DNA from: Mytilus galloprovincialis
Taxonomy: Eukaryota > Mollusca > Bivalvia > Mytilida > Mytilidae
Direction of reading: 5' to 3'
NCBI RefSeq assembly: GCF_965363235.1
Contig: NC_134849.1
Span: 55,188,122 to 55,252,121 of the forward strand
Length of the DNA stretch: 64,000 bases
The translations under genes and the position numbers were made by a program. Position 1 is the stretch's first letter. Each line of letters begins with the position of its first letter. The notes beneath the pieces are model-generated. The model did not search any database, was not told where the DNA came from, and saw nothing but the letters and a program-made list of their open reading frames with translations. Shown here one piece after another: positions 1-64,000 of this stretch.

Positions 1-320
1 GCACTAGCTGTCAAATTCGTGTTCATCGATTTTACTCAAATTCTCATATTTGATTTATAGCATACTAAAACCTATTTTCAAATAACAATATGTCTGAAAT
101 TAACAGTTTACGAAGCATGTACTCGATAATATATCTCAGAATTTCGTGCATATTTTAGTCTAGACGCCACTTAATTAACTATCAAGATGACATCTGATTA
201 CTGCCGATAATATCATAACCAGGTATAAAGTTAAAACAAAAACATAATAAAATAGATTGTGACTTCGTGCAATTGGATTTTTATAGGTCCGTTTGTTTTC
301 ATATTATTATAGGTTAAATA

Positions 321-376
321 TAACACCCTGTATAACCCCGATACAGATGAAACAGGACGTTGACGCGTTCGAATCG
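321..376 (+). repeat. Dispersed repeat, left copy of an inverted pair
   Basis: This segment matches, in reverse complement, 2925-2978 about 2.6 kb away. The shared core encodes the same short peptide (ITPIQM..DVDAFE) when each copy is read in its own orientation. It may be a piece of a dispersed element or of a decayed coding sequence. Confidence 0.5.
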
Positions 377-1109
377 AACACACCATGTAACACTGAGTTC
401 AGACAGTACGAAATTAATACTTTTAAAGAAAATCCAATATCTATTCTTCGGATATTTTGCTCCAACATATTCTTTGCCATAATACTCATTAGTTACTAAA
501 AGGTTTTTCAAATATGTGGAATTTTTATATACAAACATCAAATAAAGCACGACGATATCAATGATAAAACGTGCTTGGTATTTTTTAAATATTCAAAACT
601 TAATGTTTTTTGTACCTTATAGTTTTTACAATATACATTTTTGAAAATTTCATAGTTAAAATTAACAAACTTATAAAGATCGTATATTTGTGTTGTGTCT
701 AGAAACCAAAAACGTTTTAAAATGTCTTTATTTTCATGTTGTGTACGCTTCGTTGTCATTACACCTTTTTATACTGTACGCTTCGTTGACACAATATTGC
801 GTTTGTCAATGAATTTTGCGTGTATGAAATAATGCTTTGATATGATTATGACCAATATGCATGTTTAAAAATAAATAATTTACCACCATAACATGCAGAC
901 AACAACGCATAATATCCGTTGTATTGTCGAAACACTCTTGGAGGTATTTTTTACATGTAAAAAAAATCCTTATGTATACGTAAGTTGAATTGGTAGAAAA
1001 ACATTTACTCGAAAGATGCAAATATGACTAAGCATACAGATACATACGTCCGAATATCTAATAAGATAGCATTTTAGAAAATGTTTACCATACGACAGTC
1101 AATGTTTGT

Positions 1110-1401
1110 TTAAGGGTGGGTTAGGTGCCCGCTAACATGTTTAATCCCGCCATATTCTGTATTTGCCTGTCTTAAGCCAGGAGCTTGTAATCAGTGGTTA
1201 TATATATTTTCGTGTTCACTATTGTGCAAAAATTAGGCTCTTATGAACTGTTTTACATTTGTCATTTCGGTGTGATTGTTGAGGTGACTATGCGGTTTGG
1301 GCTTTGTTCATTGTTGAAGGCCGTACGGGGACCTATAGTTGTTCATTTTTGTGTCGTCTGGTCTCTTGCGAAGAGTTGTTTCAATACCGCATCTTCTTTT
1401 T
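1110..1401 (-). mobile_element. Mussel-type dispersed repeat, family R1, minus copy
   Basis: Read on the minus strand this copy starts near AGAAGATG.GGTAT and runs through a GGTC(A/C)CCGTACGGCCTTCAACAATG-like stretch to a GGCGGGATTAAACATGTTAGCGGG-like stretch. The same landmarks occur in order at 20688-21010, 38259-38605 and 47275-47671. It has no coding capacity and looks like a non-autonomous element. The family label is mine. Confidence 0.6.
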
Positions 1402-1765
1402 GATGTAGACAGCAATCAAAAACAATTAATGGATTATAGGCTTTTGGCGGGTCCAATGGGGTAATAGATTACAATAGAGTTACATTAAGGCTAGAGAATA
1501 TATGTATACAATGAACATGTAACGTATAGCCGTCAATAGTAATACAGTTTCTTAAATGTAAAGATATAAAGATGAAGAGATACTTCTTAATATTAACTGA
1601 TTGCTTTCTTCGATTATGTTTTTTTTTTTGTTTGTTTAATTTTTAAGGTATAAAGATTATGCTTAGTTTCCTCGAACATTACAGTCTTTCTACTGTCTAA
1701 AATCTAAATGATTGGTAATTCTGGTACTTTAAGCACCTTAAGGTTTTTTTTATGTTTTTTTAAAA

Positions 1766-1930
1766 GTTGTGCTGTTACACCAGTGTCCCAGGTTAAGGAG
1801 AGGGTTGGGGGCTCACATGTTTAATCCCGCCGCATTTTTTTCGTGTCGGTCCTACGTCATGGGACTGTATGACATAGGTTATATAGATCTGTCATATTTT
1901 TTTTCTTTGATAAATAATCCATAAGTTATA
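1766..1930 (-). repeat. Family R1 fragment, minus
   Basis: The stretch containing CACATGTTTAATCCCGCC matches the distal part of R1 (compare 1127-1150 and 38360-38395). Confidence 0.4.
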
Positions 1931-2924
1931 AATAAATAACCGTTAGTTTTCTCGTTTTTATTTTTTCACATATTTTTGATATTGGTGTCTTTTATAGCCG
2001 ACTATATGGTATAGGAATTCCTCAATGTTAAATGTTGTACATTGGACTATATTCACCCACTTCATTTCAAGATAAAGCAGTTGGAATGCCATCTAAGGCA
2101 TTTGGCAAACTAAGTTCAACGAGCTCATATGTCTGCTTTCGTCTATGCGAATTTCGACCAACATCAGCATTTGCAAGAGCCTAAAATTGTGAAAAGGAAG
2201 TCATTAATGTTTTAATGACTGTTCTATACTTTTTTAAACTTTATTTCTTCTGATAAATATTTATTAACTGTTCATTTCATCTGGAATAACGTTGAAAGTC
2301 CCAATTTTCAATAGAAACATTCCTATCAGATGTACGCTGGTTAAACACTGCAATTTTGGCTTTGGGTGACTGGTAATTTATGTTCAACTACTTTGACTAA
2401 TTTAACGGATAAACATTTACAATATAATACGGGAAAAAGGGTCGCCGACATCATCTCGAATATCTTGACAAGAAAGTGATTTGTGACGGTTTTTGTAAAC
2501 GAACTGTAATGTGATTATTTAAAAACGCACAACGAACGCGACACATTTGTTGGAACGAACAATACAGTAAGAGAAAACTTATTTACTATGATATTGCGTT
2601 TATTCTTAGTTCTAGGGAACATTTGAAGGCACGTAGTTATTCAACATATAGTTATTTATTATTGCTTAAGGTATTAATACGCAAAGGTGTATGCACGAAA
2701 AGATATTCAGCATTGTTTATCTCATAAAACGTATGAAATTGCACCATGCCTGTGCGTTTTGAATCTAGCAGTTTTATCAAACGTTCTATGCAATATCTAA
2801 AACTAACAACAATTGTATAATTGAATAAATAAATTAGCATGCACGTTGACATATTTATATATACTCAAATAAGTTCTAGAGAGACATTCGAAATTGTAGT
2901 CATCCCAAATGTTGTCCTGATTAT

Positions 2925-2978
2925 CGCTTCGAACGCGTCAACGTCCGAATTCATTTGTATCGGGGTTATACTGGGTGA
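2925..2978 (-). repeat. Dispersed repeat, right copy of an inverted pair
   Basis: Reverse-complement partner of 321-376. The identity covers about 50 bp, and the reading frame of the shared peptide core is kept open in both copies. Confidence 0.5.
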
Positions 2979-3542
2979 ATAAGTTAATTAACATTTTTTA
3001 CCTATATAAGAATGATTCAGTCAACAAAATGGTTCACCTTTGTTTTGTACTTCAATGTTGACATTCTTTTCTTTTAATGTCTGGACACGAATTATGCACG
3101 CGTAACCAATCTCTAGCTAAAACGTTAAACTCAAGGTTACATGAGTACGGATTTAATGTGGTCGAATTATTCACTTGCAAGTAAACAATTCATCAGCGAT
3201 ACTTGTTTCGCCTTTTTTGATAAAATTGAATCAAATTGACTGCTTAGTACGAAATATTGTTTCTTTATTTTACTTTTATTAATGATAGAACTAAACGAAA
3301 TCATATTCTTTTTGTTCATATCTCGTATCTAATACCCTTTTGATATACTGCAAAGCACTTAATTTCAACCTTTTTTGGTGAAACTTGTATGACGTTGAAA
3401 GAAATGATTGACCTCTTATGCACATATGTAAATGCTAAAAAATACCCGTGGTAGAATTGGACAATTGTTGTAAAAAAGAGTAGGAACACAGTAATAAGGT
3501 TGACACAGTAAGAATTTGTTTTAGACATAAAAGGGGAGGGGT

Positions 3543-3619
3543 TCGGACTTCGGGCGCCTGTGTTCATACATAAAATGAGAGATGAATCCAAACGTCGGGT
3601 GCCTGTGTTTACATAAAAA
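3543..3619 (+). repeat. Two-copy direct repeat, period about 44 bp
   Basis: A unit containing TCGGGCGCCTGTGTTCATACAT is followed by a second unit containing TCGGGTGCCTGTGTTTACAT, each followed by an A-rich or G-rich run. It is a short local duplication with no coding signal. Confidence 0.45.
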
Positions 3620-3769
3620 AGGGGGAATTACATTGTCAACGCCCATTTCATTTTTTGACAGTTCTGCACCTTAGTAAAAAGGGGGATGTCGATGCAGTTA
3701 CATTACAATACAGAATCCTTATAGATCTGACTATCCTATTTTTTCTTCTTTCTTTCTACTTACTTTCAC

Positions 3770-4015
3770 TTGGATTTCGCGGGCAGTGCGTCGACTAAGC
3801 TTGTGCGAAAGGTTTTAAGACACGGATCGATAACGGTCTCCGAATTTGAATATTTTCTCCAAAATTGGAGTTATCTGTGGAAAAAAGATTGTTTCAAAGA
3901 CAAATTTAGGAAGTACAACACACTACATTTATATGTCACATCACAAATATTTCCGACTATGTACGGTTTCTGTGGAGTTGCAGCTCAATGAAATCGGTAT
4001 TTTCCTGTAGTAGTA
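3770..4015 (+). repeat. Diverged dispersed repeat shared with 50150-50345
   Basis: Both copies contain a GGATCGATAA(C/T)GGTCT core and end near GGAGTTGC.GC..AATGAAATC. The open frame here differs from the one at 50121-50321 apart from a few residues, so I treat it as a repeat and not a gene. Confidence 0.45.
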
Positions 4016-4469
4016 TGGATGAACGCTTACAACAATACTTGGCTGGTAATGGATATGATTCCCTCTTCCTATCATTTAACCCTAATGTTATGCAATTTAC
4101 GTTATACCACGAGACTTCCATTATCGGAAACATTTCTAAAGTATACGGATGGATAAGTACATTCAACATTGTTCAAACAGTACTTTAAATTGTTTGAAAC
4201 AAACTTTAAGGAAGACACCAAAGGAGGCAATTAAAGTCACAAGTCGAAGAAGACCTACAACATCATGGTAATATAATGAAGTAGCGAAAAGACAAAAACA
4301 CAAAAGAATACAAAAAAACAAACACTGAGAAGCACTATCACCATAAAATGAAATACATTGAATTTGAAAATATTCAATTTTCTATGATATCGTGTTTCAA
4401 CAAATATAATAAAACAGATACATACAAACATACTATTTTATCATATAAAGATATGTTATACCTTTTATA

Positions 4470-4540
4470 TTATAGGAAGATGTGGTATGAGCGCCAATGC
4501 GACAACTCTCCATCCAAAGGTCAGCAAGATAAAAAAAAGG
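4470..4540 (+). repeat. Family R1 head fragment
   Basis: Begins AGGAAGATGTGGTATGAGCG and continues with CCAATGCGACAACTCTCCAT, the start common to R1 copies. Confidence 0.45.
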
Positions 4541-5071
4541 ATCCAAATGACTTGTGTAAAACATTTCAAACCGGAAAACCAACTGTCTAATCTATATCCC
4601 GTTCCCTTTTCACGAATGTGACTTACCGAATTTGACTATTTACCGGGCTTTTACATAATAAAATTAGTAACACGACGGTGCTACATGTGGGACAGAACCT
4701 GCTTTATCCTTCCGGAGCATCTGAGATCACCCTAGTTTATTTTCGATCTATGAGTTTGAATGTCCCTCTTGTATCTTTCGTCCCTGTTTTATATTAAAAA
4801 AAGAACGAGAATCGTTTCACTTTTGACATAAACTAAAAAGAAATTACCTAAGGTAACCCTGATAATACATTTGAAGTGAAACATTTAAAAAGGCTTTTTT
4901 CAAAAGTGACCAAAATAAACCCTGTTCAGTAGATATTAATCAATGTAAAGAGCATTTTCCGGTATGAAAACTTTACACAGAAGTTATTATTAACAAACAG
5001 TGTGTATTTACATATAAACTTCCTTAACGTTGTATTAAACCATGTAACTTGTGATCAATGGATTCGTAAAA

Positions 5072-5159
5072 ATGAATTCACTGATGAAATTCGTTAAAGA
5101 CCTATCTTGTTTGATTGTTGGAATATCAGTTATCTTAGCCATTGGTAATTGCGATAACG
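5072..5159 (+). CDS. Receptor A exon 1 (signal peptide)
   Basis: ATG opens MNSLMKFVKD followed by a hydrophobic run (CLIVGISVILAIG), typical of a signal peptide. The donor is g|GTATGT, phase 1. The start was chosen because it is the first ATG giving a leader in frame with exon 2. An ATG five codons later is a possible alternative. Confidence 0.75.
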
Positions 5160-8100
5160 GTATGTACAATATATATATTTATATATACATAGGCCAAGAT
5201 ACCAGAGGGACATCAAAAGTCGAAAATTAGTCCGAGATTTCTCTGACGTCCAACGGCGGTTTTCCCAGACAAGCTGGGACCGTGCTCATCTTTGAAACAG
5301 CCGTTAGACGTCAGAGTATGTCGGACTAGTCGAAAATAAATTGAGTATCTCTAGGCTAAAAAAGAAAAGACAAACCGAAACCCAGTAGTACATAAAACAC
5401 TACACAGAACACTAAAGAGTAAAACAAACATAACCAAACACTAGGGTATCAGGTGCTCCGGAAAGCTGAACAGATTCAGCTCCATGTGTGGCAGCCGTCG
5501 TGTCCGAAAAACTTACGTAGGGATAATTTTAATTTCACCGCTTGGTACTCTTGATTAATAAAGCTTCCTTGTGAGCATCTCTTTTGTCTTGCGAATTCAA
5601 CATATCCACATTATCAATTTCAAGATGTTAGTCAAGATATGAGACAGCCTTAACTGTATCTGATGAATCCTTCATCTCAAATTCGAAGGAATAGATAAGT
5701 TTAGTAAAGTCAACAAATTCTCTCTAGACTATTTAATTCCATAAAACAAAATCAAGTGTGGTACAGTAGTCTAATAAATTTATTATTTTAACTCATTCAT
5801 TATTAGTTTTTACTTTTCAAAGATTTTCGAAAAGTGGCGGTACGAAGGGTCTCACCACAACAATTTTGCAAAGTTCCATACAATTTTGATATTTTGCAAT
5901 AGAAATAATAGTGAGAACCAGCAGATACTTTAAGAACCGATCGGGGAAAACAGATTATAAGAACTCCTGTTGCACGTAACACTGGAGTCGTATTTTACTT
6001 CAGAAAAAATACATTAATTCAACGGAAAGTTTTAAAGACCAAACAAGGCGGAATCGTGGAAGCCGTGTTCTATATGTATTTTAATTCCTTGATACATATA
6101 CCACAAATGGAACCATTCAAACCACCAATCTACATTTAAACAACAAATTAATTTTGATAAGCGTAGTTTGTCTTTTGGTATAAGAATTAACACGCTAGTG
6201 TTGATTCGAAAAAAAATTTCAATTATAAATGTAACTTGTAGTTTCAAACTATAAAATTAAACTGACAAAGTTTGAGTTCCCTTATATATTCTGACTTTTG
6301 ACTGAGTTACATGTACCAAGGTTTGCGAGTTGATTTATTTTGTCCGTTTATATTTGTTAAACTGTTACCATGTATCATATAATTTCAAACATGCTTTAGT
6401 ATTGGGTTGTCTTGGTAGAAAGATTTGACCTGTCATTCAGTAAGTCAGCCCGTCATGTTTTGTTGTTTGCAGGTGCTTCCTTAATATATTCTCTTCTGAA
6501 TCATTAGAATGCAATCATTATTATAGGTTTAAATAATCCATCTTTTTCCACATACATTGTAAGTAAATGCCTGTATCAAGTCCGGAATATGACAGTTGCT
6601 ATCCATTCCTTTTATGTGTTGAAGCTTTTGATTTTGTCATTTGATTAGGGACTTCCTTTTTTAATCTTCCCCGGAGTTCGATATTTTTGTGATTTTATTT
6701 GTTGATACATGTATATTGCGACATTTATCAAAAGAAGATCTTTATTGATATCAATGTCTCGCAGTTGCTTACCACAGTAAGTGTGGTAAAGAGTTTTCCG
6801 GTTGATAGATAAGATTATACAAATATAGATTTGTCGTTGTGATAACAACTATACGATAATGACCTTCACTGCGAAATGAAAGTATATTAGATAAGGGCAG
6901 AAGTTTTGTCTTGCCACAGATAAGGATGTTCGCCACACTGTTAAAAGAATGTAATGAATTGATAGAAATAGATAAAACAAGGATATGTAAAGTAATTTAC
7001 TATACAAATCCTTCGATAAAGGAACTAAAAACGCCAACATATTTAGGATATTAATTTTGAGGAAACTGTTAGCGTTTCTCTCCAGAACTTTCACACATTT
7101 TTCATTATTTTTTTGGCACCATTTTTCTATAAAAAAAGTATTAAAAACGAATTGCATTAGATTGAGTTTTTAAATAAAATTATGAATAGAAAAATAAGGA
7201 TAAGTGGGCATTTTTTTATCGACACTTTTATAAAACTAGAGGACTCCGATTATCTGACAAAAAGTCAAGAACAAGAGTAGTGAACATGCTTAAGCAACAT
7301 ATGGACCGCTCAAAGAGTTGTGTGTATTGCAACAGTTATTACATGTGTATCCTGAAAAGAATTTGACATTCACGTTACGCACGCTGTTCCTACAACCCCT
7401 AGGATTTAATACAGAATCTTCGAAATGTCCTCCGCAAAACAAAATAAAAATGTTAGCCAACTTAAATTATGTTGGTATAGCTCTTGATCATATATTAAGT
7501 AATATCCAGTATATTTGAGGATTAAAATAACAAAGCTATATAAAAACAACGGGTGTCCAACGTTACATTTATAAAAAAAAAAACTGTTTTAACTCTTATG
7601 TACAGTGGTCCTATTTCTTATTCTCTGATTCTCCTGAGACTTGGTCGGAACAACGAAATGTGTCGGTTCTTTGTGGCGTTAAAACCGTTATTTTGCCAAA
7701 TTACATTTACCTCGGTGGCTGCATATTAAGCTGGAATAAGAAAAATGTCCAACGACGTTTTTCGTTATCTTAACGACTGAAAGTGAATTTTATAGTTAGT
7801 TATAGCAGAAAATGAATTAAAAAGAGCAAGAAAATAATAACAGCTACCAAAAGTACAAATACTTGCCTCATTCTTCGTGAGTTCAAATATTGCAGATTCT
7901 ATAAAATCTTCTCTACGCAGTTGTTTTCCAAGCGGTAGCCATTTTGTCCCTCCTACATTACTTGCGAAAGTACTGCATTTTAAGGTGAAATAATTTAAAA
8001 GGTTTACTATTTTTAAATCGATTTCCACAACTTATTAATTATTAAGTAAATTATGATAAAATGACATCACAAAACGAATAGAACCAGAATCAACCAACAA

Positions 8101-11100
8101 CATATAAAAAAACGAAAAAAACTTGCAACAATTACTCAAAGTCCAAAACCCTCTTTGACGCCGCATTTTTAGTGTAACGTCATGTTGTAAGAACATCACA
8201 AACAACGTTATTCACTTAATCAGAGACATTCTCTTATGGTCTTCATTTTTTTCGAACGCGGTCCATAGTTATACGTCGAGCAGATTTATACGCACATTTT
8301 CACTTTTTAGTTCCTTATTCTGGGAGTTACATACAAAAAAAAAACAAGTTCTTACCTATACATTATTGTCAGATTTCAATTTATTCATGTTTAGATGAAT
8401 TGTTGATTGAATTTCCTGCACATCGCGCAAACGGATTTGCTTGTCACTACAGTCCTAATTTGATTCAACGTTAAATTGCAATTGTTTATAATGTTTTGAA
8501 GCAACAATGAAACAGCAAAAATTGTAGAAAAATCAGCATGTTGATTGTGATTTAACAAAACAGCTAAATTAACAAACTTTAAAAAAAAAAAAAATAACGA
8601 AGTCTGGCAAAATTTAAGATTACATTGTATAAAAATTTGAATTTCAGATTTCAATTTAACATTTTACAATGAACGTAAAACCTGGTCGGAAGCCAAAGAC
8701 TTTTGTTTCGTGAACGGTGGGATTTTAGAGACAGATGAAACTATCATAATAAAGGATCATGATTATACGAAAGATAATGTCAAACTATGGCTTGGTGCTT
8801 ACAGTTTGATTACTCCATGGTCAGGTGTGTTTGGTAAGTCTCTTTGTAAGAAACTATTATATCAAACTGACCGAATGACCAACCTGCACGCGGCTTAAAA
8901 AAAATTTGATTAGATGCTGTAGATACTAATATGTATCAAAATACTGCCAGTTAAGTCATTTTCAGCATTTTATCTCTAAATAGTACAGTCGAATCGTGAC
9001 ATACAAAGGACAAGACCGAACCAAACCAAACAAGACAAAGCAGAACCCCTGTTAACTACTTATATGATATTTTTTATTTTTTTTTTGAAGACTCATTGAA
9101 AAATGTTCTTTTTTTTTATTGTTGTATCTTAAAATTTATAAATGATGCAACAATTTTTGTTTCTTGCTGACTATTTTGTTACATTTCTACTGCTCTGTGG
9201 ACCATGCTCTGAACAATTTTTTTTTTCTTTTTAACTCCTATATTTTAAGAAACAAAAGTACAGTGATTGATTGCAGCATGTTGTTGCATTGTATTAGTCG
9301 CTTTAGGAATCGCTATAATTCCAGATATATCATAAGTATTTGTGGTTTTATCTTACATTAGGTTGTTATTTTTGGAATGAGGATGATAGAAACAAATCAA
9401 TAGAATTTGAACTGCAGAATAAGGAAGAATGTCAGATTCGCTGTCCTAAGTCAATTTATGAGTGTTTTGCCTTCAAGGTAATTAAATCAAGTCTATGACT
9501 TGAATTTAGCTATATTTATATTTGTCTTTAGTTACCTCCTATAGGTTTAAAGAGATACGATTGGTTAAATTAATACACGTGGTGACTATGTATATTTGAT
9601 ATATGGTGTCCTAAATAAAACATATAGGGTTAGTTACCATATGGGGTAAGTAAGGAGTTACTTCCCTTTTTAAAAAAAAATGTCACAACCCTTTATAAAA
9701 AAACACGGTGTTGAGGAAAATTCTAAAAGGGTTAAACAGATGAAGAAATTGATGAAGAAAGGTTGAAATAAGTTCATAAAATATAAAGCTAACAAGTTGT
9801 TATTGTTGGCACCACGGAGTTACTTCCCTTTCAAAACAAAAACAGAATTGTAATAATATATGTTTTCACTAAAACGAGCCAAGGCTTTAACATGTTGAAA
9901 TGTGTTTAAAGAATTAAGTATATATTAGTCTAATTCGCCATTTAGTTCATCTTTAATTTTCGATGCGTGATTTTACATAATAGAATATCAAAATCATGAA
10001 AATTTGATACAATCTTCTTTTTATTACATCTCATTCGTCACAGCTCATGTTTTATTTTCTTTTAAATATTTCTTGTTCTCTGTGTTTGAAATTTATCAAC
10101 AAAGCGAAAAGAACCAAGACATGAACTATATTTAATTGAAATAAGTTATATTTATAGAATTCGTAAAAATATCACAAAAAAAGTCAACCACACACGTATA
10201 ATATGATTTCCGTGTTTAATACAAGTGTTTCTGGTAAAAAACATATCAAGAACCATATGACAAAAACACAAAATACAGAATCTTCAAGTGCACAAGCGAC
10301 TAACATGACTGTGCATAAATCTTCCAATGGTCATGGCAAAGGAAGTTGTATATCCTTATACAACAAAAAAAGTACAGAATAGAGAATACTCACAGTTACT
10401 GAAGGTAGTTCAAAGTCATTGACAATTAATTACAATATATGTGATGCAAGCACTTACTTAAATGTTAGTTATTCAGTCACCATTGTAATGCAACTATATA
10501 TTAAAAAAACAAGAATGTGCCAATAGTACACATGCTCCATCCACACCATCGCTTTTTATGTTCAGTGGACTGTGAAATTGGGGTACAAACTGTAATTTGA
10601 CCTTAAGATTTAAAAGATCATACCATAGGGAACAAGTTTCAAGTTGGTTGGATTTCAACTACATCAAAAACTACCTCGAACAAAATCGTTAACGAAAAAC
10701 ATTAACCTGAAGCGGGACAGACAGACGGACAAACGAACGGACGAACGAACGGACGCAGAGACCAGAAAAAATTATGCCATAAATAGGACAAAAAGTGTTG
10801 AAGTTATATGGGACACAATCGAATAATAAATGATTATCATGATATTTGAGTTTGTTTTTTTTTTGCAACAGGTATTAAATAAAAGATTTTCCTTTTAGTG
10901 TTATTGTTTTTTTTTTTTTATTATACGACGTTATCAGTTCAATTTTAAGGTTGTACCAAACACCATGACTGAAATAAATTTTGACAAAATATATTTACTT
11001 TGACCCGTTGATAAAATATGAAAATTTCTAAAAAATTGAACCACATACTTTCAGGGAAAATTTTCATTGGATATATAGCAGCTTGACAAACACTAATTTT

Positions 11101-14100
11101 GATTATATTGAGAAACTTTATATTTCCTCAACAATACAATATGATTAAAACGTTGAGCTGATTTCTGCAAAGTTATCTCCCTGTAGTGTAAGGGACTGTC
11201 ACACATAAAGGATGTTTGTTTGCTCTTCTTGTTTTTTAATTTTTGCCAGATTTTCGGAATCCTCTGATTTTATCCATTCATTGACATTAAAACAATTGTC
11301 TACTAACCTATATTTTTTTCTTCTTAAATTTTATTACTTTAACACAACAAAGCCAGATATGAAAATTTAATAAAGTTCTTGTTCTTTCTTCATAGTTTTT
11401 TTAGACCAAAAAAACGATCAGTGTTTAAAGTATGAAAAGTCTAAAGATACTCATTTCCCGCCAAATTTTCAATGGCTAATATATCAAAAACATGCACACG
11501 TACTCCTCATTTTATTCTTCTTTTTAAGTTCCTTTATTTATATACTATCATATAAGACAGTGTTTTTTAAAAACTTATTTTGAAATAGAGTAGCGAACAT
11601 CCTAAAAACTTGAACCACATACTTTCTGAGAAAATTTTTAATGGATACATGTAAATGTATATAGCATAAAACTTTACTGGGTAATCATTGTTGGAATTTC
11701 AACTGATGAATGCATCTTTACAAATTTGACACAAACACGACTGTTTTAAAAACATGAAACATTTTAGGAGAAAACCTGCTACTGTTTAAATAGTGAGAAT
11801 CTACCACAAAGTCATGATGACACATCTCCAAAGAAATGTTCGGACTCTACCGAAACTGACTACGTTTTCATATACAGGCGTAAGTTAAGTTCACATGCTC
11901 AAAATAAAAAAAAACATATGTATAATGCATAAGAAATTATAGATAAAAATATAATAACCTTATATGTTTTACTATTTCAGTTTTAAAAAGTAAAATCATA
12001 ACAATACTGAACTCCGTGGATAATTCAAAACGAAAAGTCCCTAATCAAAAGGCAAAATAAAAAGATAAAACACATCAAACGAATGGACAACAAATGTCAA
12101 ATTCCTGACTTGGTACAGGCATTTTCAAATGTAGAAAATGGTGAATTGAACCTGGTTTTATAGTCTTTTATAGCGCTAAACCTCTCACTTGTTTGATATT
12201 CGCATCACCTTCCATTATATTGACAACGATGCGTGAACAAGACAGACACTATCGGTTAAAATAAAAACCTTATATAAGAACCATAACATGATGGCGGATG
12301 TTTAAAGAACAGAGACACGTCATTTGTATCAATGGAACACACAAAGTCACACGGACAAAGCACACTAGCAAAAATGAAAGATATATATATAATACAAACA
12401 AGGTATTGACGGGATGTATAAGTACCGAGCCACGTCAAATGGATATCACCCAAAAACAGACCAAACAGTAACACTACTATTAATAAAGACAAATAATTTA
12501 ATTTTGGATGTAACGTGTCTTCTGATTGGCTGACGTTATTTTGTTATGAGCCCATAGACATAATTCAGTCATGTGACTGTGACGTCATCAACGTTTTTTC
12601 ATGGTTTTCTACGGTTTAAAATGGAATTTAGAATTAAATTATAAGAAATGACTGTAATATTTGTTCTGTCTATTCGAAACAACATAAAAAATGTGGTGCA
12701 CACTGTTAAATAACCCGCTTCGCGCGTTATTCAGTGTGCACCAAATTTTTTATGTTATTTTTTCATAGACAGAAAAAAATATTACAGTCATTCCTTAAAT
12801 AAAACAACAATATAACACGTTATTAAACTTATAAACAACGTCAGTACGCAAAATATATACACAAAGACCATCATGTATTATTTGTGAAGTTGATACGGAA
12901 TATTTATCAACACGGTCTTGGTACCTTCTGATGATTCTTTTTAGAAAAAGCTTAAAATATAGCCTTTTATCCTTTTAGCAATATAAAGTACGTTATTATT
13001 TTATTTTATTTTTGTTTTCTTTTTTTTTTTTTTTTATCTTTTTTTAAAATGATTTACGCTATATCAATGTAAAACTATTTAGTTTTACCATTCTTATATA
13101 AACCAACAGGATATGTTTTCTATAGGTTCGCATTGTTGAGTAAAGCAAAATTTTATAGCTATTTAACTGGTGGTTGTACTGCTATTGAATATCTAGACAG
13201 TTTGAAGATATAATACTAATTTCTTTTTTCCCAATTTGTAGAAATCCAAGAAGGACCAGATATTGATTCAGATACTTATAACTGTATTGCAGTTGAGTGT
13301 AAGAATCTCGGCCGCGACCGCGTTTTTACTGCTGAAAACTGTGATTCCATGTATAATGTGCTATGTGGTAATGTTGGTTGATGCATGGTTAAATTGTATG
13401 CAGTTTTGATAATATTATGATAAAATAAAGATATGTAAACAAAATAGGTATATAAAAACATGTCACAGTTAAATACTGCTAAACTCAAGTAGTTCTAGAG
13501 AAACATAGTAATATTAAAAATCGCAATACAGATACGAATACTTAATCTCCTTTTGAAAATAACAAAAGGGAACAAAACCCTGAGAAACACAAAATATGAA
13601 AGCTAGAGATTAAACGACAAGGAGTCCCTTCACAACAATGATAAATATAGGCGATCTAAAACAGAAACTATATAGTGTTTCTCGTCTTATAACAGTCTAT
13701 AGTAAAAGAGGGACGAAAGATACCAGAGGGACAGTCAAACTCATAAATCGAAAATAAACTAACATCACCATGGCTGAAAGTAAACATGAAAAAGACAAAC
13801 AAACAAACAATAGTACATATGACACAACATAGAAAACTAAAGAATAAGCAACACGAACCCAAACAAAAAAGGGGTGATATCAGGTGCTCCAGAAAGGTAA
13901 GAAGATCCTGCTCCACATTAGGCACCTGTCGTGTTGCTTATGTGATAACAAATCCGATAAATAGTCTAATTCGATAGGCCACATCCATGAAAGGGAAGGA
14001 GATTGAAGTAACGACGTAAGGAACATATCCGATATCATTTGTGAAACGGTAATTAAAATATGCTTTAAATTAACATTGCTAATAAGCTTAGCTTGTATTT

Positions 14101-17100
14101 CAGATAACACGGAAAATAGATCCACTATAAACGCTTTCAACGCAACTAAATTCTGTGAGGATGAAGGCAGTTTCGTGAGATGGGATCCATCGTTGTCATG
14201 TACAAATTCTGAAGAAAGTTTTGACCAGAAACACTGGACCAGTATTAAGCGTTCAAAACAAATGTTCCTTTTAACAGCTTCTGGTAAATGAAGAGTAGGA
14301 TTGTTTTCATTTGTAAATGCATTTGTCTTTTCAAAGACCGACACATATTTTCCAGGATTAAAGCGAAGCACTTAATCAAAACGTATACCAAAATCAGATC
14401 AAAAAAGTAAACAGATGAAGCACATTCAACTATCATGTATAAATCCTCAATCCTGTAACGTGATTTCCGTGTTTGCGATATCAACATTTTACACGTATTA
14501 CTATAGATATTATCATTTGATAAAGTTATGAAATAAAATGTCTACATTTATATATTGGCAAGGTCTGATTATATTTTTTGGCAAATGAAACGTTAAGAAA
14601 ACAAAGCACTGTCATAGCTTTATAGAGCCTCGGTGATCTGGTACGCGTGTTAGTCTTGAGTCTGGAGATAGGTTCGCACTCAGGCCAGGTCAAACCAAAG
14701 GCTTGAAATCTTAAAACTATTATTTGCTGTTTTCCCGCTAAACTCGCGGCATATACCAAAAAGGCGGACTAATCCAAAAGGGAATTAAGTTGAAGACAAA
14801 AAAAACAAAAACAAACGAAAACTAAACACAATTTAAAAAAAGTTTAAAACAGCAAACATGTACCATTTTGTATAGGGCATTATAAAGAAATGATTGCTCC
14901 CATTGAAGATCATTCACTCTGCAAAACGTTTTAATTGTAATTGTACTGAATGCGTTTGAAAAAATACGACTGGTCTGTCAGCATACTCTCAATCAGACGA
15001 GTATGATATTGCCATTTCAAAATGTTTTAAATTCAGTTATTCCGTTCACTATACTACTACGGTCGCAAATACTAGACATGAAAAGGGTTATTCCTCCCGT
15101 CCATGACTTTAATAGGATAATACTCAGTCTGTTATTTTGTTTTCATTTGGTAGGGGGATGTTAGGGTCAGAGTAGCTTTTTGTAGATTATTCCCACTTTC
15201 TTGAGTTTTTCGTTTCGTATGGTCAGATATTGAAAAGTCCTTGTCAAAGGTAAGCACAATATTATATACTTTCAGATGAGAACGTAACATTGAAGCCGTT
15301 ACAGTGTATAGGACTTGATACGTATGGAGACATGTATACGTTTGTTGAACCATCAGTAGTTAACTGCACTGAGTTAAGGCCATTTTATTGTAGATATAGT
15401 ACGTAGAGGTTTTTGATAAATGAAAGAAAATGCTTAGTTTAAAAGTTGACAACTAAACATTTGACAGTAAATTATACAAACCTGCACAACTGACGCCCAT
15501 TGCATTGCCAATATTTGATATAATAGTTATATTAGGCAAACGACTAAGGTTCTCATGATAGTTTTCAAAATTCAAATTCAATTTGGTACATAATGCTGCG
15601 TTCACACGTGATTCGAATTAGATTTGCATTAACTAATTCCAATTACTAGTTTAATTCGCATTCGAAACGTTATACGTTCGAACGTAAATTCTAATTTGAA
15701 TTGCACAGCGCGTCAAATTCGCTTTACTGTCCTAACGACATTAACTTTTGAATCGCAAAATTCGAATTACAAAATTAGAAAGTGACCACACCACAGTTAA
15801 ATTCGAATTAATGCGAATTAACTCATTCGTAAAACGCATTTCTAATGCGAATTAGATATAATGACAATCAGCCAATTCGAATTGAAAAAAGAGGAGTGTG
15901 AACGCGATTAGTCAATTCGATTCGCATTCGATTCGACTCGAATTAAATGAACGTTTGAACGAGGCATAATAATACCGAATTCTAAGGAAATTAAAAGTCC
16001 CAGGTCAAACGGCAACACCAAAATCTCAAACTCGTCAAAAACATAAAATTGTAAATTTGCTGTATTAAAAGGAAAAACTGTTGTTGGACAGACGGTGTTG
16101 CTACATTGTAATTGACAGTTTATCAGATGTTTTAACGCAATTTGAAACGTGCTTGGATTCTTGGTCCGGGTTATACATATCTTAAATGATCGCCAATGTG
16201 TTCTATATTCCACGTACTGTTTAAAATATTTGTTTCTGGATACTCCGTCTACTAGTGAAAAGCAACACGCAAAAAAAGGTTTACGCATTTTGGTATTAAA
16301 GATTAATACATATGACCATGTACGAAGTTGCAAACTATAAATTTTCCTTTTTTTACACATGAAACTTTATTTTCAAATATGGAATTTAAAAATGACAATA
16401 AAGATGAATGTTATTAATATGTTAATGCACTCGCTTTGAACTTGAATGGTCTATACATTGTATATAGAAATAAGAAGATGTGGTGTGAGTGCCAATGAGT
16501 CAACATCATATCCAAGTCACACTACTGTAACCCTTTGTTTACTTAGATTTACTGTATGTCGTTATTTATATACAGGGTTACGCCCACTGATAAACAGCGC
16601 ATCCAATGAATCACAAGGACACAATGTTACCATGGAAATGCCTGACAACAGTCACATTACTCCTTACCTCATACCAGGTACTATCTAAGAATAGAATAAC
16701 ACATTCATAATTTTTTATGCTCCACCTACGATAGTAGCGGGGCATTATGTATTCTGGTCTGTGCGTCCGTTCGTCCGTTCGTCCGTCCGTCCGTTCGTTC
16801 GTCCGTCTGTTCGTTCTTCCCGCTTCAGGTTAAAGTTGTTGGTCAAGGTAGTTTTTGATGAAGCTACAGTCCAATCAACTTGAAACTTAGTTCACATGTT
16901 CCTTATGATATGATCTTTCTATCTAATTTTACAGCCAAATTAGACTTTTGACCTGAACATAGAAAATGGAAGTTCCAGTTTCAGGTTAAAGTTTTTGGTC
17001 AAGGTAGTTTTTGATGAAGTTGAAGTCCAATCAACATGAAACTTAGTACACATGTTCCCTATGGTAAAGTATGATCTTTATAATTTAAATGCCAAATTAG

Positions 17101-18491
17101 ATTTTTATCCAATTTCACGGTCCATTGAACATTGAAATGATAGTGCAAGGTAGGCATTTGTGTACTTTGGACACATTCTTGTTAACCATATGTTCTTTAC
17201 GTCTACGAAATACGTGTTGGTATATTCAGTCTTGTTCTTAATCATGTGTTTTTATTAGCCTCTGTATTTGTTTCCGTCTATAAAGAAATCAGATTCAAGT
17301 CTGGTGCACACTAAATACCCGTCGTAGAGTGTTAATTTAAACTTTGAAGTGTTCACCACATATCATGCATATTGAGGTTATTTTGAAAAAATAAATAAAA
17401 GTTTCAGACATTCCTTATAATTAAATTTTAAATTCCATTTTAAGGAAGTAAATCATGAAAATCACATACTGATCCGTCTTTGTACTTATTCCAAAAGTTT
17501 CTAGAAAATCTTATCTAATATATTAGTAACTGTTTGGTTTTCAGGAGCTATAGCTGGAACTACTTTATTAGCCATTATTATTGGAGTAGTGATTTTTGTG
17601 TTTAGACGAAGGTTAGTCAACTACGATTTTTACAGGAATGACCTGCCTTATCTTAATTATATTTTTCAACATAACAAAACATTGAATGCTTTACAATTAT
17701 ATCAAATACGAAATATTAGCCGGCATGTTAGCATGGAGGGAAGTATAATGTTATGAACTTGAGTTACGACTCTTATTTTTAAGGCTGGACGACGCGATGC
17801 TTGCTTAATTTTGAATCATCTGTAGACGCGTGCTTTCATTTCTAATTGTGTTTCCAAAAATAACATTCTACTAGATAATTCATTCTTATAAATACTGGTT
17901 ACATTCTATACACATGTTGAGTCTAAAAGCAAGACTTTATAAACAAAACCCCCTCAGCAGGCATTGCATATATAGTGACATAGTTTTATCCGATGTGACC
18001 GAAATCTACCATAGATACAATGTATACAGTGTTGGAACCAATTTAAAATGTTACATTAAAAGGTCATTAAGATGATGTATGTTAAATGTGATGGCAGCTT
18101 TTTGTTTTGTTTTTGCAGATCAACTGAAAGAAAATCGGATGTAAGACAAGATGTGCAAAGGTCTAATAATGCAGAACAGATTGGACATGGAAAAAATCTA
18201 AATCGTTATTCCTACAGTGAGGTGAAAGTGGAGGGTAGTAATCAACACGTTAATATGATCGATAACGGGGACGATCAATACACAACAGGGACATCAGATG
18301 TATACGATCATTTGAATGAAAATAAGAAAAGAAAAATAAAAACTGAGAACCCACATGCTATATATGATCACGCTATTGCAGACAATGCTGAACCTGATTA
18401 CGACAGTACCAAACATGTAGTACAGACAAATCCGGATTACCAAGAAGTACGAATTGGTAGCAAAGAGGAAATCATCAAAGAGAAGCTTTAA
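5072..18491 (+). CDS. Receptor A: CTLD/WSC type I membrane receptor with short tyrosine tail
   Basis: Ten coding exons: 5072-5159, 8648-8833, 9362-9477, 11768-11879, 13242-13367, 14104-14283, 15276-15398, 16576-16677, 17545-17611 and 18119-18491. Every junction is GT-AG, the phases are 1,1,0,1,1,1,1,1,2, and the frame totals 490 residues plus stop. Reading by eye: signal peptide about 1-25; CTLD1 N-half 30-91 (TWSEAKDFC, GGIL, WLGAY); WSC-like module 92-167 (GCY start, TCYC); CTLD1 C-half 168-209; CTLD2 210-310; stalk 311-344; transmembrane helix about 345-364 followed by RRR; tail 367-490. The tail has seven tyrosines, three in YxxV/L form (YSEV, YDHL, YQEV). Calcium/sugar motifs such as EPN or QPD with WND are absent, so classic lectin activity is doubtful. 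It is the most diverged and shortest of the three paralogues. Its function is unknown to me; a cell-surface signalling receptor is an inference. Confidence 0.85.
5190..5520 (+). mobile_element. Family R8 dispersed repeat with nested MITE
   Basis: Landmarks are AGATACCAGAGGGACAT, an ACCGAAACCCAGTAGTACA-like stretch, TATCAGGTGCTCCGG and CCGTCGTGTC. The same order is seen at 13718-14045 and 23385-23660. A MITE at 5228-5328 interrupts it. Confidence 0.55.
5228..5328. mobile_element. 101-bp MITE with 9-bp target duplication
   Basis: Ends TAGTCCGA / TCGGACTA, with inverted arms of about 35 bp (CTCTGACGTC on the left, GACGTCAGAG on the right). It is flanked on both sides by GTCGAAAAT (5219-5227, 5329-5337). 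A 9-bp duplication is typical of Mutator-like elements. Confidence 0.7.
6558..6698 (-). repeat. Family R7 fragment, minus
   Basis: Contains AATATGACAGTTGCTATCCATTC and GATTAGGGACTTCC, shared with 19681-19800, 28180-28290 and 53690-53770. Confidence 0.45.
6924..7293. mobile_element. Probable TTAA-type MITE, degenerate
   Basis: The left end AAGGATGTTCGCC and right end GTGAACATGCTTAA are imperfect inverted repeats related to the ends at 25460-25826. A TTAA is clear only on the right. Confidence 0.35.
8648..8833 (+). CDS. Receptor A exon 2 (CTLD1 N-half)
   Basis: Acceptor ATTTCAG, donor g|GTAAGT, phase 1-1. It encodes TFYNERKTWSEAKDFCFVNG and later WLGAYSLITPWSGVF. The W..A..FC...GG.L and WLG patterns match the first half of a C-type lectin fold. 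Confidence 0.8.
9362..9477 (+). CDS. Receptor A exon 3 (WSC-like, first half)
   Basis: Acceptor TACATTAG, donor AAG|GTAATT, phase 1-0. It starts GCYFWNEDDR and contains EECQIRCP and ECFAFK, the cysteine spacing of a WSC domain start. Confidence 0.8.
10230..10460 (+). repeat. Family R1-related fragment
   Basis: Contains a GAATACTCACAGTTACTGA stretch and TTCAAAGTCATTGACAATTA, also seen at 21535-21570 and 22505-22550. It lies in intron 3 of receptor A. Confidence 0.35.
10500..10775 (-). mobile_element. Family R3 repeat (GTCCGT-rich), minus
   Basis: On the minus strand it has a GTCCGTTCGTCCGTTCG run, a CCCGCTTCAGGTTAA box and the end GTGTACTATTGGCACATTCTTG. It matches 16717-17185, 30507-30775 and 45430-45730. 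No ORF is seen, and it looks like a SINE-like or non-autonomous element. Confidence 0.6.
10948..11205 (-). mobile_element. Diverged copy of the GGTACC-ended MITE (see 32982)
   Basis: Shares AACACTA..TTTGATTAT, AGTTATCTCCCTGTAGTGT and TTTGACCCGTTGATAAAA in reverse order with 32982-33262. One terminal repeat is eroded. A further partial copy is at about 11575-11650. Confidence 0.5.
11768..11879 (+). CDS. Receptor A exon 4 (WSC-like, second half)
   Basis: Acceptor ATTTTAG, donor c|GTAAGT, phase 0-1. It encodes EKTCYCLNSEN, then KKCSD and DYVFIYR. The CYC motif and aromatic end fit the second half of a WSC module. The exon is too short to stand out as an ORF and was found by homology with the exons at 26172 and 48158. 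Confidence 0.8.
11998..12250 (+). repeat. Family R7 repeat, plus
   Basis: Contains GAACTCCGTGGATAATTCAA, GAATGGACAACAAATGTCA and ATTATATTGACAACGATGCG, the reverse of 19540-19815 and 28000-28310. Confidence 0.5.
12375..12500 (-). repeat. Monomer of the roughly 104-bp satellite-like repeat
   Basis: On the minus strand it reads GGTGATATCCATTTGACGTG, CTTATACATCCCGTCAATAC and so on, matching the tandem units at 27583-27840. Confidence 0.4.
12640..12802. mobile_element. Fold-back element with long hairpin
   Basis: The arms run from TAAGAAATGACTGTAATATT to AATATTACAGTCATTCCTTA. The inner arms are TGGTGCACACTG / CAGTGTGCACCA, around a GC-rich centre near TTCGCGCG. A weak relative may lie at 17285-17420. 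It is in intron 4 of receptor A. Confidence 0.6.
13242..13367 (+). CDS. Receptor A exon 5 (CTLD1 C-half)
   Basis: Acceptor TTTGTAG, donor g|GTAATG, phase 1-1. It encodes YNCIAVECKN, AENC and YNVLCG. The C..C, NC and LC pattern matches exon 5 of B and C. Confidence 0.8.
13718..14045 (+). mobile_element. Family R8 repeat, 60 bp before receptor A exon 6
   Basis: Contains AGATACCAGAGGGACAGTCA, AACACAACATAGAAAACTAA, GATATCAGGTGCTCCAGAAA and GTCGTGTTGCTTATGTGATA. The distal end lies just upstream of the exon 6 acceptor. Confidence 0.55.
14104..14283 (+). CDS. Receptor A exon 6 (CTLD2 N-half)
   Basis: Acceptor TATTTCAG, donor g|GTAAAT, phase 1-1. It encodes ATKFCEDEGSFVRW, SCTN and HWTSIKRS, matching exon 6 of B and C (C...GSFL.W, WTSATR). 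A 163-residue open frame on the other strand overlaps it and is a shadow. Confidence 0.8.
15276..15398 (+). CDS. Receptor A exon 7 (CTLD2 C-half)
   Basis: Acceptor CTTTCAG, donor a|GTACGT, phase 1-1. It encodes LQCIGLD, VNCTE and RPFYCRY, carrying three cysteines in the order expected for the end of a CTLD. Confidence 0.8.
15595..15912. mobile_element. AATTCGAATT-rich MITE in intron 7 of receptor A
   Basis: The ends are GCGTTCACAC / GTGTGAACGC. The interior is filled with ATTCGAATT and TTCGCATTCGA variants in both orientations, giving a partly palindromic element of about 310 bp. Confidence 0.55.
16460..16525 (+). repeat. Family R1 head, 50 bp before receptor A exon 8
   Basis: AATAAGAAGATGTGGTGTGA and GCCAATGAGTCAACA are the standard R1 start. 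The copy stops after about 65 bp. Confidence 0.5.
16576..16677 (+). CDS. Receptor A exon 8 (stalk)
   Basis: Acceptor ATACAG, donor g|GTACTA, phase 1-1. It encodes a cysteine-free, Asn/Ser/Thr-rich linker (NSASNESQGHNVT). It is the longest of the three stalks (34 codons against 23 in B and 16 in C). Confidence 0.75.
16717..17185 (+). mobile_element. Family R3 repeat with internal duplication
   Basis: A run of TCCG-type units (16765-16815) is followed by CAGGTTAAAGTTGTTGGTCA. The block containing CAGGTTAAAGTTTTTGGTCA and TGATGAAGTTGAAGTCCAAT is then repeated about 155 bp further on, before the end TGTACTTTGGACACATTCTT. Confidence 0.6.
17545..17611 (+). CDS. Receptor A exon 9 (transmembrane)
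   Basis: Acceptor TTTTCAG, donor ag|GTTAGT, phase 1-2. It encodes AIAGTTLLAIIIGVVIFVF followed by arginines, giving a single helix and stop-transfer signal. Confidence 0.85.
18119..18491 (+). CDS. Receptor A exon 10 (cytoplasmic tail)
   Basis: Acceptor TTTTGCAG, phase 2, ending at TAA (18489-18491). Its motifs are RYSYSEVKV, SDVYDHLNE, HAIYDHA, PDYDST and PDYQEV. It is charged and has no predicted fold. It lacks the repeat arrays of B and C and may represent the unexpanded form. Confidence 0.85.
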
Positions 18492-18626
18492 TTTTTCACT
18501 CAAACTGAAGTGACTGAACACCATAGAAACTAGTTCTTGCTTTTATGCAAATATAGGTTTATTTGCTTTTCCAACAATCACATTTGATTGAAAGTCGGAA
18601 ACACATATTTTTTATACTGATTCATT

Positions 18627-18637
18627 AATAAAATAAA
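18627..18637 (+). other. Probable polyadenylation signal of receptor A
   Basis: Two overlapping AATAAA hexamers lie about 136 bp after the stop codon. Confidence 0.5.
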
Positions 18638-18704
18638 GCATACTGTTATGTGAAATTTCGTTGTATGCTACATTATTTTATGCATAGATCTTTATATAGA
18701 TTAG

Positions 18705-18895
18705 ACCGTTGGTTTTCCCGTTTGAATGGTTTTACATTACTAATTTTTGGGGCACTGTACAGCTTGCTGTTCGGTTTGAGCCAAGGCTTCGTGTTGAGTC
18801 CGTACCTTAATTGACCTATAATGATTTACTTTTATTAATTGTAGTTTTGGATGGAGAGTTGTCTCATTGACCCTCATACTACATCTTCCTATATC
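18705..18895 (-). repeat. Family R6 repeat
   Basis: Shares AGCTTGCTGTTCGGT, CGTACCTTAATTGACCTATA and GATGGAGAGTTGTCTCATTG with 41330-41470 and in part with 26325-26420. Confidence 0.5.
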
Positions 18896-19093
18896 TATTA
18901 TCTGTCAAAATAGGAAGGACCGATAACTCTGCATGGGAGATTAATTAATTTTGTAGTATACAAGAAAAACGGTGATCTCTATCTCAATTCCCATTATCGT
19001 GAGTGTGTGTTGTATATATATATATATATCATGATATTAAATGTATCTTTGCTAATAAAAACACAATGCATTTCCAAGATTTTTTTTTTGTTG

Positions 19094-19480
19094 CTTTATT
19101 AAAATTGAGAAAGGAAACGGGGAATGTGTCAAATAGACAACAACCCGACCATAGAACAGCAGAAGGTCACCAATAGATCTTCAATGCAGGGAGAAATTCC
19201 TGTACCTGGGGGCGTCCTTCAGCTGGCTCCTAAACATATACTAGTTCAGTGACAATAAACTCCATACTAAACTCCAAATTATACACAAGAAACTAAAATT
19301 AAAGATAATACAAGTCAAACAAAGGCCAGAGGCTCCTGACTTCGGTCAGGCGCAAAATTGCGGTGGGGCTAAACATGTTTATGAGAACTCAAACCTCCCC
19401 CTATACCTCTAGCCAATGTAGAACACTAAACGCATAGCAATACGCACATTTAAATTCAATTCAAGAGAACTCCGAGTCTG
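19094..19480 (+). mobile_element. Family R2 repeat
   Basis: Landmarks are TTGAGAAAGGAAACGGGGAA, CCAATAGATCTTCAATGCAG, CGTCCTTCAGCTGGCTCCTA and CCTCTAGCCAATGTAGAACA. Shared with 26960-27305, 36064-36250 and part of 48825-48960. It shows no coding capacity. Confidence 0.6.
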
Positions 19481-19539
19481 ATGTCAGAAGATGTAACAAA
19501 AACAAATTAGTCTCTACCTGATGTTGATTTATAAGCATA

Positions 19540-19815
19540 TAAACATTTATTGAGTGTGATTATTTCATTGCCTGTTTGATTTGTTCACGCATTGTTGTCA
19601 ATACAATGGAAATTAATGAGACTACAAATGAGAAGTTTAGCTAGCTATAAAACCACTTCAATTCAACATTTTCTACATAAAAGAAATGCCTGTGCCAAGT
19701 AAGGAATATGACAGTTGTTGTCCATTCGTTTGGGTTTTGATTTGGCCATTTGATTAGAGACTTTCCGTTTTGAATTTTCCTCGGAGTTCAGTACATTTGT
19801 AATTTTACTTTTTTT
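19540..19815 (-). repeat. Family R7 repeat, minus
   Basis: Contains TGTCAATACAATGGAAATTA, AGGAATATGACAGTTGTTGT and TTTCCTCGGAGTTCAGTACA, matching 28000-28310. Confidence 0.5.
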
Positions 19816-19987
19816 CAAGTCTCAACGGTGATGAAAGTTATTGCAAGAGGTCGTGGTACATTTGTAACGACATTGAAAAAGATGTTTTAAAGTGATTCTT
19901 TTGTGGTGTTATTTCTGAATAAGAAGACTTTCAGAGTCGGTGTAATAGATATGTTCATACAATTATCAGGTATTGAGTCTGTTCTTT

Positions 19988-20330
19988 TTTACTTTTTTTT
20001 TTTTTTTTTTTTTTTTTATCTCTGGTGATCGATTGATTGCTAGGTGCTATCAAGGACTTTATATACTAAGAATAGTATATATTAGTATTGAAAGTCCCTG
20101 ATGCTATGCGCCACTTTAAGCACTAATTCGTGCTTTTCCGATGCGGTCATGCAGTTTTTATATGTGGAAGAAACCGGAGGTCCCAGAGAGATCTATCGTT
20201 TGGTAGGAAAACTATCAACCCTTGTCAACTAGGATTGGAGTCGATCGCACATGTCATGTGCGGGATTCGAAATCACAATCAGTTCGACTATTCACTGCAC
20301 TCGATCATCGATTACTTTAGGTTTTTATTA
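19988..20330 (-). mobile_element. Possible SINE or LINE end with A-tail, minus
   Basis: A long T run (19989-20019), i.e. a poly-A tail on the minus strand, borders a 300-bp unit that includes CGATTGATTGCTAGGTGCTA. The family is not recognised. Confidence 0.35.
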
Positions 20331-20687
20331 TGATGTGTGATTACTATTTCGTATCATTTTTGCAAATTAATATAAAAACATATACATCCTGAAAGGTAAG
20401 TAAAGACGTGTAATTATATATGTATATGTTTGTTGGTGTTCGATAGTGTTCGGTGATCAAAAGACAAGCCATTAAATTGGCAGCAACCAACACACAATTA
20501 ACAAATCGTAAAGTGCAAAGCCCTTGAATAATATAATCAAGAAGAGTTCTTGTAATTATGTTCTATAATTTCGACAATTAATGAAAGATATCCAACAATG
20601 AACAAAGGGAGAAGTCATATCATAAAACTAGAAGAAACAAAGATTGACATGCAAAGAAAATCAATTCAAAGCCCTATGATACAAAAA

Positions 20688-21010
20688 AGAAGATGTGGTA
20701 TGATTGCCAATGAGATAACTTTCCACAAGAGATCAAGTGACATAGAAATAGGAACTATACATTTTGTAGGTCACCGTATGGCCTCGACAATGAATAAAGC
20801 CCATTCCGCATAGTCAGATATAAAAGACCCCAAATAACAAATGTAAAACAATCCAAACGAGATGTACAAAAAATAAACGAAAAACATATACTAGTAGGTA
20901 AGACATTAATAAAAGACAACCACTGAAATACAGGCTCCTGACTTGGGACATGCAAATACATACATAATGTGGCGGGGTTAGTTTAAGCATACATATTTAT
21001 CTATAGTGGA
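20688..21010 (+). mobile_element. Family R1 repeat
   Basis: AGAAGATGTGGTATGATTGC starts the copy. It continues through GGTCACCGTATGGCCTCGAC, CCCATTCCGCATAGTCAGAT and GGCTCCTGACTTGGGACATG to TGTGGCGGGGTTAGTTTAAG. Confidence 0.65.
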
Positions 21011-21049
21011 TTGGGAAACAAATTATTGAAACTTATATTAATCCCTTTC

Positions 21050-21332
21050 CCCTTTGCGGGTGCGAGTGCTGCTATGTAGCGGTATTGGCCTGCTCTTTTT
21101 CGAAATCTACAAGGGTTCCATTTATTGCAAGAGATACGGCTCTCTCATAACACGGGTCAGCCATTTATCGTCCCCTTTTGTCAGACTATCATCGTTCCTC
21201 AAGACCATACTCGCATATGGTGTCAAGGGAGAGTCGAAAATTCAGTCCCTGAAATTTTCTCCCCGCAACGGGGATCGAACCAGGAACCTTTGTGTTAGTA
21301 GTCCGATGTGCTAACCACTACACAACGGCTCT
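21050..21332 (-). mobile_element. tRNA-headed SINE, minus
   Basis: On the minus strand the head has a pol III A box (TAGTGGTTAGCACATCGG) and B box (GGTTCGATCCC), separated as in a tRNA, then a CGTTGCGGGGAGA stem. It continues into a non-tRNA body of about 200 bp. It is not a functional tRNA because the acceptor stem does not close and there is no clear anticodon loop. Confidence 0.55.
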
Positions 21333-21930
21333 TCAATGTGACGGGGTTAAACATGTAACCGGGATCCAAACCCTCTCCTAACCAGTGACAATGTTGTAAC
21401 AGTACAACATAAGAACAAACTATAAAAATCATTTGAAAAGGCTTAACTCATCAGATTGATACACATCTAACACAAATACCGAGTGGACGTGGCCGGGTGC
21501 GTGTATATCTCAACAACAAAAAGACGTATTAATATTAGAGTACTCGCAGTTACCGTATTCTTGACAATTTGAGCCGCTATCTTTTGTTTTCTTGAGAACT
21601 CAGTAGCGGTAGGATGTGTAGATGTGCTAACCACTACACAACATCTCTTCAATGTGACGGGGTTAAACATGTTACCGGGATCCAAACCCTCTCTTAACCT
21701 GTGACAATATTGTAACAGTACAACATAAGAATCGGTTGAAAAGGCTTAACTCATCAGATGGATACACATCTAACACAAATACCGAGTGGACGTGGCCGGG
21801 TACTTGTATATCTCAACAACAAAAAGACGTTATGATATAAGAGTACTCGCAGTTGCCATATTCTTGACAATGTGAGCCGCTATCTTTCGTTTTCTTGAGA
21901 ACTCAGAAGCGGTAGGAATGTGTGTGTTTC
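21305..21930 (+). repeat. Two-copy tandem duplication, period about 316 bp
   Basis: The unit beginning GATGTGCTAACCACTACACA occurs at 21305 and again at 21621. Each copy continues with GACGGGGTTAAACATGT, AAGGCTTAACTCATCAGAT and GAGTACTCGCAGTT, and differs by few bases. The unit joins the SINE head to R1 sequence, so the duplication came after the SINE insertion. Confidence 0.7.
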
Positions 21931-22319
21931 TCGTTTGAGTTCTTGTCAGTGTAATACAACATGTACATAATAAACACATCGCATGATGCACTAGTCTCGT
22001 CTGAATTATTAAATTACATAGACAAAAAGCAGACTGTGGTACTTAACAGTACTAGTTCTTAGTGTAGCGATAAGTGAACACAATAGGGGTCCAGTTTATA
22101 TTCTTAAATCATACAATAAAAAAGCTGGAATCTACTTAAATTTGGAAATGAAATAGTTTGTCTCCTGTGCCACAGCACCACGTTGGTATGTGTAGGAGAC
22201 TAGGTACTGAATTTCCATTTGAAACAAAGATAATGTCTACCACATATAAAGAGAACTAGGTTCAGCAACTCGTATGAAATAGATATCGTTCAATAAAATC
22301 TCTCAATAGTTAATATATA

Positions 22320-22570
22320 TCCCCATAACCTGGAACAGTGGTGTCACAGTACAGTTTAAGAATAAACTATAAAAATCAGTTAAAAAGGCCTTTATAACTT
22401 ATTAGATTAACACAAAGCACATAAACAACTAACAAAAACATAGACCGGACGTGGAAGGGAATTAATGCATCTTCAACTTATTACAAAAAAAAAAAGTACA
22501 GATGTGAGTCAGAGTACTCACAGTTACCGACAGCTATATCAAAGCCAATAACAGCTAATGAAATAAATCA
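22320..22570 (+). repeat. Family R1 fragment
   Basis: Contains CAGTGGTGTCACAGTACA, CTATAAAAATCAGTTAAAAA and GAGTACTCACAGTTACCGAC, matching the distal R1 part. Confidence 0.45.
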
Positions 22571-22769
22571 TGCTTCTAAGACTAAAACCTATTACTATGA
22601 AATTAATAGTAACTGTTATAAAAATTATCCCAAATGCGCCTGTATGTAATGAACTCATCTGGCACTAATATACGCTATTTAGTCTTAAGGAGGCGATTAC
22701 TAGAAATATTTAGAATGATTTGTGTGTGGACATAAGGGTAGGTTGACTTGCCTCATTAACGGAGTCAGA

Positions 22770-22910
22770 ACCTTTTTAATAAGGGGGATGGAGCACTGAC
22801 TGCCATAGGAGCCCACTACAGCCATGTTTCAGTGATTCCCTATGTTTTATAAAAAAAATCTCCCACGAACAGAGGGGAGGGGGATCTCAAGGCCCCCTGG
22901 ATCCGCATAT
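22770..22910. mobile_element. Truncated GGCGGAT-type MITE
   Basis: Shares GACTGCC, TCAGTGATTCCCTAT and GGCCCCCTGGATCCGC with 46612-46781. The left end is missing. Confidence 0.4.
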
Positions 22911-23384
22911 GGACCTGCACGTAAAGAGTAAAATAAATAAAAAATGTATACAGTTAAACATGTATTAGTTGTTTAGGCGTACACATTCATGTATATTAAT
23001 ATACCACATATCTTTAACATCATCTAAATCCTGTTACACTGTACATGTAATTGCTAGGATATTAGGATTATAAATTAAATTTATGAGATGTATTTTTGTT
23101 TTGAATAATTATGTATATCCGTTTCAAAACAATGAAGGTAAGTGTATTGTTATTTTCTTTTTGTAATTTACACTGATAAACTCTATTTTCATTCTAAATC
23201 TTATAATTCTCAAATAATTCTGAACACTTCGTGATTCTAATTCCATACTTAGATTTAAGTTGTCAGTCCGTAATGTATACTTTTGCTTTCCTTTTTTTCT
23301 CGTAATGAAATATATTGTTTTTCAAGAGGCAAATTACTGTACTGTTTAAAGTTGTTGTTGTCGTTAGAAACAAGCGTGTTAAAG

Positions 23385-23660
23385 AGAGACAAAGATACCA
23401 TAAGGATATTCAAACTTACAACTCAAAAACAATCTGACAAATTCAAGAAATGGTGAAAAAAGTTAGGACCTCGGGATTTCATGTCTTTAAGCCCGGGATT
23501 TCGGCATCAGGACCCCTCCGACCCACCTCGACAAACAACAGTTCACAAAACACAACATAGTAAACTAATTAAAAATATTGAGCAACACGACACCCATCAA
23601 AAACTAAGGGTGATATCAGGTGCTCCGAAAGGGTAAGCAGTTCTGCTCAACACATGGGGA
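23385..23660 (+). mobile_element. Family R8 repeat
   Basis: Contains AAAGATACCATAAGGATATT, CAAAACACAACATAGTAAAC and GGTGATATCAGGTGCTCCGA. It lies 200 bp upstream of receptor B's start exon. Confidence 0.5.
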
Positions 23661-23860
23661 GCCCAGGAAGCTGAAAATAAAAATTCTTGTAACCGTTTAA
23701 TACTTTTTGGGTCCTTACCATCAATCGAAATAAAAATGTACAACAGAGTCATTTTTTTATAATTTTGAATTCATGTGAAAATCATGTTTGAAAAAAAAAG
23801 GATTGTGAATATAAAGTTGCTATAATGTTTTCAGATAGACTCAAAGAATGACAACCAAAA

Positions 23861-23921
23861 ATGGAATTATTTAAACTTACAGTGTATATCGTGATATATT
23901 TTCTTCTGCATATATACCCAG
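23861..23921 (+). CDS. Receptor B exon 1 (signal peptide)
   Basis: ATGG start after AAAA; it encodes MELFKLTVYIVIYFLLHIYP; donor g|GTAAGT, phase 1. A TTTTCAG acceptor at 23829-23835 suggests the exon begins with spliced 5' leader. An upstream ATG at 23849 opens a tiny frame that ends after eight codons, overlapping the true start. Confidence 0.8.
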
Positions 23922-26900
23922 GTAAGTGTCTGACGAAATGTGGATAATATATGCATTACATGTACCTATACAGATTTTGTTACAAAAAGTCATGTAAAAC
24001 CATTCCGTTTTAAAACACACATTAAAATATTTGACAATATACATGAATTTAAATGTGTAAAAAAGAATTTATTATTTATTTTTTGGGCTATGGATATACA
24101 ATGTATCTGTTATATTAATCATGTTAATGATTGTAAAGTTAAATGCGTTGTTAAGAATTTTTTTTTCTTTCTGAAATGCCTTCAAATAATGTCTCATTTA
24201 TATTTGTAGAAGTGAGTTAAATAAGAAATTATTATTTATTTTCGGGCTGTGAATATATTTGTAAAATACATGAAACGTTAATTATTTAAACAAGATTTTT
24301 TTTCTATATTTTTCGATAAATACTAATACATTTGGGATATAATATATTTTGTGTTATTTACCAAAAACATTCACCTTCAGTATTTTTAGTAGCCGAAACA
24401 TCTATATCTTACTACGATACCAAACTAACATGGATAGAGGCAAGGGATTTCTGTTTTAATCAAAGTGGCATTCTTGAAAGTAACCACACAGAAATCACGG
24501 CCCTTTTAGGCAATAAGACAGAAGATGTGTGGACTGGAACTTATACAACCTGGTCCGAATGGGCCGCAATTTGGGGTAAGTATTTCTTGTGTAATTTCAT
24601 ATATTGAACATACTTGTACTTGTGTACAGGGTTGCGTTCAATATCGTAGCGGCTACATAGGGATACGTAGATGTATGACTATTGAACGTGTAGCTAGCCT
24701 AGCTGCTACGTAGATATTGATGGAAGCTAGGCTAGCTACACGTTCAATAGTCATACATCTACGTAGCCGCTACGATATTGAACGCAACACCGTATCAATA
24801 TATTAGCCCACGATATATTTAGATATATATATATATCGAAAGTAATCTCTTTTCGTCTAGTTCATGATGATGTGCATATACTTACTCTTAGTATCCATTT
24901 AAGAAAGAATGAGTTACACAAAAAGCTTATATTTTTTAAAGTACATAATTTGATACTAGAGACGACATTACCCCGCCCACTTATGAATTTGGATTTATGA
25001 TTTACTTAATAAAGACTTTTAACCTGTACTACTGCAAATTTTGTTTAGTTTGGTTGCCCACGCCTTCTCTCTTTCTCTTCAAACCGGATCTGCATCTGAA
25101 TAACTAACTTAAGGTATCAGAATCCATCTTTTATTTTTCTATTTTTTTATTACTTTTAGACTGTAATGTGCACCCAGCAACCGTGTCAGCAGTGTTTAAA
25201 GACGGCGACTACTCTGAATGTCAAAGATTTTGTCAGGCAACGGAATATTTTGGTTATAACGTATGTTTTCTTTATACAGACCCAACAATATGGTGGAATG
25301 GAAATCATAATTAGAAATACGTGTTTTATAAATTACATTTGATCTTTCGCGTAAAAAATCAAAATAAACTAAAACAAAGAAGAAAAGAAAAGAAAATGTA
25401 AGAAAGTGATTTCCGTGTGTAGACATGTGTTTCTGGGATCGTTCGATTCTTTTCGTACATTAAGGGAGTTCGCTTCTCAGTTTCAAAATAATTAAATTTT
25501 CAAAACACTAGTTTATATTGATAGGGGATGAATAAAGGATTCCAAAGAGCAAAACAGATATATAAGCCATAGAATTTTAGCGGGAAAATATTCTCTCTAG
25601 ACTTTTCATAGTTTTATCATTGACAAGTTGAAGTTATCAAAAATGTTGAAAAATAATTAAAAGTGTATAAGACTTTTACAGATGGCTTATCATTATACAT
25701 GTACAAGATTTATAAGAAAAATTTGGGGTCAATGGGCATTTTTTTTAATGCATTCAAATGGATAAAACTAGAGGATTTTGGAAATCTGACAAAAAATCAC
25801 AAAATATGAGAAGCGAACTACCTTAATTTTCAATATAAAAATGATATGATGAAGTATGAATGCCAAAGAGACAACTCTCAATCAGAGACTAAATGACATA
25901 GACGTTAATTAGTATAGGTCACCGTACGGCCTTCAATAATGAACAAAAGCCATACTGCATAGAAAACGAATTTCACAGGATGAACCAGTAAATTTTAATG
26001 TGTTCATTAATAGCCATCATTATACTGACCTTAATTAACATTAGCTAAGTTTTCCATGTAAAGGTACAAAATGTACATTTGCACTTTGCAACTCAAGCAT
26101 TTACTCAAAATTTCTTATTCATATTGTAAACATTGAATAGCTACATGTAAATTTGATTTATTTCTTTACAGGGATCTTTCTGTTACTGTATGGACAAACC
26201 ACGTGTCTCAACACTGTTTACTTTCTGCAAGAGTTTCCCTAAAGAATTTATCAAAGTCTACAAACGTAAGTTACTTGAGTATAAATTAATAATTTTGGTT
26301 ACACGGTCGTATTTCATATAGATGAGACCGTTGATTTACCCGTTTGAATGGTTTTACACCAGTAATTTTAGTGCCCTATATAGCTTGCTGTTCGGTATGA
26401 GCCAATGCTCCGTACTTTGATCTTTCTCTGAATCTAGTATTGTTGTTGACTGCATAAATAAAGAAATAAAGACAAATGACACCATGCTTGATACGGCAGT
26501 TGGCATATGGCAATAAAACTAAACATAATTATGTCTAAAAATAATTATGTCTAAAATAGCTAGTAAATACTTTGTAAAAATCACAAAGGAAAATATACAT
26601 GTAGTGTTGCACTAAACATTAAACAAAAGCTGATACACAGTACCATACAGTATAAAAGCGAATACGGATCAGAGTAGAAACATAATTGACAGTAAACTTT
26701 TTTTTCAAGGTCGATATGTTGACACATTAAATTCAAAAATTTCGACTTAAACTCGAAATTTTGAAGGTTCAAATTTCCAAAGTTTTACTTTAAAAAATCT
26801 TAAAATTTCAACTTAAAAAAAAAGGAAATTTTGACATTTTTTAAACATATACATGTAGATGTACAGCTGCTTGCCAATTTTTATATTTTGATGAATGCTG

Positions 26901-29900
26901 TAGCATAAGTTAGCAACTGAACCCGATTTTATTATACAATTTTAATATTATGAAAGATGACCAATTAAAATTGAAAATGGAAATTGGGAATGTGTCAAAG
27001 AGACAACCCGACCATGGAAAAGACAACAGCAGAAGGTCACCAACAGGTCTTCAATGTAGCGAGAAATTCTCGCACCCGGAGGCGTCCTTCAGCTGGCCCC
27101 TAAACAAATATATACTAGTTCGGTGATATTGAACGCCATACTAAAGTCCAAATCATACACTAGAAACTAAAATTAAAAATAATACAAGACTAACAAAGGG
27201 CAGAGGCTCCTGACTTGGGACAGGCGCAAAAATGCGGTGGGATTAAGCGTGTTTATGAGATCTCAACCCTCCCCCTATACCTCTAGCCAATGTAGAAAAG
27301 TAAAAATGTTTTGTGTCTACTATTTAGAGAATATAACTGGAGTTAAGGCACCACTACTATATACACCGGTAGAAGAACTAAGATGTATGTCTGCGCAGTG
27401 TCAGGATGGTGATATACTTCTCAGATCAGAAAACTGTCGTTATCTATATGAAGGAATCTGTGGTAAGAACATACTATTAGATAATTTAAATAAATGAATA
27501 ATCTTTATTTCAAAAGTATAATCTGAACTAACTGTCACATAAATCGAATGCTGTATATCTTTGATTTTGATGGTCTTTTCATACCTTGAATGACAAAATT
27601 ATTTTATTTATTAATATTACTTTTACCGTTAACCCACTGTTTTTGTGATATACATTTGACGTGCCTCTGTACTTATGTATCCCGTAATACTTTGAACCGC
27701 ACTATTATTTTATTTATTATTATTACTTTAACTGTTAAGCCAGTTTTTGTTATATCTATTTTGCGTGACTGTATTTATGCATCCCGTCATACTTTGAACG
27801 ACAAAATTATTTCATGTCTACCTGTGCGAATTTCAAACGCGCAATTTTCACCAGTACTCAAAACCCTCCTTCCTTGATGGGTGCATTTTACATAGACAAA
27901 TAAAATCGTATAATATAATCAAAATGAGGATGTTAATTTGATGTATGCCTTTTTGTGCTTCTTCATTACATTTGTTGTTTTTATAGTGATTAAGATGATA
28001 ACATAATGTTGACTGCTGTACCCCTATTTTTGACATTTTTACCTATTGTGTCTGTTTGTTTTTGTTCACGCATCGGTGACAATATAATGGAATTTGATGC
28101 GACTGTCATACAAGTGAGAGGTTTAGCTAGCTATAAAACCAGGTTCAATCCACCATTTTCTACATTTGAAAATGCCTGTACCAAGTCAGGAATATGACAG
28201 TTCTTGTCCATTCATTTTTGATGCGTTTTGTTATTTGATTTTGCCATGTGATTATGGACTTTCCGAATTGATTTTCCTCTGAGTTCAGTATTTTTGTGAT
28301 TTTACTTTTTTCTAAAACTATCTGAATTGAAAATAGCATTGACTTTTCGTTATTCTATTAATTCTATTCTATTAAATGCTGCAATATAAAGCAGAATGCC
28401 GAACCTCATGTGTAAACATCGTTCAAAGCATGCATGAGATATTTGCCACTGGACGTAAAGTAACCAACAACCAAGCAATGATCATAGGTAAACAGGTTCG
28501 TAAAACAATTATGCAGAGGTGTAATAACAAACTGAATTATTTGAAAACGCTGTGTGGTTACAATTTAAAAAGACTATCATTGTCTTTTCAGTATTCAATT
28601 GATAAGTTGAACCAAATGAACTTTTAAATGTACCTGTATCCAGACATGCAGCAAACTCCAAAATGGCTTTTTGAAGCGCGTGCATGGTAATTGACAAACG
28701 AACTAGGATTTTTCTCAAAACGACCAGTTTAATTCTAAATTATTTGTTTTCCCATACATTATGGGGATATCACTATATTCGACAAACATACCTACATGAC
28801 AAAAAAAGTATACATGTACAAATAAAACTAAATAAACAAAATAAATTAAAAAAAAAGAATACAGCTGAATCAAACGCTATTACATTGTTCTTTAGATTTT
28901 GGAATTAGCGCTGGAACTTATACAATGCAGACAGACGCTGCTAACCTGTGCAACAACTCTGGATCATTTCTAAAGTGGTATGACAAGTCTTTCTGTAGCA
29001 CAGGCAAAAAGAACCAACTATGGACCAGTGCGACACGTGATACTTATACTAAAGATCTATTAGAAAGTGGTTAGTCCAAACTGTTTAATTTTACTGGCTA
29101 TTTTCCTTCCTTCATGATATCTTGCAATGCTACGAGATAGGATGTAGTAATATTCTTTTTCCCTCGATCTGTTAATACTCTAGTTATACCGTTTTTGTTG
29201 ACAGCTTCCTTACTTGCAAGATTGCAAGTCAACATGTGTAATTGACTATAGATTTCATTTTATATATTATAAAAAAAAAAGATGTGGTATGGCTTACAAC
29301 TCTTAAAATGTGTGCATGGGTTATTGAACTTTCACCATTTAACGAACTTCGGACACAGCAATGAATAAAGTCTTATCCTTACACTGTGAAGATACATCGG
29401 CTGTTTTTTAACACTGTGTAGATACGTGTACCTATGATGTGATCTTACAAATTTAATAATTGTCTCCTACTTTGAAGTTGGTGCGGATTTGATTTTCTTT
29501 GAAGTTTTTAACAGCTTGTTGTACAGCATTTGGCATGGGATTTTACATGTTTTATCATTTAAATAGATCGTTTCTTGACTGGGTCGATACCTCTGCTGGT
29601 GGACTATAAGTTCCCAGGGTATCATCAGCTCAGTAGTCAGTACTTCGGTACTGACATGATTTAACAATCTCTTTTGAAATTGTCCGTTTATAAATTTGAA
29701 AATTATTAAGAAACTAAGGTTTCAACTCCCTCAGGCGAATTTGGCCCTTTAATTTAGGTATTTTTGACGTATAGCTCTTCATCGGTTTCGGTACTTATAT
29801 ACATGTACATCTTCAGATTTCAAATGTTTGGCTTTGAGTGTTCCTGATTAAGGTAAATCAAGAAAAGCGCTTCGGACGCAAGAAATTATATAAAACGTGT

Positions 29901-32900
29901 AGATTTCATTTTTTTTAACCTCTAAATCCACAATGGTGATTTTATTTAAATTACATTGTTGGGTTGTTGTATGATAAACATTTGAACACACGTATTTATA
30001 TATTATAATAATTAATATGCCTAAATACATTTTCAGACAAAGGATTATCCTTTAATCCACTGCTGTGCCAGTATATGGATATGAATAATTCATTAGTTCG
30101 TTCTGATAAATGTATAGATACTCGTACATTTATGTGTCGATTCGGTGAGTACATGCAGTTTTATAAAGCTTGTAAAATTTTAGTCTACAATACCAGATCT
30201 GATCTTATTATCTGAAGTGTCAAAGTTTTCGTTAACTTTGCTTGACATTTTTATTATGGTAAAGAAAACTGTTCATTTAATTTACTATTAAACAATTCGG
30301 TTCTGCTCAGTTTTCTTTCATAAATTTACAGTCAAAATTTATTTTGTTTTGATTGTTTCATATTTTCTGCTGATGCTTTATAAATTAAAATTACTATACG
30401 GTAGGGGTATATAATAAGAGAATTTGCTTAAGAGAAAGTTCAAGGTTGTATATATAACATACAAAAATGTTAACTTCATCATTGTTTCCCTGTTAGATAA
30501 ATGATTTTTATGCCCCAATTATGGGCATTATGTTTTCTGGTCTGTTCGTCCGTTCGTCCGTCTGTCCCGTTATAGGTTAAAGTTTTTGGTCGAGGTTGTT
30601 TTTGATGAAGTTGAAGTCCGACCAAATTGAAACGTACATATGTTCCCTAAGATATGAACTTTCTAATTTTAATGCCAAATTAGAGATTTCCTCCTATTTT
30701 CACGGTCCACTGAACATAGAAAATGATAGTGCAGATGGGGCATTTGTGTACTGGGGACACATTCTTGTTTTTTTATAAATCAGATCATAATATCCTTTTG
30801 TTGTATCAAAAATGTGTAGGGCCAATTTCCGTTGAACTTAATTCTCATTAGGGTCCATTTCCGTTCAACCTTTTACTACACGCAAGGACCATTTTCTTAA
30901 AGTGATAGTATCAAAGCCGTGCGAAGGTACTTCAAGGTTCTAACAGTGAAGAGCTGAGTTCAAACAACCCATTCGTTGAATAAAGAAACAACTTGTCACA
31001 AATAGTATATTTAACTTTAAAACAGCGACTAAAAATAAGAAAAAAGGCCATTTCACAAACAATTAAGCTATCGTTATCTCAAGAATGGTGACTTAAAATA
31101 AATACAATTAAATCTATTCAGCAATATTAGAATGAAAGTTCAATGCTATTTATAAACTATATAACTTAAGCTTATAATAAGTGAAGGATATATTTTTTCA
31201 GAGAAAATAGAAGTAACTACAGTACCTATAGTAAATAAAACACAAACTACCAGAGATACGGATACTACAGGTAACCTAACTGAAGGACGTTCGCTACTCT
31301 GTTTTTCAAAAAAACGCGTTTTAAATTTTTAAAGACGTTTGTTTATTGATAGTAAACAAATAAAGGAACTAAACAAACTGCCAAAAAAGTTTGCTTGTTT
31401 TCAAGATATAGACGACATAAAAAATTTGGCGGGAAATAATTTTCGCTAGACAAAATTTGGGCGAACGTGTATCCATAAACCAAAAAAAGTATATAAAGAA
31501 CAAAAGTAACGATTAATCTCCACGGAGTCAAATATTAAATAAGAAGATGTGGTACAGACGTGTATGATTGCCAAAACAAGTTGAACTCTCCGCCAGAGAC
31601 AGATGACGTAGAAGGTTGGCAACAAAAGGTCACCACACGGCCTTCAAAAGTGGAATTGATTGATTCATTGAAAACTGAAGCAAACAAATATATCAAAATT
31701 AAAATACATTGAAAAAAAATGCTAATTCGCATCAATGTAGGATATACATGTTCATCGAGGGACAGCAGCCAAACAGCAATAAACCGAAAGAAAACGTCTA
31801 CAGATCATTTGGGAGTGTTTTTAACCAATATAACAAACTTTAAATCACACAGAGTACAGACAAATGTCAAACTAATTTACACAACAGACTTCAAAGATAT
31901 GTCATAAACATTAAAATGTTCAAAACATGCAATGTTCTTTCTTGTGTGTTTTTTTTCCATTCGTTGTGACTTGATATATATATATGTGACATACATGTAC
32001 AATGTGCTATCTGTTAATTTGAGTTCAACGTTTTATATATATAGATTCCACAACTGCAACAAGTTTATAACGATATTTCGCCACTCGAAAGTCAGACAGT
32101 TAAATGTAAATATCTAAAGCGCGAGGCTTGCCGAGCTCTTTAACAAAGTTAAAAGTGGAGAAAAATCGTAATACACGAGTTTGAGTGGTGAAATCTGTTT
32201 CTCTTATGATTTTTATCCTTCCTTTTCAAAGATTTGAGGAAAGTTATGTACTTCTGATGTGACGTCATCAGGCATGGTAGCCTTTTTTCATAACGTCACA
32301 ATAAGAAAATTCGGAAGAAAATAAGAAAAGTTAACGTCACAATCAAATTTCAACCAATCATTTGCCGAGAACAGATTTTTCACTAGTGAGGAGAAATACT
32401 TTTCTCACACCGGTCAGGAAATGTGAAAATAGCACAACAATTAGAGAAATTTCTTTCTCCTTTCTCCCCTTAATATTTTCAATTGAGAAAAAAAAAAAAC
32501 AGTCGATAAAATGATTGGTTGTTAGTTGCTAAACGTCCAGTGGCAAATATTTAATGGATGGTCAGGTTCAGTTTACAAAGTGTATGATTAACTTTATAAT
32601 GTTATTGTTATCTTATATTTATACAGGTACCATAATGTTGATGTTTATTCTTATTGGGAGTCTTTCGTTGGTAGTACTTGTTATTCTGGCTATATTTTTA
32701 TACAAGTTCAGGTAAAGTTTTAAGCATTTTACATTTTATGATGTGTTTTAACGAGAAGAGAACATACCAATGTTATTAAATAAGTCAAGGAAGAAAATAT
32801 TACCGTAGCAAAAAGTAGAAAAACAAACAAAAGGTATACATAATACTAAGCAAATCATAAGATTGCCGACAATATATAGAATCACTGATGATGTCATTGA

Positions 32901-35462
32901 ATAAAGCTCTTTCCAATGATTAAAGGGGTAAAACGTTTCTGGATAATTTTTCTGGCATCTGGTGTGTCAAACCACAATACTTTAAGGTGGTACCTAACAC
33001 TACAGGGAGATAACTCTGTAAAATCAGCTGAATGTTTTAATTACGTTGTGTTGTTAAAGGGATATTAAGCTTCTCAATGATCAAAATTAGTGTTTGTCAA
33101 ACTGCTATATAACCAGTGTAATTTTTCTGATAAAACGGTTGGTTCAAAATTTTTAAAATTTTTATTTTTTAGTCAAAGGGTCAAAGTAAATACTTTGTCA
33201 AAATTTTAAGAAAATTAAACGAGCCAAATTAATTTTAGTTAAAGTGTTGGGTACCACCTTAAGACTGTTATTTGCTATACCACTAGCAATGAATATATCT
33301 GATATATACTTCTTTGTACTTTTTCTAACAAGAAAGCATATATCTGATTGGAATACGGACCCTGATTCAACTCTTCGCTTACCAAAATCTGAGAACGCAT
33401 CATTTAGATTTTGCTTTACCAGACCGTTTCGAGATCCTCCGTTTTTGTCGTAATAAATACATTTGCATCGTCACATATTTGGCGGCAGATATTAAGTAAA
33501 TAGAACAAAAAGTTCAGGTCCTTGTAATGAAAGTGTGTACAGGCGATCTGTATTTTAGTCAGAATGAAAAACCATCAATCTTGAATCAAATGACAGTGTG
33601 GTTGAACTTTTTATTTGACGATAATGCCATATCGTATCACTTCTGCGGATTCATAATATTCTATTCTTGAGATACCTATGTTCATAGATTTCATTGGTAC
33701 AGTACATCCAAAATTGTAATTTTCATCGTTGTACAAATTTCTTTAGGCTTGTCTGTATGCTGACACGATTTCAATTTTCATGATATAAAAAAGTTACTTT
33801 CAGTATGCACGTTTCGTTGTTCAACTTCTTGTATATAGTTTCGATGTTGATTTGCCACATGCACTCATTTGTAGTAAATTTTGGTTGGAAGATTGCAAAT
33901 TTGATGAACATTTCTATTACAGCAAGTCTGACAAGAAAAACAAAGTGGGTGTAAACTTCAACGAAGACTCAAATGAGAACAACAGCGTAAACGGAACAAT
34001 ACACCCATCACACCATATCGACACAGAGAATTTTAAAGGCATATCAACAGAAAATTCATTAAAAAGAAATATGCCGATTTTGGCAATTGGAGGCGAAGGC
34101 GAAACAAAAGAATCTAGAGACGATTATGATGATATTGAGAATAAAGTGTGTTTCAATAATAGTGTAACTCAGAAAGACAAGAAACAGAAAACAAGTTCTA
34201 AACAAAAAAAAATTAAAAACAGTCAAACACAGAGACATTTTGACAACTATGATGATATGGAAGATAAAATAGGGGGTTCAAAACCGGGCTCAGAAAAAAG
34301 CACTAACAAATGCAAAGAAATTAAACACAAGAGTAATCCTAAAAAAAGTATCGGATCTGAAAGCTATACAGATATTGAGGAAAACATTTTCAACAAAAAG
34401 ATTGAAAAAGAGACTGTGTATTCTATGGATACAGCAAAAATTATTGAAGGTCAGGAGTTGCGAATGGATGTTGACTATGACGAAATAGAAGATAGCAATA
34501 ATGTTTCGGTGCCGTCGACATCGAAAAATGTATGTGCCGACGAACTTCGTCCGAAAGGCTATATAACCATGACAAATGTATGTGCCAACGAACCTCGTCC
34601 GAAAGGATACACAACCATGAAAGCGGGGAACGTATCCAAAGATACATTGCACAGTGGCATATTTACTGGTAATGCTGGTAAAGAAGGTTCAGATAAGCAT
34701 GGGTTTTGTACGAATGTTCCACAAAACTTTACAAAACTCAAAAGGTCAGAGTTCTCAATTCCAGTGATTGATGACGAGTACGCTGAAATTGAAGATACAG
34801 GTGAATCAGTGTATTCAAGTGCAAGCCTTATTGGTGACGACTCAGATGAGAACAAATTTATAGAAAGTGATAACCAAGCAAAAACTGCGGTGAACTCTAA
34901 TACTCAAAGTACATTTGGCGATGACGAGTATGCTGAACTTGAAGCCGAAGGGGATTCGGTATATTCCAGTGCAAGCCATATCGATGACGAATCTGGTGCA
35001 TTCAGGTCTAATTTAACAAAAAGTGAAAACACAGCAAACACGTCTGTGAACTCAAATATTCAAACTACATACGACGTTGTTAGTCATCCGGTGTATGCCG
35101 TTTCTTCCAAGAGTTCGTCTAATGTAAAATCAATGCCTGATCTTGTAACCGAACCTTTAATTTCAACAAACACTTTACCAAAAGCGTCTCCAAGGGATTT
35201 TGGACTTATTGCTCAACCTGGATCTTTTGCAGTTCAAGCAAAAGTATCAAATGAAAAACAGCAAATACATATGGACTGCGATGTTAATGAAACCTTTTAT
35301 GATGAACTGCATACGAACAGACTGGAAGAAAACAAAGATCAATCAATTTACGATCAATCAATGAATCTAGGCACTCATGGTGAGGATACAGTTTATGATA
35401 AGCTGCACGGGAACAGTCTTAAAGAGTCAGAAAACTCATCAGCAGACTATGATCATGTATGA
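23861..35462 (+). CDS. Receptor B: CTLD/WSC type I receptor with 513-residue tyrosine-rich tail
   Basis: Ten coding exons: 23861-23921, 24381-24575, 25160-25260, 26172-26265, 27328-27462, 28896-29069, 30037-30144, 31202-31270, 32627-32711 and 33923-35462. All junctions are GT-AG with the same phases as receptors A and C, and the frame totals 853 residues. Order: signal peptide 1-20; CTLD1 N-half 21-85; WSC-like module 86-150; CTLD1 C-half 151-195; CTLD2 196-289; stalk 290-312; transmembrane about 313-337; tail 341-853. The tail carries 17 tyrosines, 12 in the form Y-x-x-I/L/M/V (YDDI, YDDM, YTDI, YDEI, two YxTM, YAEI, YAEL, YDVV, YDEL, YDKL, YDHV). Such motifs bind SH2 domains once phosphorylated, so coupling to Src/Syk-like kinases and PI3-kinase is plausible but inferred. 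It is closest to receptor C in the ectodomain. Confidence 0.87.
24381..24575 (+). CDS. Receptor B exon 2 (CTLD1 N-half)
   Basis: Acceptor CCTTCAG, donor g|GTAAGT, phase 1-1. It encodes LTWIEARDFCFNQSGILE and VWTGTYTTWSEWAAIW. It is the same length (195 bp) as exon 2 of C. Confidence 0.85.
24631..24788. mobile_element. Near-perfect fold-back MITE in intron 2 of receptor B
   Basis: The left arm starts GTTGCGTTCAATATCGTAGC and the right arm ends GCTACGATATTGAACGCAAC. The arms of about 70 bp are nearly identical in reverse complement (inner AGCTAGCCTAGCT / AGCTAGGCTAGCT), with a short gap. High arm identity suggests a recent insertion. Confidence 0.75.
25160..25260 (+). CDS. Receptor B exon 3 (WSC-like, first half)
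   Basis: Acceptor CTTTTAG, donor AAC|GTATGT, phase 1-0. It encodes CNVHPATVSAVF and YSECQRFCQATEYFGYN, with the C....C spacing of WSC. Confidence 0.85.
25460..25826. mobile_element. TTAA-flanked MITE in intron 3 of receptor B
   Basis: Left TTAAGGGAGTTCGCTTCTCA and right TGAGAAGCGAACTACCTTAA are inverted terminal repeats bounded by TTAA, as in piggyBac-like non-autonomous elements. Confidence 0.65.
25850..25980 (+). repeat. Family R1 fragment
   Basis: Contains GAATGCCAAAGAGACAACTC, GTCACCGTACGGCCTTCAAT and CCATACTGCATAG. Confidence 0.5.
26172..26265 (+). CDS. Receptor B exon 4 (WSC-like, second half)
   Basis: Acceptor TTTACAG, donor c|GTAAGT, phase 0-1. It encodes GSFCYCMDKPRVSTLFTFC and IKVYK. 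The CYC motif is central to the WSC assignment. Confidence 0.85.
26325..26420 (-). repeat. Family R6 fragment
   Basis: Contains TTGAATGGTTTTACACCAGT and AGCTTGCTGTTCGGTATGAG. Confidence 0.4.
26960..27305 (+). mobile_element. Family R2 repeat abutting receptor B exon 5
   Basis: Matches 19094-19435 from TTGAAAATGGAAATTGGGAA to CTAGCCAATGTAGAAAAGTA. It stops about 22 bp before the exon, leaving only TTTTGTGTCTACTATTTAG as tract and acceptor. Confidence 0.65.
27328..27462 (+). CDS. Receptor B exon 5 (CTLD1 C-half)
   Basis: Acceptor CTATTTAG, donor g|GTAAGA, phase 1-1. It encodes RCMSAQCQDGDILLRSENC and YEGICG, nearly identical to exon 5 of C. A repeat copy ends only about 22 bp before it. Confidence 0.87.
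27583..27840 (+). repeat. Tandem repeat, period about 104 bp, about 2.5 units
   Basis: Units start at CCTTGAATGACAAAATTAT (27583), ACTTTGAACCGCACTATTAT (27689) and ACTTTGAACGACAAAATTAT (27791). Each carries TTATG.ATCCCGT.AT near its end. A single reverse copy is at 12375-12500. Confidence 0.6.
28000..28310 (-). repeat. Family R7 repeat, minus
   Basis: Contains GACAATATAATGGAATTTGA, AGCTAGCTATAAAACCAGGT and AAGTCAGGAATATGACAGTT. Confidence 0.55.
28420..28486 (+). repeat. SINE 3'-end fragment
   Basis: GCATGAGATATTTGCCACTG followed by GACGTAAAGTAACCAACAAC matches the end of the SINE at 60838-61262. Confidence 0.5.
28896..29069 (+). CDS. Receptor B exon 6 (CTLD2 N-half)
   Basis: Acceptor TTCTTTAG, donor g|GTTAGT, phase 1-1. 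It encodes AANLCNNSGSFLKWYDKSFC and NQLWTSATRD. Confidence 0.85.
30037..30144 (+). CDS. Receptor B exon 7 (CTLD2 C-half)
   Basis: Acceptor TTTTCAG, donor g|GTGAGT, phase 1-1. It encodes LLCQYMDMNNS, DKC and TRTFMCRF. Confidence 0.85.
30507..30775 (+). mobile_element. Family R3 repeat
   Basis: Starts ATGCCCCAATTATGGGCATT, has the GTCCGTTCGTCCGTC run and ends TGTACTGGGGACACATTCTT. Confidence 0.6.
31202..31270 (+). CDS. Receptor B exon 8 (stalk)
   Basis: Acceptor TTTTTCAG, donor g|GTAACC, phase 1-1. It encodes a Thr-rich linker, EKIEVTTVPIVNKTQTTRDT. It opens with EKI like exon 8 of C. Confidence 0.75.
31530..31640 (+). repeat. Family R1 head fragment
   Basis: AATAAGAAGATGTGGTACAG and GGTCACCACACGGCCTTCAA are R1 landmarks. 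Confidence 0.45.
32502..32565 (-). repeat. SINE 3'-end fragment, minus
   Basis: GATTGGTTGTTAGTTGCTAA and CGTCCAGTGGCAAATATTTA are the reverse of the 60838-61262 SINE end. Confidence 0.45.
32627..32711 (+). CDS. Receptor B exon 9 (transmembrane)
   Basis: Acceptor TATACAG, donor ag|GTAAAG, phase 1-2. It encodes IMLMFILIGSLSLVVLVILA then IFLYKF, a single hydrophobic helix. Confidence 0.87.
32982..33262. mobile_element. TTAA-flanked MITE in intron 9 of receptor B
   Basis: The ends TTAAGGTGGTACCTAACACT and AGTGTTGGGTACCACCTTAA form 20-bp inverted repeats with one mismatch. TTAA at both ends and the 281-bp length fit a piggyBac-type non-autonomous element. Confidence 0.7.
33923..35462 (+). CDS. 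Receptor B exon 10 (tyrosine-rich cytoplasmic tail)
   Basis: Acceptor CTATTACAG, phase 2; stop TGA at 35460-35462. The tail starts SKSDKKNK. It contains a 16-residue tandem repeat with KGYITM/KGYTTM (34528-34622), a 50-residue-period duplication with DDEYAEIED/DDEYAELEA each followed by SVYSSAS (34770-34990), a PVYAVSSK motif shared with C, and end motifs FYDEL, VYDKL and DYDHV. The open frame continues upstream to 33852, but splice phase and homology place the exon start at 33923. Confidence 0.9.
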
Positions 35463-35590
35463 ACCAACTGGTCTGTTCTGTACGGTACATGTATGATCCT
35501 CCGTTATATACGGAGCACTCCTCCGGCCCACTTGGGATACAGACCTACTGCTTAACAAATATTTACAAGGGAGTTGTTATGACTAATATC

Positions 35591-35596
35591 AATAAA
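35591..35596 (+). other. Possible polyadenylation signal of receptor B
   Basis: AATAAA lies 129 bp after the stop; another occurs at 35836-35841 within a repeat head. Which one is used cannot be told. Confidence 0.35.
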
Positions 35597-35834
35597 AAGG
35601 ATTATATATGTGCATCTCACTGGTTATTTCTCCCTGATTTATTTGATATAATATATTATCATTGTCACAGAAAATGGAAGAAAATGATAAATATCAAATA
35701 TTATGGTCTTCAACTTATTTTTATTGAATTATAAGAAAGACTAAAATTTCTGTAAATGTCTTCTACATGTATTTTGGTATAAAACACACAACAATCGATA
35801 TCATTGATAGATAAGCGATTGATTGTGTATACAG

Positions 35835-35930
35835 AAATAAAAAGATGTGGTATATATGATTGTCAGTGACACAGCTCTCAACCAAAAGAAACTATCCACC
35901 AGAGACGACAAAATAAAGAACAGAAAGTTA
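35835..35930 (+). repeat. Family R1 head fragment
   Basis: GAAATAAAAAGATGTGGTAT starts just after receptor B's last exon region. Confidence 0.4.
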
Positions 35931-36063
35931 CGTTACTAGAGGTGTGGATAATGAAAATGATTGAATATTCTTTACCTAAAAGTTTATAACACGAGGTCTG
36001 TTATAAATGCAATGTAGAACTGGGCTAAATACCAAAAATATGTGTCTCTACTACTTGTATGTA

Positions 36064-36250
36064 ATTAAAATTGAGAATGGAAATTGGGAGTATGTCAAAG
36101 AGACAACAACCCGACCGAAGAGAAGACAACAGCCAAAGGCCACCAATGGGTCGTCAACGCAGTGAAAAAATCTCGCATCCGGAGGTGGTCTTCAGCTGGC
36201 CCCTAAACAAAATTGTGTACTGTTCAGTGAAAATGGACGTCACACTTTAA
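36064..36250 (+). repeat. Family R2 fragment
   Basis: Contains AAATTGAGAATGGAAATTGG and GGTCTTCAGCTGGCCCCTAA. Confidence 0.5.
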
Positions 36251-36849
36251 AACATCAAAACATATTCCTTACTTTTACTTATGGTTGACTTACGGTGTCG
36301 TGTTATATTGACTATGATCTTATCGCCTGTGAGTTTTTGGACATCGAGTATATTAACCTCCTAGACTCACAATGATTAAGAATCGGTTATCTCATTTTAC
36401 CGTTTAACACCTCAGCACTGGTCAAACATCCATGACTCTTTTGTTCATGTCAGTGCAAGCAAAATTCAAACTATCTTTTTTGTTTATTAAGCACAGATAT
36501 TTGGTAAAATTAACTGTTTCGTGAATTAATAACTTAGGCTAGTTAACTGCACTTGCAAATCTCATGGTTCTCATACGACACTAAATATGCCTGCTTAAAA
36601 TTGATGCATGTTCCTTTAGAATTTCCATCACAGACGAAGAACTCTACCGTACATGTATATCCTAATTATCTAGTAAGATTGGTGTTCTTACAAAAAAACG
36701 TTATTTTACTGCATGCGTCTGCCGAATGCTTCAGTGACTTCACTTTGAGCAATAGTTTGAAAAAAAAAAACATTTTCCTTATCATTGTTTTATGAACTGA
36801 AACAGATTGGAGATAATGTCATGCGATTATCAATTTCCAGATAAGCTAA

Positions 36850-36990
36850 AGCATGTGCCTTGTCAGAAATATTACAGGTTTTATTTTGGTTCGTTTGTCT
36901 GTTTTTGAGCTTTTGATTTTGCCATTTGTTAGGAGCCTCAGTTTTAATTTTACTTTGTCGACAGTTCGGTATTTTTGTTATTTTACATAA
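36850..36990 (-). repeat. Family R7 fragment
   Basis: Contains GCTTTTGATTTTGCCATTTG and ACAGTTCGGTATTTTTGTTA. Confidence 0.4.
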
Positions 36991-37045
36991 ACATGAATGA
37001 CTTGCGAACATTGAAATATCTTTTGAATATAAACTCATCATAGAT

Positions 37046-37400
37046 ACCAGGACTAAATTTTATATATACGCCAGACGCGCGTTTCGTCTACAAAAGACTC
37101 ATCAGTGACGCTCGAATCCAAAAAAGTTTTAAAAAAAAGCCAAATAAAGTACGAAGTTGAAGAGCATTGAGATCCCAAATCCCTAAAAGTGTTGCCAAAT
37201 ACAGCTAAGGTAATCTATGCCTGAGGTAGAAAAGCCTTAGTATTTCAAAAAATTCAAAATTTTGTAAACAGTTAATTTATGAATATAACAATATCAATGA
37301 TAATTCATGTCAGCACAAAAAGTGCTGACTACTGGGCTTGTGATACCCTCGGGGAAATAAATCTCCACCAGCAGTGGCATCCACCCAGTGGTCGATATAA
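37046..37400 (+). mobile_element. Family R4 repeat
   Basis: ATACGCCAGACGCGCGTTTC opens the unit, which carries AAGAGCATTGAGATCCCAAA, AGTGCTGACTACTGGGCTTG and CCAGCAGTGGCATCCACCCA. Matches 58888-59242. Confidence 0.6.
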
Positions 37401-37544
37401 GTTACTTGTCTCATTCGTGCTTACCTTTTGTCCTTTTTCGAAGTCTGTTATGTTGGTTCTTTATATGGTTTCATCGGCTCTTCAACAATTTTTTTAGATC
37501 TTAGAATAACAAATACTTTCGTCTAGGGTATTGCTAAAGAGACT

Positions 37545-38010
37545 TGTCATATCAAAGGGATTATCAAACTATTAAGTTTTACAGAAACAACAAACGCCAT
37601 AGAAAAAAAAAATGGAGACATGACCAAAATACAAACCACAGTATACCCTATACATAATACAAAATAGAATGCTAAGGGAGCTACCATTTGATTTTTATGG
37701 GGGGGGGGGCTAGGATGAAAAATTTTGTCCTGCATTTTTTTTAGTTGTAATATCTGTCCTGCCTTTTTATTTTTCACTCTATTCGGTCCTGCCTTTTTTT
37801 TATTAGTTTATCCTGACTTTTTTTACATAAATTGTCATCCTGCCTTTTTTTTTTGCAAAGTGTCTCATCCCGCCTTTTTTTTTTACTCCAAACTCCTGTC
37901 CTGCCTATTTTTTTCAAATTTCATCCTAGCCCCCCCCCCCCCCCCCCCCCCTTAAAAATCAAATGGTAGCTCCCTAAACAATGAGCAACACGAAACCCAT
38001 AAAAACGTAG
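37545..38010 (+). mobile_element. Family R8 fragment split by a MITE
   Basis: The flanks of the nested element (…AATGC and ACAATGAGCAACACGAAACC) read as continuous R8 sequence once the insert at 37668-37974 is set aside. Confidence 0.45.
37668..37974. mobile_element. Harbinger-like MITE with internal minisatellite
   Basis: Inverted ends GGGAGCTACCATTTGATTTT / AAAATCAAATGGTAGCTCCC are flanked by TAA on both sides, a PIF/Harbinger-style duplication. Inside, G and C runs face each other, and 7 or so units of a roughly 30-bp repeat (TCCTGCCTTTTTTT) occupy 37728-37930. Confidence 0.65.
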
Positions 38011-38258
38011 AGGCTATTCTGTTATGTAACAAATTCTTAATTTTCAAATATTTTGGTAATGAGTATCACTGATGCGACATGCGTATCTTATACAATACAA
38101 AAAGTATTGTTCTGTTATCAGAAGGGTTGCGAATGTCTAACAAAAAGTATCAGCAATCAGCGAACTACAAGTACTCTCAGAAATGTACTTTTTGTTTTTT
38201 GGAATGTATAAAACCGGTCAACGTCCACTCTTTATTTTTTTATTAGATGTATTTCTAT

Positions 38259-38605
38259 TCCATCTGATGAGTTAAGCCTTTTCAACTAGTTTTTATAGTT
38301 GTTCTTATTTTGTGTTGTGACACCACTGTTCCGGGCTAGTGAGAACGTTGAACTCTCAAACACATGTGTAATATATATTAACCCGCCATATTCGTTAGAG
38401 TCTTCCCAAGTCAAGAATCTGTAGTTCAGGGGCTGTCCGGCTGTCCTTGGTTTATGTCTGTCCTATTTGTTTTTCATACATTAAAATAGACTGTGAGTTT
38501 TCTTTATTGAATTGTTACATGTCGGTACTTTTTACAGCTAACTGTACGTTATGGTTTTTTCTCATTGTGGAAGGCCGTACGGTTGCCTATACTTTTACTT
38601 AAATC
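38259..38605 (-). mobile_element. Family R1 repeat, minus
   Basis: Contains CCATCTGATGAGTTAAGCCT, ATTAACCCGCCATATTCGT and GGAAGGCCGTACGGTTGCCT in reverse R1 order. Confidence 0.6.
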
Positions 38606-40469
38606 TACTTCATTTGATTTTTGGTGTATAATTGGGAATCATTTATTATACTACAACTCCTTATTTTAGGTTATTTTTTTTCTCATGGCACATTCTGCTT
38701 ATTTCTTATTGTTTGGGGTCCATGTAACACTTATCAATTCAAAATATTAAAACGTTTTTAAGTTTTAGATTTTTGAAATTTTGATCAAAGTTTTAAAATA
38801 TCTAAATTCCAAACATTAGACAAATTTCGAAATTTTGACCAAATAGTTAAAATTTCAAAATTCTAAATTACGTTTTTATATTTGATAGTTTAGATATTTG
38901 ATCAAACTTTAAAAGTACTAAAATAAAACTTAACGTGCAATTTTGATTGTTTCGCTTATTGATAGTTTGATTTTTAAATTTTTGATTAAACTATCAAAAG
39001 TAGAAAAGGTGCGAATAGGGGGAACCTGTAAACTACGAAACGGAATAAAAACGAAACGAAACGAATACTTTAGAACTATTTGATTTTCCCACCTACCATC
39101 ATTTAGGAGTAACAGTGAATTCTGATGAACTCGCAGTTAGTCAAATATTATGGTAGGGTTGAGTATGTATATATTTCTACTGAACTTTAAGCAATAAAAT
39201 GGCATAATACACGTGTATTTATTTATCTCAAATTTGATTTTAGTCTTTTTGATTAACATTTAATCAACTATTTCGGTTCTTTTTAAATTAATGGCCTAAG
39301 ATTATATTCGGCTTTGGGCGTGCCAGAACTAAAATATAGATCCACAAAGGCGCTTCGGACACATGCGATTTTTAAGGTTTTGTTATCATTTTTTTATCGA
39401 TTCATCATTGCATGAAGATCATTTACTAGTATTGCCTTTTATAATTGATTAAAGTTAAAAGTATTGATACGGAAAGAAATACTAAATGTATGGTGTCGCA
39501 ATGAACGTTACATGCTATCCAAGAACGTGAGAGGTTGTTGATATCTTTTTGCCAATATTACTATTCGCAATACACGCTGAAAATAAGATTTAAAACAAAT
39601 ATATGTAGCTTGAAGGTTGAAAACATTTTTTAAATTCACACCATATACTAATAAACGTAAATCAGAAACATTAAGCCTGTATATTTACGTAATAGTTGCC
39701 GCTGTACAATAAGCGCTCACCTATCCATTTGTAGGTGTCGGCATTTTGAAATGGTTATTTGAAAACAATTTTAAAAAGTTGATTTCAACGATAAACATAT
39801 GATCAAGTTGAAGTGACAAATCGAAATGGTAATCTGTTTTGGAATCCGAAATATAAATATTATCACTAAGGTGACACAATATTTGACTTTGATACTTCCA
39901 CGAGGGGCTTCTATGATGTAACATTTTTCAGGTGCAGATCCATGAATTTGAAAATGTGGTCTGGGGCCAAATTAAAAAACGTTAGAACCGATGCTTGTTA
40001 AATCTTCTTCCGTTTTTTTAAATAGCGACTAAAAGGCAACAGAATATTTTTGCATCAAGGAATACATGTATACATGTATTTAAGCAAAGTACAAGTACGT
40101 CCAGTCAAATGGGGTGGAAAGAGAGTGCCACGCTCTCTGCGCGATGGATTTTGCCGTTTTGGTAATACACCAATGTTGCTGTCGAAAAACCCTGAATTTC
40201 AAGTTAAGCATTTACTTGCGGAGCGCTGAAAACCGAATATTTGAAAGTCAAGTAAATATAAGAACCGAAACTATTGAAAAGGTTGATAGTCGTACGATAA
40301 CTAACAAATGCATTAATAACAAATAATAATAACAAAATCCCTACATACCAAACAAAAATCCTGTTTTCTTTTATTTGCTATTTGTAAACAAATGCGGATT
40401 TAGGATCCCTAATAGAGCTACATATACGATAAATGCATATACTTACAAATATCAGCCCAAACGTAGTCT

Positions 40470-40726
40470 AAGGGAGCAACCATTGTGGATATTTATTTTC
40501 TCTATTTGAGAATTTTGTTTTTACGCGAACAATTTCTTTAAGTTTTTCAACGCTATCAATCAAATTATTTGGTTCAAAACTAATACTATAAGGTATGGAA
40601 AAAGTCGGATTTTGTTTTGTTATCTACTTGAACAGAATATTTCTTTCATCAAATTGGGGATCAGATAATTTTTGTTTTGGAAAACCCCCCTCCCCCGTCT
40701 TGAAGTTAAATGGTCGTTCCCTGACT
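40470..40726. mobile_element. Second Harbinger-like MITE, diverged
   Basis: AAGGGAGCAACCATT and AATGGTCGTTCCCT are inverted ends resembling those at 37668-37974. A CCCCCCTCCCCC run lies near the right end. Confidence 0.45.
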
Positions 40727-41329
40727 AGGGCCCAACCTTTAAAAATTCATTGATCCGCACCTGAAAAATGCATCATTACTGAAGCCCCTTGTGGAAGTTC
40801 ACAATACTTATATTTTCGATTACCAAATAGATTACTATTTATCGTTGATATAAATTTTCACAAAAATTTCAATTTTCCAAATGCCGACACCTACAAATGG
40901 ATAGATGGGTGTTTTATGTACAGCGGCAACTACCACTACTACATTACTATATTTAGCAGGCTGAAAATAATGTTTATGCTATACGTTATATATGATATGA
41001 ATTTATTCAGTTTTTACAAAACCAGAACGATGAGTTGGATGTTTACGTTTACATATATCACTTCATTTGACCATTTATATTTAACTTGATTCGAGCGTCA
41101 CTGATGGGTCTTTTGTAGACTGGCGACTGGCGCAAATACAAAATTTATATCCTGGTATCTATGATAAGTTTATTTCGATACCTTATAACAGTTTCTTAGC
41201 TCCTTATGTTTTATCTTTTTCTTGTAGCAGTGTACAATAGATATCACAATCTCCAACAGTAGCGGTTAGCGCAAATTTCATTGCGACATCAAGGATTCAG
41301 TATTCCTAACGTACCAATACTTTGAACTG

Positions 41330-41470
41330 GGGTCCTTTATAGCTTGCTGTTCGGTGGGAGGCACGGCTCCGCAGTGAAGACCGTACTTTGACCTATAATG
41401 GTTTACTTTAATAAATTATGACTTGGATGGAGAGTTGTCTCATTGGAGCTCATACCACATCTTCTTATAT
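41330..41470 (-). repeat. Family R6 repeat
   Basis: TATAGCTTGCTGTTCGGTGG, GACCTATAATGGTTTACTTT and ACTTGGATGGAGAGTTGTCT match 18740-18870. Confidence 0.5.
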
Positions 41471-42469
41471 GAACACTATATGAGTCATGCAACCGATATA
41501 AAATGAAAACAAAGCGTTAACATTGTATGCGTCCGAAAAGCTTTTCTATAACTATCTTCATCAGTAACGATTATTAGAAGAAGGCCAACAATTTATAAAG
41601 AAAGTCGATTAAAGCTTAACGATGATCGTTCAAAATGTACATTCAATGATTTCATTAGAATTTAGAAATTTTATAAATATTTGGTCAAAATTTCAAAATT
41701 TCAAAATTTTTCTTATGTTTGGAATTTTGATATTTTAAAACTTTGATCAAAATTTAAAAAATCTAAAACTTGAAAACTTTTTGATATTTTGAAATTATAA
41801 GTGTTACACGGAATGTTTGGCAGTGACTTTCCATGGAGTGCAACTATAATAAAGCCATTCGCCACAACTCGGTCGATAGCGGATTTATTGATAAAAAAAG
41901 AAACTAAATGTCCGAGTTATTTCCCCTTACTTATTTTCAGGCAGTATTAAAATAAAATTAACAGTATCCTGCTATCATTAGTCTTGCACAACGAACAACA
42001 CACTACATTTATACACTGACAGGATCTGAGGATTAGGATCTGAGGATTATAAACAATCTATTTACAAATAAAACATACTTTTATAAACTACAATACAATG
42101 TATGTATAAGAGTATATCCGCATAAAAAAATAATAATTGTAAGTATATAATATGTATACTTTTGTTTTAGATGTACAACATGTATATAATAACTGCTGTA
42201 AAATTACGATTTGAATGCATGTAAGTGTTTTGAAATTTACATTTTTCTGTGAATTCAACATATTGTTGGATAAACTCTATAGTGAGATAATAAAAACGTT
42301 CCTTGTATAAGCGACACTTCAACCGCTAGTTTGGTTGGTACTTTAACAACTACATGTACATGTAGTCTATAAAGTATTACTTGTTACAGCTTGTAAGTGA
42401 AGTCATTTGCCCATAAAACAAGCAAGTGCCAAAGGAAGCATGAAGCACGCCTACTGGTGGCCCTCGACT

Positions 42470-42540
42470 GTTTTCCGCTCTTTCGTCGGATTGTTGTATC
42501 TTTGACAACGTTGATTCCCCAGTTCCATTTATCAATATTA
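42470..42540 (-). repeat. Family R2 head fragment near receptor C start
   Basis: TGTTGTATCTTTGACAACGT and GATTCCCCAGTTCCATTTAT are the reverse of the R2 head. The fragment lies 130 bp before the start codon of receptor C. Confidence 0.4.
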
Positions 42541-42673
42541 TGATTATTTTGTACTTTTAATTGTGTCTAAATGCGTTATAGTAGCATGTGTACATCAAGT
42601 TTGTTTTTAATATATATTTGTTTATTTTGATTTTTTCAGATTATTTTAAGGGAGATAACTCGGACATAGAATC

Positions 42674-42725
42674 ATGGTTCCTATGACACTATTGATTATT
42701 TTCATGTTATTGAACAGCCATCAAG
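42674..42725 (+). CDS. Receptor C exon 1 (signal peptide)
   Basis: ATGG start; it encodes MVPMTLLIIFMLLNSHQ; donor g|GTAAGA, phase 1. A TTTTTTCAG acceptor at 42631-42639 suggests 34 bp of spliced leader before the ATG. Confidence 0.8.
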
Positions 42726-45700
42726 GTAAGACACCTATATTTAAGAGATAACTGTATTGTATTTGATGCTTTAAGGACGTTCATCGGTAGTTTTACTGTC
42801 GCAAATTTAGTTTACCTGGCGACGCAATTCAAAAATTCAAAATGTCGGCTTCCTTAGTTACAGGCAAGGAGATAGAGAACTTTACGCTATCTGTCATCTA
42901 ATCAGAACCATTGATACAAAATAATTGCATTAGAATTTAATTTAGTGGCATAAAACACCAATCAATCAATTAATCAGTGAATGGGAATGATAGAAAATTT
43001 GTGCTTGAATTTAAATGAACCAAAATAACTGGTAGAATTTTCCGAGGAAAGTGCATTAGTGTTTATAGGGTTTCTCTGACTATTTCATTCCGTGATTCTA
43101 TACATGTTCTTAATGTGCTGATGAAGTTGGTTAATATACTTCGTACGGCTTTCTGTTAAAATTTATACAATTACAAGTTGGGTTTTTTCTTCTACAAAAA
43201 GCCGTAGCAAGAATATTGACCGATATTTAGAATATTTTTTTAAATCGCGTAATAACTAATTTTAAAGGAAACCTATATAATAAACACTTTGAAATTCTTT
43301 AATTTTCGTTTACCTTATTTTCTTTGCAGTTGCATTAGAGACCGTTATTGTAAGAACTTATTACAATACAGAATTATCATGGACAGATGCTAAAGATTTC
43401 TGCTTTAACCAGAGCAGTATTCTAGAAGTTAACCATACAGATACCATGACAAGTTTTGAAAACGAGACAGCACAAATATGGACTGGATCTTATACCACGT
43501 GGTCTAACTGGGCTTTGATCTGGGGTACGTTTACCGTTTACAATAAGAGGATCTGGTCGGGGTACTCAATTTCTCTATTCAACAGTGGCATAGCTAGGTA
43601 ATTTTTACGTGTAAGCCAAAACCTCAGCGAGGGGTCTGAGGGTTCAGGTCATTGCACCTGCTGGTAGTTGGTTCGAAGTCCCGTAAGCTAATAGATTATC
43701 GAGAATGAGATACCATTCCCTTTATTAAAAATTCTAATCAATAAAATATACTTTAAAAAGAATCTAAATGGTTTATTTCTTATGTTTAGTGTATTCATTG
43801 TGTTAATTTGGAATCTTATGGTCATTGGTTTTACAGAAAATGTCCTACATGTAACTGGTTACTTTATGTTTGAAAGGAGCCATGGGGTAAATGCCGTTAT
43901 TGAACATGAAATAATTAATGTTCGGAGATGATCAGACGCAGTATTAAAATGCGCGAAGGTTCTGTAGAACCCTGGTTCTCGCCTTTGATTGCTTACCTAA
44001 AAAAATTAATGAATTTATCTGTCTTTTACAGGATTTAAAAAAAAATCAAATATTTTCTTCAGATGTTTTTCTTGTTCTGGAATATCGACTTCTGTCTTAC
44101 TTTCACGACAATCTATTGAGGTTAATCATGTAAACTTGCGGAAAAATAAGTATGTCTATAAGTATAATGATAAAAGAATGGAAGACAAACATTTCTTTCA
44201 AAATTTTAATTCAGACATTAATCAGGAAAAAAACTTCTTCCAAAGTATCACACAATTCAATCAAGGTTTGACAAAGTACATTGTAATTGGTTAAAAAAAT
44301 AAACCAAGACTGTATCTACTTGTTCAAATTTTTTTTCTTTAATTCTATAAATATGGGGGAATTAAATATATAATTTCATCATTATGCCCTAGATACATTT
44401 TTGGTCATAAACAGTTTCTGTCCAACTTCCATACGAAGGTTTCACAAAGTTATTGATATTAAAAAAAAAAACAATTTTAACCAAACACTGAACCATTAAA
44501 GTGACGCTGCCGACGAAATTTATGATCACTATGTCTGGCTTTCGCGACATACGAAAATGTCACAGGCTCGACAAAAATGCAAACCACATATCGAATTTCA
44601 GAAGATAATAAATTGCTTTAAACAAAAGGGAAGTGGGTAAAATTATCAGTAAATTCAAACTAGTTACTTCAGACTTTGAAAGACAATAAACAAATCTATA
44701 TAATTATAAGTAAATTCAAACTAGTAAATTCAGACTTTGAAAGACAATGAACAAATCTATATAATATGATATCATACCATTTGGTTGAAAAGTAAATTTC
44801 GTCGCAATTACAAGTAATTGAAAAAAGAAATATAAGGCTGATGTACTTGTAATATTCAGTTCTTTATATTTTATTTAGTAAGATAACAGTAATTTTTTTA
44901 TCAAAATATTTTTTTCATCAAAATTCAAGTGGACGCCCGGGCGTTTTGACGTAAACGTAGCTACGCGCCTGAAATTTCGTAGATTTGTTTGGTAATTTCT
45001 CTAGTATTCTTTATTACTTTTGCCCATTATTCCCATTTCTTCATATTTTTAGTCAATTCGTCTGTTGTTTAAATCCATAATTATTCTCTCCCATATAAAA
45101 CCCACTCTTATAGTATCGATGCACAATCGAAGTTGCCAAACTAATACATGTTGTTTCTTAAAAATTGCAACATAAACATCAACTAAAATAATTTGAACTA
45201 AGAATAAAACAACACATTGGTAGACACTATAATTTAAGGAAAACAATTTAGATAGAGTGGAACTTGAGCAGGCTATTTTAACACAGCTGGTACTGTTTCA
45301 ATACTTGTTGGTTTTGTTTTCCTTTTGCAAATGGAATTATCTCCTTGTTAGGAATACATAGAACAACCAGCCTTCAAATACCAAAACATATTTTCCAGAA
45401 AGGTTTGCACTGATAAGAAGCACTGTTTTTTTTTTATACCCCCCTTTATGAGCATTATGTCTTCTGGTCTGTGTGTCCGTTTGTCCATTCGTGTGTCCGT
45501 CAGTCCCTTCGTCCGTCTGTCCCGCTTCAGGTTAAAGTTTTTGGTCGAGGTAGTCTTTGATGAAGTTAATGTCCAATCAACTTGAAACTTAGTAAACATG
45601 ATCCCTATTATATAATCTTTCTAAGCTTAATGCCAAATTAGAGATTTTACCCTATTTTCATAGTCCACTGTACATAAACAATGATAGTGCGGATGGGGCA

Positions 45701-48700
45701 TCCGTGTACTTGGGACACATTCTTGTTTACATTTAAATAAGTATAGAACTGTTCTATTAGATTTTGTCATTAATATTGCAAAAATAAACAATCTAATAAA
45801 AACAGATCTACGCGCAAGCTTATAAAAATGAGCGAGTGCACATATTTATTTTTTTAATTGCTTGTTCCTTAATTACAATGTTCTCATTTTTTTTATGGCA
45901 TGAATGTATCTGTGGGTATCGGAAAATAGTAAAATCACAAAAATACTGAATTCCGAGGAAAATTCAAAACGAAAAATCCCCCAATCAACTGACAAAATCA
46001 AAACCTCAAACACATCAAACGAATGGACAACAACTGTCACATTCCTTAATTTATTAGAGTTGAGGTTAATGCGTCAAACAAACAGACACCCATCTACTTA
46101 GATTTTGAGACTCGAAAATCGATTTACATCTGAAGGTCAACATGACTGAAACCGTCAACTATAAATAGCTAGTTAAATTAACCATTTATAGTCAAACTGT
46201 CAAATAATCATATCTATAACAGCCACGAAAGATAAACAGGATGTTGAAACTGACCATGAATTAATGGTTAATTACACGGGGTAATTCAAATTCATTACCA
46301 CGTTTTTGATTTTGCCATGCACTGAGTTAAAAACCAATATTATTAGTCTATTTTCACTTAACGAAGACCAGTTCTATAGTCGCGTTACAGATTAATACAA
46401 AAACACACAGAAACGGAAATAGAATAATTTTGATATTGTAGAGGTAGAGGAAAAAATATATGTTTTGCAAAACTTCTATGGTTACCGACCAACTTGTCTG
46501 TCCGTTTTTGTTTTGTTTCATAAAAAGCTGACGAAACCATAAAAGTACACTGTCATTATTTCATTCTTATATAGAAATGAGAACAATCATGTGGTATGAG
46601 TGTCAATGACAGTGGCGGATCTAGAAATTTTCATAAGTGGGGGCCTGTTGACTGCCTAAGAGAGGGGTCCAGCTCCGGTCATGCCTCAGTGATTCCCTAT
46701 ATAAGCAAACAAATTTTTCCCAGAAAAGGGGGGTTCCAGGCCCCTTTGCCCTACCCCCCCCCCCCCCCCTAATCCGCCTCTGGAGACAGCTCGCTAAGAT
46801 ATAATTAGCACAGACAAGAAAGCTCTGTCACAGCCAAATAACAATATTTTAACTTTAAGAAGACCAGTTCTGCATTTACATTACAGATTAAACTAAAACG
46901 CGAAATAAATGAAAAACTAGAATAATCTAGTTGATGTGAGGGAAGCAGAAAAATACACCACAAGCACGGGAATACATTCTAGTGTATCCACACTGCACGA
47001 GCAACAAACACTACAATATTAAAACCAGAAGATGTCTACAAAGAAGTTAATTAAATACGGAGTCAACCAAAAGCAAATTTTGAAAATACTCATATATTGT
47101 TTACAATATGGCTTATTCTAATGCAATTATTTTGTAACAATTGTTCTGATTGGATGACAGCAAGCGTAAAAATTTCTCTATCTCCTTGTCTGTAACTAAG
47201 GGAGCCGACATTTTGAATTTCGGAATGTTTTGACATGTTATTTCTGCAAAAATAAACACAAAACTCACTTGTTGCGCAACTCTCAACAAGAGACCAAATG
47301 ACACAGAAGTTTACAACTATAGGTCACCGGCACGGTCTTCAAGAATGAGCAAAGCCCATACCGCATAGTCAGCTATAAGAGTCCCCGAAATGACAATGCA
47401 AAACAATTCAAACGAGAAAACGAACAGCCTTATTTATGTACAAATGGATGAACGATAAACAAATATGCTATACAAGAACAAATGACAACGATTGAATTAC
47501 AGACTCCTGGCTTGGGACAGGCACATACATACCGAATGTGACGGGGTTTAACATGTTAGCGGGATTCCAATCCTACTCCATACCTGGGACAGTGGTATAC
47601 CAGTACAACATAAGAACGAACTATAAAAATCAGTTGAAAAAGGCTTCAAAACTTATTAGATGGATACAAATTGGTTGATTTTGTATTTGTAGGCTGTTAT
47701 ATGTCTCCACAGACAGTATCTACTACGTTTGAGGACATTAACGACGGAAAGTATGACTGTCAAAAGTACTGTCAATCGTCACAATACTTTGCTTATGAGG
47801 TTTGTTGTGTATTACATGTATTAAAGATACATTTATTCTTATGAAATCTTGATGTAACAAATGCTTTTATTGACTAGAATATACCGTAAAATCCACAACT
47901 GACTTTTGACATATGTTTTTATTGGCTAGAATATTCCGTAAACTCCTTAACTGCCTTAATTATGTGACCATATGCTATGGAGTATAACGAAACAATTCGA
48001 GTATAATATATATTTTAATAATTTGTCTTCAATTTCCACATAAAATAAATTTTGTGTTAAAAGAAAATAAATATTGGTAGATAAAAGGATTTAAAATTAT
48101 TTTTGTAAATATACGATTTATGTTAAAATCTTATATTTTTACGTGTTGTATTTACAGGGTGCTGCGTGTTACTGTCTAGATGTAACCGGTTCTCCTGTCT
48201 CATATTCCAATTGTCTAACATCGAATCGAACACCGAGTTATGTGATTGTATATAAACGTTAGTATCTTATTTGTATTTTATATTGGGCAATTCCATTCAT
48301 GTCTCTCTCTTGGTTAGGTTTTGTGAAATGGGTGGGGATAGAGGAGGGTTCCAATTCAAGTTATTTATAGGGGGTATATAATATGTTCTTGTAAATTTCT
48401 ATCATTTTTTTGTTCATGGTTATTGAAGCAAGTGTGATAATTCAACATCGTTTTCTCTCTATTTTCTCTAAAAAGGTTCGCACTGTATGTAGTTCAAGTT
48501 TTAATGATAACACATTTGTTGCCTTAACCTGCAGAAAGAACCCACATATCTATTTTATAAACGATGTCAATAAAGGTTTCAGAATATGAGGTGACTTGTG
48601 GTTTCCTCTTTATTGATCTATTTTGATATATTTGTATAGAAAATATTACTGGAGTACAGAGGTCATTAGATGACACACCAGAAGACCAATTAAAATGTAT

Positions 48701-51700
48701 GTCAGCTCAGTGTCAGGACGGAGAAATCATTCTCAGATCAGAAAACTGCAACAGTTATTATGAAGGAATATGTGGTAAACAATACCTTTAGGAATGCAAG
48801 TGTACATAGTTACTCATAATAGAATAAATTGAAAATGGAAATGAATTTGTCAAAGGGATAACAACCCGACCAACGTGCAGAAAACAGCTGAAGGCCACCA
48901 AAGTGTTTTCAATACAGCTAAAAAATCCTGCATCCTCAACTGGCCCCTTTACAAAGATATGATATAAATAATAGGTGGTGTGAGCTATGCATCGATGAGC
49001 AGGTACAAATGTACCCGACAATAGAAAACAATCGGTAGATTTTACATGTCAACACACAGTTTCAACGACAGCCAAGTGTCTATTCAATATGTTAAGCATA
49101 GTACTAAATCTACACGAGTCCAGGGTATATCGCCTTGCTTCAGTAAATTCTAACATTTGTAGTTAAAGAAAACCGTGTAAATTGTAAGGCTTATATTACG
49201 AAGAAGTACTTAATCAAGCTAAATTGCATGTGTCTATCTGTATTGCAGTCGAAACTTAACAACACAATGCATTTGTATGTTCCTTAAATCATATTCATAA
49301 CTTATGACTAAGCTGTCACTAGTGAAGCAATATACAAACAAAAAATTGTGGTATGAATGCCAATGCGAAAATTGCAAACCAGATAATAATCGTTGTGTTC
49401 ACCGCACGCTCTTCAACAATGAGAAAAAATAACGTTTACCCAACTATAAAAGGGACCTTCATGAAAAATGTGATACTAGAAGTAAACCTGAATCAACGAC
49501 AACCACTGAGTTACAGGTTTCTGTTTATGGGCAAGAACATAAAAAATATGGAAGGGTTAAACATGTTAATAACACTAAACCGTACCCTTCAGTAACCTTG
49601 GATAATCATGATAGTTGTGTAACAGCATAACACACATTATAAAAACAAACTGTAAAATGTTGCAGAAATGGCGTATACTAGGACCTGAATAGATCGATAT
49701 GAAAGAACAGGTTACACTTTCGAATGTTCATCCTCTGTGTTCATGTGAGTTTAGAAGGTTTTCGTAACCAGTAGTTGTCCGTATATTGTATTTGAAAAAA
49801 TTGTTTTAGCTTATGTAACCTATAATTGTTTTTTTCAAGAATCTGGATTTAATAATGGAAGCAATACAACACAACAATCCGCAACTACTTTATGTGACAA
49901 CGCTGATTCATTTTTGCAGTGGTACAATAACAAATCTTTTTGTGACACTGGAAAAACAAACCAACTATGGACCAGTGCAACACGTGTCATTCATACAGAC
50001 GATCTAACAATGTATGGTTAGTAAGAACTTTTACTAAAATGTCTTTTAATTATTTGTGTCATTTTTTTCCTGCCATGTTGACATAAACCTTCCTTCTTTT
50101 TTTAAGTATACTAGATCATCATGCCCGAGAAATTGCGATACAATTTGGCAAGTGTTGACACACGGACTTTTTACATTTCGCCGGCAGTACATCGACTGAT
50201 CTTATGCTTAAGACATGGATCGATAATGGTCTTCAAATTCGGATATTTTTCCACTGACAAACTTGATTATTTTGTGTTTCAAACACAAATTTATGGTTTC
50301 AGAGGAGTTGCGGCAAAATGAAATCCTTTTGTAGTATAGATTCAAATACGCCTACAGTATTTCTCTTCTATTACAACGATATCCTCTAAGCCCTAAATAA
50401 TGAAATTAAAATGTATTTTGATTTAATATGTGGGTAAATTAGGTATCCCATTAAAGTATATCCCACAACTGCATATACCTATATTAATGCATGATTCGTT
50501 TTTTTTTCAGATCAAGCATCATCTATTAATCCAATGATGTGTCAGTACATGGACATCCGGAATTCATCAACAGCGTTAGGAGACTGCACAGACAGACGGA
50601 CATTTATATGTAGATTGGGTAAGTTATGCATTTGACCATATTATTCTAAATCTTTAATTGTCCTCTGAAATAATATAAAAAAATAGATTATCTTCAGTTG
50701 AAAATGGTTTCGTAAGAGTTATTTATTTACCTTTGGGCGCCATATTGAAGGACTCTATGAATATATTCCTTAAAAAAATCGATGAAATTTAACAGGTTAT
50801 TGTGGAGGCCATATCTTTGAAATAGTTGGATTCTGAACAGTTATCTGCTCTTTGGTTGGGATGCTGCGCATTTACCACAACGGCGACTAAATATGAATTA
50901 TATTCATTAGATGGACGCAACCGGTACACAATAATACACTGGCTATTGTGCTATGCAATTATATCATACTTAATAAGGGGCTTACTGTACATTGATATAT
51001 TAACTAAGATAATTATTAGATTGAGTACAAGTATTTTGTAGATTTGTTCTGACCTAGAACATACATTTCGCAAACAATTTATGCAGTTTTCAAGGTAACA
51101 ATTACCTGACGTGCATCAAGTGCACTTATTGTTCGAAACCGGTAACAAACAGGCATCGTGTAAATGCATCTGATAAAAACCATAAGCAGTGTACTGTGGA
51201 ACAAATTTTTTTCGTGGGTACCAATTTTCGTGGTTTGAGGAAGACTTACATATTCATGGATATTTAATATCGTGATTTTGGAAAAGTCTACACTCTTTCG
51301 TTTAGAAAATTTGTAATTCGTTGAATATTTGAATTCGTGCATCTCCTGTACCCACGAAATCCAGGAAAATTAGTATCCAACGAATATAAATAAAATGAAT
51401 CCACAGTATTAGCAATTGTAGTAATCAAATGACAAAATCAAAGTAAACAGCTCTATTCATATGTGAATAATTTATTTTTTGTAGAGAAAATTGTCTTACC
51501 AAGTGAAACGGTTGAAAGTAATAATATTATAGGCAAGTACTATAGATATGTGTGTTTATCTACTGCACATGATGACGATTTACGAATCTTTTATTCATAT
51601 ATAACACATGCATGAATCGGATTTTACATAAATATGAGTGATGTGAGACATATAAAAATACCACGGTTCAAATCAGCACAAATTAATCTACAGATCAACC

Positions 51701-54700
51701 AGGAGAGCATATAAATAAAGGCAACAGTAGTATACCGCTGTTCAAAACTCGTAAATCTATGAACAAAAAAAACAAAATCGGGGTAACAAACCAAAACTGA
51801 GGGAAACGCATTAAATATCAGAGGAGAACAACATCAAAATGTAACACACACAGCAACGGACTAAGCATTAGACAAAATCCGATGAGAATAACCAATACAG
51901 CATGAAAACCAAATACATGAATTTGGGATAGAAAAGTACCGTGACACGTCTTATAGTAATGTGAATTCACACTCAAATATAGGAGAAAACAAACAACACA
52001 ACGGAAACACAACGTAAAAATGTTACACACACAGAAACGAACTATGATATAACAATGGCCATTTTCCTGACTTAGTACAGGACATTTTTAAAGAAAAAAA
52101 TGGTGGGTTGAACCTGGTTTTGTGGCATGCCAAACCTCGCACTTTAATGGCATTGTTAAATATAACATTAAAATGACAACATAATAGTACAGGACTACAA
52201 TACAAATAAAAAGGAGAACGTATTAGGCAAAGAAACACATGAAAAATAGATAACAAAAGACATCAGGTTTAAAATTCAATACGTCAAAAACGCGCCTCGT
52301 CCACACAAGACTTACCAGTGACGCCCACATATAAAAGTTCGAGAGTAAAAAAAGGTACAAAGTTGTACAGCTCTGAGGATCAAAAGTTAAAAAAGGTTGT
52401 TCCAAATACGGCTAGGGTTTTCTGCTTGTGATAATCACATCCTTATTATTTAGAACAATTTATGCTATTGCAAACAGTAAATTTTATCAAATGAATATAA
52501 AAGATTTACATGATAAAACTTACGTCTTAACTAATTACAGAAAAAAAACCTCGAATACATAATACATTGAAGACCAACACAGAAAATAGATACACCCGAC
52601 TTAGCGAATATAAACATGGCGAAATTCTAAGACTAACAAAGAATATAAACATGGCGAATTTCTAAGACTTACAAAGATCATTAAAGTAGGCCAATAAACA
52701 ACCACTGACTAGGTTCCATGTTGAATTATCGTGTGTTCAGACATTTCATTTGTATTATCTCACTCTGCCTTCGAGTTTTAATCACGATCAATGGACAATT
52801 CAAACAACATACAGTTACAGAAAATAAAACGCAAATCAACACAGCATACTATATTATAACTGTTAGATAAAAAAACTAAACTCCAGTAAATATTAAACGT
52901 AACATATAGCATGTTCGTAATCACTAAAAGAAGGCTAAACAATCAACCTGCTCACGTGAACCTGCTGATACGACATGCTCTAATTATACATAAAGAATAA
53001 GGAAAGAAAATTTAACATGAATTAAAAGCATTAAATGGAAGAACAAAATTGTTTCTTCATGTTATTTGATAGAATACATAACTAAATTAAAAAACAAGTA
53101 TGACCTTCATTGGTCGCTGTCTGAGAGATTAGTTTCGATATTGTATCGTTATTTGAGTCACTTCTTACATAAAATTTAATCAATAATTTTATATAATATA
53201 ATAGAAAAAACATTGTTTAGTTGCTTAGGGAGTTTTTGTTAAATAATTTCCTAAGAGTTCGGTATCCTCTTTATTTTATTTTTTACAGGTATATCAATGT
53301 ATGGACTGATGGGATTAATTTCACTGGTGATTGTCCTTATAATTATTATCGTTGGCATCAAAACAAGGTAAAACTATCTTGAACTGTAATATAATCTGTA
53401 TTGCAAAATTCCACCCGTAAGGATCAGGCAATACAAACATCAGCTATACAATTAAATACAATGCAATACAATGCATTACAATAAATTGAATTTGATGCGA
53501 CTGTCATACAAGTGAGAGGTTTAGCGCTATAAAACCAGGTTCAATCCACCATTTTCTACATTCGAAAAGGCCTTTACTAACTAAGTCAGTTTGATGTGTT
53601 TTAGCCTTTGATTTTTCCATTTGATTAGGGACTTTCCGTTTTGAATTTTTTTTCGGAGTTCAGCATTTTAATTTTGTGATTTTACTTTTTTCAGGAATAT
53701 GGCCGTTGTTATCCATTCGTTTGATGTGTTTTATCATTTTATTTTGCCATTTGGTTAGGGACTTTCCGTTTTAAATTTTCTTCGGGTCTAGTATTTTTGT
53801 AATATTACTTTTTTCTAACCAATGAAAACTTAGTCACACCATAATACCACCAATCAAACCGTAATTTGTTAAGTAATTATTTCAAGATAATGAGATTATT
53901 GTTTAAGACTAATTGCCTCGTAGCGTGATTCGAAACAATTAAACTTGATACGTACTGTTTTTCGTCTTTACCAGTTTTTTTATAATTAACTCTGATAATG
54001 ATTTGTTTTTGTAATTATATCATGTTCTACATTATCTTTATAAAAAATCTTATTTGAACTTTGATAAGGCACAGAAAAATACCACAATTTGTTATTATGA
54101 CAGGAACATAAGTTATAAGAGTCCGTATTTTAGCTCACCTGACCCAAAGACTCAATTTTCGCAATTTGTTTGTTTTCCATTATTGTCTGTTATTGTGTTA
54201 GCTACAAATGACAGGGGAAAACTTTATACAGATAAAAATAATTAGCAAAGCAAGAAGTTAGTATTGTCGAAATTTTGACTACTTCTTATTGGAGTAATGC
54301 CCTTTAACAACAATTTCACATTGTGTTTGTGCCTTTTATATAAAAAAAACCAAAAAAAAACCCAAAACAATAGATATATTAAGTTAGTAACTCTAGTGTG
54401 CAAAATTGAGGCACATATAAAAATCTACAAAAACGTTAATATTGTCGAAATTGTCATAAGACGCCTTATTAGAGTTAAACTATAATAAATAGGACACTTA
54501 AAAAGCAAAACATGCATTGTTGTTTCAATGACACCCATACCACATCTTCTAATATCTATATAAGTAGAACATGACTGAAATCGTCCATAACTCCTTATTG
54601 TAATTATTGCCCTTTCATGAAGAGTATTACCAATGTTTACCGTATTTAATGGCCAAAATTCGTCAGTAGACTTCTTATTGGAGCTACATGTATGGCTCTT

Positions 54701-56607
54701 AGTATTGATTTTTGTTAATTTACTTTCTTTTCATATGGTAGTAATTGGGATATATCTACTTTTGTTTGTTTTTTCTTTCGACTATTTAGCTTACTTTTTG
54801 TGATTGGTATCTGATTTATTCAATATTTTAAAATCTTTGGTGACAACCAAAGGAACACACTTAGATCAGTTTAATAAGTATATTTCGTTGTATTGTTTGT
54901 TTAAGTAATCATGGTAGTAGCAACAAGCGGAAAAAGGAGGATGTGAAAGAGCATGCTGCTGTTGTAAACCAGCGTTCATATTCTGTACAAATTACCGAAT
55001 TGCAATCCCCATTGGAAGACATAATAGAAGACAGTGAAAGTATCAATGAACAATCAAGTGATGGGAGAAACAGCGGAAACGGAAGTGTGTTGGAAGTGCA
55101 GACATCTTTTAAAAACGATAAATTAAATAAACGTCTTACAACTTTCAAACGAGGCAGTCATCGATCAAAACCAGAAATCGGAAACATTACTACTGGAAAA
55201 GCGGAAGAAACAAGTGATAATGATGACTCAATAAACAGTATTTGTCATACTAAAACACAAACGGAACAATCAGTACTTAACTCGAACACTATCAATATTG
55301 AATCACATCAAATGGAGCATATTCCCTGTATCAACAGTAGATCTGAACACGAAGACAATTATCATCCTACTAAGGACTTCAAAGAGCAGTATCAACCTAA
55401 CAAGCCTACAATAAACATAAATCAGGATAGTAAAACAGAAACAGAAAACAAGAAATGTCCCGAATTGGCTTTACAAGTTGATTTTGTAGATACTAAAGAC
55501 ACGAAGAACTTTCCAATTCCTGCTCGTGATATCATTTATGAATTATCTGGTAATACGGATCCCAACGATGTGCAAAATTCAACTAGAAGAGAAAGTTACT
55601 TTGCAAATGATTTAACTTGTGATTATGATGACATCAACGATCCAGAAGATGCGTCACATACTTCTCGAAGACAAATCGACTTTTCAATATGTTCAAATGA
55701 GTTAACCAGTGATTATGATGATATTGAGGAACATGAAGATGCATCACATGCTTCCCGAAGACAAAACAAATATATTCATGAGTTCACCTGTGATTATGAT
55801 GATATCAATGATTCTGAAGATGTGACAGCTTCATCCCGAAGACAACTTGACTTTACAAATGAATTTCCTGGGGGTGATTACGATGATATTGATACTTCAG
55901 AAGAAATGTCAACTCTTTTCCGACCTTCGCATGTCTTCACAAGTGAGCAAATCCCAGATTACGATGAAATTGATGACAGAAAAGACGCAGTAACTCCTAA
56001 TGTGGAGAAACATTTATTTACTAAGAATCTATCGTTAGATGACATATATGATGGCATAGAAGAAATTACGACTGACGGTGAAAATGCGTCTAAGTTTACT
56101 TTAACCGCGCAGAAAGACCGAAAATCGTCTATTGGTCAGTTTGATGACTATGATGAAATTGAAGATTCCAGGGATGCAATGTATACAACAACAGAGCCAT
56201 ACATTGGCATGTCACACAGGAGCAGTGCGACAATAGAACAATACATGGACATGTCTCACGGGATCCGTGCGACACAACTATCTGACAGTGAAGATAGCAG
56301 TTCATTGAATACAAGTTCAAATAACCCGTCGCCAACCAAGCTAACCAATGAACCCATATACGCCATTTCAACGAAAAAATCGATAAATAGCAAATCAAAA
56401 GAATCTGACGTAGAACCTAAAACATTATCGAACAGTGAAAATATCACTTTAACGAACACATATTCAACTAACCCGTCGTCAAGCATAACCAATGAACCAA
56501 TATACGCTATTTCAACGAAAAAATCAATCAAAATCAAGTCCAAAGAACCTGATTTAGTAGCTGCACCTGTTTATGCAATTTCATCGAAAAAGTCAAGTAA
56601 AATGTAA
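42674..56607 (+). CDS. Receptor C: CTLD/WSC type I receptor with repeat-bearing tyrosine tail
   Basis: Ten coding exons: 42674-42725, 43330-43524, 47693-47799, 48158-48257, 48640-48774, 49840-50016, 50511-50618, 51485-51532, 53289-53367 and 54918-56607. Phases match A and B. The frame is about 896 residues. All introns are GT-AG except intron 8, which has a GC donor. Order: signal peptide 1-17; CTLD1 N-half 18-82; WSC-like module 83-151; CTLD1 C-half 152-196; CTLD2 197-291; short stalk 292-307; transmembrane about 308-330; tail 334-896. The tail holds a 27-30 residue repeat with DYDDI/DYDEI (55617-56170), then PYIGM and QYMDM (PI3-kinase-type YxxM), then three YAIS(T/S)KKS motifs at the end. 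Nine tyrosines are in YxxI/M form. A signalling role is inferred; the ligand is unknown. Confidence 0.87.
42827..42939 (+). repeat. Inverted-pair repeat, left copy (intron 1 of receptor C)
   Basis: AATGTCGGCTTCCTTAGTTA, GGAGATAGAGAA and ACAAAATAATTGCATTAGAA match 47113-47222 in reverse complement over about 110 bp with few differences. Confidence 0.7.
43330..43524 (+). CDS. Receptor C exon 2 (CTLD1 N-half)
   Basis: Acceptor CTTTGCAG, donor g|GTACGT, phase 1-1. It encodes LSWTDAKDFCFNQSSILE and IWTGSYTTWSNWALIW. It is flanked by inverted repeat copies in introns 1 and 2. Confidence 0.87.
43590..43700 (+). repeat. Possible decayed tRNA-derived SINE piece
   Basis: Contains a B-box-like GGTTCGAAGTCCCG with no credible A box or acceptor stem. 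Confidence 0.2.
44641..44763 (+). repeat. Two-copy tandem repeat, period about 61 bp
   Basis: AGTAAATTCAAACTAG…ACAAATCTATATAAT occurs twice in a row with few differences. Confidence 0.65.
45430..45730 (+). mobile_element. Family R3 repeat
   Basis: GAGCATTATGTCTTCTGGTC, the GTCCGT-type run, CCCGCTTCAGGTTAAAGTTT and the end TGTACTTGGGACACATTCTT. Confidence 0.6.
45935..46060 (+). repeat. Family R7 fragment, plus
   Basis: ATACTGAATTCCGAGGAAAA and GAATGGACAACAACTGTCAC are R7 landmarks. Confidence 0.45.
46612..46781. mobile_element. GGCGGAT-ended MITE nested in a family R1 head
   Basis: CAGTGGCGGATCTAG on the left faces AATCCGCCTCTG on the right. The flanks GTGTCAATGA and GAGACAGCTCG restore the R1 head. 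A C run lies near the right end. The ends resemble hAT-type elements. Confidence 0.55.
47113..47222 (-). repeat. Inverted-pair repeat, right copy (intron 2 of receptor C)
   Basis: Reverse-complement partner of 42827-42939. The two copies enclose exon 2 of receptor C. Confidence 0.7.
47275..47671 (+). mobile_element. Family R1 repeat abutting receptor C exon 3
   Basis: Runs from CAACTCTCAACAAGAGACCA through CCCATACCGCATAGTCAGCT and GGGACAGGCACATACATACC to CTTATTAGATGGATACAAAT, stopping about 20 bp before the exon 3 acceptor site. Confidence 0.65.
47693..47799 (+). CDS. Receptor C exon 3 (WSC-like, first half)
   Basis: Acceptor ATTTGTAG, donor GAG|GTTTGT, phase 1-0. It encodes GCYMSPQTVSTTFED and YDCQKYCQSSQYFAYE. 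A family R1 copy ends about 20 bp before it. Confidence 0.85.
48158..48257 (+). CDS. Receptor C exon 4 (WSC-like, second half)
   Basis: Acceptor TTTACAG, donor c|GTTAGT, phase 0-1. It encodes GAACYCLDVTGS, SNC and YVIVYK. Confidence 0.85.
48640..48774 (+). CDS. Receptor C exon 5 (CTLD1 C-half)
   Basis: Acceptor TTGTATAG, donor g|GTAAAC, phase 1-1. It encodes KCMSAQCQDGEIILRSENC and YYEGICG. Confidence 0.87.
48825..48960 (+). repeat. Family R2 fragment
   Basis: AATTGAAAATGGAAATGAAT, AACAACCCGACCAACG and CTCAACTGGCCCCT. Confidence 0.45.
49335..49660 (+). repeat. Family R1 repeat, degenerate
   Basis: TGTGGTATGAATGCCAATGC, GTTCACCGCACGCTCTTCAA, GGGTTAAACATGTTAATAAC and TATAAAAACAAACTGTAAAA follow the R1 order. 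Confidence 0.5.
49840..50016 (+). CDS. Receptor C exon 6 (CTLD2 N-half)
   Basis: Acceptor TTTTTCAAG, donor g|GTTAGT, phase 1-1. It encodes TTLCDNADSFLQWYNNKSFC and NQLWTSATRV. The AAG acceptor is non-preferred, but phase and homology support it. Confidence 0.82.
50150..50345 (+). repeat. Diverged dispersed repeat shared with 3770-4015
   Basis: ACATGGATCGATAATGGTCT and GGAGTTGCGGCAAAATGAAA match the upstream copy. It lies in intron 6 of receptor C. Confidence 0.45.
50511..50618 (+). CDS. Receptor C exon 7 (CTLD2 C-half)
   Basis: Acceptor TTTTTTTCAG, donor g|GTAAGT, phase 1-1. It encodes MMCQYMDIRNSS, GDC and DRRTFICRL. It is the same length as exon 7 of B. Confidence 0.87.
51192..51408. mobile_element. 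TA-flanked MITE in intron 7 of receptor C
   Basis: TACTGTGGA and TCCACAGTA are inverted ends, with TA at both outer edges as in Tc1/mariner-type elements. The interior has facing TCGTGGGTACC and GTACCCACGA segments. Confidence 0.6.
51485..51532 (+). CDS. Receptor C exon 8 (short stalk, GC donor)
   Basis: Acceptor TTTTTTGTAG, phase 1-1. It encodes EKIVLPSETVESNNII. The donor reads ATAG|GCAAGT. The nearby GT would break the phase to the next exon, so a GC-AG intron is preferred. Confidence 0.7.
   Translation, partial: RKLSYQVKRLKVIIL
51533..51534 (+). other. Non-canonical GC 5' splice site
   Basis: The context AG|GCAAGT is the classic strong GC-donor consensus. The corresponding introns of A and B use GT (g|GTACTA and g|GTAACC). 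Confidence 0.65.
51735..52250 (+). repeat. Dispersed repeat with R7-like end
   Basis: AAATCGGGGTAACAAACCAA, CAAAATCCGATGAGAATAAC and GTGGGTTGAACCTGGTTTTG. The last part is shared with R7. No coding frame is seen. Confidence 0.4.
52262..52420 (+). repeat. Family R4 fragment
   Basis: CGTCCACACAAGACTTACCA, AGTGACGCCC and TTCCAAATACGGCTAGGGTT. Confidence 0.45.
52606..52675 (+). repeat. Two-copy tandem repeat, period 35 bp
   Basis: GAATATAAACATGGCGAA..TTCTAAGACT(A/T)ACAAA occurs twice in a row. Confidence 0.65.
53289..53367 (+). CDS. Receptor C exon 9 (transmembrane)
   Basis: Acceptor TTTTACAG, donor ag|GTAAAA, phase 1-2. It encodes MYGLMGLISLVIVLIIIIVG followed by IKT. Confidence 0.87.
53490..53825 (-). 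repeat. Two adjacent family R7 fragments, minus
   Basis: GCGACTGTCATACAAGTGAG to TTTCGGAGTTCAGCATTTTA, then a second block GAATATGGCCGTTGTTATCC to CTTCGGGTCTAGTATTTTTG. Confidence 0.5.
54918..56607 (+). CDS. Receptor C exon 10 (tyrosine-rich cytoplasmic tail)
   Basis: Phase 2; stop TAA at 56605-56607. The acceptor is ambiguous: TAGTAG gives starts at 54918 or 54921, and TTTAAG gives 54906; all are in frame. It begins SNKRKKEDVK. About 220 Ser/Asn-rich residues come first. Then repeats at 55617-56000 carry DYDDI with SRRQ spacers, then IYDGI, DYDEI, PYIGM and QYMDM, and finally a 48-residue-period duplication around EPIYAISTKKS (56343 and 56487) plus VYAISSKKSS at the end. Confidence 0.87.
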
Positions 56608-56801
56608 TCACGCGATCCTGGAGTTTTTATCCATAGACGGCATAACAGAAAACTAACCTGAAACGATGCAAGATGCATTTAATAACCAATTGCACGAAAC
56701 TCGACTTGAAACAATGATGGTTCAATCTGTATTGTACAATTATGTCTAGCTTTGACATAGCTGTACTGTTGATGTTGATAAATCTTTCAAACAATTCAGA
56801 T

Positions 56802-56807
56802 AATAAA
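56802..56807 (+). other. Probable polyadenylation signal of receptor C
   Basis: AATAAA about 195 bp after the stop codon. Confidence 0.45.
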
Positions 56808-58239
56808 CATCCTAGTTAATATTGTACTTCAGATAGCTAAGTGTGTGTATGTTTTTTAATCTTGGTGTTTGTATTAAAAGTATTAAATCCAAAAAATGAT
56901 AACAATGTACAGCATCTCTTTCGGTATATTTTTGTTTGAATTAAATTTACAAACAATTTTTGTAAAAACACAGCATGTACATGTTTGCTACTATTAGCAA
57001 AAATGATGACACCTACAGTCGACAACGACATCGACCAGTAAAAATGTAAGAGGTCGTCCCAAAAACAGCAATGGTCGTGAATGAATAACCTGTGTGCTTG
57101 TATGCATGTTTTACTGGTCACATGTAGAATGTTTATCTGGTTTCAGTTTTATGCATTTGTTAATCTAAATCCAATTGTATATTTCCATTCATAATAAAAT
57201 AAAAAGAAGGTTCACAATTATTTCTAGATAATTAGCCTCTAGCATCTTCGATAAAATAGGGAGAATTGGAAAATTGTAGAAGAAAACATGTTGGATATCT
57301 AGAGCAAGGTCAACTCGATCATGTACATACAATTTCTAGAGGTTTTTGACTTGGATGCCTCACAATCGTTTCTTTGTAGTTAGCTCACCAATTTGATTTA
57401 CAACTCCATTCTGCAATCAGTAATCATTGTGTCTTTTTAGTTTTAGGCTTACGGTAGATAGAAGGTATCAACTATAGTAATAAGGGTGTCGATTTTGATA
57501 TACCGGCATTCGTTCTCCAATGAATACATGGATTACACTGAAATCTTTATTATTCAATGTGTCCCTATGAGATACATACATGTGTATGATTGGATAGCAA
57601 CGACTATCAGATGGTGATGACATATATAGATATAGATATCGAAGGGATTACATAAACAGGTGAACAAAAAACATGATTTAGTTGGTAATTTCACCCTTCA
57701 AATGAAAACGAGTGTTGTTATCGAGATGTGATAGATGAATATTTTTGAAAAACACGCATTTAGAACTAAATCCGATAGCTTAAAGAAATATGTCAAAGAA
57801 TTAGCCTTATCAACGATAGATTAAGTTCGAAAATATCTTTTATGTACAAATGATAAATAGTAAAGACTATTTTAGTAGACAGTTATAAAATGAAATCAAC
57901 ATACATTTTGCTATAAATGATTTTACACTCAAAGTCAAAATAATGTAATGAATAACACTTGGCAGTTGTTTCTTTGTCGACACTACTTTTTCTGTCAGAA
58001 ACGAAAAAGGAGTATAATAGTACAGCCAAAGGTAAGATTTTTAAACAGTTTGAGACAACCCAGTTAACTCATCAACGATACCAGCGTTAAGGTTGACTTA
58101 GCAGGGATTGGGTAATTGGGCATGTTATTGTAGCTAAGTGTAATGCATTACAATTTTCCATGTAATTGAATGTTCCAGATTTTATTTGAACACTCAGACA
58201 CATATACATGTGTAATGTGTAGTTGAACATTTTTAAAAT

Positions 58240-58360
58240 TACATGTACTGGTAATGTACTTAATTACATTAGAAAAAGCATGTACTGCTAAATTACTTTT
58301 CAATTACATTAAAAAAAAACATGTACTACTAAATTACTTTTCAATTACATTTCAAATACA
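58240..58360 (+). repeat. Short tandem repeat, units of 34-41 bp
   Basis: Three successive units with CATGTACT(G/A).TAA.TTA and TTTTCAATTACATT, ending in A runs. The surrounding sequence is rich in ACATGTAATT variants. Confidence 0.5.
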
Positions 58361-58537
58361 TGTGCATGTAATTATTGGTCAGATCTGATCAAGCCACTCA
58401 GTAATAAAGCTTCATATATATATATTATATTATTCCGGATACCCTTTTTGTTGATGAAAGTCTATACAAGATTCCGTCGTTCCAATGCTCGGTAACTCAT
58501 GGATTTCAAACTTTGTTTCCACTCCTATGTACATGTA

Positions 58538-58665
58538 TATAGAAATAACGAGATGTATACATTTATCAATATTAAAAGTAAAACTGACAATCTGCAACCA
58601 ATTCATAGACCCTTCAACAAGGAACAAAACCAATACCGTATAGTAAACGTTAAAAGGAAACAGGT
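58538..58665 (+). repeat. Family R1 fragment, degenerate
   Basis: TATAGAAATAACGAGATGTA and CCTTCAACAAGGAACAAAAC recall R1 order. Confidence 0.35.
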
Positions 58666-58887
58666 GAGATAAAATGTGAAATATCTAAAATTTGAAAGCT
58701 TACGGTTTTAATCTATCAAACATCAACACAAATATGACAGACATCAAATATTGGTAAATTGATAACCTTATAGATAAATGATCAATGTTTTAGTAATAAT
58801 GCAATCATTGTAATGATCTGATATGATATTAAAAACATCCAATTTTTTATAAAAAAAAAATCTATTCTAAACCATTTGTTTTAAAGT

Positions 58888-59285
58888 AGTTATCAAAAGT
58901 ACCAGGATTATAATTTTATACGCCAGACGCGCGTTTCGTCTACATAAGACTCATCAGTGACGCTCAGATCAAAATAGTTCAAAAAGCCAAATAAATACAA
59001 AGTTGAAGAGCATTGAGGACCCAAAATTCCTAAAAGTTGTGCCAAATACGGCTAAGGTAATCTACTCCTGGGGTAGGGGAATCCTTAGTTTTTCGAAAAA
59101 ATCAAAGTTTTGTTAACAGAAAATTTATAAAATGACCATATAATTGATATTCATGTCAACACCGAAGTGCTGACTACTGGGCTGGTGATACCCCCGGTGA
59201 CGAAACGTTTACCAGCAGTGGCATCGACCCAGTGGTGTAAATAGTTATCAAAAGTACCAGGATTATAATTTTATACGCCGGACGC
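58888..59285 (+). mobile_element. Family R4 repeat, 355-bp unit plus start of a second
   Basis: The unit opens AGTTATCAAAAGTACCAGGA. The same opening recurs at 59243 and is cut off after ACGCCGGACGCG. The interior has TTTCGTCTACATAAGACTCA, AAGTGCTGACTACTGGGCTG and CCAGCAGTGGCATCGACCCA. Head-to-tail units are seen in Helitron-like or satellite-bearing elements. Confidence 0.6.
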
Positions 59286-60289
59286 GGACATTATATCAAA
59301 TAAATATTAGTGGTTTTCTAATAATGTAATTGCAGACAATGTTTGATTGATATTCCTAAACATGTAAACCAAATTAAAACAAATTGATAAGTTTGAAATG
59401 TTTCACATTATTGATCTAAAAATAGGAACTAGTAATATCATGTATTCATTCATAACACTGTACATAAAAAAAGTTCGTCTGAACGTACGTTACAACAAGG
59501 ACGCAATGACGAGATACAACCTGGAACCTCAATGCAAGTACAATACAGTCCTGGGATTATTAACTTCAGTTTGCTGGATTACATGTATTTTTTTCTAAAA
59601 TGAAACAATACAATTTTCTTTCTGACACATTTAAGAATTTAACATTAGTTCAAGGACTGTTAATTAAAAACCAATATTCTGTTTGTGATAGCGATATCTT
59701 ATACATGTTTGTTTCCGTAGATCACGCATTGAGGACTAAATCTGATATAGCTTATATAATTAGCCACCTAATGTAAACTCTATCAATGAGTTTGAATATA
59801 TTTTCTCTAGGTACAAAAAGTAAACAGTCAAGTACTTTAAAGTATAAGGCTTTTGAGTGCACTCAACACACATTTTCTAAAAATACTTGTAAGTGTTCAA
59901 CTCAAAGTCGAAATTATATAACATGTGTAATGTGTAGATAACAATGTGTGTTTACTTACTGACATAATATTCAGTTTATTTGAAATGAAATTAGGAGTTA
60001 AATAAAAAAAAATAAAGATACAGGTAAGTGTTTGTATAAGGAGACAATATATACAATTTGACAACAACCTTACAACACAAACGGAATAAAGAGATCTATA
60101 GGTTCATTATGCGGTCTTACACAAGTGCAACCATGTCTACATCTGTGTACACCGATCACTGATGAATGAATTGTTCTTAAGGAGTGTTCGAGAGTGATTT
60201 GTTTTTCTTCCAAACAACCAAGTACTGTTCAAGTAATTATTTACTGCAGACGATATGAATACCATGCATATGATATCGGGTCCTTTTAT

Positions 60290-60418
60290 AGATGACTTTG
60301 CGGTATGGGCTTTGTTCATTGTTGAAGGCCGTACTGTGACCTATAGCTGTTAATTTCTATGTCATTTTGGTCTTTTGTGGGCAGTTGTTGGAAATCATAC
60401 CACATCTTCTTTTTTCAT
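60290..60418 (-). repeat. Family R1 head, minus
   Basis: GCGGTATGGGCTTTGTTCAT, GAAGGCCGTACTGTGACCTA and CATACCACATCTTCTTTTTT are the reverse of the R1 start. Confidence 0.55.
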
Positions 60419-60837
60419 GTATAGACGAAACATATCTTATTAAATGGAAGCGAGTTGACTTTGAAACACTACTGAAGTTAACGCAGTGGATGAGTCTGAA
60501 ATGAAACAAAAACAAATAATATAATTACCCCGAGTTTAAATTAACTCACTTTGAGAAAGACTACAATGAGCAAACCCCTGCCAAAACTATGACTTTTACG
60601 GGATCAATCATATACTAGTGTCAATAAGAAGATTTAATATAAAAAAAGAAAACGATGCCAATTCAACATCAAAGAATCTACATAATGTTAGAAATAAGTA
60701 ATAAGTAACGGAACTAATATATATATGAAAGAAAATAAAAATACATATGGGTTTATGTTGCGCAGTCTTCAGTTGGCTATGCTCTGTTATTTGTACTGTT
60801 GTTTGTCTGTTTGTCTTGTTTTCTTTTTCACCTCAAG

Positions 60838-61262
60838 GGTGACTGGGGTATAGAAATATGGTCACTTGGTCTTCTCCCGATCGGCAGTAAAACGCTTGCT
60901 GAAGTGGGGTGTCCGTTTGGCTGTGCAGGATGTATCAAGTTCGCAGTCACGTCCGGTCAGAAAGGGACGTTAAATCCGATGCCTCGTGTAAAGAGAGTGC
61001 CACGCTCCTGCACGTTAAGAACCCTTGCAACAACTCTTTGAGGGGTCGGTAGGTGGTCTGTTGCAAGGCAAAATTTCTGTCCCTATCCAATATACCCTCA
61101 TTTTCCAGTGGCAGTCCAAATTTCCCCGACCATCATCCTAGATGACCTCTATTAGAACAACCTACCTATTGTATTTATAGTGAACTTGTTCTCGTCCTGA
61201 ATTTGCATGAACTATTTGCCACTGGACGTTAAGCAACCAACAATCAATCAAGCAATCAATTT
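60838..61262 (+). mobile_element. SINE-like element with (CAAT)n-type tail
   Basis: Body landmarks are AAAGAGAGTGCCACGCTCCT and GTTGCAAGGCAAAATTTCTG. The end ATTTGCCACTGGACGTTAAG and CAACCAACAATCAATCAAGC is followed by a T run. End fragments recur at 28420-28486 and 32502-32565. An open frame inside it (60799-61041) is not considered a gene. Confidence 0.6.
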
Positions 61263-61659
61263 TTTTTTTTAGTCATTGCGTTGTCAGTATATTTTCAACT
61301 TATGAGTTTAAATGTCTCTTTGATATGTCTCTCTTGTACAAATCTAAATCAAATCTAATCAGCGACCTTCGTATTCTAATATAATAAGTATCGCCCGAGT
61401 GCAGACAGGTTGTTTAAGTATTACTTTATATACTTATATATAACAGATGAAGACTCAATAAAGTAAAATCAAATCACAACATTGTCTCGGGGCTTTTCAG
61501 AACTTGACATGTGGCAAGGAAGAAAGCCAATAGTTCACACTGGCTTTTGTTTTCTTTAAATAACTTTATTGTGATCTGTGTTGTTATTTTGGTAGTTATG
61601 TGCAATTACCATGCAGCTCGCAGCATTTTTCTATAATAGCAAAGATGTTCATTGATATC

Positions 61660-61765
61660 AAAGACCTTGTCTGACGAATAACCTTCGTTTTTATGTGTTA
61701 GTTGGTGTCTTGTGGAGATTTGTCTCATGAACAATCATACAACATCTTCCTTTTTTGTATTGATA
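61660..61765 (-). repeat. Family R1/R6 head fragment, minus
   Basis: GGAGATTTGTCTCATGAACA and ATCATACAACATCTTCC are a reversed head. Confidence 0.35.
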
Positions 61766-62204
61766 TTCGAAAATAAATAACACAATGAATAGGAAAGTTA
61801 AAAGGTAAAGAAGGGAAAGTATAACATTTCAGTCGATCCAAAAACATGAATCAATCGAAATTTTATTTAATCTTAGTGAAATAAATGGACGAATGATGTA
61901 CATATCGATCATGTTTTTCAACTTGTATGTGTTTAAATATCGCCTGGAAAATGTAAATTTTTTTATTGTTTTTCGGGAATTATCGCTACTTTCAAAGCTA
62001 CATCATGGCGGTAGTTTTCAAAGTAAATGTACTTTGACTATTCAAATGCATATGGATACATATGAATATTATATGTTGATTTCTGCAACGTGAATACATA
62101 ATATGCATATGCTTTATATGGACCAGACGTTTTGACAGCTCAGTACATGACGTTTATACTACTATCGATCTGCTAACCAACTAACGAATCAAGAAAATAA
62201 AGGA

Positions 62205-62345
62205 TATATAAAAAAGATGTGGTATGATTGGCAATGAGACAACTCTCCACAAGAAACCAAATGACACAGAAATTGATAACTGTAGGTCACCATACGATCT
62301 TCAACAATGAGCAAAGCCCATACCGCATTGTACGATATAAAAATC
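62205..62345 (+). repeat. Family R1 head
   Basis: AAAGATGTGGTATGATTGGC, TAGGTCACCATACGATCTTC and CCATACCGCATTGTACGATA. Confidence 0.55.
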
Positions 62346-62564
62346 CCCGAAATTGTAACATTCGATCTTCAACAAAGGACCAGTATATTAATAATTTTAT
62401 AGGAATAAAACAATGGGGAAGTACAAAACCTTGCTATACTATTTCAGAAACCAATGAGAAACTAAATGATCTTTTAAATGGAAAACAGAGCGATCGAGAT
62501 AATCATTTGTTTATTTATTTGATATTTCTAAAATTAATATACTCGTCCTGGAGACATTGCTAAA

Positions 62565-62690
62565 AAAGAAAGGCAGCAGTTCACAAAATACAAAACAAAA
62601 AAAAAATACGCAACATGAATCCAACTTTAAACTTGTGGTGATCTCAGTGCTCTGGAAGTGTAAGCAGATCATTCTCCACATGTATCTGAT
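62565..62690 (+). repeat. Family R8 fragment
   Basis: CAGTTCACAAAATACAAAAC, GTGATCTCAGTGCTCTGGAA and GTAAGCAGATCATTCTCCAC. Confidence 0.4.
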
Positions 62691-62787
62691 CTTTCAAGTT
62701 TTCCTACGTTTTTTTTCAATTGTTTAAGTTAATTATTTTCTGTTTTTATTTTACATTTACTTGCAGGTGTAAAATAGCACACTCATT

Positions 62788-64000
62788 ATGGCAGATGGTA
62801 ACTTTAGTGACAATAACAAATTCCTTCAGCAAAACTGTCGAGACAATTGGCCTCTCTGGACATGCATGCTTGGCAATGTAAGCGGCATGTGTAGCACCAC
62901 GCTGTGGTTCATTGTTCTACTTCCGCAAGTATAGAAGAACTTCCGCCGGAAGTCAGTAAGAGGACTCGATGTACTATGGGCAACATAGAATTTTACGGCA
63001 TCGTTGATTAACTTATTCTTCGTATTTTTATATGCCAAAATACCAATTTATGGACAAATAAGTTCGGTATATTGTCCTATTTTGGAATTTACACTTCTTG
63101 TACAATTTTGGATTTAGAAAAGTACCAAAAGATACTAAAAATAATTTACCCTTCTGTGTGTGTTGTCACGTGGTCGGCTATTATTGCTGTTGAACTGCTA
63201 TTCAAAGTGGAGAATTTCATAGAATATGTGGCAATCGTATTATGGTGCATAGAAACCTTTCCACAGGTAATATTCATATGTTAATTTCGAAGTGCAAGCC
63301 TAGAGCAATATGAAACGATGGAATGAATGTGAAGTCATAGCACATGTTTTTGATGTACTTTACAAGGATAAGGGGCTAATATACATTTGGTATAATATTT
63401 TTTAGGGTGCTCAAAAAAAAACTCTTTTGCATATTATGATTGATGTAGAATAAACATTTCCGTAATATGGATAGAAGTTAAATCTATCGTAGTTGTCAGT
63501 ATGTCCAGATTTATATTAAAAAATAAATCATTATTTTTAACGCCTATATAGATTTGTTTAGCATATTTGAGTGGTCTCTTTTGATAATAATACAAAATGT
63601 AAAAGTATGACATAAATTCAAGTAATATAACTGTTATAATCAAGCAAACAAGTCCATAATAAAGAAACACGAATCAATTAAGAATCGTCTGTCGTCAGTT
63701 CTTCGATCAAAAATCTCATAATTGTTCTATTTCCTTGACATTTTTGATTTGATAATTCATCTTTCTTTATTAAGGAACAAACATGAAATTAGGTCAATTA
63801 TCACCAAATCCATTTTCGTTTGAATTGCCTTAATTTGATATCAGCGCTTCTTGTTACTTTTAAGGGAATGTTGAACTTATTTACACATGCTATATCGCCA
63901 AAGGCATTGATAATTGCATTCACTTTTGGTTATTAGGAATTTAAGATAGCATATTCACACTCTATTGTGAATGGAATGACGTCGTTAGTAGTTCAGTATC
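62788..64000 (+). pseudogene. PQ-loop (SLC66-like) transporter gene copy, apparently broken, runs off the right edge
   Basis: A 5' acceptor (TTGCAG, 62761-62766) precedes ATG 62788. The first exon encodes NWPLWTCMLGNVSGMCSTTL then WFIVLLPQ, the first PQ motif; then KNFRRKSVRGLDVLW, NFTASLINLFFVFLYAKIP and PILEFTLLVQFW, a clear PQ-loop repeat and following helices. The second PQ motif (YVAIVLWCIETFPQ) ends at 63266, where GTAATA starts an intron. The next exon starts after TTATTAG at 63937 with EFKIAYSHSIVNGMTS. PQ-loop proteins are seven-helix transporters, often lysosomal. The reading is interrupted by in-frame TAG at 62932 and 62986 and by a one-base frame change near 63115. The retained intron shows it is not a processed copy. 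It may be a recent pseudogene, a null allele, or an assembly error. Confidence 0.7.

Follow-up and report, generated by a model that had tools for sequence, protein, structure and literature searches.

A tandem family of mussel receptors with a WSC-like module probably nested in a CTLD

Gene models and the wider array

The window analyzed here is a stretch of 64,000 nucleotides from the mussel Mytilus galloprovincialis (NC_134849.1, positions 55,188,122 to 55,252,121), and its + strand carries three genes, gene A (5072-18491), gene B (23861-35462) and gene C (42674-56607). Myticins are also found in this genome, which marks it as that of a mussel. The analysis confirmed them as predicted models of ten coding exons each, and the exon reconstruction bore out the original prediction that these same-strand genes share identical phases (0-1, 1-1, 1-0, 0-1, 1-1, 1-1, 1-1, 1-1, 1-2, 2-end).

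In gene A, exon 1 (5072..5159) encodes the predicted signal peptide, with an ATG, a hydrophobic stretch and a GTATGT donor in phase 1. Exon 2 (8648..8833, phases 1-1), which matches genes B and C, provides the N-half of a first CTLD (CTLD1) with the C1 cysteine and the W-x-G motif. It is followed by the two halves of a WSC-like module in exon 3 (9362..9477, phases 1-0), which has matches in the upstream loci D and E, and in exon 4 (11768..11879, phases 0-1), which contains CYC. Exon 5 (13242..13367) carries the CTLD1 C-half with C2, an extra cysteine, C3 and C4. A second, CTLD2-like unit is divided between exon 6 (14104..14283, supported by phase) and exon 7 (15276..15398, with a GTACGT donor), and both of these are matched in D, as is the transmembrane segment of exon 9 (17545..17611). 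The intervening stalk exon 8 (16576..16677) is uncertain and only the best candidate by splice site and phase. Exon 10 (18119..18491) encodes a short cytoplasmic tail, and stretches of it recur at C12:55186200 and 55150196 with identities of 82% and 86%.

Genes B and C repeat this order. After the signal peptide exons, which come from exon reconstruction (23861..23921 in B and 42674..42725 in C), the CTLD1 N-half lies at 24381..24575 and 43330..43524 (B-C match with E 1.5e-24), the first WSC-like half at 25160..25260 and 47693..47799 (3e-8), the second at 26172..26265 and 48158..48257 (0.003), the CTLD1 C-half at 27328..27462 and 48640..48774 (2.7e-21), and the CTLD2 halves at 28896..29069 and 49840..50016 (6.5e-18) and at 30037..30144 and 50511..50618 (6.9e-13), with phase as further support. 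The stalk exons, Thr-rich in B (31202..31270) and short in C (51485..51517), are uncertain second-best candidates; start exons and exon 8 were placed by splice-site and phase fit alone. Exon reconstruction also gave the transmembrane segments (32627..32711 and 53289..53367) and the tail exons, which encode 513 residues rich in acidic YxxI/L/M motifs in B (33923..35462) and 567 residues with repeated DYDDI/E-type motifs in C (54906..56607). A DNA repeat of family D9 is located at 55586-55858, inside exon 10 of gene C.

At a search threshold of E <= 0.01, gene A matches B or C in exons 2 and 5 only (8.5e-12 and 0.001), and its remaining exons were assigned from position, phase and cysteine pattern. 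Seven gene A exons were found again in the upstream gene D, where CTLD, transmembrane and tail exons match and a search for the second WSC exon found none; the search in locus E yielded the first two of the exons looked for and no further ones. The exons of such upstream loci were chosen by eye from lists filtered on phase and splice sites.

The locus had been described as a three-gene array, but the window represents the last three genes, at the 3' end, of a row of about 20 sites, as at least 20 CTLD1 N-half sites occur on a single strand at C12 54.39-55.23 Mb. The order seen in the window is complete in 10 of the 13 sites read (A, B, C, G, H, I, J, K, L and M), of which M is a dispersed locus at C12:31.73 Mb, and WSC sequence is found between the two CTLD1 halves in all 11 sites that have both. 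Besides the dispersed locus, this arrangement is seen in the array from 54.67 to 55.23 Mb. The proposal of a locally duplicated receptor family is supported, with single-pass proteins predicted from CTLD, WSC-like and tyrosine-bearing tail parts. Genes B and C, which were thought to be the younger pair, are the closest of the three but not young, with a dS of about 1.5 (dN/dS about 0.22) as compared to a dS of 0.35 between A and its upstream neighbor D, which lies outside the window.

A probably divided first CTLD

In A, B and C, the CTLD1 N-half (exon 2) is followed by the WSC-like module (exons 3 and 4), the CTLD1 C-half (exon 5) and the CTLD2-like unit. This order had been read as CTLD-WSC-CTLD with the WSC module as a separate middle domain, but the comparisons described below point to a WSC-like module that is nested within CTLD1. 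On this basis we consider it likely that the genes represent a tandem family of single-pass receptors, in which the module would sit in the CTLD1 loop, past the W-x-G strand and ahead of the C2 cysteine, followed by the CTLD2-like unit, stalk, transmembrane segment and tail.

When the two CTLD1 halves are joined, Pfam Lectin_C (PF00059) aligns end to end, at positions 2-106/107, in three of three window genes (E 0.038 in A, 0.0062 in B and 0.003 in C), with single-sequence scores of 15.2-18.7 that are under the curated cut-off of 22.6. The domain search that had been suggested as a check thus gave Lectin_C on the joined halves and none on the uncut ectodomains of A, B and C. As Pfam misses CTLD1 entirely on intact ectodomains, surveys of bivalve lectins may count too few receptors of this kind. 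No Lectin_C match was obtained with the joined CTLD1 of the relatives D, H, I and J (0/4), and single exons gave no Pfam match. The controls without a Lectin_C match were the N-half alone (C and B), the C-half alone (C), the N-half followed by the start of the WSC-like module (C and B) and the N-half followed by a hand-made scramble (C). The scrambled control itself came above the cut-off for an unrelated family, PLA2_inh.

A profile of nine joined family CTLD1s matched 38 PDB chains, which are CTLD proteins by name except for one listed as TNFalpha. The best match is rhodocetin beta (23.2 bits, E 0.00066), and it is the only one of the 38 with E < 0.001. Five cysteines, one in the N-half and four in the C-half, are invariant in nine of nine family members, and C1-C4 occur in the canonical order, with the extra cysteine of the C-half assigned by inference.

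A linear string of domains would account for the simple exon order as well, with a short degenerate CTLD1 in exon 2, a WSC module that ends with exon 5, and then CTLD2. Indeed, the strongest CTLD signal comes from the exon 2 profile alone (a PLA2-receptor chain with E 1.2e-6), and the leading chains of the N-half PDB search, those of the PLA2 receptor and Ly75, are lost once the C-half is added, which also lowers the scores of tetranectin (18.8 to 15.1) and CLEC1B (19.7 to 14.1); the C-half profile alone found no CTLD in the PDB. Against this linear string stands the observation that adding exon 5 carries 17 of the 38 matched chains to the domain end (position 102-103 of 103), whereas two runs with column-shuffled C-halves gave 18 and 19 PDB matches with none spanning to the end (0/18 and 0/19). 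Rhodocetin beta fell to 14.5 and 13.5 bits in these runs, and struthiocalcin had a similar score in one shuffle (18.2 vs 18.4 with the real C-half). Moreover, three exon 5 cysteines align with CTLD2 C-half cysteines in 15 of 15 sequences, and split canonical WSC modules of the same genome are complete within two exons. We think that the string of separate domains is quite improbable and that the divided CTLD1 describes these genes better.

The CTLD2-like unit gave no CTLD match of its own: Lectin_C found nothing on gene C CTLD2 alone, and the CTLD2 profile matched no CTLD in the PDB. The CTLD2 N-half profile matches the gene C CTLD1 N-half (E 0.038), and the gene C CTLD2 C-half completes the CTLD1 N-half in Lectin_C (E 0.011), the one joined control with a match. 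The insert lies 15 residues past the CTLD1 W in B and C, and the CTLD2 intron lies 16 residues past the CTLD2 W. Exons 3 and 4 form an in-frame 1-1 pair, whose length can be divided by 3 in each of the three genes. From this gene anatomy of insert position, phases and empty CTLD2 intron, we infer that the module probably arrived as an exon pair of class 1-1 that kept the frame, in the intron just past the W-x-G ('WIGL') motif, the recipient intron being the one that would still be empty in CTLD2. The long loop of CTLDs is known to tolerate variation; a second whole domain in this loop would be an unusual case of exon-shuffled domain nesting, in which a single gene displays the donor-type module, the host intron and also the sister domain that is empty.

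The WSC-like module

The label WSC is a weak one for the window copies. Pfam WSC (PF01822) matches neither the gene C module alone nor the uncut ectodomains of A, B and C, and the window modules are not among the Pfam WSC matches of the genome, for which 150 of 370 candidates were scored. The modules contain six cysteines in B and C and seven in A, as compared to the eight expected of WSC. A PAN/apple module was considered instead and rejected, as scans of window and upstream sequences gave no Pfam PAN match, and WSC agrees with both the C-x-C pattern and the position of the intron; a search of the PDB with the family profile of the module found no WSC structure.

The insert could also be a small cysteine-rich loop that has no relationship to WSC and acquired its C-x-C pattern by convergence. 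The failure of Pfam WSC on the window modules is in favor of such a convergence, as is a profile-profile probability between family module and WSC of just 3-15%; the family profile nevertheless scores 18.4 against canonical WSC, which was reached by none of 300 column shuffles (maximum 17.9). Split canonical WSC genes of the same genome (L005 and L006) have their WSC in two exons, separated by a phase-0 intron ahead of C-x-C that agrees in position and phase with the one in the window modules, and this speaks against convergence. However, the intron is not universal, as four of the eight canonical loci examined (L001-L004) have none inside the WSC match, and the window modules differ from canonical WSC genes also in their six to seven cysteines and in being housed within a CTLD. 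Relatives outside the window again speak for WSC: eight cysteines are present in each module of G, H, I, J, K and L, and Pfam WSC gives E 0.0015 for I and E 0.061 for J (positions 3-77/82), both under the cut-off, with no match for G, H and L. Taken together, we regard convergence as unlikely.

A similarly low probability is given to the view that the two WSC exons form a cassette subject to alternative splicing, the skipping of which would leave an in-frame plain two-CTLD receptor and thus two ectodomains per gene. The pair measures 228, 195 and 207 nucleotides, all multiples of 3 between phase-1 ends, and locus D has one WSC exon beside matching CTLD, transmembrane and tail exons, which would be in line with such a cassette; but loss of either exon without the other would break the frame, and the cassette is present in 10 of the 13 sites read.

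Related systems, cytoplasmic tails and putative role

Membrane proteins that contain both WSC and CTLD are also found in the PKD1 family (polycystin-1 and sea urchin REJ), but there as separate neighboring domains, and the PKD1-family protein is a very large one with 11 transmembrane segments, unlike the predicted single-pass mussel receptors. Group V-type CTLD receptors (NKR, CLEC) and Dectin-1 possess non-canonical CTLDs and tyrosine signaling motifs. The mussel genes resemble them in both respects: the EPN, QPD and WND motifs are absent from the ectodomains of A, B and C, and their CTLDs are hence lectin-like rather than canonical sugar-binding C-type lectins. Group V-type receptors are type II proteins with one CTLD and no insert, in contrast to the predicted type I mussel proteins with a C-terminal tail, a second CTLD-like unit and an insert. 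Judged from titles and abstract openings, no description of a WSC module nested in a CTLD was found in the literature. The occurrence of CTLD and WSC in one bivalve protein is already known as domain content, since WSC is listed among the extra domains of bivalve-only CTLD proteins (PMC10140915). The main text of that survey does not mention nesting ('insert' has no occurrence), and the passages seen likewise do not mention a 20-site array or tyrosine tails.

The motif Y[DEAT][DE][ILM], picked post hoc after inspection of the tails, occurs seven times in B and six times in C as compared to 0.10 and 0.16 expected, numbers reached by none of 2000 shuffles each. Tail A has no excess of YxxPhi motifs (matched by 171 of 2000 shuffles), and the claim of SH2-type YxxI/L/M motifs in all three tails is supported for B and C but not for A. 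ITAM or ITIM tails were rejected, as the three tails contain no ITAM (YxxL/I x6-8 YxxL/I) and 0, 1 and 1 ITIM-type motifs, which is at shuffle level. A genome search with 235 residues of the B tail found only that stretch itself. If phosphorylated on tyrosine, the B and C tails would recruit SH2 proteins of the Src-family or PI3K type. In the reading favored here, the tail varies by subfamily.

Judged from sequence, the family probably comprises putative diversified recognition receptors, and a putative immune or phagocytic role is plausible. The WSC-like module would be displayed at the usual CTLD ligand site and may recognize glycans on microbes or on surfaces of other kinds, and gene duplication with divergence of tail and WSC would yield a repertoire of recognition receptors. 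We tentatively suggest a wider scenario, in which a module of carbohydrate-binding type took over the CTLD ligand loop and the composite head was duplicated to about 20 genes, with a possibly splice-switched cassette, independently diversified tails and variation by loop grafting. A role other than immunity, such as settlement or byssus, gamete or symbiont recognition, is possible though less probable than not, since nothing in the sequence fixes tissue and ligand; large diversified tandem arrays with signaling tails, on the other hand, typify recognition of variable partners. For such variable recognition in an antibody-less animal, the array would provide a concrete candidate family.

Architecture of the receptor genes

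The three receptor genes A (5072-18491), B (23861-35462) and C (42674-56607), all on the plus strand, were assembled one exon at a time with paralogous open frames and splice sites as guides, and the window was placed at C12:55188122-55252121 in the 1.38-Gb genome. This genome also contains 17 matches to myticin, a peptide family of mussels, which upholds its attribution to a mussel. Each gene has ten coding exons whose phases agree throughout, and exons 2-9 carry AG/GT borders in all three. Exon 1 was assigned from an ATG, hydrophobicity and a donor, and exon 8 (stalk) is uncertain, being a candidate picked for its phase fit. On exon comparison, six ectodomain exons of B and C match mutually; with an E limit of 0.01, gene A matches B or C in exons 2 and 5 only, and its remaining exons were assigned from position, phase and cysteine pattern. 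Counterparts of seven gene A exons occur in the upstream gene D.

Exon 2 encodes the N-half of a first CTLD with C1 and W-x-G, exons 3-4 a WSC-like module, exon 5 four cysteines that represent C2, C3, C4 and one extra, and exons 6-7 a second N-half and C-half. The original prediction had treated CTLD, WSC and CTLD as three separate domains; at the sequence level, A-C are instead shown to have a type I architecture in which the first CTLD is split by an insert, a conserved cassette of exons 3 and 4. This cassette measures 228 bases in A, 195 in B and 207 in C, and is in frame in all three.

Pfam did not find Lectin_C in the uncut ectodomains of A, B and C. When the CTLD1 halves were joined without exons 3-4, Lectin_C was found at positions 2-106/107 in all three genes, always below the curated cut-off (E 0.038 for A, 0.0062 for B, 0.003 for C). 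It was found neither with the N-half alone (C, B) or the C-half alone (C), nor with the N-half followed by the start of WSC (C and B) or by a hand-made scramble; the N-half with the CTLD2 C-half gave E 0.011, the true join in the same control set E 0.003. The joins of the upstream loci D, H, I and J, taken singly, yielded no Lectin_C in Pfam. As the scramble, itself rich in cysteines, exceeded the curated cut-off of the unrelated family PLA2_inh (E 0.00015), weak matches of cysteine-rich pieces are unsafe, and lone weak scores were not trusted.

A family profile comprised nine joined CTLD1s (A, B, C, D, H, I, J, K, L), leaving out G (C-half incomplete), the dispersed locus M at about C12:31.73 Mb (C-half divergent), and E and the 46.76-Mb site (no C-half). 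With E values up to 1 allowed, it retrieved 38 different PDB sequences, of which a single one fell below 0.001; by name all were CTLD proteins but one listed as TNFalpha. Position 102-103 of 103 was reached by 17 of the 38; with column-shuffled C-halves behind the same N-halves, 18 and 19 matches were obtained, none to the end (furthest positions 68 and 93). The top full-length match, at 23.2 bits with the true C-halves, dropped to 14.5 and 13.5. There is also counter-evidence: the C-half profile alone matched no CTLD in PDB, adding the C-half lowered tetranectin from 18.8 to 15.1 bits and CLEC1B from 19.7 to 14.1, and the PLA2-receptor and Ly75 chains, which topped the N-half search, were lost. 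Struthiocalcin scored 18.4 with the true C-half, and 14.0 and 18.2 with shuffled ones.

Insertion site and identity of the insert

In B and C, exon 2 ends in phase 1, 15 residues from the W of W-x-G; in A it also ends 15 residues past the family-aligned W, or 5 if counted from a later W-x-G. In all three genes, exon 6 of CTLD2 likewise ends in phase 1, 16 residues past the corresponding W. The insert thus sits in an intron that is left empty in CTLD2. This position is presumably the long-loop, ligand-binding region of the CTLD fold, and the composite CTLD1/WSC head would bind ligand, possibly in the recognition of microbes. The odd cysteine is present in exon 5 in 9/9 and in exon 6 in 6/6 sequences, and an inter-CTLD disulfide may connect the two. 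PMC514892 describes an intron 'downstream of the WIGL motif' for CTLD genes of fish.

The intron between exons 3 and 4 agrees in place and phase with that of the split canonical WSC genes of the same genome (L005, L006), a phase-0 intron just before C-x-C; four of the eight canonical loci compared (L001-L004) have a WSC match without an intron there. G, H, I, J, K and L each have eight cysteines in this module. Among G, H, I, J and L, Pfam WSC finds I (E 0.0015) and J (E 0.061), both below the cut-off, and does not match G, H or L, nor the C module alone or the uncut ectodomains. A genome-wide WSC list, with 150 of 370 candidates scored, included no window stretch. A ten-member module profile scored 18.4 against the eight canonical WSC sequences, four of which are nearly identical, with a low stated probability of 6%; no score above 17.9 was obtained in 300 column shuffles, and the reversed profile scored 11.7. 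We term the insert WSC-like, and in A-C it appears shortened. Dense WSC match clusters lie elsewhere, at C3:78216801-78447864, C5:70900138-71010480, C5:82092736-82192412 and C13:67146192-67637823.

WSC together with CTLD in bivalve proteins is reported (PMC10140915), and no description of WSC nested within CTLD was found in the open-access literature searched.

Extent and divergence of the array

The three genes predicted originally belong to a longer array: the union of searches with CTLD1 N-halves gave 20 sites on the C12 plus strand from 54389376 to 55231644, six of them detected only at E 0.002-0.06, and CTLD2 N-half sites are interspersed among them. Weaker N-half sites (E 0.04-0.26) lie at C12 31.66, 31.74, 46.76 and 16.29 Mb and C2 86.07 Mb. 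Upstream exons were chosen visually among candidates filtered for phase and splice sites, the top candidate being taken mostly, not always; the weakest are the L C-half (profile E 0.12), the K second WSC exon donor and the G and M C-half borders. The complete order of N-half, both WSC exons and C-half was read at 10 of 13 sites (A, B, C, G, H, I, J, K, L, M). In D, both halves are present together with the first WSC exon, the second being sought and not found. E stops after its first WSC exon, and at the 46.76-Mb site the N-half and both WSC exons were read, with no C-half found within the 7.5 kb examined. WSC sequence lies between the halves in 11/11 sites with both, so the nesting predates the array. 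Scattered exon matches at C12:55138893-55150384 (WSC second half, CTLD2 N-half and an A-type tail 86% identical) indicate a putative further A-like gene between L and E.

B and C, previously regarded as the younger pair, differ by dS 1.51 and dN 0.33 (ratio 0.22), and selection on them is shown at the level of sequence; for A and D, dS is 0.35 and the ratio 0.58, and for A and E the ratio is 0.23 over the two exons compared. Between D and A, exon 5 (dS 1.12) is far more diverged than exons 6-7 (0.24 and 0.19), which, with its second WSC exon not found, suggests that D (C12:55176146-55186394; L031, L032) is a mosaic or has undergone gene conversion. Introns and intergenic stretches of the window contain interspersed repeat families about 60-88% alike (16765-17077, 30540-30783, 45467-45741; 19097-19430, 26963-27304, 36063-36211).

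Cytoplasmic tails

The tails, which would signal, measure 124 (A), 513 (B) and 567 (C) aa. Acidic pYxxI is a good fit for Src-family SH2 domains and pYxxM for PI3K. YxxPhi exceeds the shuffle expectation in B (12 vs 2.8) and C (9 vs 3.2), as does Y[DEAT][DE][ILM], a class picked after inspection of the tails (B 7 vs 0.10, C 6 vs 0.16; reached in 0/2000 shuffles). Tail A has 3 YxxPhi vs 1.1 expected, a count reached by 171/2000 shuffles; no ITAM was found in the A, B and C tails, and ITIM is not in excess in any. A B tail piece searched in the genome matched only itself, and further copies of the A-type tail occur at two upstream sites. In the C tail, a tandem DNA repeat (55586-55858, spacing 90 and 81 bases) multiplies a DYDDI-type motif.
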